DNA from: Halichondria panicea
Lineage: Eukaryota; Porifera; Demospongiae; Suberitida; Halichondriidae
Reading direction: 5' to 3'
Length of the DNA: 64,000 nt
Assembly (NCBI RefSeq): GCF_963675165.1
Contig: NC_087380.1
Location: 5,650,071 to 5,714,070 of the forward strand
Positions 1 to 64,000 of this stretch are shown here, piece by piece (position 1 is the stretch's first letter; each line of letters starts with the position of its first letter). The notes beneath the pieces are model-generated. The model saw only the letters and a list, made by a program, of their open reading frames with translations, was not told where the DNA came from and searched no databases. Both the position numbers and the translations under genes were made by a program.

Positions 1-108
1 TCAAGTGTTTTTTCTGTCATTATGAAAAACAACCCAGTGGGCGTGGCAGAGGGTGGGCGACGATCCGTACCCATTGTTGTAAAGATTATCCCTTTACCGG
101 TGTAGAAG

Positions 109-232
109 CGATTTGGGCCCCCCCTTATTTTGGGGCCCCCGGCCCTAAAACGCTAGCGATTTGGGGTGTTAAGGGGGGACCTATTGCGCTAGTGATATAG
201 GCCCCCCATAGTGATTTAGGGCCCCCCTCGAG
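109..232. repeat. Left GC-rich palindromic array of the Ginger-like element
   Basis: Runs of GGGCCCCC alternate with units built on a CTAGCG or GCTAGTG core. Positions 141-165 are an exact inverted copy of 5522-5546 at the other end of the element. This is probably part of long terminal or subterminal inverted repeats. A satellite captured at both ends is the alternative. Confidence 0.6.
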
Positions 233-240
233 ATAGCAAC

Positions 241-1047
241 GCAATGTTCTACCATGTAGTCTACCAGGAGAGAAAGGTGCCTCACATCGATGAGCAAGCT
301 GCCAGGTGCAACCTCTGAAGGTGGCTTTCAATTGATGACCACGGTTTCAGAGATGCACCCTGTATTTGTTATGGCTGGCCACTGCCATCAACCCCAACTA
401 AGTGCAACCATAGATCGTCGACGTCTTCTATAAACCACAGGTGGACTGGGGCAAAAGGCCGCCACCTTCTACAAAAGACTAGCAGACATGCTCGCCTGGA
501 AATAATGAACTCAGTAGTAATCAGTTGGCAAAGGTGCAAGCTATCCTTCGCTGCCGTCCGATCTTCAATTATGTGCATCCGTGGAACAAGATCATCACGG
601 AACAAGATCATCAAAATAATCATGGACCCCTACAGAACAAGATCATCAAATCATGGGCCCCTACGTGATGCTACATCACTCTTGCTACAAGAGGGCCTGA
701 TCCCTCAAATTTAATTAACTGTCACTATAAACTGAACCATTATATATGTACACGTATACATGCTTCTTCTTATTATTACTATTATACTACTCCTGGTTCT
801 ACACATATATCGGTGTGAGATGAGGCCAGCGTCGTACGTATTAGAAGTAATGGAGGTTTAGTCAAGAATCAATGGCAAAAACAATATACATTAGTAATGG
901 TCTATAACAAAACAATAATATTCAATGTCTATAATATATAGCTTGCTAGCTAGCTATTTAATAACAATTTAACAGTTTGGTGATACAGTTAACATGAATT
1001 AGATCTACATGTTATACACAGCCATCCTCTTGGCCTGACCTTGATGT
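241..1047. other. No gene seen between left array and PHD exon
   Basis: This is AT-rich sequence with short open frames only. Positions 590-660 hold a short, imperfect tandem repetition of an AACAAGATCATCA-type unit. I see no protein similarity here. It is probably terminal noncoding sequence of the Ginger-like element. Confidence 0.4.
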
Positions 1048-2560
1048 TCATGCATTTAAAAAGTGAAACCACTTTTGGCATTCTGTACACTCGGTCATTC
1101 GGCTATCATATATATCTGGAAGACCACAAGTGCAGTACAGCTCGATGATTATCTGTTTGGGATCACATCTGTTGATTGCTGCCGAGTTTTTAGATTGAGG
1201 AAAAGTGCTGAATGTTTTAGCTTCAAAACAGTGCTGAATGTGTGAACGCATTTGTTGTGAGTCATACGTTACATCTTTCGTACTCTTTGCCTGTGCAGCA
1301 TTGTATGCATTTGCAATTCTGAAAACACCGCAGTCCATTTCTCCTTCTTGCTGCTGTACAGGCTCAATGTAAACTTTGAGTTTGTTGTTTACCGCAAATT
1401 GATTGCCGTATATTTGAGCTAGCTGTACTTGAAGACTTGAGGTTAATCCTCCAGTTGAACAGCTGTCATATCAGTATAGCCTCAGTTTTCCATTGGTGAG
1501 GCTGGAAACAACCCAGTGCTCTCTTTCCTCAACAAATAGTATCTGAACGGCTGCATATAATTATAGGCGATAATTATTATTATACACTATGTACATTACA
1601 GTAATATAATTAGTGATCCATCGAGATAACATTATATAAGCCTAACCCTTGCCTCTTACAACAGAGTCATGACATTGAATTGCTTTAAACTCTTTTTGAG
1701 TAAGTAATGTCGATTGAAGACCATGCAGATGAGGGAACTGATACCTCAGCACTTCATGGGCAGCATACATATGCTTGTCATATAGTTTTCCTCTCTTTAC
1801 AACTGCCCTATCCCTGTAACGTAGATCTAAGTCAGGTATCCAGAGACTCCCAGCATACCTGGTCTGAGCATGTACAATAATTATTATGTAGTTAATAGTA
1901 TATATCCACATATTAATTGATTAATGTCGGGACAATTATAATTATACATGCCATGCATGTGGCTGACAGAAGTTACCTTTTGACTCTTAGGTATACAGAC
2001 TGATTAGACTTTCGTCTCTTAGGTGGTGATGGACTGTCTAAGGGGACATCAATTGGTTGCAAATGAGTCACCACAGGTCCATGTGTAAGGCTCACGTCTG
2101 GTGTTGAGCAAAGTGGCATCTTTTGCTGCTCTTTGTCCATCACAGAACTTTGTGGCAAGTCTGGAATATACTTAGTGAGATGATAATTATACCCACACAC
2201 AGTTTTAGTATACACGCATGCATAATAGTTTTACCGTAATATACCTTGAGGGTGTTGTTTTCTCATATCGTACATCCATTGACATAGTTCATTGACTTGA
2301 CCACAAGTGCAGGTTAGGCATACTTTTTTGTCAGGAAAGTACCAGACTGGGGGTGTTGACGGATGTAGAAGTGTAACAGGCTGTTCATTTCTAAGTAGCT
2401 GATGTCAGTGTTTTCTGCTTTTTTGAAGTCGTCAAACTGATTGTGAAGGAGTGAATTGACGACCACGAAGTCAAACGCTTCAACTAAGTCTGGTTGATGG
2501 GTGTATGCTCTGTAAGCTAGCCACAGTGCCACATCAGTATCTTTGCTCAACATACTCGTA
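1048..2560 (-). pseudogene. Ulp1-like cysteine protease plus PHD finger, transposon-borne
   Basis: Exon pieces at 2314-2553, about 1690-1850 and 1048-1530 read as an Ulp1/C48-type peptidase: a GLQSTLL segment typical of the fold, then the catalytic histidine in HWVVSS, the aspartate in YDS, the glutamine in VQQQ and the cysteine in DCGVF. A PHD finger follows, with CTCG, CTEC and WFH at about 1060-1130. An in-frame TGA lies just before the catalytic aspartate at about 1474, and the 2314-2553 piece needs a frame change at its end, so the reading frame is broken. Proteases of this family cleave ubiquitin-like modifiers. In a transposon the target is unknown. Confidence 0.6.
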
Positions 2561-2689
2561 CTTGTTTTGAAAGAGGTACGATAACTGCAATGGAGAATTT
2601 TCAGTAATCTATATATATACTATCAAGTGTTAAAAATGTACAATACAATACACTTAATATAGCAGTGAACTTACATCAAAATCATCATC

Positions 2690-3062
2690 CTCCTCACTTC
2701 TGTACAGATGTGTAGAAGCTCCTGTTCTGTATATACAGTCTCAAAAGGCTTGGATCAAACAGACATTCCATCAGAATAGGATCATCAAACCCACTGGAAA
2801 CGTATTCTGAAGAGAGGCCAGGCGTATTATCCAGGAGTGTGGGTCCATTGGGATCCTCCAATTGGTCATTGAGCCTGTCCGGTGAAGTAGGGACATTGGG
2901 ATCATCCAATGTGGTGGGGCCATTTTGATATTCTGGTGGGGTGGGACCATCGGATTTCTCCGGTGGGGTGGGGCCATTTGGATCTTCTGGTGGGGTGGGG
3001 CCATTGGATTTCTCTGGTTGGGTAGAGCCATTGGATTTATCCGGTGGAGTTTGGCCACTGAG
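2690..3062 (-). repeat. Nonapeptide proline-rich repeat linker within the transposase
   Basis: On the minus strand a 27-nt unit is repeated about eight times with decay. It encodes a nine-residue motif of the form NGPTPPExx, with variants such as NGPTPPEDP and SDGPTPPEY. It continues in frame into a degenerate DPNGPTLLD segment. It sits between the GPY/F part and the protease part, so it probably acts as a flexible linker. Frames on the plus strand here are shadows of the repeat. Confidence 0.6.
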
Positions 3063-3291
3063 AGCTACATTAGGGATCGAATCTCATGCGCATGCAGGCT
3101 ACATGCATGTATATATGTGCAGTATCAAATTGCCGCCTGTGCTGGTAGCTAAATAAATACCTTTTTGTTCAACCAATGAAGAAGGATCCATATAAACCTG
3201 TATTATATATGCATGTGTTATTTATCACAATTATGGTATATATATATATAGTTATAGGATTAGCTATATATACATTCATATTTACCTTGAG

Positions 3292-5080
3292 ACGTTTGAT
3301 GTTACATTTCTTTTTTAACACCTTCCCATCCAAGTCCTTAAGGGTATAGACACCCTTTCCATCTGAGGTCTTAATAATGTATGGTCCACTATACTTGTTT
3401 TCGAGCTTTCCACCTTTCCTCTCAACCAAAACCTTGATTCCAAGTTGCAGTTCCTAAATATAAAATGTATTTAATCAAACTGCACAGTTTGAAACAAACC
3501 CAGCTCATATATGCTTCATACATCTAGCATTCGCACACATGAATGTGCAAGTGTATATACTTGCATGCAGCCTGTATAAATATATAGGGCTGTATAATTA
3601 TATACCTCCGGTGAATGCCGTTTATCATAGCACTCCTTTTGCTTTTTTTGAGATTTTTTTATGTTTTCACCAGCTATGCTCTTTATATCTTCTTGCCTCT
3701 TGAGCATTTTCTCAATAAAAGCATCTGCAGTTGTCTCTGTATCTATATCTTCACTGGTCACAACAGTGTCTATTTCGTTTTGCTCTATACATCTGCTTCT
3801 ATAGGCAGCCGAGCTTCACGACGAAACATCTTGAAGAATGCATGGCAAATAGCCGGTTGATCGGTGTTTCGACACTCGGTATGCAAACAGAATAGTTTCT
3901 AGCTTTGTATCCCAATCATTGTGTGCTTCATTCACTAACTTGCTGAGAGAACGACAGATTGTCTGATTGAATCGCTCCGTGAGGCCATTAGTCTGAAAAT
4001 TCAGTGATTAGCCATAATAATTATACCATAATTATAATAGTTGCATGTATTCACTCCTTTTTGCACTAGGTAAAAGTAAAAACGTTCACTCCTTTAAATA
4101 AGTTCAAACTTCCTTTCTGGGGTGATGTGAAAGTATATCTATATATGCCATAATTTATTATAATTATGTGCATGCATGCTTCTTACTTGAGGATGATAGG
4201 CGGAAGTGATTCTATGCTGTGTGTTTGTTCTTTTAAAGAGTGCCTCAGTAACTTTATTGACAAATTCTCTTCCTTGGTCACTGAGGATAACAGTAGGGCA
4301 GCCGTATGTGCAAAATACCTGCGTTACAGTAAATAATTATAACTAAGGGCCATTGCATGCATGTATACATGTATGCACAGCACATAATTTATATAATTAT
4401 ACCGAGTATAAGACGTTGGCTACTGACAATTAATGCAGTTTTGTCTTCTAGAGCAGCAGCTACAGCCCACTTTGTGTAGTAATCTGTAATTGTCATCAAG
4501 AACTTGTTTCCTGCTGGAGTTACAGGCAGAGGACCCACTAAATCCATTCCAACCTGATACCAGGCTTCTTCTTTAACAGGAATGGGATGAAGTGTTGCAT
4601 TAGTTTTATGCAACTTATGGTTTTGGCACTGGCAGTGGTCACATGAAGCAATCTGCAAGAGAAATACCGTTCAATGTACCAAACACCTGCACTATAACAA
4701 GGTATATAAATTTGAAGCTTACGTAGGCACATGCTGTCTTGTACATGTTTGGCCAGTAGTATCGTTGAGTTAGCTGAGAAAGTGTTTTGTCTCTTTCTAT
4801 AGATGAGCTTGCCCATGGATGCTCTCAATGATCTTTCTTCTGTCTTCTTCACCTTCCACCCAACCTAGGAGTGTTCTTCTTATTTCCGCAGCTTGCCCCC
4901 GAACAGCAGGAAATACTTCGCTCTTTTGCGGAGGCCACGCTTCTCCTTTTTGTCAGTGTCTGGTGGATACATGACTGATTGTAGGTAAGTAGTGATGGCA
5001 GCATATGGGTACGTCTCAGTTTCTTGCTCTTCCATTTGCAACTTAGAGGAGCCAATTTGCACTTTGGAGTCCATTTTCAC
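3292..5080 (-). pseudogene. Gypsy-type integrase/transposase with GPY/F domain, broken
   Basis: The N-terminal exon at 4849-5080 holds YPYAAITTYLQSVMYPP. The next exon (about 4720-4848) has the IHGQAH histidines and RYYWPNMY of an HHCC zinc-binding domain, but needs a frame change between them. The exon at about 4410-4653 supplies CDHC and the first catalytic aspartate in MDLVGPLP. The exon at about 4193-4320 has the second aspartate in LSDQGREF, and about 3835-3990 has the glutamate in LTERFNQ. A C-terminal exon (3292-3453) carries GPYIIK and NIKRLKV, fitting a GPY/F module. Introns split what is normally one exon in LTR elements, which favours a DNA transposon. Mobilisation is unlikely given the frame lesions. 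Confidence 0.65.
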
Positions 5081-5457
5081 TGACTTCGGAATTGTGGGAG
5101 CAATGTAGACTATGCAGTAACTAAAATACTAGCCAAACTGTACATGCATTGTCTTTATATTCATTGACAACTAACTGTGTGCAAGTCATGGTTACCAAGC
5201 TCTACTATACACTAGTCAGCAAGAGAGCTTGGTCACCATGACTTTTGCGAATGGTATTAAGCACTATGTGGGAGACCTCAGACTCTACTTAGCATGATTG
5301 GGCGAGCCTGAGGGTGCTAGTGTGTAGTAAATCTGGACTATGCAGCAAGAGAGCTTGGTCCCATGGGTCAGATTTATAGAGTCAGCACTGTGGGATAGAG
5401 TCAGCAGGGAATTTTACTTGAGCGAATGGTCAGCACTTTGTGGTTGCCCATGCAGAT

Positions 5458-5702
5458 CTATAGGGGCCCCATATCTCTGGAGGGGCCTCAAAGCGCTAGT
5501 GAAATAGGGCCGTGGGGGGGGCCCAAATCGCTAGCGTTTTAGGGCCGGTGGCATAAAATGTTGGGCCCCCCATGTTTAGGCCCCCCCCGGGCCTAGAATT
5601 TTAAAATTTTGGGCCCCCTGGGCCTAGAATGTTAACAGTTTAGGCCCCCCAGGGGGTCCAAACTGTTAACATTCTAGGCCCCCCACTGTGAGATTAGGCC
5701 CC
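5458..5702. repeat. Right GC-rich palindromic array of the Ginger-like element
   Basis: This mirrors the left array. It contains inverted CTAGCG units, a palindrome around TTTTAAAATT at about 5590-5605, and a larger palindrome at about 5625-5680 with AACTGTTAAC-type arms between C/G runs. The exact 25-nt inverted match to the left end is at 5522-5546. Confidence 0.6.
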
Positions 5703-6034
5703 CCTCTTCTGCTATCCTTTTCTACACGATAGAACGAAGTCAAAGAGATATAATAATATGGTAAGGTTAGCTCTATTAGTTGACAAAGCATCAAAGAGAC
5801 TGCATGCATGCAAAGACTCTGTATCAAAGTAGCAAAAATGTTTGCATTATTATTCTATCATGGAATTCAAAGTGAAGGAAGATTTACCTTTCAAGTTACT
5901 CATGCTTTACCTATAAGAGTTAAATGCTTTGATGCAGCTCTGCAATGTTGGATCTGCCTGTAAGACAATCGATGTTGTTGCATAGCTATCGCCATATTTG
6001 CAACTTGGGAACGGGTGCCGGGCTCCGCCCAGCT
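5703..6034. other. Spacer without recognisable content
   Basis: AT-rich sequence between the transposon array and the FN3 scrap. Open frames are short and show no similarity I recognise. Confidence 0.4.
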
Positions 6035-6127
6035 AAGAATTAATGTCATCGTCCTTATTCTGTCCAACCACAAATTTGTCTCCTGTGAGGCCCTTATAGA
6101 GGACAGGTCACCACTCATCTCAGCAGT
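6035..6127 (-). pseudogene. Isolated fragment of receptor FN3 exon 23
   Basis: About 90 bp match the middle of the third FN3 exon of receptor copy 1 (8203-8290), covering the region that encodes the membrane-proximal FN3 strand around TAEMSG. A 5-bp insertion after the GAGG step breaks the frame. It lies downstream of the copy 1 tail and has no neighbouring exons, so it is a stray duplicate and not part of a gene. Confidence 0.75.
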
Positions 6128-6625
6128 GACTTGTACAGTGGCCGAGAATTTAGGGTCACCCGCCTCCGCCTACCGCTACAATGAACCCCGCTTGCTTTAA
6201 TCCTAAGCGCACGCAGATGTTTCCTGATGTCTGCGCGGTAGGAGACACACAACGCGCGGTTAAACAAAGGGCTGCCAACAAAGATCAGTCTGCACAAGGT
6301 CAAAGGTCAATCAATCATGTCCTGCAGTCTGCATCGATAGCCAAGAAATACCTTTCGTTAAATAGAATCCAGATATGATTTATTGACCTTTGACCTTGTG
6401 CAGACTGATCTCTTAAGATTTGTTGGCGGCTCTTTGTTTAACCGCGCGCGCTGTGTGTCTTTTACCGCACGTGGGCATTAGAAACAACCGCGCGCGCTTT
6501 ATGTGCCTACCGCGAGCGTTTATATTTAAGTGCGTGCGGTCAACAGAAACTCCGCGTGCACGCGGTCCCTTGTGGCAGTGTACGTAGGCAGAAGCGGGTG
6601 ACCCTTCTCAGCCACCGTAGACTTG
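6128..6625. mobile_element. 486-bp fold-back MITE with long terminal inverted repeats
   Basis: The element spans 6134-6619. It starts TACAGTGGC and ends GCCACCGTA, with arms that pair over roughly 200 bp: GGGTCACCCGC near 6150 against GCGGGTGACCC near 6595, and GTGCAGACTGATC-type segments around 6290 and 6400. GACTTG flanks both sides (6128-6133 and 6620-6625), which looks like a 6-bp target duplication. It has no coding capacity. The superfamily is not assigned because 6-bp duplications are uncommon. It abuts the FN3 scrap directly. Confidence 0.8.
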
Positions 6626-6863
6626 GTCTCCCTGCTCATATAAGAGTAGAGATCCACGTACCTTGCCCTTCAACTTAAAAGGAAAACACAGGAAGACCAA
6701 TAACACAACAAATTCATGTTACGTAACTCATGTGGGCGTTATATAAACGTATATGCATATAATTATTATACACAGTAAATTTACTTAGAATGAAGTTAGC
6801 TACCATCATGCACGTTCTTCGTTTCCTAACAACATTAACACACACATATATACAGCTGCAAAA

Positions 6864-9800
6864 TTAACGTCTACCAGTCACACTATATGCAGCACACTCC
6901 GTAAACTCAAAATCTTTAGTATCATCGCTAACTACAGTCTCCATAGTAATGTAGTCATATTCTGCCGCAGGGGGTGGTGGTGCACTGGGGGAAATAGTTG
7001 GAAGCTCAACAACATCGTAAACATGTGGAGTAGAGGATGCTTGCTGAGTAGATTCATCTTGGAAAATGTCCAGAATTTCATATTCCCCTTCTTGTGTGTC
7101 TACATTACCTTCTGCTGCACTCATCTCAATTGCTGGCCTATGTAAATATACGCATTAAATTTTGCACATACAAACCATATTCTTTTTTGATGAGCAAAAT
7201 TTCAAACCTGTTTTTGGCAAGATGAAAGCTTCTTGTCCGTTTTATGCGGATCTTGATGTAGATCATGGCAATCAGAATTATGCAAAAAAAGAACAGAAAT
7301 ATCACTGCACCGATTGCCCCACCAACAGCAGCTACTGGAAACTGTGCTGACGTGGGAGATATGGGTGTGGGGTTCATGCATTCTGGATCAGCAATTGAAG
7401 TTAGAATAACTTGACAAGTACTATCCACAGGAATCAAGAGGAATTCAAAAGCCACGATTGCTCCATCAGCCAGCCAGTCTTCAATATAGTTTGCAATCTC
7501 AACCGCCGAAGCTGTTTGAGTTCCACTAACTTCAGCTCGGTATGTTACAGCATCTTCAGATTCCGCGAAGCAGCGAAACTTGGGATTCATAATATTAAGA
7601 ACAGAAAATCCACAGTGGCATCTTTCGTTGACGTTTGTAGAGAGGGTATTGTTTAAAGTGTTCAACTTTTGTTGAATATCCTCAGCCTAATAATTGAGTT
7701 TCTACATGTATATGCACGTATACAAGAATGACTCACCACCCATTGTTGACACCTGTTCACACCAACAAGTCGAAGCTGAATCAGCAATATTGAAGTGACT
7801 GCATAATTATTATAAAAGTATACAGAAGTTTAAGAAAATTAAAGTACTTACGAATTTCAGCCGTAGATTGGACATAGCCACTAGATGCAAAGTTTACATA
7901 CTGTCTGTTATCTGGATCAGTCTGTCTTACTGCTCTGCGTCCCATCTAAGGCAATTAAGACACCATGCACAATGAATAAACAAGAAAGGCCTTCATAACA
8001 ATAGCACAATCTTATACCTGGAACTCAAACTAAATTTGAGAAGGACCATCTACATTTTGCTAAATTATGTACGCAAAATATTTTTAAGCTTATATACCTG
8101 ATTTGAGCCAGATGCTGAGAATGCACGTACAAAGAAAGTGTATCTTGTAGCGAAACACAGCGGTCCATTGGTGTAACGATTAGGACGGTCATTCGGAGAA
8201 TTAACGTCATCGTCCTTATCCTGTCCAACCACAAACTTGTTTCCTGTGAGGCCGTTATAGAGGTCACCACTCATCTCAGCAGTAACATAAGCATACGGGA
8301 AAGAGGGTTTGCTATTGCAAGAAAGGTCAGCATAGGTTCCAAGATCTTGCTGGGGGAATTGAACCTGTGAGTCTGGGTTTAGATCGCTTATTGCTGTTCC
8401 TTCAGGAAGGAAGACCACAATAACTTGATAGTGAGTTATGACAACACTGTCTTCTGAGAATGAGGCAACACCAATGGTGACTGTTTGTGGGTCGCTGTTA
8501 ATGACCTCCTCTTCAGAAACTGACGACGGCTCAACAACAGCAGGAGGTGGGGAAGCTGGGGACAGAAGAAATAGCAGCTGAACAAATACTTAGGGAACGA
8601 ATTAATATTCTAGGGAGGTAAATATTAACAGAAAAAATGTGGAACTCTAAGCCAAAATACCAAACAGAATGTAAGTCACCATTCAGTGTGTTCACAGTCC
8701 TGGTATTTGGCATTCCATTGCCAGCTTCGTTGACTGGAAACACTGACACTGTGTACTGAGTGTTAGGGAAGAGGTCAATTAGAGTTTTTCCAAAATTGTT
8801 ATTGGCCGGAGAATAAACGTCTCCTAAAGATAATAGCATGGTACTTGTGTGACTGAAGCTTGGAGCGTAGTCTCGAGTCCCGACAAATGAAACCTGGAGA
8901 AGTGGACGTCAGGGTTGTCATTCAACACACACTAACATACCTCATACTGAGTGATGACTCCATTTGGCATGTCTGGTCCTGTCCAGGTCAGTGTGATAGT
9001 TGTCTCAGTGGGCTCAGCTGTCAATCCAGTAGACGGGGAAGAGGCTGTTGAGAGAGCACATACTTATAATAGTATATGTTTACAGGTCCGACGAGAAAAA
9101 AGTCATTCAAACAAGTAAGTAATTGTATGGGCAGGATGTTATGGATATATAAAGGTAAATTAGATGTGTGTTACAAGAGTTACCTATGGTATACATTAAG
9201 TGCTGCCTTACCGTCCTGATCAGACGATACTATAGGAGATGGGTCACTCCGATTGCTACAGCCAATGTCATTGCAGGCGTCTACAGTGAAAGAGTAGTTG
9301 GTGTAGGGGAGAATCACCCCCTGCATTGATACATTGTACATGAGCTCCCCTGCAGAGCTCATCAGGTCACTAGGAATGAGGGTACTGATCAGAGTGAAAC
9401 TGTCCGAGACATCCACAGAGCGTATGTACAAAGAGAAATTGGTCACTGGTCTGTTGCCGTCAAAAGAGAGTGTCCAACTAAGAACCACCCAGCGAGTACC
9501 AACATCACGAGTGTTTACATTAGCAGGGGAGTCCGGATGTTCTGTAAAAGAAAAAACAGCCTAGTCTTTCCACGCTCAAATGCACTATTGCAACGTGTAT
9601 GATAGCGTCGATCGGACACACTCAGTCACTCTCTCAGTGATTGTTTACACGTTGCTTAGCAGAGCACTCAGCACTCTCGTTAGTAAACAAAGCACTTACC
9701 TAAGATAAATAGTGGTATATTGTTGGACACGTCACTCAAGGTGATTGTCTCAGGAAGCATGTTTGTTCCAGTGCATGTGTAGTCGCCAGTGTCACCCCTC

Positions 9801-12800
9801 ACCGTCTTTTTAAACGACAGCAACCCGACAACTCCAAGCTCTCCCAACTGACGTACTTGATCCACAGTGACATCAGTGTACATCATGAGCAGGCCCATTA
9901 TACTGCCACTGCCTGTGTACCCACTGCTCTCAAACTCAGCACTATTGTTCGTGTCCATGGACACTGCGGCAAATTTGATAACGTCCAGTCTTGCTGAGAG
10001 TGAGGAATCACTGTAAATGTTGACTATTTCCCCGTCCTTCCTCCAGGAGATGGACGGAATGGGGAAGCCAGTGACCAGACACACAAGAACAGCAGGTACA
10101 CCCAGTCGTACTTCAGCCAGAGCAAATATGTCGACAATCACAGGGGTCACTACATGTGCACAACAAAGCAAGAACAATGTAGATACATGCAAGTATATAT
10201 ACACAATTATACAAGTACAAACAATTCTTGCAAAATTTGGACTGTATATTGCTGAGTAGGAAAGCCCGTGTTAGCACATTTATATGTAGTTGACAATTGA
10301 CAGAATATAATTATGTCGCACTGGCTATATGTTCATTACTTAGTGGACAAGATTTTGCATAATCAGAAGCCATGCAGTATAGTTACACTAACCATGAACA
10401 GTAAGGTTTGCAGAAGCAGTATCAGTTCCAATGGTATTAGCAGCCGAGCAGGTGTACACTCCTCTGTCCTCATAGGTCACATTCGTTACTGTCAGCTCTC
10501 CGAATCTACTTTCATTACGATCACCTACAATGGTGTACTTAATGTTGCTGACAATGTCCGTCACCGTTTCGTTGAAATCAGTGAACGTCCACGAGACAGT
10601 ATGATCAGGAGATGCCAGAGCATCACAAGAGAACACAGCATTGGATCCATTGTTAATTATGAACTGATCCATTGGAGGATTGATTATCACTGGTGGTCCT
10701 ATAATTATTAGGGCAAATAGAAACAATAAATTATTTGCGAATATAGGTAATAATTATACAGGCTTACCATTCACAACAATATCAATGTATGAGTTGTCAC
10801 TCCCAGCTTCATTAGTGGCTTGCAGAAAGTATCGTCCTGCATCAGTTTCCTCACCAGTCATACGAGCTTGAACAATATTGTCAATGGTCAGGCTGAGACG
10901 ATCACTGGAGAAGGTGAGGGTAGACTTTGATGTACGACTGGGGAGACTTGTAATCTCTTGAAACTCAGAACCACTAGCAGACAATGACAAGGCAAAATCA
11001 GCCGAGTAGTACCAGCGAATGTTAGACACTATGACAACAGGGGAGGCGTTCTCAATAATGAAGCTGAGAGTAGCTGATTCTGACTCATTAGCTATTATCC
11101 TCTGATTAACAGGCAAGGAAATCACATCAGATGGAACTGTAGTGGGATACAACACCGTTTAATCTAATTATGTAATTAGTATACTATACCTTGAACAAAG
11201 AGAGTAACGTCTTGTTGATTTCTTCCGTCCTCCATTACACCATTGTTAATCAGAGTATTACTGGCCACACAGGAGTATGTGTCTGAATCACCACCAATTG
11301 TGTCAATGATAGTGATCATACTTATCACAGTGCTAATCTGCCCTAGTGACCCATCCATCATCGTGTTATTCAGTTCCACTCGTGAGTTAATGCCCATTCC
11401 AGTTCCATTGAGGAGAAGGTCACCTCGATACCACTGCACCAATGGAGTGGGTAGTCCAGTGGCTGTGCAGACAAAGGTCACTGAGTTAGTCTGGTTGACC
11501 ACCAGCATATCTTCAGGCTCCAAGGAGGTGATCATTGGACGAACTGCAATTAAGGAGTACAGGGCACTTTTCAATCACCCTGCTTATAGCAAAAGAATAT
11601 ACATGTACTTGCAAAGAAATCTTGGGCGAAATGTTGAATCACACACACATAACTATATCCTGATTAAGTAGATATCCGTTAACTCACCGTGTACAGAAAG
11701 ACTTGCAGTTGCGCTGACCATCCCCACCACATTAATAGCTGTACACCTGTACTCTTCGAAATCAGACACATTCGTAGACAGTACTGTAAGAGTGCTCGTC
11801 AAATTTCTGTCACCATCCAGTGCAATAATCTCATAATCAGCATTATCCATGACACGAGAGGTGGAGTTTGAGACTGGGTCGTAATAGTCCCAGTTAACGG
11901 CTGGTATGGGAAGAGCACTGGCCTGACAAACAAACACAGCAGTGTTGCCCTCAATGACTGTGACACCCACTGGGCTTTGAGTGATAGTTGGAGACACTGC
12001 ATTTGATTGAAGGTATACATGTATGTACAGTGTATAATTATACAGTGTATATTCATAATAGTAGTATATTGATTGATGAACAACATAACAGCAATTTAGA
12101 AACCACAGTAAAGAATTATACACATTCAAGTGAAGAGCACTTAAATATGACATTACCTTGTACAATAAGTTCAAATGATTCCTGGTCCATTCCATACTCA
12201 TTATTCGCCACACACATGTACACTCCGGAGTCAGAGTCCATTGTTCTGTTAATCATGGCAGTTCTTGTGACTTGGTAGACAGTTTCTCCATCCTGGATTC
12301 TTGTTTCTTCAACAGGTGAAGAGCTCTCCCTAACGTCAACTCTAGCCGTGATGACACCAAAGTCAAAGTCTATCTCAGGAGCAGGGATACCAGTGGCTGT
12401 ACACTCGAAAATAATAGAGTCCGTCTCATTCACAGTGTAGTTTGTTAGTTCAACTTCAGGATAGACAATAGTTACCACTGGCAACACTGTGACAGAATAA
12501 AACAACATGTAATTGACAATCAGTTTGAATTTTAGTGTGCAGGTAACAGAAAATGACTCACCATTGACTGTTAGGGTTGCATTACGCATGTCACTGTCCA
12601 CATCATTCTCAGCAATACAGCGATACACATTACTGTCAGAGGGGAGGACATCGTTTATAGTCAAGTTACTAATTAGCTCTCTTTCTCCCATCTCAGTCTC
12701 AGTCACAATAACTCTTGGATCAGACACATTCACAGCCAGGAGTGAGTCGTTGGTGTCATCCCTGTACCACGTGATGCTAGGACGTGGCCGGCCAGTGGCT

Positions 12801-15800
12801 GCACACAGGAATGGAGCTGACATTCTCTCAGTGACATCAACATCATCAGGATCCATTGTGAACTCAGGAACAACTGGGAAGTCACAAAACAATGACGATG
12901 TAAACTTAAATGCACATACATACAAGTTTTATTACAGTGCATGTACAATGTTAAGTATACTGCCATTAATGGACTATACTTACTTTGCACAACTAGCTCA
13001 AACTCTCTTGTTGTATTCCCGACATCATTCTCAGCCAAGCACTGATACTGACCAGAGTCCTCGTCTTGTGTGATTGAGATTGCTAGCTGTGAGGTAACTA
13101 GGAAACCAGTACCCCTGCCATCAGGTAGCTCATAGTTATCATCAACTTGAGATTGAGAGATGGAAAAGCGAGTATCGTCAATATTGGTAGCTGATCCATT
13201 CTGACCAACTCTGAGCCAACTGATAGTTGGTGCTGGAATACCACTAGCAGAGCAGTTAAATGTGACTGAATCGCTTTCATTCACAATGTAAGTGAAATTG
13301 ATCACAGGAGTGAGGATCCGAGGTAGATCTGTATAAAATTTAGCAGTGTATTTTAGCCCATTAAAAGACATGCACACCTACCATTAACAGTTAGCTGTGC
13401 CATCTCTGTAGCTGATCCAAGCAAGTTAGAGGCAACACAGATGTACACTCCCGACCTGACTGGCAGAGTCTCGTTGAATGTGAGATTGCTCACGATAGTA
13501 CGATTTATAGGAGCGTTACTAATCTGTGCATTGGAGTCTGTAGTGACATCGACCTCAGTCCCATTGTCCACCCTGAGCCAGGAGATAGTTGGTCTGGGAA
13601 CACCGTCAGCAGTGCAGGAGAACAGGGCAGGATCAGGAGAGACCACACTGACATCCATAGGAGAGACCGTGATGGATGGAGCAACTGGAGTGAGGAGTGA
13701 TTACATACTAACTCACAATCAAATGCATATACCGGTATGTGAGATAATACACGTTGTGAGACTACGTATAGGCACAACGTACACGATGGAGTGTGAGTAC
13801 TTGTACACCACACGAACACACTACATATAAACAATGTTTGTATACATGCATGAGTAACCGTGTAGAAAAATGATAATTGCATAGACATTAAACACTCAAT
13901 AATTATAACCACTTACCATTTTAATACTTACTAAAATACAATCACAGCTGCTTTTGTTTTAATGTATGTGCAAGTTAGCATAATTATACCAATATTAATA
14001 TTAACGCACACTAGTTCATTATAACATGTACACGTGTTTGGGCATTTGTACACATGCATGAACCTGCATATAAGCACATGACATTCTGTAAGAATGTTCG
14101 TATTAATGGCCGTGCTGATAAAAAAAACAACAGTTAACTCAGCATCAATAAATACCGTATAGCGGGTAATTTTCGTTGTTTTCGTGGGCAAGCTGACCTC
14201 AACGATTTTTTAACGTAGGCGTTGCTTACCGGAACATAGGAATGCAGTACAGGCAACAAGACTAAACGAAAATTTTATTCACGAAACCATCGTTTCTCAG
14301 GTTGAACGACATCACGAAAATTACCTGCTATACGATACTCTTTATATACCACTCACCATTCACCACGACCTCAATAGGAACTTCATCCAATCTTGTCTCG
14401 TTCAGTTCTTCCACAGTATTCACGGCTCGGCAGATCTGCTCGTCACTACTGTCCCCATCCATAGCATTGATAAGAGTGAGTGAAGCAGTCACTAGAAACG
14501 TTGTATTGGGTAACAGCTCAGCTGGTTGGGTCTCTACGATAAATCGAGGTGGTCCAAGTAGTTGGTCTCCATTGAAGAAGGAGATGGAGGGAGGAGGTAG
14601 CCCAATGGCCACACATGTAAAGGTGATGTTTTCTGTCTCATTGACTCGGAAAATTTCTCCACTCATTGGAGAGACAATTTGAGCTCCAACTGTATCAAGG
14701 GGAGAAAACGCAAAAATACGTTTGCAATTAAAATATCATATACAATGAGGACTACAGTGTCGTATGGACAAATTGCATGTACATATACATTTCCAATTAC
14801 ATAAGCTTACAAAATATCACAACTTCAGCTGGACGACTGACAGCCTCTCCAAAGTTGTTGTTTGCCCTACAGCTCCATTTTCCAGTGTCCAGTTCATCAG
14901 TTACTAGGATTGTTAGATTACTGGTTACATTGAGTCCATTAGCTGTCTCTGTGAGGTCAATATTGTCCATGGGTAGGGAAAACTCAGTCTCTTCTCCCGT
15001 GGGAGACGTCCTTGTCCAGACAATGGTTGGCCGAGGGTAGCCTTCAGCTGTGCAGGTCAGTGTGAGTGGGATGGGGGCAAATACAGACACTGGAACAGGG
15101 TCCTCAAGAATTGTGGGGGAAACTGTACAGGAGAGAGAATGCATGTACTGTGTGTCCATCCAACTAATAAAAAATTGCTATACGAGCAACAGACATCATT
15201 CATAAATGGTAACTTACAATTCACAGTCAGATTGTAGCTCTGAGAGTCGTTGGATGGTACACCCAGTATAGTGTTAGAGGCCTCACATCTGAACACACCA
15301 AAGTCAGTTCTGTCTACTTGTGTGATATTGAGCAGAGAAGTTACGTCAATAAAACCAGTAGTCACATTCGACATTTCAGTTGAAGAAATTTGAAGCCTGC
15401 CATCAGCAATGTCAACAACTTCACTTCCCCTATACCATATAAACACAGGTGCTGGGGATCCACGAGCAGTACATGTCAGGGTCGTTTGATTTCCCTCGGA
15501 CACGATTAGGTCAACCAAATCAGTGGGGAATATGTTGTTAGCAGGGGCTGTAGTAAAAGTGGTAATTAATGCAATCATACCCTATGTACTAAACTCAGAT
15601 TGAGCCTATAAATTATTATTTGAAACATGCATAATTATGGTGTTTCTAGACAAAAGACATCACAATAGGAAAAGTACAATACTATCTTCACTCACCAGTG
15701 ACAGTGACATTAAAGGTGACGGTGTCCATCCCAGCAGGATTGACGGCTGTCACAGAATACAGGCCACTCTCACTGGGTAGCTGAACAGGGTCTAGAGTGA

Positions 15801-18287
15801 GTGCAGTGGTGGCTGGTGGAGAGGTAGTGCTGGTGTTTGTGATGGTGAAGACTCCTGTTCTCCCAGTGACGGCTGTAGCTGGAACACCATCAATGAACCA
15901 GATGATCTCAGTCAGTGGAAGGTTGAAGTCAGTGATGGTTACAGTCAAGGTGAGAGTAGAACCAGCTACAAATTCGATGTCAGCATTATCAGCAAGAAAG
16001 GTGGGACCAACTGTGCAGAAAGAGGTCGTTACTACAGTGATTACTAACAATAACACAGAACTAACCAGCTTGAATGATAATAATGGAAGAAGAGTTCATT
16101 CCAAAACGACTAGTTGCATTACATCGGTACATCCCATAGTTATCAGTACTTGCTATTAAACTGAAGTTTCCACCAGTTGTGTCATTCCCAGTGTAAACTA
16201 CTTCTACAGTACTGGCTACATCAAACCGCTCCCAAACAATTTCTATAGGAGTGTCTCCAGTTACAACACAAAGAAGTTCCACAGTGGTGTTTAGTATCAC
16301 AGGGTCCAGCTGAATGGTGGTCACAACAGGGGGATCTGCATGGTTGAGAGATATGAGTGCAGTTAGGTATACGTAGTTAGATTTCATACCTCCCAGCTCT
16401 ATTGTCACAGTATTACTGGTCCCAGTTCCAGCATCATTGGTGACATCACAGCGATAGGTACCAACATCGGTCATCTGAATATCAGTCAAAATACGGATTA
16501 GTCCAGTTGTTGTACTGCCCGTGCCAGTGTTAGTAATGTTGTACATGTAATTAGAGGGATTTCCCCTAAGTACGAAGCAGGTGATGATGACATCGTTTCC
16601 AATGTTAACAAGAGTATCAGTAGTATTGATCTCTACTTCGGGAATAACTGCAACAATATTTTCACGAATGGTGGAGAATAATTATAATACAATGGTGTAA
16701 CCCACCATTAACTTGTACATTGATGAAGGCACTGCTGCTGGCGACAGTGAGGTCATCAGAGTTGGTTCCAATACAAGCGTACACTCCATCATGATCAGGG
16801 TATGTGGCACTCACAATATGGAGGGATGACTCAATGTTACCAGGAGTTAGGTCAACACCTCTGTTTCCAATAGTTCCAGTCAGTGTAGCTACAAATGGTG
16901 CCTCTGTATCTGTCTGCTCAAAGTCAGTGGTCTGGTTGTTGAACTCCCATGTGATACTAGGAACGGGAGCTCCCACTGATCCACAAGAGATGTCTGCACT
17001 GCCTCCCTCGGGGATCATAGCAGTAGAGATATTGAGAGATGTTGTGATTGCATCGACTGTTAAATAAGAAATGCATTAATGAGTTCGTTCATGGTGGTAT
17101 TAATGCTATACCTGGTGCAATGACTCCAAAATCAACACCACCAGTTGGTATAAAGGTATGAGTTTGAGTTGTTCCAGACTTGAATTGAGGCTGAACAATA
17201 TAGAACCCCTCATCCTCAGCAGTGGTGTTGTCTCGTACAAATGTCTCAAAATAGTTGGGAAACTCTTGAGGACGCATTTCACCAGGTATGAAAGTGTTTA
17301 TAGCCACTTTGCGCCAGAACATCACTTCATACTCTCCTGACATCCTCACTTCAATGACCAGCTTCTCGGGAGGCCGTAAAATAATGACCTCAGGAGAGAC
17401 TCTCTCAATACGAATGGTAGTACCTGAAATTACTCAACATCTCATGTTTGTTTTATATTCAATTTACAGCACATTTCATACCTGTATCCAATTGATAAGG
17501 TATTGATGTGATGACCTCCCCACCATCACTGCCGTCAGTGAAGACACACTGGTACACTCCTGCATCAGACAGTCCAAAGTTAGTGATAGTCAGAGAACTG
17601 GTCATTTTTCCATTGACCACTGTGGTCGAGGTGATGGTGATCCGTGAGTGAGTGTCATCCACAACTTGTCCGCTCCTCACCCACACCACAGACGGGGCGG
17701 GGTAGTCCATCACTCCATCACCTTGATGTCCAGCAGTGCATGTCAGTAGAGAACCATCGACAGTGCCACCAAGAGCTATCCCAGTGCGGTTGTCATTGAG
17801 GCTGGCGCTGAGGTCAACAGGTTCATTGAAATAGGGCTGATCAGTCAACATTAATGTCCCATCAGCAGTGGAGGGCACAGCTGTAGAAGGAAAACAAATA
17901 ACAGGTTGTATATATATATAGTAGACTCTAATAGTTCATGCACACCTGTTAGCGTGATAGCCGTTCCATTGCCAGAAGTAGCTCCACTAATAGCAGTGCA
18001 TTGGTAGACTCCATTATCAGATTCTCTGAAGTTGTCAACAGTGAGCAGAGATGTGGAGTCATCAGTAAGTAATGATGCTGAACGCTCAGGGTGATTATCT
18101 TCCCTGATACGAATGTGAGGTGGATCGTTCAACAGAGAGCTTCTATTGAGAGTCCATGTGAAGGTGACAGCGGTGTCATCCTCTACAGTACAGTAGATCT
18201 GGATCACTGATCTTTCAACTACTCTGCCACTAGAGGAGACGAGGGCTTCAGGTCCAGTGAGGACTGTCAACTGAGCCGAGATAATAG
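6864..18287 (-). CDS. Ig/FN3 transmembrane receptor, copy 1 (19 Ig-type exons)
   Basis: Exons 5' to 3': 17946-18287, 17482-17880, 17112-17423, 16706-17056, 16390-16647, 16066-16335, 15696-16010, 15218-15547, 14811-15122, 14357-14689, 13382-13684, 12984-13328, 12562-12873, 12157-12486, 11688-11996, 11190-11543, 10768-11136, 10393-10698, 9700-10149 (Ig E1-E19); 9212-9541, 8941-9044, 8680-8893, 8098-8555, 7852-7945 (three FN3, E20-E24); 7737-7798, 7208-7686, 6864-7137 (stem, membrane, tail). About 2,770 codons, with GT-AG sites and consistent phases throughout. Most Ig exons show C, W and DxGxYxC. E26 carries a juxtamembrane region with HCGF and DPEC, then one hydrophobic helix and a basic stop-transfer. 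The tail has YEIL, YDVV, YDYITM and YSVT and no kinase. No intact signal peptide is found upstream: the ATG used in copy 3 is ATA here, with stops after it. A distant exon 1 or 5' inactivation are both possible. Confidence 0.85.
14153..14337. mobile_element. Short MITE in intron 10 of receptor copy 1
   Basis: About 24-bp terminal inverted repeats begin TACCGTATAGCGGGTAATTT and end with the imperfect reverse complement at 14313-14337. It is about 185 bp, without coding capacity, between Ig exons 10 and 11. Ends resemble the element at 25216-25377. Confidence 0.75.
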
Positions 18288-19019
18288 CTGTGAGGTGAAC
18301 CATTAACGGCAATTAATTATTATCACCAGTAAGATACACTGTATGCAAATAAGATTGTGTATTGTAAAAAGCATAGACTATCCATGCATGCAACTAGAAT
18401 TAATTTTATAATTATAGGACTACACTGCATGCATGCTATATTATAATACCTATGAAGCATCCTTGTATGAATATACCAATATTCCATATAGACATGGCAC
18501 AGCCTTGAGTAAAACCTTTTGCTTTATGACTATAGACAGTACCAAGAGTGCATGAATTCCTGACAGTATATGCACAAGTCATGTCATGTCATCGTAATTA
18601 ATAGCCTATGAATATAATTTTATATTGCACACTCCCACAGGAAATTCTTAATACTATGTATGTCATACTGTCATCAATCAATCCATGATCAGGAAAGCTA
18701 CACTGGCTGGGCTTAAAAAAAAACTGTTGACCTTTTTTTTAGTACAATTTTCTTCAAACTGCCCCCCTTTTCAAAATTATGTGTGTCTGAGGTGGTGACA
18801 CATTAACTTGTTTATACCAAATAATAAATAGTAAAATAATAGTAGCGATATAATTATAGATCTAGTCAACATGAATTTTCAACAGTCACAATTCACAAAA
18901 AGTATGCCACATAAAAATCTAAAGGAAACACACAAACATGAGATCACTGAACAATAGACGCTAAACTTATAAGTTTGAGTGGAAAAATTTGAATAACAAA
19001 AATATGATTTATAAGCTAA
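18288..19019. other. Conserved 5' flank of receptor copy 1
   Basis: No gene is seen, but blocks here recur upstream of copies 2 and 3: the AAGCACAGACTATCCATGCA-type block and the TATGAAGCATCCTTGTATGA block, matched near 35935 and 50850. This is the shared flank between receptor and NEK8 relic, and a likely site for a promoter or a leader exon. Confidence 0.5.
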
Positions 19020-20400
19020 CTATACTGGCCTGGGGACGAGCATAGTGACACTGTGGGCGGAGTTCACTGCCTGTGCTGAGTGGGAGGGGTGCTCAAACGG
19101 GATCAGCTGCGGCTGAAACACATCCTCACTCGTGTCTCTTTCTAGTCGCCCCCTGCTTTTTTTGCAGCAGTTATGAAACCACACTGTTTGTACAACATGC
19201 ATGCTAATGGTTTAAGATGTACTTTGCATAGCATGAGCAAACAATGTAATTTCACAACACCGTACACAGTGCATAGATACACACCTCTTTTTAGCATTAA
19301 GCATTTTATCATGCTTGACAATTTATGATACTATAGGCTCCCTACCACTTTACCAAAGCTACCCGTGGTATATACTATAGTACTCGCTATACACACTTAT
19401 GAGACAAGCAGTGAACATGTCACCACAGGCCACTTTCTTTATAACGGTGGTCTTGGGTTCCCCAATCAGTCGTGGCTGAAACACCAGAGGACCACACCCC
19501 GCCCCCCTCGGCCCTTTGCTCTGGGTCATACTGAACCTTGTTGTTGCCAACGAGCCAAACACCAACTGAGAGGGAACACCCAATCACAACAACTGTTGAG
19601 CTTAAGATGATCCAGTGTGTTAGCTTGTTGGTCTATACAATTGTGCACATGTGTGTTGATGCATGGTTATAATGTTTATCTTTCACAATAAACACCATTA
19701 TTGTGAGCAACAAAAACAGGTCAACTACTTTATCTTCGTTTGAACAGAAATGTGAACTAACATTGACAGTAAATAAACATACAATGTCATATATGCACTG
19801 GAACAAACTGTTGCACCTCTGACAGCAGTATACCGCAGCTATATATACAATGTATATGATCAGCTACCCTGCTGTTGCAAAATTATAATAAGATAGGGAA
19901 AGGTTTTGCTACGCATGCAGTAATAAACATAATACACACTGTACACCAAAATTCTAGTATATGCTCACCAGTTATTTCCGGGAGAGCAACTATCGACAAT
20001 ATTAATGGTACCTGCATGCGCTCTACAGCAGTGTAAACTAATGCATTGTGCAGTAAAGGTTGATAGTATAGTATAATATCATCACAGTCGTGTAGATTGA
20101 GTTCATGCATGCGAGTGATGCTTTAATGAATTGTGACAACTGCATGTGTAAGACCGTGTGAGGCTGGATGGTTAGTCTTACCAAGTTATGATCGTTTATT
20201 GTCCGGAGATGAGATACCAAAGTTTCCAGCCTTACAATTTCCCATCCTTCTCAATCTTGAGGACACTCCTGGCTCGGTTCATCATCGTTTTGGGTCTGAA
20301 ATCGCCACATGCATAAAGGATGTCTATTAAGTGGACATAATTATAATTAATGGGAATTGAATGCATGACATACTATGTGAGAGAGGGGTTATGGCTTATG
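19020..20400 (-). pseudogene. NEK8 relic a (parts of exons 17, 9 and 4)
   Basis: The 19021-19158 block matches the last NEK8 exon, with RCC1-type residues such as [15 protein letters not shown] and IPFEHPS. It then jumps inside a few bases into sequence matching the NEK8 exon 10/11 intron. About 19411-19570 matches exon 9 ([19 protein letters not shown]), and 20190-20390 is a worn copy of the catalytic-loop exon 4. Intervening exons are missing, so it cannot encode a kinase. It lies between receptor copy 1 and the next unit. Confidence 0.8.
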
Positions 20401-20483
20401 ATATCATAAATATTATGTTAATAGTATAGCTAATAAGATTACGGTCAAATGTGTGATTAAAGGGGCCGTATGTTAACTCTCTA

Positions 20484-20782
20484 CAGTAGAACCTCGATTA
20501 TCCGGACACCTTGGTTCCAGAAGCAGGCCGGATAAGTGAATATGCCGGATAATTGAATAGATAAACCACGCCTTGATCCACCCACTTTATTGATAAACAG
20601 CAGTGCCGCATGGTTGTCTGCGCATGTGCATAAGATAAGCAGGTATGTCTCTATGGTAACAGCTGTAACGCGCATGCGCATTTTAGGGACACACCCATTT
20701 TCTGAATTATTAAAAAAAAAACTGCCAAGCCGGATAATCGAGGTTCCGGATAATCGAGGGCCGGATAATCGAGGTTCTACTG
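20484..20782. mobile_element. Pogo/Tigger-like MITE, 299 bp
   Basis: The element begins CAGTAGAACCTCGATTATCC and ends with its inverse, with extra internal CCGGATAAT copies near the right end. The left side is preceded by TA and the right side is followed by CA, consistent with a TA duplication that later mutated. Homologous flanks at 22195 and 40145 lack the insert and give the empty site. Confidence 0.85.
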
Positions 20783-21079
20783 CACAAAGGAACGGCTACG
20801 ATCGATGTAGCTACTGTTTAGGGGCACAGATCAGAAACAGAAAACAAAGAGATGTATACTTGAAATCGTCAAATTACGCGGCAGCAATCATAAACTTAAC
20901 AGCACAACATAACACATTATCGTATAATCAAGGGCTTATAAAAGAAGAGAGGGATGCAACTCCACTATCAGTACATGTAGCTAGCAGAGTTCAAACGTGG
21001 GCGGAGGAATGTGTGCATTTGCATAAAGTGCTAAAAATAGAAATTTATATTTTTAGCATTTCATGCACAGTCATGCACA

Positions 21080-21441
21080 TTCGTCTACCAGTCACACTAT
21101 AAGCAGCACAGTCTGTGATCTCAAAATCTTTAATATCAGCATTAACTACATTTCTAGCTGGAAACTCAACAACGTCGTAAACATGTGGAGTAGAGAATGC
21201 TTGCTGAGTAGATTCATCTTGAAAGGTGTCCAGAGTTTCATATTCTTTGTCTTGTGTGTCAACATCGGCATTTACCGTACTCATCTCAATTGTTGGCCTG
21301 TGTAAGTGCACATTTCCAAATAAAAGCAGACATAAATCGAAATTTTTCAAACCTGTTTTTGGAAAAATTAAAGTTTCTTGCCCGTTTTTTGTGAATTCTG
21401 ATGTAGATCATGACAATCATGATTGTGCAAATAACAATCAG
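21080..21441 (-). pseudogene. Receptor stump: tail exon and part of membrane exon
   Basis: 21086-21297 matches the cytoplasmic tail exon of copies 2 and 3, with YETL, YDVV and YSVT retained. The stop codon after TGRR is lost, so the frame runs on to about 21045. 21346-21441 matches the 3' end of the membrane exon and then breaks off into NEK8-relic flank. No extracellular exons remain. It marks a former receptor unit removed by deletion. Confidence 0.85.
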
Positions 21442-22115
21442 CAATTGAACATGAACAAATTAACTTCGTTTGAATAGAAATGTGAACTAACATTGACGGT
21501 AGATAAACATACAATGTCATACACTTATATATACCATTCATGGAGCAAACTGTTGCACCCACAGCTGACAGCAGTATATACAGCAGCTATAATCAGCTAC
21601 CCTGCTGTTGCAAAACTATATAAGATTCTATAGGTTGCTACCATGCATGCAGTAATAAACATATTACACACACGCAATGTACACTAAATTATATGCTCAC
21701 CGGTTGTTTCCAGGAGAGCAACTGTCGACAATGGTACCTGCATGCGCTCTATAGCAGTGTATACATTGTCCAGTGAAAGGTTGAAAGTATAGTATAGTAT
21801 AATATCATCACAGTCATGTAGATCGAGTTCATGTATGTGAGTGATGCTTTAATGAATTGTGACAACTGCATGTGTAAGCCACTGTGTGAGGCTGAATAGT
21901 TAGTCTTACCAAGTTATAATTGTTCATTGTCCGGAGATTAGAACAATGGAGATGCCAACGTTTCCATCCTTCAATCTTGAGGACAGTCCTGGCTGAACCG
22001 GTTCATCACGATGTTTTAAGTCTGAAACCGCCATGCATAAAGGATGTCTCATTAAGTGGACATAATTGAAACTGAATGACATGCATACAGTGCGAGAGAG
22101 GGGTTAAGGGTTATA
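21442..22115 (-). pseudogene. NEK8 relic b (exon 4 trace and flank)
   Basis: 21465-21900 matches the flank found between exons 9 and 4 of relics a and c. 21930-22110 is a badly worn copy of NEK8 exon 4, recognisable from the antisense of the LKIGDFG-to-HRDLK stretch. RCC1 exons are absent. Confidence 0.7.
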
Positions 22116-22397
22116 TATGATAATCACAAATATATGTTAATAGTATAGCTAATAACATTACAGTAAAATGTGTGATTAAAGGGGCCATATGTTAACTCTC
22201 TACAAAGGAATGGCTACGATTGATGTATAGCTACTGTTTTGGGACACAGATCAGAAACAGAAAACACAGGGAGGTATATTTGAAATCGTCAAATTACTTG
22301 GCAGCAATCATAAACTCAACAGCACAACACAACACATTATCATATAATTCTAACATGAAGTCTTTCATTGTTAATAGCTACACAACTGTAAAAATTA

Positions 22398-25300
22398 TTA
22401 ACGTCTACCAGTCACACTATAAGCAGCACAGTCTGTGATCTCAAAATCTTTAATATCACCATTAACTACATTTCTAGCTGGAAACTCAACAACATCGTAA
22501 ACATGTGGAGTAGAGGATGCTTGCTGAGTAGATTCATCTTGGAAAGTGTCCAGAGTTTCATATTCTTTGTCTTGTGTGTCAACATCGGCATTTACCGTAC
22601 TCATCTCAATTGTTGGCCTGTGTAAGTGCACATTTCCCAATAAAAGTACACATAAATCAACATTTCAAACCTGTTTTTGAAAAGATTAAAGCTTCTTGCC
22701 CGTTTTTTGTGAATCCTGATGTAGATCATGACAATCATGATTGTGCAAATAACGATCAGAAATATCACTGCACCAATTGCACCTCCAACAGCAGCTACTG
22801 GAAACTGTGTTGACGTGGGAGATATAGGTGTGGGGTTTATGCATTCTGGATCAGCAATTGAAGTTAGAATAACTTGACAAGTACTATCCACAGGAATCAA
22901 GACGAATTCAAAAGCCACGATTGCTCCATCAGCCAGCCAGTCTTCAATATAGTTTGCAATCTCAACCGCCGAAGCTGCTTGAGTTCCAATAACCTCAGCT
23001 CGGTACGTTACAGCATCTTCAGATTCGGGAAAGCAGCGAAATTTGGGATTCAAAATGTTAAGCACAGAAAATCCACAGTGGCATCTTTCGTTGACACTTA
23101 TAGAGAGGGTGTTGTTCAAAGCGTTCAGCTTTTGTTGACTATCCTCAGCCTATTAAATAATAACGAGTTTCTGTATAATGTACACATCCTAGCTATTACT
23201 ATAGTTCACTATTGGAATAAAATTTGACAATTTATGGCTTACCACCCATTGCTGACACCTGTCCACCCCAACAAGACGAAGCTGAATCAGCAATATCGAT
23301 GTAGCTGTACAATAAAAAAAAGTATTGAAAGCAGATGTCTAGGATAAAGAAATATACTTACGAATTTCGGAAGTAGATTGGACATATCCACTAGATGCAA
23401 AATGGACGTACTGTCTGTTGTCTGGATCAGTCTGTCTCACACCTCTGCGTCCCATCTAGGACGAGAACACTAAATGTACATGACTGATTGCTAAATTGCC
23501 CAGTTATATCTACGGGCCATAATTATAATAGACAGCCATTCAAACATAACTATAGCGTAGATAATCATACTCATTACTTATACTGTAAACACAATCTTGA
23601 TAGCTCACCTGATTTGAGCCAGATGCTGAGAATGCACGTACAAAGAAAGTGTAGCTTGTATCGAAACACAGCGGTCCATTAGTGTAACGATTAGGACGGT
23701 CATTCGGAGAATTCACGTCATCGTCCTTTTCCTGTCCAACCACAAACTTATCTCCTGTGAGGCCCTTATAGAGGTCACCACTCATCTCAGCAGTGACGTA
23801 AGCATATGGGGAAGAGGGTTTGCTATTGCAAGAAAGCTCAGCATAGGTTCCAAGATTTTGCTGGGGGAATTGAAGCTGTGAGTCTGAGTTTAGATCGTTT
23901 ATTGCTGTTCCTTCAGGAAGGAAGACAACGATGACTTGATAGTGAGTTATGAGAACCTTGTTTTCTGAGAACAAGGCAACACCAATGGTGACTGTTTGTG
24001 GGTCGTTTTTAATGATTTCCGCTTCAGAAACTGACGACGGCTCAACAACAGCAGGAGGCGGGGAAACTGGGGACAGAAGAAATAGCAGCTGAACAAATAC
24101 TTTAGAAGAATAAATATCTACCAGTAGCTTTAGACAAATAATTATGTTTAAAACTATAAGCCAAACAGAATATGAATGTAAGTTACCATTTAGTGTGTTC
24201 ACAGTACTGATATTTGGCATTCCATTGCCAGCTCCGTTGACTGGATACACTGACACTTTGTACATAGTGTTAGGAAAGAGACCCGTTAGAGTTGTTTCAA
24301 AATTGTTAGCAGCTGGAGAGTAAATATCTCCTACAGGTAATTGCACAGTATCTGTGTGATCACTGAAGCTTGCATCGTAATCTCTCATTCCGACAAATGA
24401 AACCTGCATGCATGGATGACAATAAATTAGGGATGCCAGATTACAAGCAATATATACCCCATAGTGAGTGATGACTCCATTTGGCATGTCTGGTTCTGTC
24501 CAGATCAGTGTGATAGTTGTCTCAGTGGGCTGAGCCGTCAATCCAGTAGATGGGGAAGAGGCTGTTTATTTGGAAGAGCAGAATTCTTTACTATTTTCGC
24601 TAGCAATGACTACATGCATGGTACATTTTTTACATACGTATATAGATAGGACCACTTCTATAATACAAGATAAATAATGTGCCACAACAACACACTTGGA
24701 CAAAAGAGAGAAATAGATTACTTAGTAAGATAGTATAATAATTATTATACCTATAAAACTAATTGTAGGGTTATCTACAGTAAATTTTATGAAATTAGCT
24801 AATCTATCTGGTATAGTCCTGTCTTACCGTCCTGATCAGACGTAACTACTGGAGACGGGTCACTCTGATTGCTGCAGCCAATGTCATTGCAGGCGTCCAC
24901 AGTGAAGGAGTAGTTGGTGTAGGGGAGAATGACCCCCTGCATTGATATATTGTACAAGAGCTCCCCTGCAGAGCTCATCAAGTCACTAGGAATGAGAGTA
25001 CTGATCTGAGTGAAACTGTCCGAGACATCCACAGAGCGTATGTACAAGGAGAAATTAGTCACTGGTCTGTTACCGTCAAAAGAGGGTGTCCAACTAAGAA
25101 CCACCCAGCGAGCACCAACATCAAGAGTGCTCACATTAATAGGGGAATCCGGAAGCTCTTTATATGGGAGAAAAATGAGACACTCATCAAAGTCATTATG
25201 TGATTATTATAACTATACCGTAGAGTGGGTTAATTTCGTTTGGTGCAGTTCAATATTTCGTATTCTATTCGTATAGCTCAGATTGGTTACGTAGAACCTA

Positions 25301-28300
25301 TTGCGTATAATTTTCTAACTATGGCTGTAAATCAAATACAAAATTTCCACCATACGAAAATAACTCACTATACGGTATTGCTTTTATTACACATGGGTAT
25401 ATATACTATATATACTGCAAAACACTCACCTAAAACAAACAGAGGTATGTTTGTGGACACTTCAATCAATGTGGTTGTCTCAGGAAGCATGTTGGTTCCA
25501 GTGCACGTGTAGTCGCCAGTGTCCCCCCTCACCGTCTTTTCAAACGACAGCATCCCGACAACTCCAAGCTCTCCCAACTGACGTACTTGATCCACAGTGA
25601 CATCAGTGTACATCATGAGCAAACCTGTGTACACACTGCTCTCAAACTCAGTGCTACTATTCGCGTCTAAGGCCACAGCTGCAAAGGTGACAAAGTTCAA
25701 TCTTGTTGAGAGTGAGGAATCACTGTAAATATTGACTATTTCTTCATCCTTCCTCCAGGAGATTGATGGAATGGGGAAGCCAGTGACCAGACACACAAGA
25801 ACAGTAGGTACGCCCATGCACACTTCAGTAAGAGCAGATGTATCGACTATCACAGGGGTCACTACATGTACAATTACAGTGAGTTTATGAGACAAACATA
25901 CATATTTGCCTTAATTTTGGCTAGCTATATAATTATGATAGATGTCCCCAATTTTTCAGTTTTTTTTCAACTTCAGTCTCACCGTGAACAGTAAGGTTTG
26001 CAGAAGTGGTAACAGTTCCAATGCTATTAGCAGCTAAGCAAGTATACACTCCTCTGTCCTCATAGGTCACATTCACTACTGTCAGCTCTCCAAACCTACT
26101 GTCAATACGATCACCTACAATGGTGTGCTTAATGTTGCTGACAATGTCCATCACTGTTTGGTTGAAATCAGTAAACGTCCATGAGACTGTATGATCAGGA
26201 GATGCCAGAGCATCACAAGAGAACACAGCACTGGATCCATTGTTAATTATAAACTGATCCATTGGAGGATAAATTATCACTGGTGGTCCTATATATTATA
26301 TGAGGGAAGCATTGAAAATTGGAAGATAAATATATTTTGTTGAAACATCTACAATTATTTGTACATGTAGGTATAATTATAATTCAGACTTACCATTCAC
26401 AACAATATCAATGTATGAGTTGTCACTCCCAGCTTCATTAGTGGCTTGCACAAAGTATCGTCCTGCATCAGTTTCCTCACCAGCCATGCGAGCTTGAACA
26501 ATGTTGTCAATGGTCAGGCTGAGACGATCACTGGAGAAGGTGAGGGTAGACTTTGATGTACGACTAGTCAGACTTGTGATCTCTTGAAACTCAGAGCCAC
26601 TAGCAAACAATGACGAGGCAAAGTTAGCCGAGTAGTACCAGCGAATGTTTGACACCATGACAACAGGGGAGGCGTTCTCGATGCTGAAACTGAGAGTAGC
26701 TGATTCTGACTCATTAGCCATTATCCTCCGATTGTTATTCATGGAAATAACACCAGGTGGAACTGTAGTGGGATACAAAACTGTTCGATCCAATTACAAT
26801 AATTTTCAATTTACAGTCACTGCAGTGTGAGGTGATGATATAAAAAAGAAATGTGGCTTGGAAAATTGTGACTGACAACAGGCATCACTAATATGGTACC
26901 CCTGAGTATAAAATACATAATCTTATTAACACTAGCTATATAGGTTCTTATGCAGTTCCCGATACATCTGTTATAGGAACATATGTAGTGAAAGGTACGT
27001 GGATTGTCAGAATCGAAATGTTTTTCAAAGCGTTCTGTGAAGTGACTAGTTAGATATAAATATTTTGATAGACGAAATAGGTGAGTCTAGGTTAATAGTG
27101 GGCAGCGCATTCCAAAGCCTTACTATAGAATTGACGGGTGGTATTGTATTGTAGTGAGGTACATTGTGTACAAGCTTGTTGGAAGTTATCGAGAAAGTTA
27201 ATCTGCTTGAAGCATTGTTGGTGGCAGACTTGATGTACTGGGTTATGTCAAAGTTGTCAGCTGGCTGTTGTATGCATTTCACAAAGAACATATATAATGT
27301 CTAGTAATTCGAGCCAGTACATTAAGGGTAGCAATTTGAGGATGGTAAGTGTATCTTTGTAGTTTATATCCCAGTTTTGTAGTATATACTTGGTGGCCAC
27401 ACGCTGGTTTAGTAGTGTTTACCCAACGGTCCCGTATCAGGGATATAACGGACATGTAATGGACCTGACACGCCCCGTGGATTTTTGGCTGTGTACATGA
27501 TTGCCTATAGTGTTGTCTAAGTAAACTACATGATTGTCTAAGTAAGTACATGATTTCTAAGTTAGATAGAACACTTCCTCTGACCAATCAGATTGCCGTA
27601 AGTGCCAAGTATGTAAACCATGCGAAAAATGCACATTACGTTACTTTAGACAATAATTATTATAATTCCCTAACCAGCTTTAACGATAATAATGGATGAA
27701 GAGTCCATTCCAAAACGACTTGTTGCATTACAGCGGTACATCCCATAGTTATTGGCACTTGCTATTAAACTGAAGTTTCCACCAGTTGTGTCATTCCCAG
27801 TGTAAAAAACTTCTACAGTATTGGCTACGTCAAACCGCTCCCAAACAATTTCTATAGGAGTGTCTCCTGTTACAACACAGACCAGGTCCACATTGTTGTT
27901 CAGTATCACAGGGTCTGGCTGAATGGTGGTCACAACAGGAGGGTCTGCATGGTTGAGAGATACGAGTGCAGTTAGGTAATAAAATTAGATTCCATACCCC
28001 CCAGCTGTATTGTCACAGTATTACTGGTCCCAGTTCCAGCATCATTGGTGACATCACAACGATAGGTACCAACATCGGTCATCTGAATATCAGTCAATAT
28101 ACGGGTTGATCCAGTTGTTGTACTGCCCGTTGCAATGTTAGTAATGTTGTACATGTAATTAGAGGGGTTTCCCCTTAGTACAAAGCAGGTGATGATGACA
28201 TTGTTTCCAATGCCGACAACAGTATCAGTAGTATTGATCTCTACCTCAGGAACAACTGCAATAATATTTTCGTGAACGATGTATGAAATAGTCGATTTTG

Positions 28301-30505
28301 TATAACTCACCATTAACTTGTACAGTGATGAAGGCACTGCTGCTAGCGACAGTGAGTTCATCAGAGTTGGTACCAATACAAGTGTACACTCCATTATGAT
28401 CAGGGTATATGGCACTCACAATATGGAGGGATGACTCAATGTTACCAGGAGTTACGTCAACACCTCTGTTTCCAATAGTTCCAGTCAGTGTAGTTACAAA
28501 TGGTGTCTCTGTGTCTGTCTGCTCAAAATCAGTGGTTTGGTTGTTGAACTCCCATGTGATACTGGGAACGGGGGCTCCCACTGATCTACAAGAGATGTCT
28601 GCACTGCCTCCCTCGGGGATTACAATAGTAGAGGTACTGAGAGATGTCGTGGTGGCATCATCTGAAAATATATCCACTATAATGCACTAGTATTAGTTGT
28701 AGGCAAAAGAAAACACAGGTAAGCTTAATTAATCCCTCTGAGTCTCCCCTCCAAAATCCATATATTACTAAATTAAATGCTATATTGACGTACAGTATTA
28801 TGTTGTAGGCAACGAAAACAGGTAAGCGTAATCCCTCTCTTCCCCCTATGTTACCTGGCGCAATTACTCCAAAATCAACACCACCAGTTGGTATGATGGG
28901 ATGAGTTTGACTTGTTCCAGACTTGAGTTGAGGTTGAACAATGTAGAACCCCTCATCATCAGCAGTGGTGTTGCCTCGTACAAATGTCTCAGAATAGTTG
29001 GGAAACTCTTGAGGACGCATTTGACCAGGTATGAAACTGCTTATTAACCCTTTGCGCCAGAAAATCACTTTATACTCTCCTGACACTCTCACTTCAATGA
29101 CCAGCTTTTCAGGAGGACGTAAAATAATGACCTCAGAAGAGACTCTCTCAACACGAATGGTTGTACCTAAAATTACACAACGTTTCATATAATTTTCTAC
29201 CAACAACCGTACCGCGCATATGCATGCATCTCCCAGCCATTCTGCTGTCATTAACCACTCACTGTTTAGTGCCCTCACAAAACACACTTTTATGTTGCAT
29301 ATTTAATTCACAGGTAGTCTAATCAACCACCCTCCTTGTGGAAAAGTCTGAAACATGAGCACAATGGAAATTTTCTGACCTTACGCCTCCGCGTAGTTGT
29401 TAATTGTACTAGCGTCAAGCGCAAGAACCTGTTTCAATCAATTTGTGTTTTGCCTGCTAACTCTGTGCCCAAGGACTCATGCTATACTTCGCAGCAGCTT
29501 TTACGTATGAATTTATCATGTGCAATGCATATGTAAGAATTCTTCAAATGTGTTGAGCAATGCATGTGCAGTTATTTATTGCCTCCAATAATATCACCTG
29601 ATTGAATAGCTGGAATTCCAGCGTGTGCGCAACAAAAGTGTAACCAGAGTGCTCAGACAGTCTCTCCCCTAGGAAGGATAGTTGATTCATGAGACTAATT
29701 TCACACCTGCATCCAATTGATAAGGTATTGATGTGATGACCTCCCCACCATCATTGTTATCAGTGAAGACACACTGGTACACTCCTGCATCAGGCAGTCC
29801 AAAGTTAGTGATAGTCAGAAAACTGGTCACTCGTCCACTGATTGTGGTCGAGGTGATGGTGATTCGTGAGTCAGTATCATCCACAACTTGTCCGCTCCTC
29901 ACCCACACCACAGACGAGGCGGGGAAGTCCATCACTCTATCACCTTGGTGTTCAGCAGTGCATATCAGTAGAGAACCATCGACAGTGCCACCAAGAGCTA
30001 TCCCAGTCCGGTTGTCATTGAGGCTGAAGAAGTAGTCAACAGGTTCATTGAGAGAGGGCTGATTAGTCAACACCAATGTTCCAGCAGTAGTAGATGACAT
30101 TGCTATAGAAAATAAACGTCTACTTTGAACAGGTTACTAATATTTGTTTGCACACATTTGTACCTGTTAGTGTGACAGCAGTTCCATTGCCAGAAGTAGC
30201 TCCACTAGTAGCAGTGCACTGATAGACCCCATCATCAGAGGCTCTGAGATTGTCTACAGTGAGCACAGACGTGGAGTCATCATTGAGCAATGATGCCGAG
30301 CGCTCAGGGAGATTGTCTTCCCTGATACGAATGTGAGGTGGATCGTTCAACAGAGAGCTTCCATTGAGAGTCCATGTGAAGGTGACAGTAGTATTATCCT
30401 CTACAGTACAGTAGATCTGGATCACTGATCCCTCAACCACACTGCCACTGGAGGAGACGAGGGTTTCAGGTCTAGTAAGGACTGTCAACTGAGCCGTGAT
30501 AATAA
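22398..30505 (-). CDS. Ig/FN3 transmembrane receptor, copy 2 (9 Ig-type exons)
   Basis: Exons 5' to 3': 30164-30505, 29707-30102, 28855-29166, 28311-28661, 27998-28255, 27675-27944, 26394-26762, 25983-26288, 25430-25861 (Ig, equal to copy 1 E1-E6 and E17-E19); 24828-25157, 24458-24561, 24187-24403, 23609-24066, 23362-23455 (FN3); 23243-23304, 22671-23149, 22398-22617. About 1,666 codons, with phases kept. Ten Ig exons (E7-E16) are missing, and a LINE remnant sits at the junction. E19 is 18 nt shorter than in copies 1 and 3. The membrane exon keeps HCGF, DPEC, the helix and basic residues. The tail has YETL, YDVV and YSVT but lacks the YDYITM segment of copy 1. The ATG used for the copy 3 leader is present here, but a small deletion puts it out of frame. 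The retrotransposon lies about 105 bp upstream of E1. Confidence 0.83.
25216..25377. mobile_element. Short MITE in receptor copy 2 intron
   Basis: Terminal inverted repeats begin TACCGTAGAGTGGGTTAATT and end with the matching inverse at 25354-25377. It is 162 bp and noncoding, between the first FN3 exon and Ig E19. Its ends resemble the 14153-14337 element, so both probably belong to one family. Confidence 0.75.
27030..27390 (-). mobile_element. LINE 3'-end remnant (C-terminal end of reverse transcriptase ORF)
   Basis: Two minus-strand frames, 27046-27291 and the lower part of 27279-27587, join with one frameshift. They read like the C-terminal end of a non-LTR reverse transcriptase ORF: LNVLARITRHYI, FVKCIQQPADNFDI, then VNSIVRLWNALPTINLDSP. 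It fills the gap where copy 2 lacks ten Ig exons. The rest of the element is absent. Confidence 0.65.
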
Positions 30506-30610
30506 CTGTGTGGTGAAAACCATTAGAACCACAATATTATGATACACTGCATGCATGCAAATTATGTATAAAGCACAGACTACCCCGCCATGCATGCAGC
30601 TATATACGTA

Positions 30611-30900
30611 TGTGGTGAACTAGAACATTCTGTGACTGGGTTAATTAAGAACTAGAACATTCCGTGGTAAAGGACCAGAACTTTATGTGTTAAGAACCTT
30701 CCAGAGGTTCAGTATTCTAGAACTTTGTGGGTGTTGTAGAACAATCTAGATCTTTGGTGCATGTGTCTGTATAAAATAGCTAGAGAAGGAGTTATGTTCA
30801 GTTCTGTTCTCATGTTAAAGTTATAGAAGACTCCTATTTACTTGGATCGTGTTCTGTTTAAGTCAACTGCGAGCCTTGGCGCAGCCGCGGGCTCATGACA
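30611..30900 (+). repeat. 5' LTR
   Basis: 290 bp, beginning TGTGGTGAAC and ending GCTCATGACA. It contains TATAAAA at 30770-30776, the likely promoter. The only difference from the 3' LTR that I see is C against G near 30888. Confidence 0.95.
30770..30776 (+). promoter_or_regulatory. TATA box of 5' LTR
   Basis: TATAAAA within the LTR, about 200 bp upstream of the gag start at 30979. The same motif is at 35742-35748 in the 3' LTR. Confidence 0.7.
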
Positions 30901-30902
30901 AT

Positions 30903-30920
30903 TGGTGGCAGCGGTGGGAT
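30903..30920 (+). promoter_or_regulatory. Primer binding site, tRNA-Leu type
   Basis: TGGTGGCAGCGGTGGGAT starts two bases after the 5' LTR. It is complementary to the 3' end of a leucine tRNA with its CCA (ATCCCACCGCTGCCACCA). The tRNA assignment rests on recall of common animal tRNA-Leu ends. Confidence 0.75.
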
Positions 30921-30978
30921 AGTCGAAGACAGTGGTTTTTCGAGACCCACAAATTTGAGAAGCGAATGGTAGATCTGT

Positions 30979-33900
30979 ATGTCGGTGACAAGGACTGGCA
31001 GAATCTACAACCTAGGAGAATCGGCGAACGAAACAGAACAAGACGTGGAGAGTGACCAAGCTGTAATAACGATGGCAGAGACAGGAACTGGAGTGACTGA
31101 ACTTCTACAGATGCTGCTGGAAGATCGCCGGAGCCGTGACGAGGCAGAAACGGAAAGGGCCAGAGCAAGAGAAGAAGAGAACAGACAACGAGAGCGAGAA
31201 CGAACAGAAGAACAGGAACGTAGAGAGAGAGAAAGTGAACAAAGAATGCAAATGATGCAAAGTCAGGTGGAGATGATGAGAAACTGGATGGACCTAAATC
31301 AGAGTCGAGAGGAGATCAAGGCGAAACGAGCGGAAGATCTACGACATTTGAACCTAGCCAAACTCACGGAAAAAGAAGACATTGAGGCATACTTGACTAC
31401 GTTTGAGCGACTGATGACAGCCTTTGAAGTGAAAGAAGAGCACTGGGCCCATAAGTTAGCGCCACAACTTATGGGGAGAGCCCAGCAGGCCTTTGCTGCA
31501 ATGGATGTAGAGAAAGCTAAGAACTATGAGGACGTGAAAAGAGCTATACTGCAACGCTATGATATTAGCGAAGAAACGTACCGCAAACGCTTCCGAACTA
31601 CGAAGAAGGCCGAAGGGGAGGCGTACCTGGAGCTCGCAACAAAACTGAGAGACCTCCTGGAGAAATGGACAGCAGGCTGCACCACGATGGAAGCACTCAA
31701 GGAGAAAATTGTAGTGGAGCAACTGATGGAGGGGATGCCTAGAGACCTGAGAATTTGGTTGGGCGACCGAAAGCCCACTACCGGAGAAGAAGCGGGAAGA
31801 CTGGCCGACAGCTATGTTCATTCCCGTCAACTTGATCCTAAGGAGTTACCGCCACGAGAGACTCGTCGGCCCAGCAGTGAGAGCGGAGCAACCAAAACGT
31901 GCCACTACTGCAAGATAAAGGGCCATATTGCCAAAGACTGTAGGAAGGCTATGGCTGATCGAAGGACAGAGAAAGGACGGAGGGAGGCCAACAAAACAAA
32001 GATGGAATGGAACAAAATCAAATGCTACAACTGCCAAGAGACCGGACATATTGCCGCAAATTGCCCTAGCAAGTCAAATCTATTCACAGAAGAAACTGAA
32101 TTGGTGTACATGAATGAGGACAAGTTGGAGAAGAAAATCAACCCCCAGATTACACGATCCGGCACAGTGGAGGGAAAAGCAGTAGACAAGATTGTCCTTG
32201 ACACCGGTTGTGCCCGTTCGATGGTGAGAAGTGATCTGCTACCACAGAAGAAGCAACTAGGACGAGTTCGCATCCGATGTGCTCACGGAGACGTTCGAGA
32301 ATATCCACTCGTAAGTGTAGAAATTGGCCTCGGAGAAGGAAGACACCAAATCGAAGCAGCAATTTCAAAGACCCTCCCAGTACCAGTGCTACTCGGACGA
32401 GATGTGGCAGGCCTACTCGAAATGTTACAGAATAAGGAAGGGACAGTTCGGACTGAAGAAGCCCTTGCCGTAATGACCAGAGCCCAGGCCAAGAAAAACG
32501 AAGAAGAAAGAGTGGAACTGGAGAAGATACAACAACAGGAGGGAATCAAACAGCCTACTACCACGTCCGACACATCCACTGATGAGATGCCTGATGACCA
32601 AGTGGCCAAGATGGTTCCAAACACTCCCAACACTCCTGATGACCAACAAGCCGAGATGCTAACGGACTTGGACGTAACCGATGACCAAATTGCTGAGATG
32701 CCAATTGGCGCAGAGATGGACCCAGATCTTTTTCTCGAAGTAAAGAAACACCAGCAACTAACTAGGAGAGAGAAGAGGCAGCAGAGGCGTGAAGTGGCTC
32801 AAAACAAGCAGACACACCCCTTGGACCTGTCCCCCATTGAGTTGCGACGAATGCAGCAAGAAGATGTCACGCTTAAAGGTATTCGAGAAGCAATGAACGG
32901 TGCTACTGGAGCCAGCAAGATGGTCTTTCACGAAGAAAATGGACTGATTTACCGTCAATGGATCTCACCCCATGGCGAAGACAGCAGCCCGATACAGCAG
33001 TTGGTGCTACCAGAGTCGTGCCGTAGCCTAGTGATGTCCCTTGCTCACCATATTCCAATGGCTGGCCACATGGGGCAGCGAAAGACCGTAGAACGGATTC
33101 TCCAGCGGTTCTATTGGCCGACAGTATTCGAAGATGTGAAGAAGCTATGCCAATCGTGCGAAGAGTGTCAGAGGACATCAAAGGGGAAAAAGCAGCGTGT
33201 ACCAATGATTCCCCTACCCATCATTCGTGCTATGGATATCGTGGGTCCTCTTCCTCGTAGCCGCACGGGAAACCGCTACATCCTGGTGATTTGCGACTAT
33301 AGTACAAGGTACCCAGAAGCTGTCCCCCTACGAACCATAGATGCTGAGCACGTAGCCAAGGAGCTGATAATGTTTTTCTCAAGAGTAGGCATACCCCGAG
33401 AGATCCTGACTGATCAAGGAGCTAATTTCACATCTGGATTGCTAGCAGAGCTCTACCGCTTGTTGAAGATACAGCCGATCCAGACCAGCCCTTACCACCC
33501 TCAAACGGACGGATTAGTAGAACGTTTCAATCAAACCTTGAAGTCCATGCTTCGCAAAACCGCCAATGAAGAAGGAAAAGACTGGGACCAACTAATTCCG
33601 TATTTGCTGTTTGCCTACCGTGAAGTACCCCAGTCATCAACCGGATTTTCTCCCTTCGAACTAATGTATGGAAGGCAGGTGCGAGGACCTCTTGATGTGC
33701 TCAAAGAATCGTGGGAATCTAGCAAGAAATCTACAGAGAGTGTCGTTTCTTATGTCCTGATGATTCAAGAAAAACTCGCCAAGATGTCGGAGCTAGCTTG
33801 TGAGAATCTGAAGAAGGCCCAAACAACCCAAAAGAAGTGGTATGATCGAAATGCACGAGAGAGGCAGCTGCAGGTAGAGGACAACGTACTAGTCCTTCTA

Positions 33901-35595
33901 CCTTCCTCGACCAACAAACTCCTAGCGAAGTGGCAAGGTCCCTACCCCGTGAAGAAAGTGATTTCACCGGTGACATATGAAGTGGACATGTTCGATCACA
34001 AGAAGCGGAGAAGAGTCTTCCACATCAACATGTTGCGAAAGTGGAATACCCCCACGATCCCAAACCTCTTGGCGGAGGAAGAGAGAGGAGAATTAACGGA
34101 TGAACTCCCGTTGTGGAAAGAAAGTGACGGTATCACAAAGAAGATTGTCATGGACAAGCGACTGGAAGAGACCCAACAGTATGACCTCCGTCAGCTAACC
34201 AACGAATTCGTAGAAGCTATGCGAGACACCCCAGGACGGACAGCAATCATTGAGCACGACATTGAAACCGGAACGGCACGCCCAATCAGGTTGCCTCCTT
34301 ACCGCTTACCTCATGCCTATCGAGAGACAGTGAAGAAAGAAATTGCGGAAATGCTAGAACATGGAGTGATCGAGCCTTCGACAAGTGAATGGTCAGCCCC
34401 TATTGTATTGGTGAAGAAGAAAGATGGTACTATGCGATTCTGCGTTGACTATCGACGTCTAAATGGAGTTTCTGAGGCAGATGCATACCCAATGCCCCGC
34501 ATTGACGAGATGATCGACAGACTAGGCCAAGCTAAGTACATCACCACTTTGGATCTGACAAAAGGATACTGGCAGGTACCCCTCACCAAGAAAGCCCAGA
34601 CGAAGACGGCATTTGTAACCCCTTTTGGTCTTTATCACTTCAATGTTATGCCATTTGGCTTGCAAGGCGCACCGGCAACTTTCCAGAGGCTAATGGACCG
34701 GGTACTGCAAGGACTGGAAGAATATGCTGCAGCATACCTAGATGATGTTGTAATCTACAGCTCCAATTGGAAGGACCACCTCTACCATTTACGTCAGGTG
34801 CTGGAGCGGATCCAAGATGCCGGCCTAACCATGAAGCTCAGCAAATGTCAGTTTGGGATGGCCCACTGTATATACCTAGGCCATGTCGTTGGGAGTGGAG
34901 TGGTGAAACCAGAGGAAACAAAACTAGAGGCAATGATGGAATTTCCAAGACCAAAAACGAAAAAAGAAGTGCGTTGTTTCCTTGGATTAACTGGATATTA
35001 CAGGAGGTTTATCCCGGATTTCGCCTCCATTGCCGCCCCCCTGTCCGACCTCACCCGAAAGAATTTACCCTCAACAGTAATATGGACACCAGCTTGTGAG
35101 ACAGCATTCCAGACCCTGAAGAAGCAGATGTTGTCACAGCCGATATTGCACAATCCAGACTTTTCGAGAGCCTTTGTCCTCCAAACCGATGCATCCCAGC
35201 GAGGTGTAGGGGCAGTCCTCAGCCAAACTGATGGGGATGGCGCTGAACACCCAGTAGGATATTTTAGCCGAAAACTCCTTAACCGAGAAGAACACTACTC
35301 GACCGTGGAGAAGGAGTGCCTGGCAATTAAACTCGCTGTTGAAGCTTTCCGAGTCTACCTCCTAGGATGACCCTTTGTAATCCAGACGGACCATCACTCC
35401 CTGGAATGGATGGAGCGAATGAAAGAGAACAACAATCGTCTCATCCGATGGAGCCTGGCCTTGCAACCATTCAACTTTTCTGTCCGCTATCGGAAGGGCA
35501 AAGACAACCAAAACGCAGACGCCCTCTCCCGATTGCCTATTTCTCACCCCGACATGAATGTCGCAGGAGAAGGGGAGAGGAATGTGGTGAACTAG
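30979..35595 (+). CDS. Gag-pol polyprotein (gag-PR-INT-RT-RNase H) with one internal TGA
   Basis: One frame of 1,538 codons with an in-frame TGA at 35368-35370 after 1,463 residues. Gag has a charged coiled region at about 45-110 and two CCHC knuckles at about 308-321 and 349-362. The protease has DTG at 408-410. The integrase has the HHCC histidine pair from 690, then catalytic D753, D812 and E848 (D-35-E), and a C-terminal module. Reverse transcriptase follows, with YLDD at 1253-1256, then RNase H with QTDAS. The TGA stands where related proteins have arginine, and a C-to-T change at a CpG would explain it. The frame continues unbroken behind it to the stop at 35593-35595. The start chosen is the first ATG of the frame. 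Whether the TGA is read through is unknown. Confidence 0.93.
35564..35582 (+). promoter_or_regulatory. Polypurine tract
   Basis: An uninterrupted run of purines (GGAGAAGGGGAGAGGAA) directly abuts the 3' LTR and overlaps the end of the pol frame. It is the expected primer site for plus-strand synthesis. Confidence 0.85.
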
Positions 35596-35872
35596 AACAT
35601 TCTGTGACTGGGTTAATTAAGAACTAGAACATTCCGTGGTAAAGGACCAGAACTTTATGTGTTAAGAACCTTCCAGAGGTTCAGTATTCTAGAACTTTGT
35701 GGGTGTTGTAGAACAATCTAGATCTTTGGTGCATGTGTCTGTATAAAATAGCTAGAGAAGGAGTTATGTTCAGTTCTGTTCTCATGTTAAAGTTATAGAA
35801 GACTCCTATTTACTTGGATCGTGTTCTGTTTAAGTCAACTGCGAGCCTTGGCGCAGCCGGGGGCTCATGACA
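35583..35872 (+). repeat. 3' LTR
   Basis: 290 bp, matching the 5' LTR except for one visible base. It contains the last bases of the gag-pol frame, whose stop is at 35593-35595, and it is followed by the ACGTA target duplication. Confidence 0.95.
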
Positions 35873-36066
35873 ACGTATACCTGTATAGAACTACTGCATC
35901 AGCTATAATTCACTCTATTTATAAAGTATACCTATAAAGCATCCTTGTATGAATAGAGTAATATTCCAAATAGACATGGCACCTTGAGGAGTACTTGTTT
36001 GCTTTACGACTATAGACAAGACCAGACTTATAGTAGCTAGTGTCATCATAATTATCATTTATGCAT

Positions 36067-36354
36067 CTATCAATGCAAAGCCCCACTACCCCCTTCCCGG
36101 GACAGGGGGGGATTTGTCAATTATGAGGTGCAAAGGACTCTCCCCTGGGGCTATTTTATTTGATAAACCCCTGGAAAAACCCCGGGGCATGACAGTTGAA
36201 CACAATAATAATTGCAATACTTTAGTATACAGACAAACAGCTATGATATATGACTTTACAAAGTTCCCACCCCCAGGGCTAGGTTTTACTAAGAAAGCTC
36301 CTTCAAATCCCCCCCATGTCCCAGGAGGGGGGTAGTGGGGCTTTGCATTGATAG
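36067..36354. mobile_element. MITE with about 45-bp G/C-rich inverted repeats
   Basis: The ends CTATCAATGCAAAGCCCCAC and its inverse (GTGGGGCTTTGCATTGATAG) bound 288 bp, and the arms continue through C/G runs. TGCAT occurs just outside both ends. There is no coding capacity. It sits between the retrotransposon and NEK8 relic c. Confidence 0.8.
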
Positions 36355-36659
36355 GTGCATTATGTGCACTAGAATCTAATAGCCTAAACATGCATTCATG
36401 AGATTTTCTATTCCACACTCACACTGGAAATTGCTAACACTTTTCCTAATGGCTTATGATCAGGTGACAAAATAGTTAATAACCAAATTCTAGTAGACTG
36501 TAGCTATACTGTAGTCTGCAATACGGGTATGAAACTTTCAACAGTCAAAATTAAAAATTATGCACATGATCTACATGAAACACACTAAAATGAAGAATAG
36601 ATGTTAAGCTTATATTAAAGTTTGAGTGGAAAAATGTGATTCAGAAACAGTTATATTAG

Positions 36660-39600
36660 CTAACTATCTGGCCTGGTGACGAGCAGAATGACACTGTGGG
36701 CGGAGTTCACTGTCTGTACTGAGTGGGAGAGGTGCTCAAACGGGATCAGCTGTGGCTGAAACACATCCTCACTCGTGTCTCTTCCTAGTCGCCCCCTGCG
36801 ACCACTCCCCCAGCTGTACATTTCACCACTTGCAGGAGAAAAAAATTAATATAAATTATCACATGATTGGCAAATAGCTAAACTATCGTACTTCTTCTAA
36901 ATAAGGCGCCACTTTTTAATAATTACGTTTTCGAGGCTAGTGTAGTATGCAAAACAAGAAATAGCCAATGAATTTATATGGTGCCTTATGGGAGAAATCT
37001 TCAGGTGGCGCATTATTAGAAGGGGGCGTATTTTGGAAGAAATACGGTATGTTACGACTGCCTTGTTTGGTAACTGCAAGATCTATGTCATTACAATTAT
37101 TCTACTTGGTGCACACACCTCTGCATGATATACAATAGTGTAAAAGTCTCCAGTTAGGACTTCAACAGATGATGGTTTGTTAATTACCTCCACTGGTCAC
37201 AAGCTCTTTGTCTCTATGGTAACCCAGCTGGCTGTAACTGTTGTCCCCACATGTCAGACACTCAGTACCAGCTACAGAAAGAGACACATGCACAGAGATA
37301 CAGCATTGTCATTTGTCTTTAAATCACATTCATGGCTTACAATGTCAACTAGCTAGTACTGCACATGTACATGTACTTGTCAGGGTTAACACAATAGAGT
37401 GACCAATTCAGAGGGAAGAGGTAGATATATACCTGTGATTATGGCAATGTGGTTGGTTCCCATGGCTGCTGAGACAATGTTCTCAGAGTTAATAAGCTCT
37501 GAGCCAGAGAGAGTGAAGACGGAGCACTACCAGGAGCACTCGGAACTGGTAGGGCTGGCGGAAAGCTATCTGTGTGTACGTGTGTGTGTGTGTGTGTAGC
37601 ACCAGGACAATCCTTAATCAGGTTCAAAATCACAGGGACGTTGCCACTCACTTGACTGGTCATAATGTCAGGACTGCGTGTCATGGGATCACTGCGAAGG
37701 TCGACAGTTGTAGGAGGTTGTGAAGTGAATGTGGATGCATGTGGAGGTGTGAGGGGGTGAGGGTGGGTTAGTGAGCGTCTTGGAGTCTTTCTCTGAAGAG
37801 AGATCAATGTGATTCAATGTTAGCTTGTTGTGTCTATAGGGGTTGTGTGTGTGTGTGTGTGTGTTGGTTTACCTTTGAATAAACAATAAGTTAACAGAAA
37901 CAGTTGAAGTAATTTTACTTTCTATTTAAATAGAAATGTAGACAAGTATACACTTGTTGCATCCATATAGTCGGTATCAGTTACAACAGCTATACACACA
38001 CTGTAATATCTGTTGTTTACCACAGACTAACGTTGCAAAACCTCCTAAACAACCACCATCACCTGTTGTTTCCGGCAGCAAGCAGCTGTCCGCTTTCAGT
38101 GATGACCAGAGAGCAGTCCACCCCACAACAAGCCCTGGCCGGGGGTGACTCCACTGGCACCTGTACCTTCCTGGGGGAGTGCTGGTCACAATAAACGCCG
38201 AGACCCAATTGACTTAAAGTACGAATACATTGCATAACAGCGCAAGATTGACAAGTAAAAGGATACGTAAATAATGCAGCCTATTTTGGTCATTAACATA
38301 AACACAGACATTTTCAGATTAAGAATGTTATACATTTGTCCCTTTCCCCACCACCCTCAGCTGAGGAAGGGTACAGAAAAAACACGTAGTGAACACGTAC
38401 ATGGAAAAAGTTAACTCAAACAACAAGAGCATACCATTGCATAAAAGGTTAACACTTTCTCTGTGAGCTTGTCATGTTTATACTCTCACTCACACACACA
38501 TGTGATGGTTAATATGTGGTTGGCTCTATTATATGCTATCTCCACGGTCTGGTGAGCTAGCATCTCGTGAACCAGTCGAGGCTGTACAGAAAAAACACTA
38601 TACTCCTATTATTGCCCAAACATTTTTGTTGGCACCATGCAGTTAATGAAACCACACTGTTTGTACAACATACATGCTAACAGTTTAAGATATACTTTGC
38701 ATAGCATGAGCAAACAATGTAATTTCACAATACTATATACACACAGTAAGTACGTAGGTACACACCTCTGAGACATCATTAGTGCATGTCCTCATGACCT
38801 AAACAACCATTGATCCCATGCACTGCCAAACGTCATCACAATTACCCTTGTCTGCATGTACGAGAAGGGAGCTAGGGACATTAAGTACGTATTCAATTTC
38901 GATTTTACAGGCACATATTATAATTCATACGTAGGTAAATTTTGGGCATTCTTTCATACACGACAATTCACACATGCATGGTTGCAACAAGGCTTCCCTT
39001 TACCACTTCACCATGCAAGGCTACCCATGCATGGTACTAGCACTCATGTATTCTATATCTACACAGTTGTGAGACAGGCAGTGAACATGTACACCACAGG
39101 CCAATTCTTTATAACAGTGGTCTTGAGTCCCCCGCAGTTATGGCTCAAACACCAGAGGACCACGCCCCCCCCCTTTCCTCACTGCTCTGGGTGAGAACTG
39201 AACCTTGCTGTTGCCAAGGAGTCAAAAACCAACTGAGAGGAAACAAACCAATCACAACAACTGTTGAGCTTAAGATGATCCAGTGTTATAGCTTGTTGGT
39301 CTACACAATTGTGCACATGATTAATTGTGTGTTGATGGTTAATGTTTATCTTTCACAATAAACACCATTGTGAACAACAAAAACAGGTCATCTACTTTAT
39401 CTTCATTTGAACAGAAATGTGAACTAACATTGACAGTAGATAAACATACAATGTCATACACTTATATATATACCATTTGGAGCGAACTGTTGCACCCACA
39501 GCCTGACAGCTGTTGCAAAACTGACAGCAGTATACAGCAGCTTTTATGATCAGCTACCCTGCTGTTGCAAAACTAGGGTAAGAGTTTTGCTACGCATGCA

Positions 39601-40075
39601 TGCAGTAATAAACAAACACACTGTACACCAAAATTTCGGTATAGCCAATTATAATTTATACTCACCGGTTATTTCCTGGAGAGCAACTGTCGACAATGGT
39701 ACCTGCATGCGCTCTACAGCAGTGTATGCATTGTCCAGTGAAAGGTTAATAGTATAGTATAATATCATCACAGTCGTGTAGATCGAGTTCATGTATGCGA
39801 GGGAACTGATGCTTTAATGAATTGTGACAACTGCATGTGTAAGCCACCGTGTGAGACTGGATGGTTAGTCTTACCAAGTTATAATCGTTCATATTGTCCG
39901 GAGATGAGATGCCAAAGTTTCCAGCCTCCCATCCTTCTCAATCTTGAGGACACTTCTGGCTCGGTTCATTTCGTTTTGAGTCTGAAATCGCCACATGCAT
40001 AAAGGATGTCTCATTAAGTGGACATAATATTGAATGACATACTGTGCAAGAGAGGGGTTATGGCTTATGACATCA
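36660..40075 (-). pseudogene. NEK8 relic c (exons 17 to 9, and 4)
   Basis: This is the fullest relic. Blocks match NEK8 exon 17 (36660-36826), 16 (37117-37272), 15 (37434-37575), 14 (37600-37830), 13 (38020-38210), traces of 12 and 11 (38350-38585), 10 (38770-38835), 9 (39080-39235) and 4 (39893-40070). Exon 16 has lost about 25 bp coding for the MELVSCGDF region and gained a few bases, and exon 9 has lost its frame. Exons 5-8 and 1-3 are absent. It cannot make a working protein. Confidence 0.85.
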
Positions 40076-40355
40076 CAAATAGATGTTAATAGTGTAGCTA
40101 TTAACATTACGGTCAAATTAATGTGTGATTAAAGGGGCCGTATGTCAACTCTCTACAAAGGAACGGCTACGATTGATGTAGCTACTGTTTTGGGACACAG
40201 ATCAGAAACAGAAAACACAGGGAGGTATACTTGAAATCGTCAAATTACTCAGCAGCAATCATAAACTCACAGCACAACACAACACAACACAACACATAAA
40301 TATAATTCTAACATGAAGTCTTTCATTGTTAATAGCTACACAACTGTAAAAATTA

Positions 40356-43300
40356 TTAATGTCTACCAGTCACACTATAAGCAGCACAGTCTGTGATCTC
40401 AAAATCTTTAATATCATCATTAACTACATTTCTAGCTGGAAACTCAACAACGTCGTAAACATGTGGAGTAGAGGATGCTTGCTGAGTAGACTCATCTTGG
40501 AAAGTGTCCAGAGTTTCATATTCTTTGTCTTGTGTGTCAACATCAGCATTTACCGTACTCATCTCAATTGTTGGCCTGTGTAAGTGCACATTTCCCAATA
40601 AAAGTACACATAAATCAACATTTCAAACCTGTTTTTGGAAAGATTAAAGCTTCTTGCCCGTTTTTTGTGAATGCCGATGTAAATCATGACAATCGTGATT
40701 ATGAAAATAACGATCAGAAATATCACTGCACCGATTGCACCTCCAACAGCAGCTACTGGAAACTGTGCTGACGTGGGAGATATGGGTGTGGGGTTCATGC
40801 ATTCTGGATCAGCAATTGAAGTTAGAATAACTTGACAAGTACTATCCACAGGAATCAAGAGGAATTCAAAAGCCACGATTGCTCCATCAGCCAGCCAGCC
40901 TTCAATATAGTTTGCAATCTCAACCGCCGAAGCTGCTTGAGTACCACTAACCTCAGCTCGGTACGTTACAGCATCTTCAGATTCGGGAAAGCAGCGAAAT
41001 TTGGGATTCAAAATGTTAAGCACAGAAAATCCACAGTGGCATCTTTCGTTGACACTTGTAGAGAGGGTGTTGTTTAAAGCGTTCAACTTTTGTTGACTAT
41101 CCTCAGCCTATTAAATAAACACGAGTTTCTGTATAATGTACACATCCTAGCTATTACTATAGTTCACTATTGGAATACAATTTTGCAATTTATGGCTTAC
41201 CACCCATTGCTGACACCTGTCCACCCCAACAAGACGAAGCTGAATCAGCAATATCGATGTAGCTGTGCAATAAAAGTATTGAAAGCAGATGTCTAAGATA
41301 AAGAAATGTACTTACGAATTTCAGAAGTAGATTGGACATAACCACTAGATGCAAAATGGACGTACTGTCTTTTATCTGGATCAGTCTGTCTCACACCTCT
41401 GCGTCCCATCTAGGAAGAGAACACTAAATGTACATGACTGATTACTAAATTGCCCAATTATATCTACGGGACGTAATTATAATATAGACAGCCATTCAAA
41501 CATAATTATAGCATAGATAATCATACTCATATACTGTAAACCCAATCTTGATAGCTCACCTGATTTGAGTCAGATGCTGAGAATGCACGTACAAAGAAAG
41601 TGTAGCTTGTAGCGAAACACAACGGTCCATTGGTGTAACGATTAGGACGGTCATTCGGAGAATTCACGTCATCATCCTTATCCTGTCCAACCACAAACTT
41701 GTCTCCTGTGAGGCCCTTATAGAGGTCACCACTCATCTCAGCAGTGACGTAAGCATATGGGGAAGAGGGCTTGCTATTGCAAGAAAGGTCAGCATAGGTT
41801 CCAATATCTTGCTGGGGAAATTGAACCTTTGAGTCTGAGTTTAGATCGCTTATTGCTGTTCCTTCAGGAAGGAAGACCACAATAACTTGATAGTGAGTTA
41901 TCAGAACATTGTCTTCTGAGAACGAGGCAACACCAATAGTGACTGTTTGTGGGTCGTTGTTAATGACCTCCTCTTCAGAAACTGACGACGGCTCAACAAC
42001 AGCAGGAGGTGGGGAAGCTGGGGACAGAATAAATAGCAGCTGAACAAATACTTGGGGAAAGAATAAATATTCTAGAAGGTAAATATGCAGAAAACATGTG
42101 TAACTCTAAGCAAACAGAAAGTGAATGTAACTCACCATTCAGTGTGTTCACAGTACTGGTAGCTGGCATTCCATTGCCATCTCCGTTGACTGGAAACACT
42201 GACACTGTGTACTGAGTGTTAGGGAAAAGGTCGATCAGAGTTGTTCCAAAATTGTTATTGGCTGGAGAATAAATATCTCCTAAAGAAAACAGAATAATGG
42301 TAACTGTGTGACTGAAACTTGGAGCGTAGTCTCTGATCCCGACAAATGAAACCTGGATAAGTGGACGTCAGGGTTGTCATTCAACACACACTAACATACC
42401 TCATACTGAGTGATAACTCCATTTGGCATGTCTGGTTCTGTCCAAGTGAGTGTGATAGTTGTCTGAGTGGGCTCAGCCGTCAATCCAGTGGGCGGGGAAG
42501 AGGCTGTTGAGAGAGCACATAAGTATACTTATAGGTACTGCATGTAATATAGTTATGTTTACAAGTCCGACGAGACAATAATTGGGGCGAGCGTAGCGAG
42601 CCCTATCTTAGTGACCTCGGTAGAAAATTTCTCTGTATGTATGTATGTATGTATGTATGTATGTATGTATGTCATGGTACGTGCGGCCTGATAGCCGGTT
42701 TTTACACACGCGGTCCTTACCAATTTCGTGTATTCCTCGTGTATTTTGCACAACTGTACTGGAGGCATAAGCATAAAATGAATACTGACAACGAACACAA
42801 ACAAGAAGGCTTCGAATAAGGAGGGATCGAGAGAGACAAGCAAGAGCCCAAGAAACAGCTGAAGAGAAAGAAGTCAGGCTAGCCAAACGCAGAGAAAAGC
42901 ACAGGGCACTCAAGATTCAAGGTAACCATTGCACTGGATGCCAATAGAGCATCCCAGCAACTGAGACGGGACACAGAGACTCCTGAGGCCAGGCAGGCAC
43001 GCCTACAGCAAATGGCTGCTTCCACCCAAACCAGCAGAGCTTCAGGTAAGTTCAGGCAGCGTACATGATATAAGCCAGTGTAATTTTCATTACAGATATA
43101 TACTCCTGAGGCCAGACAGCCACGCCTACAGCAAATGGCTGCTTCAACTCAAACCAGCAGAGCCTCGGGTAAGTGCCACTGACAAGTGGCGTTCATGATG
43201 ATAAGCCAGTGTTTTTTTTCTACAGAGACTCCTGAGGCCAGACAGGCACGCTTGGAACAAGACAGGCATAGGTATTCACAACACATAGATGTGAACCACC

Positions 43301-46300
43301 TGTACTGCTAACACGCTCGCCCCATGACACCTTGTGTCACCCTAGTTTTAGTATACCTGTATGTAATGGCAGGATGTTACGGATATACTCACATACAGAT
43401 AATTATGTGAATGTAGACTTAAATGTGTGTTACTATACTGACATGTAAGTATGCTACATTAAGTGATGCCTTACCGTCTTGATCAGTTGTAACTATAGGA
43501 GACGGGTCACTCTGATTGCTACAGCCAATGTCATTGCAGGCGTCTACAGTGAAGGAGTAGTTGGTGTAGGGGAGAATGACCCCCTGCATTGATACATTGT
43601 ACATGAGCTCCCCTGCAGAGCTCATCAGATTACTATGAATGATGGTACTGATCAGAGTGAAACCGTCCGAGACATCCACAGAGCGTACGTACAAGGAGAA
43701 ATTGGTCACTGGTCTGTTGCCGTCAAAAGAGGGTGTCCAACTAAGAACCACCCAGCGAGCACCAACATCACGAGTGCTCACATTCACAGGAGAATCTGGA
43801 CGCTCTGTAGTTTAAAATTACACACTCAGTCACTCATCCAGTTATTTTTAAACACATCACATTGCTAGTGTTACACAATCATGCCATTCCGATAGTACGG
43901 AAAGCACTCACCTAAGATAAACAGTGGTATGTTGTTGGACACTTCACTCAATGTGGTTGTCTCAGGAAGCATGTTGGTTCCAGTGCACGTGTAGTCGCCA
44001 GTGTCCTCCCTCATCGTCTTTTTAAACGACAGCATCCCGACAACTCCAAGCTCTCCCAACTGACGTACTTGATCCACAGTGACATCAGTGTACATCATGA
44101 GCAGGCCCATTATACTGCCACTGCCTGTGTACCCACTGCTCTTAAACTCAGCACTACTGTTCGTGTCCATGGACACCGCGGCAAATTCTACAACGTCCAG
44201 TCTTGCTAAGAGTGAGGAATCACTGTAAATGTTGACAATCTCTCCATTCTTCCTCCAGGAGATGGATGGAATGGGGAAGCCAGTGACCAGACACACAAGG
44301 ACAGCAGGTACACCCAGTCGCACTTCAGTAAGAGCAGATGTATCGACTATCACAGGGGTCACTATATATACAATTATAGTGAATTTATGTAGACTAACAA
44401 TCATATTTGCCTTTGGCTAGTTATATAATTATATGATAGATGTCCCCAATTTTTCAGTTTTTTTTCAACTTCAGTCTTACCGTGAACAGTAAGGTTTGCA
44501 GAAGCGGTAACAGTTCCAATGCTATTAGCAGCTGAGCAAGTATACACTCCTCTGTCCTCATAAGTCACATTCAATACTGTCAGCTCTCCGAACCTACTTC
44601 CATTACGATCACCTACAATGGTGTACTTAATGTTGCTGACAATGTCCATCACTGTTTGGTTGAAATCAGTGAATTTCCATGAGACAGCATGATCAGGAGA
44701 TGCCAGTGCATCACAAGAGAACACAGCACTGGATCCATTGTTAATTATGACCTGATCCAATGGAGGATCAATTATTACTGGTGGTCCTATGAGGAAAGCA
44801 TTGAAAAAGATGATTCTGTTTTGAACATCTACAATTTTGTATGTGTAGAATAATTCATACTTACCATTCACAATAATATCAATGTAGGAGTTGTCACTCC
44901 CAGCTTCATTAGTGGCTTGCACAAAGTATCGTCCTGCATCAGTTTCCTCACCAGCCATGCGAGCTTGAACAATGTTGTCAATGTTCAGGCTGAGACGATC
45001 ACTGGAGAAGGTGAGGGTAGACTTTGATGTACGACTGGGGAGACTTGTAATATCTTGAAACTCAGAACCACTAGCAAACAATGACGAGGCAAAATCAGCC
45101 GAGTAGTACCAGCGAATGTTAGACACCGTGACCACAGGGGAGGCGTTCTCAATACTGAAGCTGAGAGTAGCTGATTCTGACTCATTAGCCGGTATCCTCT
45201 GATTAGTATCCAAGGAAATCACATTAGATGGAACTGTAGTGGGATACTCTGTAATACAACATCGTTCGACACTTAATTACAGAACAGTACCTTGAACAAA
45301 GAGAGTAGCATTTTGTTGATCTATTCCGTTCTCCATCACACCATTGTTAATCAGAGCATTGCTGGCCGCACATGAGTATGTATCTGAATCACCACCAATT
45401 GTGTCAGTGATAGTTATCATACTTATCACAGTGCTAATCTGCCCTAGTGAACCGTCCATCATCGTGTTATTCAGTTCCACTCTTGAATTAATGTCCATTC
45501 CAGTTCCATTGAGGAAGAGGTCACCTCGATACCACTGCACTAGTGGAGTGGGTAGTCCAGTGGCTATGCACACAAAAGTCACTGAGTCTGTCTGGTTGAT
45601 CACCAACATATCTCCGGGCTCCAAGGAGGTGATTAGTGGAAGGACTGCAGGGAGTATAGGGCAGAGATTTGTACTTTTCAATTTAGCCATGCTTATATTT
45701 TTATGTGCTGAAGTAATCCAAAAATTAAGGCGAATAATTCAGATGACCGGTGCATGGATCCCTAACTCACTGTGTATAGAAAGACTTGCAGTTGTGCTGA
45801 CCACCCCCACCATATTAATAGCTGTACACCTGTACTGTCCAAAATCAGACACATCAGTGGACAGTACTGTAAGATTGCTCGTCAAAATTCTGTCACCATC
45901 CACTGCTTCCATGATGTCATAATCAGCACCACCCATGACACGAGAGGTGGAGTTTGAGACTAGGTCGTAATAGTCCCAGATGATGGCTGGTCTGGGAAAA
46001 GCACTGGCCTGACAAACAAACACAGCATTGTTGCCCTCAATGATGGTGACATCTATTGGGTTTCGAGTGATAGTTGGAGACACTGCATTGGATTAAAGGC
46101 ACACGTACGTAGTTAATCACAACAATGCAAGAACATTCACAATAACGTGTGTACGACACTGATGTCCATAGGAGGGACTGTAATGGACGGAGCAACTGGC
46201 ACGGGAGTGGGAGTTCTGTACACAGTGAAGGTATTGTACTTCAACTAATGGTTGGTTTAAGAGTTAATGTGTATAAAAATAAAATGTAAGTTATACTTAT

Positions 46301-49300
46301 TGTCCACTACATCAGAATTTATGGCAGTAAACCTCCGAGGACGAGGGCGAAGCCCCGAGGCCAAGGATGGTTTAAGATTGCCATAAATTCGAATGTAGTG
46401 GACAATAAGTGTTATTACCCACTTGAATGAAAAGTACTTGCTACCTAAGCTACCTCACCTTGGATACAACTAGCAAACAGTCTCAAAAACTATTGAAAAT
46501 GAACAAAAAGCTTGTGCGTATAGCTTGAAGCCAGTGCTAAGCTTCTAGCTCTACGCACTAACTTGTCAATGTCCAAGCAGTGAGCCCCACCCTTCCTCCA
46601 GCTTTCCTGATGTTTAGCGAGCCCCACCCATCTGTCCTGCCCTTGTCGACAAGTGTCTAGCTTCTTTTTGGCTGTGTAGATCTAGTACTAAAATCAGTGC
46701 GCCTTCAACGCAAGGAGTTTATGAGGAATGTGCTCCAGGGCTGGGGTTTATGGTAGTTAAACCCCACCCAGTTGCTATGATACAGACCCCAAGTGGGGAA
46801 TATTTGTACATACGTATGTGCATATGCACCATGACACGAGATTCTATGAAAGGCTATAGATAGAACAGTCAACCGGTACAATCTAGTACTACTAGCCACT
46901 CACCATTCACCACCACCTCAATAGCAACTTCATCCATTCTTGTCTTGTTAAGTTCTTCCACAGTATTCATGGCTCGACAGATCCCCTTGTCACCACTGTC
47001 CCCATCCGTAGCATTGATAAGAGTGAGTGAAGCAGTCACTAGAAACGTTGTATTGGGTAACAGCTCAGCTGGTTGGGTCTCTACAATAAATCGAGGCAGT
47101 CCAACTTTTTGGTCTCCATTGAAGAAGGAGATGGAGGGTGGAGGTAGTCCAATGGCTACAAATGTAAAGGTGATGTTTTCTGTCTCATTGACTCGGAAAA
47201 TTTCTCTACTCATTGGAAAAACAATTTGAGCACCAACTGTATCAAGAGAAACGCAATCATTACAATGAGGACTAAAGTATCATATATATAGAACATGTAT
47301 TAATAAACACTTACAACATATCACGACTTCAGCTGGACGACTGACAATCTCTCTAAAGTTGTTGTTTGCTCTGCAGCTCCAGTTTCCAGTGTCCAGTTCA
47401 CCAGTTACTAGGATTGTCAGATTACTGGTTACATTGAGTCCTTTAGCTGTCTCTGTGAGGTCAACATTGTCCATGGGTAGGGAAAACTCAGTCACTTCTC
47501 TAGTGGGAGACGTCCTTGTCCAGGCTATGGTTGGCCGAGGGTAGCCTTCAGCTGTGCAGGTCAGTGTGAGTGGGCTGGGGGAAAACACAGACACTGGAAC
47601 AGGGTCCTCAAGAATTGTAGGGGGAACTGTACGGAGAGAGAAATACTGCACGTGTCCATGTACATGTAAGAAAGAAGTGCTATATACTAAGAAAGAGCAA
47701 CTAACTTCATTCATTTACAATTTACAGTTAGGTTGTAGCTCTGAAAGTTGTTAGATGGTGCACCCAGTATGGTGTTACGAGCCTCACATCTGAACATACC
47801 AAAGTCAGTTCTGTCTACTAGTGTGATAATGAGCAGAGAAGTTATGTCAATAAAACCAGTAGACATTTCCAATGTAGAAATTTGAAGCCTGGCATCACCA
47901 GTGTCAACAACTTCACTTTTCCTAAACCAAACAAACACAGGTGCTGGGGATCCACGAGCAGTACATGTCAGGGTGGTTTGATGTCCCTCGGGCACGAGTA
48001 GGTCAACCAAACCAGCGGGGAATATGATGTTAGCAGGGACTGTAGTAAACAGGGAGTGCAATGAATAAATACTCCGTAATTCAGCTTTTATCATAACCAT
48101 GCTGCATGTCCTCCTGAACTGAGCACACACAGTCATTTTTCTAAAAAAAAATTTTTTTACTCACCAGTAACAGTGATATTAAAGGTGATGGTGTCCATCC
48201 CAGCAGGATTGACGATTGTTACAGAATACAGGCCACTCTCACTGGGTAGCTGAACAGGGTCTAGAGTGAGTGTGGTGGTGGCTGGTGGATAGGTGGTGCT
48301 GGTGTTTGTGATGGTGATGACTCCTGTTCTCCCAGTGATGGCTGTAGCAGGAACATCATCTATGAACCAGGTGATCTCAGTCAGTGGAAGGTTGAAGTCA
48401 GTGATGGTCACGTTCAAGGTGAGAGTAGAACCAGCTACAACTTCAACGTCAGCATCAGCAAGAAGGGTGGGACCAACTGTGCAAAAAGAGACATTCGTTA
48501 CTACAGTGATTACTGACAATAACACAAAACTAACAAGCTTGAACGATGATAATGAAAGAAGAGTCGATTCCAAAACGACTAGCTGCATTACATTGGTACA
48601 CGCCATAGTTATCGGTAGTGGCTATTAAACTGAAGTTTCCACCAGTTGTGTCATTCCCAGTGTAAACAATTTCTACAGTATTGGCTACAAACCGCTTCCA
48701 AACAATTTGTATAGGAGTGTCTCCAGTTACAACACAGACCAGGTCCACGTTGTTGTTCAGTATCACAGGGTCCAGCTGAATGGTGGTCACAATAGGGGGG
48801 TCTGCATGGTTGAGAGATACGAGTGCAGTTAGGCATACGTAGTTATAGATGTTATACCTCCCAGCTCAATTGTCACAGTATTACTGGTCCCAGTTCCAGC
48901 ATCATTGGCGACATCACAGCGATAGGTACCAACATCAGTCATCTGAATGTCAGTCAAAATACGGGTTGGTCCAGTTGTTGTATTGCCAGTCTCAGTCTTA
49001 GTATTGGTGTACATGTAATTAAAGGGATTTCCCCTTAGTACGAAGCAAGTGATGGTGACATTATTTCCAATACCGACAACAGTATCAGTAGCTATGATCT
49101 CCACCTCAGGAACAACTGCAAGACATGCATGTTCGTGAATCATAGATAATTGATTTTATGTAACCCACCATTTATTTGTACAGTGATGAAGGCACTGCTG
49201 CTGGCGACAGTATGGTCATCAGAATTGGTTCCAATACAAGTGTACACTCCATCATGATCAGGGTATGTAGCACTCACAATATGGAGGGATGACTCAATGT

Positions 49301-50794
49301 TACCAGGAGTTACGACAACATCTATGTTTCCAATAGTTCCAGTCCGTGTAGCTACAAATGGTGTCTCTGTATCTGTTTGCTTAAACTCAGTAGTCTGGTT
49401 GCTGAACTCCCAAGTAATACTAGGAACGGGAGCTCCCACTGATCTACAGGAGATGTCTGCACTGCCTCCCTCGAGGATCACAACAGTAAAGGTGTTGAGA
49501 GATGTTGTGATTGCGTCGACTGTGAAATTAGAAATGCATTAATGAGTTGGTTCATGACAATATCAATGCCATACCTGGCGCAATAACGCCAAAATCAACA
49601 CCACCACTTGGTGTGAGGGTATGAGTTTGAGTTGTTCCAGACTTGAATTGAGGCTGAACAATATAGAACCCCTCATTACCAGCAGTGGTGTTGTCTCGTA
49701 CAAATGTCTCAGAATAGTTGGGAAACTCTTGAGGACGCATTTGACCAGGTATGAAAGCGCTTATAGTCGTTTTGCGCCAGAACATCACTTCATAATCTCC
49801 TGACACCCTCACTTCAATGACCAGCTTCTCGGGAGGACGTAAAATAATGACCTCAGGAGAGACTCTCTCAATACGAATGGTGTTACCTGAAAATACACAA
49901 CGCCAGATTTACGTTTTATACAGCAATTTTTTTATCACAGCACATTTCATACCTGTATCCAATTGATAAGGTATTGAGGTGATGACCTCCCCACCATCAC
50001 TGTCATCAGTGATGACACACTGGTACACTCCTGCATCAGGTAGTCCAAAGTTATTGATAGTCAGAAAACTGGTTACTTGTCCATTGACCATTGTGGTCAA
50101 GGTGATGGTGATTCGTGAGTCAGAGTCATCCACAACTTGTCCGCTCCTCACCCACACCACAGACGGGGTGGAATAGTCCATCACTCCATCACCTTGGTGT
50201 CCAACAGTGCATATCAGTAGAGAACCATCGACAGTGTCACCAAGAGCTATCCCAGTGCGGTTGTCATTGAGGGAAGCACTGAGGTCAACAGGTTCATTCA
50301 GAGAGGGCTGATCAGTCAACATCAGTGTCCCATCAGCAGTAGAGGGCACAGCTTAGAAACAAATGTAGGTTTATTTACATATCTTTACACACATTCGTAC
50401 CTGTTAGTTTGACAGCAGTTCCATTGCCAGAAGTAGCTCCACTAGTAGCAGTGCACTGGTATACTCCATTGTCAGATGCTCTGAAGTTGTCGACAGTGAG
50501 CAGAGATGTGGAATCATCAGTGAGCAATGATGCTGAACGCTCAGGGAGATTGTCTTCCCTGATACGAATGTGAGATGGATCGTTCAACAGAGAGCTTCCA
50601 TTGAGAGTCCATGTGAAGGTGACAGTGGTGTCATCCTCTACAGCACAGTAGATCTGGATCACTGATCCCTCAACCACACTGCCACTGGAAGAGACGAGGG
50701 CTTCAAGTCCAGTGAGAACTGTCAACTGAGCCGAGATAATAGCTGCGAGGTGAAAAACCATTAACCACAATATTGCCAGTAAGATACACTGCAT
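40356..50794 (-). CDS. Ig/FN3 transmembrane receptor, copy 3 (15 Ig-type exons)
   Basis: Exons 5' to 3': 50401-50742, extendable in frame to an ATG at 50794; then 49953-50351, 49575-49886, 49169-49519, 48858-49115, 48535-48801, 48165-48476, 47719-48039, 47315-47626, 46904-47236, 45771-46082, 45291-45644, 44865-45233, 44481-44786, 43912-44361 (Ig); 43475-43804, 42400-42503, 42136-42352, 41560-42017, 41316-41409 (FN3); 41201-41262, 40629-41107, 40356-40575. About 2,320 codons, or 2,337 with the extension. Relative to copy 1 it lacks E11-E14. The extension gives a leader starting MQCILLAILWLM, a good signal peptide with likely cleavage after ISA. Ig E10 has phenylalanine where copy 1 has the B-strand cysteine. 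The tail has YETL, YDVV and YSVT. The alternative start is a spliced leader, as in copy 4. Confidence 0.86.
42584..43323. mobile_element. Nonautonomous element carrying repeated gene-fragment exons
   Basis: Ends are GGGGCGAGCGT and its inverse ACGCTCGCCCC, bounding 740 bp inside a copy 3 intron. The paralogous introns in copies 1 and 2 lack it. Inside, on the plus strand, is an arginine/glutamate-rich segment (about 42826-42920), then three related exon-like pieces beginning ETPEARQ (43000, 43109, 43227). They are separated by GTAAG...CAG introns and end in a stop. Such ETPEARQARL repeats occur in helicase-associated transposon proteins, but I cannot assign the source. It looks like captured exons in a defective transposon. 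Confidence 0.65.
42632..42672. repeat. (ATGT)n microsatellite
   Basis: About ten tandem ATGT/GTAT units inside the 42584-43323 element. The reverse strand gives the HTYI-repeat open frame, which is not a gene. Confidence 0.9.
46083..46903. other. Deletion junction in receptor copy 3
   Basis: 46161-46200 matches the 5' edge of copy 1 Ig E11 (13650-13690), the last trace of the four lost Ig exons. The rest holds a hairpin element (46295-46410) and about 450 bp of unplaced sequence. No coding exon is seen. Confidence 0.7.
46295..46410. mobile_element. Small hairpin element at the copy 3 deletion junction
   Basis: Inverted arms ACTTATTGTCCACTACAT and ATGTAGTGGACAATAAGT are followed inward by ATTTATGGCA and TGCCATAAAT, about 35 bp per arm in 116 bp. 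It is probably a MITE, and no target duplication was established. Confidence 0.7.
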
Positions 50795-51357
50795 CCCAAT
50801 TAGATTATCTTTGTAAAAGCACAGACTATCCATGCAGCTAGCTACCAATACACCTATGAAGTATCCTTGTATGAATAGACTAATATTCAAAATAGACATA
50901 ATTATGGCACAGCTTGAGGAATCTTTCAAGTTTGTGAGCATCAAAGTTGGTAGACTCTAGATCTACTTTTTCTAGACATGGTATAATTATGAATAGCATT
51001 ATGATTCTATTTTTATAAAGACAACACCCACATGCATTAAGTTTTCTTATAGATGACCACACACACAGTAATGCCTTCCAATACAGTCGCATGCACAGAT
51101 ACGTGAAACGCATGAGGCCCGAGCACATTACAGAATGTGTTCCTGATAAAATGCTATAAGAAACTTTATCACATGATTGGCAACAGCAGCCTGAGTTGCT
51201 ACCGCCAGGTACTAGCTTCTGTCTCTAATTATAAAAACAGGTGTTTGGTAACTGCTAAATCGATTGATGCTCAAAAACAATGTACCCCGGTACGTACATA
51301 AATCAGCCACACAACGGAACTGGGAGGGCTGGTGGAGAGCTGGTATCTGTGTGTGCA

Positions 51358-51395
<38 letters not shown>

Positions 51396-51421
51396 TGTGT
51401 GTGTGTGTGTGTGTGTGTGTT
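51358..51421. repeat. (GT)n microsatellite in NEK8 relic d
   Basis: An interrupted GT run at the place corresponding to the exon 15 acceptor of NEK8. A shorter relative is at 37579-37598 in relic c. Other GT runs lie at 37845-37863 and 51813-51839. Confidence 0.9.
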
Positions 51422-53657
51422 TGTGTAGGGGGTGGTCGGTTTGCAACATTTCACTCTATCACCTCATGACTTCCACTGAATAGAATTTTTGGCGGTTATT
51501 AAGTTTACGGCAATCATTTTTAATTCATCTTCTTTGTATATTCCTTTCATGGCTCACAAGATAGAACGACCCCACCATAGGACCAGGACGATCCATAATT
51601 AGGTTCAAGATCACAGACTAGGGATGTTGCCACTACCTTTACTAGGTCATATGATCAGGCCTGCGAGTCACATGATCACGGAAGGTCGACGGGTTGTAGG
51701 TTGTGAGGTGAGTGTGGAGGTGGAGGTGTGAGAGGGTGAGGGTGGGATAGTGAGCGTCTTGGAGTCTCCTTCGAAGAGAGACCAATGTTAGCTTGTTGTG
51801 TCTATGCATGGGGTTGTGTGTGTGTGTGTGTGTGTGTGTTTACCTTTGAACAAAAACATGCCATTGTACTTTTACTTTCTACTTTGAAATAATCGAATGC
51901 AGACAATCCATACACTTGTTGCATCTACATATAGTCAGCACAGCACATGTACACGCACAGTACGTAGATTGCATCACATATATGAACTACCCTGTTGTTT
52001 GCACAAACTAACATTGCAAAGCCTCCTATAAACAACTCCCACCTGTGTTTCTGGCAGCGAGCAGCTGTCCACTTTCAGTGATGACCAGAGAGCAATCTAC
52101 ACCACAACAAGCCCTGGCCGGGGGTGAGTCCACTGGCACATGTACCTTCCTGGGGAGTGCTGGTCACAATCAACGCTTATAGACCCGATTGACCTAAGGA
52201 AGTTAACTTGACAAATGTGTATAATGTGTACATGACATTGTATATAATAATTATGGCCTCTCTATATACTTTTATAGTACGAATACATTGCACATAATGT
52301 TCTATACAGTACAAGGTTTACACATGTGCCGATAGGTATGTGAAACTTGTTTTGATGAATATACAATGTATATAAACATCTTCAGATATACCTTTCCCCA
52401 CAAGTAGTAGAGACCACCCTCGGCTGAAGAAGTGCGGAAAACACAGACATGGAAAGCGTAAAAAAGCAATCAAGATCGCTATTGCTCAAACGGTTACACT
52501 GTGTTTATACTCTTACTCATGTGAAGGCCATGCAGCACAGACTATCTCCATGGTCTCGTGGGCGAGCATCTCATGCAACTATACCATGCATATTCTGATT
52601 ATTTCAAACACACACTGTTTGTACAACATGCATGCTAATGGTTAAGATACATACTTTAGAACGACTTTACAACACGTACCGTAACACCGTACGTATAGGC
52701 ACACATCTCTGAGATATCGTTGGTGTCCTAATGACACGAACATCCATTGATCCCGGGCCCACTGCCAAACCACCTCTTTGACCTGGTCTGTACAAAATTT
52801 AGCATTAAGAACATCATTATTTACATTTCATCATACACGACAATTCAAAATTAATTAAGGTACGTGCACCAAGGCTCCCCATCACTTTACCAAGGTATCA
52901 ACTCACATTACCAGGGTTACTCGTGGTACTAGTTTTCAGCCATGCTGTACACACCTATTGCATGTCACCACAGACTATTCTTTCTTGATATTGGTGGTCT
53001 TGAGTCTCCCCCCCCTCGATCATCAAACACCAGAGGAACACGCCCCGCTCCCCTCGGCCCACTGATCTGGGTCATACAGAACCTTGTGTTACCAAGGAGC
53101 CAGAAACCAACTGAGAAGGAACAAAACCAATCGCAACAACTGCTGTGATCCAGTGTAATTAAGCTTGTTGTGTCGATACAATTGTGCACGTCTGTTTTGA
53201 TAGAGTCAATGTGTTTATCTTTCACAATAAACACGCTGCACTATTGTACAACAACAACAACAGGTCATCTACTTTATATCTTCGTTTGGAAATGTTAACT
53301 ATAGGATAAACATACACTCATACCATTTGGAGCAAACTGTTGCACCCACAGCCTGACAGCAGTATTATATACAGCAGCTATAATCAGCTACCCTGCTGTT
53401 GCAGAACTTAGGTGATTTTGTGCTTGTTGTTGTTTAGTTCAAAATGTCAGTCTACACAGCGTGATATAGTTCATGCAGTGATGCTTTTTATGCTTTAATA
53501 AGTTGTGACAACTGCGGATTTCAAAATATACATTAGGCCACAAGTTACAATTTGTCAGGAGATGAGAGTCAGTTTGGAGATTCAAACTTTCCTTGCGCAG
53601 CTTCCAATTTTCATAATCTTGAAGACACTTCTGGCTATCGATATAATTATATATATA

Positions 53658-53874
53658 TAGGCCTTGGCAAAGTATACTTTTTATTTTGCCTATTATTCTT
53701 TTTGACTATTTCAAAAAGTCAGCCTATTAATATTCCAGTTTGGTGTACCCATTATTCTGCTAAGGGTCAAATTATGCTATAAGTTTAGTGCACTATTATT
53801 CTCAATTATGCTAGTTGCTAGAAGTCTCCCTATTATATTCCAAAAATTATGCTAGCATAATTTGCCAAGCCCTA
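53658..53874. mobile_element. MITE inside NEK8 relic d exon 4 trace
   Basis: The left end is TAGGCCTTGGCAAA and the right end is TTTGCCAAGCCCTA, 217 bp in all. It interrupts a stretch that is continuous in relic c (39950-39970), which gives an empty site for comparison. Confidence 0.75.
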
Positions 53875-54302
53875 CTACTGGCTTAATTGGTTCATCACCA
53901 CAGTTTTGAGTTTGAAGTCGCCATAAAGCATATCTCATAATTAATGGCAACTGGACAACAAACTGTGCGAAGAAGAAGGGTTAAGGGAACGTCAGTTTTA
54001 TAATAATTATCACAGTACTAGATCTAGCAGTGTACGCATGAATATCGTGATAATTTATTGCACACTCCCCCACTGGAAATCGCTATCACTTTTCCTAATG
54101 GCTTTAATATGCTCAGGTGACAAAATAGTTAATAACAAAATTCTATGTACTATAGTTTGCAATACTAGTATGAAACTTTCAACAGTCAAAATTAAAAAAA
54201 TTATGCACATGATCTACATGAAACACACAAAAATGAAGAATAGACGCTAAGTTTATATTAAAGTTCGAGTGGAAAAATGTGATTCAGAAACAGTTATCTT
54301 AG

Positions 54303-55250
54303 CTAACTATCTGGCCTGGTGACGAGCAGAGTGACACTGTGGGCGGAGTTCACTGCCTGTACTGAGTGGGAGAGGTGCTCAAACGGGATCAGCTGTGGCT
54401 GAAACACATCCTCACTCGCGTCTCTTCCTAGTCGCCCCCTGCGACCACTCCCCCAGCTGTATACCTCCCCACCTGCAGAGAAAAAAATTATCACATGATT
54501 GGTAAACACCTAAACTACCGTACTTCTTCTAAATAAGCCACCGTTTTTTAATGATTACGTTTTTGAGGCTAGTGTATGCAAAACAAGAAATAGTCAATCA
54601 TTATAGGAGAAATCTCTAGGTAGCACATTATTAGAAGGGGGTGTATTTTAGAAGAAATACGGTATACCTGCCTATAGGTTACAACTGCCTTGTTTGGTAA
54701 CTGCAAGATATGTATGTCATTACAATTATTCTACTTGGTGCACACACCTCTGCATGATACAATAGTGTAAAAGTCTCCACAAGACACCAGTTCCATTTGT
54801 TTTCCAGTTAGGACTTCAACAGCTGATGGTTTGTTACCTCCACTGGTCACAAGCTCTTTGTCTCTATGGTAACCCAGCTGGCCGTAACTGTTGTCCCCAC
54901 ATGTCAGACACTCAGTACCAGCTACAGAAAAGAGACATATACAGCACAGAGATACAGCATTGTCATTTGTCAAATCACATCCATGGCTTATTCATTCACA
55001 ATCTTTGTCAACTAGCTACAACTGTACAATAACATAATTATACATGTACTTGTCAGGATAGAGTGACCAATTCAGAGGGAAGAGGTAGATGTATACCTGT
55101 GATTATGGCGATGTGGTTGGTTCCCATGGCTACTGAGACAATGCTCTCAGAGTTAATAAGCTCTGAGCCAGAGAGAGTGAAGACGGAGCTGCTCCTCACA
55201 CTACCAGGAGCACTCGCAACTGGCAGGGCTGGTGGAGAGCTGGTATCTGT

Positions 55251-55323
<73 letters not shown>

Positions 55324-58300
55324 CGTGCGTGTGTAGGAGTGGCCGGTTTGCAAAATTTCACTCTAACACCGCATCACTTTTCACTGAATAGAATTTCTGG
55401 CAGTTATTAAGCACGGCAATAACTTTACCTTCTTTGTTATTTCCTTTCATGGCTCTCAGATTGGACAGGTAGAACGACCCCGCCATAGCACCAGGACGAT
55501 CCTTAATCAGGTTCAAAATCACAGGGACGTTGCCACTCCCTTGACTGGTCATGTGATCAGGCCTGTGTGTCACAGGATCACTGGGAAGGTCGACAGTTGT
55601 AGGAGGTTGTGAGGTGAGTGTGGATGTGGAGGTATGAGGGGGTGAGGGTGGGTTAGTGAGCGTCTTGGAGTCTTCCTCCGAAGAGATATCAATGTGATCC
55701 AATGTTAGCTTGTTGTGTCTATATGGGGTTGTGTGCGTACGTGTAATGGTTACCTTTGAATATAATAACTATATTATTACTACCAAAAACAGTTTGTACT
55801 TTTACTTTATATTTTGAAAGAATTGTAAATGAATGCAGACAAGTATACACTTGTTGCATCTATATAGTTGGTATCAGTTACAGCAGCTATACACACACAC
55901 ACCGAATATGAACTAACCTGTTGTTTACACAAACTAACGTTGCAAAACCTCCATGTAATGTTAAACAACCCCCACCTGTTGTTTCCGGCAGCGAGCAGCT
56001 GTCCACTTTCAGTGATGACCAGAGAGCAGTCCACCCCACAACAAGCCCTGGCCGGTGGTGACTCCACTGGCACCTGTACCTTCCTGGGGGAGTGCTGGTC
56101 ACAATCAGCGCCTAGACCCAATTGACCTAAAGAGGAATTATGTAGTACGTACAAATAAATATTGTACATAACTTTTATAACAGTGCAAGGTTGACACGTA
56201 AAAGGATACACATAATTATGCAGACTATACAATGTCTATAGGCATATCCAGATTAAGAATGTTATACCTTTATCTCCCTTTCCCCACGAGTAGAGACCAC
56301 CCTCAGCTGAGGAAGGGTGCGGGAAATACACATAGTGAACACGTACATGGAAAATGTAAACTCAAACACAGCATAATTACTCAAAAGGTCATTACTCAAA
56401 AGGTTAACACTTTTTCTGAGCTTGCTATGTTTATACTCTCACTCACATGTGATGGCCAGCATGTGATTAGCTCCACATGCTATCTCCACGGTCTCGTGAG
56501 CTAGCATCTCATGGACCAGTCGAGGCTGCATAGAAAAAAATACAAACTCTGATCATTTCCCAAAAACTATTTTGGCAGCAGTTAATGAAACCACACTGTT
56601 TGTACAACATGCATGCTAATGGCATACTTTGCAACGCATGAGCAAACAATGTAATTGAAAGGCATTGCACAGCACCGTACATAGTACACAGTAAGTACGT
56701 AGATACACACCTCTGAGACATCGTTAGTGTCCCCATGACCCAAACAACCATTGATCCCACTGCCAAATGTCATCAGAATACCCTTGTCTGTACGAGAAGG
56801 GAGAGGGGACATCAATTTAGATTTTTACAAGCACAATATGATAGTAGGTAGCATTAAGAATATCATCATAATTATTATGTAACAATTCACACATTACCAT
56901 GGTTACCCGTGGTATAATAGTACTCAGCCATGCTCTACACACCTGTGAGACAGGCAGTGAACATGTCACCACAGGCCACTTTCTTGATAACGGTGGTCTT
57001 GAGTCCCCCAATCAGTCGTGGCTCAAACACCAGAGGACCACGCCCCGCCCCCCTCGGCCCTCTGCTCTGGGTCATACTGAACCTTGTTGTTGCCAACGAG
57101 CCAGATACCAACTGAGAGAGGACAAAACCAATGGCAACATATATGTCAGACTACAAATTTGACTAAGATATAGATGCGACTGATGGTAGATACGACAAGG
57201 TACATGTAATCAATCACTCTGCTACTGGGTTGTACCTAAAATTTGAAACGAAAGTTCATAGGGTATACTATTTACCTCCCAAAATATGAGTTTGCCATCC
57301 TCTGTAGCCCCTGCTCGCTGGCTCCGCCCACAAGCCACGCTCACAATGCCGGAATCAGTCAGCATGTTGGGCACACTGAGCTTCATTGGTACAGTGGAGC
57401 CTCCTCCCCACAAATAGACCACCGACTTGGCTACAGCCTTCGTCTGGGTCTGTGTGAGAAGGAAAGTTTACTAAAAAACTAAATTCCATGCAATAGACAC
57501 TAGCAACTATGTCTGAGAATTGGGCATATGACAGGTATGTACTGTAAATAGTTATACTACTGTAAAACAGATGTGACAGTAAGTGAACTAAAACAATGAA
57601 TCTTAATCAATTGCTACAGATGTAAGTATCTGCAGGAGTGTATCACTGAGCACTGCTATAGAGCACACTCACATCTTGTCCTTGTGTTTGGGAGTCGTCC
57701 TGAAAGAACGATCTCTGTCGATATTTCCCCAGTGAGCCCATCCGGTAGACTTGGTGTGGAGGACCTCCCTCCCCACTAGCCTCTCGAACTATCTCCACCG
57801 ACGTCTGGCTGTGTCTGTGGATAATAAGTATCATACGTAGAATGATAATTATTATGAAGCAAAATTGAATGAATGCAGACAATATCCAACTTATTTTTAA
57901 GTATTCAGAAATAGTCTTGACTGGTAACAGTACGTACATGTACCTTGCACAAGGTAGTCTCCCAACATCAGTGCAAAGATTCAAGAGTGCATTGACGACC
58001 ACTGGTGTTGCCATGACGCTGTGAATGCTGGGTCTGTTCTCAGGTTTCTTCTGTAACAGATGATGGATGAGTTTATCCAATCTTTGACTGTAGGAGCTAT
58101 CGATGGGAACCAATGCAGCTGATGCCTGCATGATCTTCAGGACCAACACAGGAAGGTTCTGGTGTGGGGTGGGGTGAGGGTGGAGTCTAGATGAGTGCTT
58201 AAGTATGAAATTCAACACTGTAGACATTAGTGTTCGTACTCCGCAGCTAGTGCAGTGTATTATGTGGAGGTATTAGTACAAAATGATACAGTTTTGTAGA

Positions 58301-60728
58301 TAATGCGCTCTAAAATAATCATAGCACACATTCACCATTACATTAAAAGCGTACTCATAAAATGGATGATGGTGATAAGGATATTACAAGTAACTATTTT
58401 ATCACCACACTCACTGGTCCCTCGAAGGCTTTTTTGAGGGTGGTCATCTCGTAGAGGATACAGCCAAGAGCCCAAATGTCTGATTTCTTAGCGTACATCT
58501 TACCCTCACAAATCTCCGGGGATATGTAGCACGGAGTACCCACAACCTAAAGAAGGGAGTATAATTATACCTAATTACTAGTCTGCACAAATTGAGATTT
58601 AAGTGATGCTTTCATTAGTATCATGGTTGGGTAGCAACTGTTTCAGTTCACTAACCAAATTAACCAATATTGCTACTACTATCATAACCTCATCAATCAT
58701 CATAATGGGATGATGTGCTATTAGTGCGCCTGGAGAGTGTACAGCCTGTTATCACCAGTAACTGCACGTCATATTGACAGCGTGCAATTACCTGTCAAGT
58801 AATTGCACTCTGTCAATGGCAACGTATTGTTTTCGAATAACGGCGGCGACCGAAAATGTTAATAAAAACTGTTATCATACGTACGACGAATAAGAGTGCA
58901 AAATAGCACAAGTAACAAGCAAAGGCAAGGCTACTAATTGCACGAGGTGTAGGTTACGGTAAACAGTTTGCTCATGATATTCATGATATTCTTTAATCAT
59001 TTTTGTGAAACTATAAATGCCATGATAGTTGAAGCACATATACATGTAAATATAATTATTAGTGTATCACCCTATGACAAGTATCAGTCTTCAAATCCAG
59101 TGGAAGCTCGGAGCGATCATCAAGTTACTAGAAACAACACAAACTTAGTAGTCGATTAATTTTTAAACTCCAAAACACTTTTAGCTCTGTGTTCTTGCTA
59201 GCTCTTATAATTATAATGCTTCTTACCATTCTGGAGGGCGTGTCAAAGCATTTTTTCCAGGCCAAGACACTTTCACAAAACAATAATAATTATGTAGACT
59301 AACTCTACTTAAAATGGCGGTCAGAGCTAAGGAAAACAGCCTCTTGTGAGCTTTCAGCAGCCTTTTTTTGAAATATCTCTTCGAGCCGCCCTGCATATAG
59401 TGAAGCTACAGTAGACTGTACCTAAGCTATCTAGTAAAAATGTCTATTCGAGCCATGAAATGACTACTGCGTTTCAGCAGTCCAGCTCATTCTAGCTGCT
59501 CACGATCACTAGATCTAGCTCATGAATAATTAATGAGCAAACGATTTACTGTAACCTTCACACTTTACTTTAGTACGGTACCAAGACGGTCAAAGAGTCT
59601 ACAATGACAGTGCTGTTTTAGGCAGCAACTTTTCTTAGGTGGACAATTGATTATCAAAAGACTTACAGTTTGTGCAGAGGTGATTTTGCTGGAGAGAACT
59701 TTAGAGATCCCAAAGTCTCCAATCTTGAGGACACTCCTGGATCTGTTCATCATGACGTTCTGAGTCTTGAGGTCACGATGGAGAATGTTTAATGAGTGGA
59801 CGTGGTCAATGGCAACCAACAGCTGGGCAAAGAACTGGAGGACATGCTGTGTGAGAGAGGAAGGGGGAAGAGATTACATGTAAGTAAGGACTGTGTCGGG
59901 AGTAATAATTGTCATGGCCATGGCATAGAAATAGGAAGAGATTATAAGGACTGAATATTATTTTTCGGAGAGTAAATTAATGTATAAATTATTGTGACCA
60001 TGGTACGGAATTTATAATAAGGTGACCACTGTGCACATAAGAAAGAAGAATTCATATTGTACGGAGGAGGTATAATCAGTCAGTAGAGTCTCCTCACATC
60101 TTCTTCCATGAGAGTTCCATTCCTATCCTGAATAAACTCATGCAGCGTGCCCCCGGGGGCATACTCCATCACTATCACCAGGCTCTTGTCAGCCACAAAG
60201 TTGTCATAGTGAGCCACTATGTTGGGGTGCTTCAACAGCTTCAGGACCTTTACCTGAGGAGAGAGAGGGCAATAATTTGTAAGTGGTGGGGTGCGATAGA
60301 CTATGTCATTGTGGAGGCAGTGTAGCACTTAGGGCCTTATGTAAGGTTATCTGTATCAAATGTTATAGAGTGCTGTCATATAATACTATGTTTAAAGTAG
60401 TACGGATTCTCCACCGTACAAAGTAAAGATAGAATTGACACGGGGATATTAAATTACTGGCATTTAGTTGTAGTTAGACGTTAGGCAAGAACAAATTCTA
60501 CGGTTAGTTAGTCATTACAAACCTCATTCAATGCTGACTGCCTCTCGACTTTAGGAAGGTCATCGATCGGGATCTCTTTGGTGACCACGTGCTTACCATC
60601 ACTCTTCCTAGTCACCAGGTACACTTTCCTATCATTGAGAGGTCAGCATATAATATAGTTTTAGGGTAGTGTGCAACTTACCCAAAGGCTCCTTGTCCAA
60701 TCACTCTGATCTGTTCATACCTTTCCAT
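54303..60728 (-). CDS. NEK8: NEK8-type NIMA-related kinase with RCC1 domain
   Basis: Seventeen exons, all phases consistent, 816 residues: 60682-60728, 60523-60628, 60098-60253, 59667-59846, 58415-58546, 57944-58158, 57673-57814, 57276-57449, 56943-57111, 56711-56787, 56447-56525, 56268-56306, 55976-56126, 55429-55718, 55097-55246, 54748-54921, 54303-54472. It begins [16 protein letters not shown]. The kinase has the VVTKEIP lysine, [18 protein letters not shown] and [10 protein letters not shown] with SDIWALG. RCC1-type repeats follow ([30 protein letters not shown]). Human NEK8 is about 690 residues. Exon 14 supplies a Ser/Thr/Pro-rich insert that helps explain the extra length. The family acts at cilia. 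It is head-to-head with receptor copy 4. No lesion was seen. Confidence 0.93.
55248..55332. repeat. (GT)n microsatellite next to the NEK8 exon 15 acceptor
   Basis: About 35 GT units end directly at the exon 15 splice acceptor. On the coding strand this is a (CA)n run followed by CAG. Length differs among the relics. Confidence 0.95.
58547..59666. other. NEK8 intron 4, 1.1 kb, with a hairpin
   Basis: No exon is seen here. Positions 58773-58817 form an inverted repeat with arms of the type ATTGACAG and GCAATTAC. The remainder is AT-rich. Confidence 0.6.
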
Positions 60729-60980
60729 TCTTAACAATTAGGTAAAGATGCACAACCTTATTCCCCTCTACCTGTCTATGAATATTGCTTTTTCTTGTAG
60801 GCGACCTTAACCATCCAACTGAGGGCGTGGCTGGTTTGCACAGCAAGTTTTTCCACCCTTTCCTGTCAGTTGTCTGCACTAAAGCTGCTAATTAGCCTCT
60901 AAGAATTAGCTAATAGCGATCCAATAGTGATCCAAAGACTGCGCTCTGTGTCCAAGAAGCTCTACACAAGACAACTGGAC
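60729..60980. promoter_or_regulatory. Probable bidirectional promoter between NEK8 and receptor copy 4
   Basis: Only 252 bp separate the NEK8 ATG (minus strand) from the receptor copy 4 ATG (plus strand). There is a CCAAT at 60921-60925 and no clear TATA box. The short divergent gap implies a shared control region, though UTR extents are unknown. Confidence 0.6.
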
Positions 60981-63900
60981 ATGGCAGCTACCGTTTGCTG
61001 TCCTAAGCTGCTGTTGACTGTTGTGCTGTTATATGGCTGCATTACATGTGAGGCTTGTACTGTTGTTGTAGCTACAAGTGTCTGCAAACATAATTGTACT
61101 CTTTGATGCCTTGCCCTAGGCATGTTATATAGGTAACAAAAGCCTACTGAGTTGACTCTGGTGATATCAGCTGAGCACAACTTGATGAACGTGGTTAGCT
61201 AGATTCTATGTGTGAAAGTCGTTGTTTCAGTAGCTACTGCCCAGAATGAATCTAAACGTGCTGTAAGACTCTGTTCTCTGTTCAATTGACCTGTATCTAA
61301 TTGCCCTAGCCCTATGGCTGCATTGTGAGATATGCACAGATCCACAGAATTACACTGGTGGCCCAATACAATCAAGCCAGAGATACATATATGAGTTTCC
61401 TGTAATTATCGAGAGTGGAATAATTTGTATTGGCATGACTATAATACTCTCGTGCCCTTCAGTTCAAGTCTAGGAATCTCCCACACTCCATATATTCACT
61501 GCATACCCACTTGGTATTAGATAAACAGTTTTTACAGGAACTGAAACAGTATAATTATTATGCATTTGCAATGCTGTAGAGCGAATGAGAATTCCACTAA
61601 TACACTATACATGTTGCTTTTGTTAGTGGTGAGTGTACTGTGTTTGCTGCTGTGTTGCGGAGGGAACAGTTGATGTTTGTGCATGCCTCGGCCAGTTATT
61701 TTATGTTCTTACCAGGACGTTTGTTGTTGTAACAACGTGTTTTTAAGAATAGGCACTATATAGGATAGACCAGGTGTTGATATAAGCATCTGGTGGACCA
61801 CTCAAACCAACTGAAAAGTTGTAAATAGTTGAGGGGTATTCTGTCTGTGATGTGTATTTTCAACTTACTGATTAGTTTCAATCCACCTCAGCTGTCGATA
61901 ACCTCGTAATTGTTGTATTTATTAGAAATTCGACTATAAAAGCAAAATCTACGTTTATGTGTACTGTTTTTGGTGTGCATTTTAGTCTACACTACTGTGC
62001 TGATGCTTGATGCTCAAGATCAATGAAAGTCACACTGTACAACTAAATCAGTTGCCATACACTGTCCTTACATAGAGTTCCTATAGTATTCACGTTGCCC
62101 AAGTTTGTTTGGTCATCTCTTTCTTACATAGATTTATTGTTGTGACGAGATATTCATTGCTGATAAGGCAGTCTCCTTTTTCGACTGTACTGTGCATGTA
62201 TGTAGTTATCCTAATTGGCATGTAGTATAAATAAGTGCCTATGAAAACTATGGTTGTTTGTGTGCAAATGTGGTTGTTAATGAGCCGCTATTAATGTATT
62301 GTAGTGTACACTTGGTCAATTGGGCAATGATACCGATTAAGGAATGTCTTAAGGATGATGTCAAACTAATTTTGCATAGCTCACAGAAATACACGTTTCT
62401 ACTTTTTCAGCTTCCCACTCCCAGTTGACAGTCCTCACTAGACCTGAAGCCCTCGTCTCTTCCAGTGGCAGTGTGGTTGAGGGAACAGTGATCCAGATCT
62501 ACTGTACTGTAGAGGGTGACACCACTGCCACCTTCACATGGATTCTCAATGGGAACTCTCTGTTGAATGATCCACCTCACATTCGTATCAGGGAAGACAA
62601 TCTCCCTGAGCGTTCAGCATCATTGCTCACTGATGACTCCACATCTGTGCTCACTGTGGACAACGTCAGAGCCTCTGATGATGGAGTCTACCAGTGCACT
62701 GTTACTAGTGGAGCTACTTCTGGCAATGGAACTGCTGTCACACTAACAGGTACGAATGTGTGTAAACAAACCTTTCAAAGTAGACGTTTGTTTCTCTGCT
62801 ATATATAACAGTGTCCTCTACTGCTGATGGGACATTGATGTTGACTAATCAGCCCTCTCTCAATGAACCTGTTGACCTCTTTGCTTCCTTCAATGACAAC
62901 CGTACTGGGATAGCTCTTGGTGGCACTGTCGATAGTTCTCTACTGACATGCACTGCTGGACACCAAGGTGATGGAGTGGTGGACTATCCCGCCCCCTCTG
63001 TGGTGTGGGTGAGGAGCGGACAAGTTGTGAATGACACTGACTCACGAATCACCATCGCCTCGACCACAATGACTAACGGACAAGTGACCAGTTCTCTGAC
63101 TATCATTAACTTTGGACTGTCTGATGCAGGAGTGTACCAGTGTGTCTTCACTGATGACAGTGATGGTGGGGAGGTCATCACATCAATACCTTATCAATTG
63201 GATACAGGTATGAAATGTGCCGTGAATTGAATATACAACAAACATGAGACGTTGTGTAATTTCAGGTAATACCATTCTTATTGAGAGAGTCTCTCCTGAG
63301 GTCATCATTTTACGTCCTCCTGAGAAGCTGGTCATTGAAGTGAGAGTGTCAGGAGAGTATGAATTGATGTTTTGGGGTGTAGGCACTGCAAGCACTTTAA
63401 TACCTGGTCTATTGCGTCCTCAAGAGCTTCCCAACTATTTTGAGACATTTGTACGAGACAACACCACTGCTGATGATGAGGGGTTCTATATTGTTCAGCC
63501 TCAACGTAAAGCTTCAACAATTCAAACTCATGTCGTCACACCAACTGGTGGTGTTGATTTTGGGGTTATTGCGCCAGGTATAGCATTGATATTGTATGAA
63601 CCAACTCATTAATGTATTTCTAATTTCACAGTCGATGCTAACACAACATCTCTCAGCAACTCTACTGTTGTGATCCCCGAGGGAGAGAGTGTAGACATCT
63701 CCTGCAGATCAGTGGGAGCTCCCGTTCCTAGTATCACATGGGAGTTCAACAACCAGACCACTGACTTTGAGCAGACAGACACAGAGACACCATTTGCAAC
63801 TACACTGACTGGAACTATTGGAAACAGAGGTGTTGACGTAACTCCTGGTAACATTGAGTCGTCCCTCCATATTGTGAGTGCCACATACCCTGATCATGAT

Positions 63901-64000
63901 GGAGTGTACACTTGTATTGGAACCAACTCTGATGACCTCACTGTCGCCAGCAGCAGTGCCTTCATCACCGTACAAGTTAATGGTGAGTTACACAAAATCG
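60981..64000 (+). CDS. Ig/FN3 receptor, copy 4, 5' part (runs off window)
   Basis: Exon 1 is 60981-61047, coding a signal peptide starting MAATVCCPKLLLTVVLLYG, with donor GTGAGG in phase 1. After a 1.36-kb intron come exons 62411-62749, 62812-63207, 63266-63577 and 63632-63982, all phase 1 at both ends. These correspond to Ig E1-E4 of copies 1-3: E1 and E2 have the Cys-Trp-YxC pattern, E3 is an Ig-like exon without the cysteine pair, and E4 is a normal Ig with Cys and DGVYTC. It then continues beyond the window. It stands opposite in orientation to copies 1-3. It is the only copy with a clearly spliced leader, so it may show the ancestral 5' layout. Confidence 0.88.
61048..62410 (+). other. 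Intron 1 of receptor copy 4
   Basis: 1,363 bp, donor GTGAGG and acceptor CTACTTTTTCAG. AT-rich with no open frame of note and no repeat recognised. Confidence 0.7.

Follow-up and report, generated by a model that had tools for sequence, protein, structure and literature searches.

A sponge receptor cluster that looks like one receptor phosphatase and three phosphatase-less twins

Ig-domain receptor tyrosine kinases of sponges are multi-Ig type I receptors, and LAR combines Ig and FN3 domains with two phosphatase domains, D1 and D2. The R2A phosphatases, the group of LAR, are described, in the available part of the source, as tandem PTP proteins with an active D1 and a pseudophosphatase D2 (PMC7959691). 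The paired receptors returned by our literature search, as represented in excerpts, are vertebrate immune receptors: CD300A/CD300C and CEACAM1/CEACAM3 have similar extracellular parts and cytoplasmic parts of opposing function, and the term gene conversion is used in both sources (PMC12447643, PMC5112662). The Hydractinia Alr receptors and the Botryllus fester co-receptors appear in excerpts as type I Ig receptors that occur in clusters and bear tyrosine motifs, Botryllus also having a sushi domain (PMC12065747, PMC11999971).

Here we describe a receptor cluster in a 64-kb stretch of Halichondria panicea DNA (the window) and its surroundings on the same contig, C4. Because one gene, D, is modelled with the ectodomain type of its neighbors A-C followed by PTP domains, the cluster looks like one receptor phosphatase (D) and three phosphatase-less twins (A-C). 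As in the R2A (LAR) phosphatases, D has Ig then FN3 domains (an order read from Pfam matches on the exons of A, to which D is 88% identical), one TM and tandem PTP domains that, by their motifs, pair an active-type D1 with a D2 lacking the WPD aspartate; it differs in its 19 Ig domains and in the three neighbors that retain the ectodomain without the phosphatase. The best PDB match of the D PTP domains is PTPRE (551 bits), followed by PTPRS (538) and LAR (522), so D is a candidate R2A member.

With the vertebrate paired receptors, as the excerpts describe them, the locus has in common similar ectodomains on different signaling tails, here D versus A-C, and sequence exchange between partners; in contrast, D has its own phosphatase in place of an ITIM, ectodomains and tails are unrelated, and opposing function is here a prediction. 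A-C also resemble the excerpted Alr and Botryllus fuhc receptors in being type I Ig receptors that lie in tandem and end in tyrosine tails, while no canonical ITIM/ITAM was seen in the window tails and the A-D cluster has far more Ig domains, FN3, a six-cysteine membrane domain and a phosphatase twin. The initial annotation had likened the cluster to Alr, a comparison that is apt for clustered recognition receptors; since no canonical ITIM/ITAM was seen by eye in the window tails, the likeness is one of kind and does not extend to membership. The sponge Ig receptor tyrosine kinases are multi-Ig type I receptors like these, but no kinase domain was found in A-E.

Anatomy of the cluster

Three tandem minus-strand receptors (A-C) and one related gene, D, inverted relative to them and running on the plus strand from about 62425, were modeled as the initial annotation had proposed. 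Its Ig-type exon counts (A 19, B 9, C 15) were recovered by exon homology, and the FN3 exons, membrane exon and short tail that it gave each of A-C lie in open frames. The clustering, the change in domain number, the tyrosine tails and the receptor stump that it listed are likewise real.

6864-18287, minus strand: receptor A (copy 1), whole; gene model, open frame, Pfam
9700-18287, minus: A Ig exons e1-e19; gene model, Pfam
8680-9541, minus: A FN3 exons e20-e22; gene model, Pfam
8098-8555, minus: A e23, without a Pfam fn3 match; gene model, Pfam
7852-7945, minus: A e24, with RxxR; gene model
7208-7798, minus: A six-cysteine domain and TM, e25-e26; gene model
6864-7137, minus: A tail, e27; gene model
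22398-30505, minus: receptor B (copy 2), 9 Ig exons; gene model, open frame
27675-30505 and 25430-26762, minus: B Ig exons e1-e6 and e17-e19; gene model
23609-25157 and 23362-23455, minus: B e20-e23 and e24; gene model
22671-23304 and 22398-22617, minus: B six-cysteine domain/TM and tail; gene model
40356-50742, minus: receptor C (copy 3), 15 Ig exons; gene model, open frame
46904-50742 and 43912-46082, minus: C Ig exons e1-e10 and e15-e19; gene model
41560-43804 and 41316-41409, minus: C e20-e23 and e24; gene model
40629-41262 and 40356-40575, minus: C six-cysteine domain/TM and tail; gene model
62425-64000, plus: receptor D (copy 4), e1-e4, in the window; gene model
Beyond the window to about C4:5729 kb, plus: D e5-e24, TM, PTP D1 and PTP D2; gene model
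21082-21445, minus: receptor stump duplicating the B tail exon together with a portion of the B TM exon; 95% identity to 22402-22763 of B
6036-6130, minus: isolated e23 fragment, 88-89% identical

Followed from the first Ig exon as far as the stop, the frames are open over 2770 aa in A, 1665 aa in B and 2319 aa in C. Exon edges in the A-D models are AG/GT except at three terminal exons, which end in a stop, and at an initial placement of D exon 1, whose start is now taken as 62425. In A, Pfam Ig_3 scored above its cut-off in seven stretches of e1-e8 and ten of e9-e19, and fn3 matched e20 and e21-e22. An assignment of e23 as an FN3 domain was dropped because it has no Pfam fn3 match; it gave a weak match to a TM-proximal domain in PTPRJ (18.7 bits vs a cut-off of 26.3). 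Candidate signal sequences lie upstream of Ig1 in C, as a hydrophobic in-frame start just before it, and in D, as an exon at 60981-61047; a search upstream of A and B gave nothing convincing.

By eye, the window tails contain the YxxI/L/V/M motifs YEIL, YETL, YDVV and YITM, and no canonical ITIM or ITAM was seen in them. The frames of A-C end in these short tails with neither a tyrosine kinase nor a PTP domain, and no PTP place falls in A-C among the matches listed. 'Kinase-less', as the genes were initially called, is thus correct for A-C. D, initially listed as one of four related receptor genes, is modeled past the window edge into a TM and two PTP domains, a relation that could not be seen from within the window. 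A lost or nearby tyrosine kinase was rejected, the tyrosine kinase places on C4 among the matches listed lying outside the cluster, and the kinase that the window does contain, a Ser/Thr kinase at about 54.7-60.3 kb with RCC1 repeats, appears to belong to a separate gene. The cluster exceeds the window, with a fifth member at about C4:5631.4-5638.3 kb. Within the 64 kb there were no Rfam matches above cut-off and no tRNA. A single nuclear fragment resembling COX1 was seen, with two TGA codons in frame, and no mitochondrial contig was found in the assembly.

Receptor D and divergence among the copies

D has 19 Ig exons, as does A, and its Ig/FN3 ectodomain is 84-88% identical to those of A-C, the 88% being with A. 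The homology spans e1-e24, including most inner introns, and ends no more than about 10 bp from the outer splice sites. Exon e24 of D exits, and the TM exon enters, in the same phase (phase 1); in the gene model, the Ig/FN3 and PTP exons would be spliced as one gene. A Pro/Thr-rich stretch before the TM was discarded as lying outside the modeled exon. The joined PTP domains match Pfam Y_phosphatase (E 1e-78 and 6e-76). D1 carries WPDFGVP, on an exon absent from the automatic model and read from frames, and HC/SAGVGRTG, which was assembled by eye across a splice; D2 has WPAEGAP, without the WPD aspartate, and keeps its P-loop. These motifs suggest that D1 is catalytically intact and D2 pseudophosphatase-like. 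Among the matches listed, no place outside D exceeds 59% identity to D1 (best-scoring, 41-53%), and the D phosphatase therefore does not come from recent C4 arrays.

B lacks e7-e16 and C lacks e11-e14, and the sites of the missing exons hold dispersed repeats.

26763-27674, no strand: B gap, site of missing e7-e16, with pieces of dispersed repeats; 49 genome-wide matches, self included
46083-46903, no strand: C gap, site of missing e11-e14; sequence comparison
46287-46806, no strand: dispersed repeat in the C gap, about 520 bp, with self-complementary stretches; 77 matches, self and reverse partial included
46153-46199, minus: relic of the e11 5' edge in C, 85% identical to A 13642-13688 and D 66912-66958

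On sequence comparison, the Ig exons absent from C were lost through deletion.

The copies are 82-90% identical in the two DNA blocks compared, with dS of 0.14-0.20. Their dN/dS of 0.38-0.51, below 1 in all six pairs, indicates mainly constraint, and no global positive selection was seen in these copy-to-copy comparisons; e24 has the lowest value of e1-e24 (0.14, from few changes). A 20-codon scan pointed to a hypervariable patch within Ig exon 3, where 20 codons hold 18 nonsynonymous and 2 synonymous changes (P 0.009, for the scan maximum); a tied top window over e6/e17 was set aside because those exons adjoin only in B. Which copy is closest to D varies from one part of the gene to another (P 0.003 and 0.0002), a shift that persists when only exons are compared (P 0.007 and 0.003) and when the longest run is removed (P 0.0002). 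This mosaic is best read as conversion-like exchange between partners, by gene conversion or unequal crossing-over.

The membrane module and its distribution on C4

In the twins the membrane module consists of the six-cysteine domain, then the TM, then the CxAY tyrosine tail. The six-cysteine domain has no Pfam or PDB match, and a SEA assignment, prompted by a presumed order of strands and helices, was dropped after 12 members gave neither a Pfam SEA nor a SEA structure match. The module occurs at 104 merged loci genome-wide, 77 of them on C4, which also holds 58 of 72 PTP loci. Five of 17 C4 clusters contain both classes and 12 only one, and those five hold 60 of the 77 C4 module loci and 50 of the 58 C4 PTP loci; of the 27 module loci on other contigs, none shares a cluster with a PTP locus among those listed. 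The tails are conserved, both tail boxes falling in one frame at 30 of 40 paralogous loci vs 0 of 40 antisense, a count that is descriptive because the boxes were defined after reading the same loci.

Ectodomain exons recur across the two classes. Three of four other RPTP genes sampled have some ectodomain exons 78-96% identical to exons of short-tail genes. Over these four regions 15 of 62 exons match a short-tail gene at that level and 27 have no cross-class match; of the 35 with one, 17 resemble a different exon in the same gene at least as closely. Outside the A-D locus, sharing in the four regions thus concerns single exons and never whole ectodomains. It recurs in sushi-type C4 clusters, and one RPTP gene of this genome (L007) is modeled with a sushi-type ectodomain.

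Paired receptors and rival explanations

We propose, with a probability of about 0.6, that the locus encodes paired receptors, D being the phosphatase arm and A-C the phosphotyrosine-tail arm. D and A-C would bind one common surface ligand; kinases would phosphorylate the A-C tails, on which SH2/PTB proteins would dock, and D, gathered at the same contact, would strip those phosphates. The balance of both arms would decide the response, and Ig number would set receptor length and share in the decision. A similar arrangement is repeated on C4 with sushi-domain ectodomains. The sequence itself shows the anatomy, the shared ectodomain, the open frames, the D1 motifs, the conserved tails, the exons common to both classes and the deletion in C, whereas the splicing of D as one gene, the common ligand, the phosphorylation, the opposing signals and the role in recognition are inferred.

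D could instead be an ordinary LAR-like phosphatase with a merely copied ectodomain, acting in adhesion, and A-C phosphatase-less duplicates or decoys for its ligand, without opposing signals. The LAR layout, the presence of PTPRE, PTPRS and LAR among the best PDB matches, the overall constraint on the copies and a D1 without a close relative among the matches listed all agree with this, but the A-C tails are not blind, their module with its tyrosine boxes being found at many loci, and cross-class exon sharing is repeated in sushi-type clusters; we regard it as unlikely. Were D two genes, a receptor that lost its 3' end and, downstream of it, an unrelated phosphatase gene of PTPRA/E type, the top match to PTPRE would be accounted for, PTPRA/E ectodomains being tiny. 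Only about 330 bp separate e24 from the TM exon, however, with two start-to-donor candidates of 10 and 13 residues and low hydrophobicity; the phases fit, e24 and its donor are kept in D, and the L007 model joins a sushi-type ectodomain to an RPTP in the same genome, which makes this quite improbable.

An allorecognition locus, with copy and Ig number polymorphic between individuals and setting fusion compatibility, would fit the tandem clusters with their differences in copy and domain number, the conversion-like mosaic and the Ig exon 3 patch. Against it stand dN/dS below 1 in six of six pairs, from a single genome, and the small size of the cluster beside the clusters at C4 0.1-2.3 Mb, which would be stronger candidates, and we hold it to be improbable. 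The identity of 82-90% might suggest an assembly or haplotype artefact, yet dS of 0.14-0.20, unequal exon numbers, unlike 3' modules, all on one contig, and a membrane module at many loci leave this very improbable.

The paired-receptor reading extends, tentatively and at somewhat less than even odds, to C4 as a chromosome-scale recognition complex in which shared ectodomain exons would repeatedly have been joined to a phosphatase or a phosphotyrosine tail. The locus sets a built-in phosphatase beside twins that have only the tail, and parts of this layout are found again in a large family on one contig. To our knowledge, few candidate genes for cell recognition are known in sponges, and the cluster provides concrete ones; the push-pull model, phosphatase versus tyrosine tail, becomes directly testable. 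If true, the C4 complex would mean that an invertebrate had independently invented paired-receptor immunity, or self/non-self sensing, in a form where one of the two partners has its own phosphatase.

Anatomy of the short-tail receptors A, B and C

The genome searched, apparently animal in its gene content, comprises 131 Mb on 39 contigs, with the window at positions 5650071–5714070 of contig C4. Flanks and paralogous loci were taken from it as separate stretches (L numbers), and exon models were built with a self-trained splice and codon script. The features considered are:

6864–18287, minus strand: Ig/FN3 receptor A
22398–30505, minus strand: Ig/FN3 receptor B
40356–50742, minus strand: Ig/FN3 receptor C
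from ~62425, plus strand: receptor D, modelled as a receptor tyrosine phosphatase (RPTP)
54731–60328, minus strand, between C and D: Ser/Thr kinase with RCC1 repeats, presumably NEK-like
30973–35370, plus strand: Ty3/gypsy-like reading frame with integrase motifs ahead of reverse transcriptase motifs (by eye), the order of Gmr1-like elements
46287–46806: dispersed repeat of ~520 bp with self-complementary stretches and dozens of matches genome-wide
6036–6130: short, isolated partial copy of exon class e23 toward the left end of the cluster, with another in L003 (C4:5638753–5638867)

Open frames from Ig exon 1 to the stop encode 2770 (A), 1665 (B) and 2319 (C) residues, all on the minus strand, and the three genes have exon classes e1–e27 in common, of which e1–e19 are Ig and e20–e22 FN3. 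A has the full set of 19 Ig exons, C lacks e11–e14 and B lacks e7–e16; the exon classes in the gene models thus bear out the counts of 19, 15 and 9 (A, C and B) in the initial annotation. Pfam Ig_3 passed on seven stretches in A e1–e8 and on ten in A e9–e19. C e10 (46904–47236, minus strand) reads FTFVAIG compared to FTCVAIG in A and D, so that the canonical Ig cysteine is lost in one domain. The e23 exon gave a sub-threshold Pfam match to a TM-proximal domain of PTPRJ and no fn3 match in the Pfam search. The 94-nt e24 exon contains an RxxR sequence in all four copies, A–D, which we take to be a putative furin-type site. In A–C, a 62-nt exon and the TM exon jointly encode a six-cysteine domain, and a tail exon is also present.

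Receptor D and probable exchange among the copies

Receptor D was traced on the plus strand past the window edge through flanks L001 and L002. The modelled gene contains e1–e24, including 19 Ig exons, and continues through a TM exon into two PTP domains (D1 and D2), reaching ~C4:5729 kb. The exon with the WPDFGVP and HC motifs, absent from the script model, was taken from open frames and joined by eye to SAGVGRTG; D2 carries WPAEGAP. The joined PTP domains match Pfam with E values of 1e-78 and 6e-76, and their closest solved structures are PTPRE, PTPRS and LAR. Elsewhere in the genome, the highest-scoring places are 41–53% identical over parts, and nothing outside D exceeds 59% identity among the matches listed.

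Similarity between D and A/B/C runs from 62422 to 72890, that is, from the e1 acceptor to just beyond the e24 donor, with most inner introns included, and none was found further 3′. The ectodomain proteins of A, C and B are 88%, 86% and 84% identical to that of D. These data point to a near-identical ectodomain joined to a phosphatase in D versus a six-cysteine domain, TM and tail in A–C. That D is one gene is a modelled assignment, resting on phase, spacing, e24 constraint and the fact that no convincing start was found in the stretch separating e24 from the TM exon.

Pairwise dN/dS values among A–D are 0.38–0.51, with dS of 0.14–0.20 (all codons). The copies are under constraint by this measure, and the comparison gave no sign of D as outgroup. 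Sites informative about which copy is closest to D cluster in runs in e1–e6 (n = 61, P 0.003) and e17–e24 (n = 150, P 0.0002), the longest being 40 sites that unite A and D (70290–70550, mostly intron). P is still 0.0002 without this run, and exons alone give 0.007 and 0.003. Such runs are consistent with conversion or unequal exchange between copies. A patch in Ig exon 3, found by scanning (P 0.009, referring to the maximum), has 18 nonsynonymous versus 2 synonymous changes in 20 codons. The Ig exon loss in C is read as a deletion because 47 bp at the e11 edge remains; B revealed no such relic of its missing exons. Dispersed repeats are present in both gaps.

Tails, clusters and exon sharing in the wider family

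With the TM exon of C as query, 108 places merged into 104 loci, 77 on contig C4, and the best 150 of 176 PTP places gave at least 72 merged loci, at least 58 on C4; these counts take in partial and possibly dead copies, and the searches score best candidates only. Defining a cluster as two or more loci with gaps up to 50 kb, the matches listed form 17 clusters, 12 with one class and five with both the short-tail module and PTP. The mixed clusters, all on C4, are at 0.10–0.23, 0.34–0.79, 1.27–1.42 and 1.88–2.33 Mb, plus the window locus. Another Ig gene family consists of arrays of numerous I-set exons, evenly spaced and almost alike in score (C1:6379666–6443713; C5:1986829–1987876 and 2062228–2079870).

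Tails were surveyed in 40 paralogous loci (36 of 62 listed plus L005, L006, L009 and L010) using patterns drawn up after the loci had been inspected: box 1, [DE][YF][DE]x[VLIM][SD]x[FLE][QE], and a terminal C-x-A/T-Y. Both boxes, in one frame ahead of a stop, occur in 30 loci versus 0 of 40 antisense; box 1 by itself in 32 versus 0, and CxAY ahead of a stop in 35 versus 8. The ten loci with no pair are L015, L021, L034, L040 and L043–L048, six of which have at least one box. This theme extends to the window tails, that of A containing EYEILDIFQ and ECAAYSVT.

For the cross-class comparison, RPTP regions L006, L007, L008 and L011 were set against short-tail regions L009, L010, L049 and L050, L011 being classed as RPTP from its modelled TM, Ig-like exon and downstream PTP matches, with its PTP exons outside the fetched piece. 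All eight contain sushi-like ectodomain exons, with the Pfam Sushi model applied to three exons of L049. Among 62 RPTP exons of at least 40 residues, PTP exons counted in, 35 have a cross-class match, and for 18 this match is nearer than every other exon in the gene concerned, another RPTP gene being equally close or closer for some of these 18. Cross-class identity is 78–96% for 15 exons in L006, L007 and L011, and at most 61% in L008. In L006, a short-tail gene precedes a distinct RPTP gene that has a signal-like exon of its own. Together, the matches and this gene order indicate that sharing outside the window locus is exon-wise.

In the gene models of the C4-array RPTPs, an I-set Ig domain follows the TM helix and precedes D1, which would make it intracellular; the domain in L008 (C4:436814–437591) has a Pfam E of 2e-10 on joined exons, and L006 and L011 have similar exons. 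L006 and L008 both have a degenerate D2 loop, DTATRSG. The L007 RPTP gene (C4:2088918–2091489) has eleven sushi-like exons spaced ~243 bp apart, each 89–100% identical to its best same-gene match.

A putative paired-receptor locus

Our literature search, covering mostly open-access papers, found no title or abstract describing such a locus. Related sources treat R3 phosphatases, including one sponge sequence (PMC5336234); phosphatase classes, D2 as a pseudophosphatase and LAR in choanoflagellates (PMC7959691); Botryllus receptors with ITIM, hemITAM and core YxxI/L/V motifs, and Hydractinia (PMC12065747); Hydractinia Alr and Botryllus fester co-receptors (PMC11999971 together with PMC12065747); and paired receptors (PMC12447643, PMC5112662).

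From its sequence, we take the locus to encode paired receptors in which one partner carries a built-in phosphatase. In the likely mode of action, D and A–C would bind a common ligand, kinases would phosphorylate the A–C tails, and D would remove these phosphates where both receptor forms gather.
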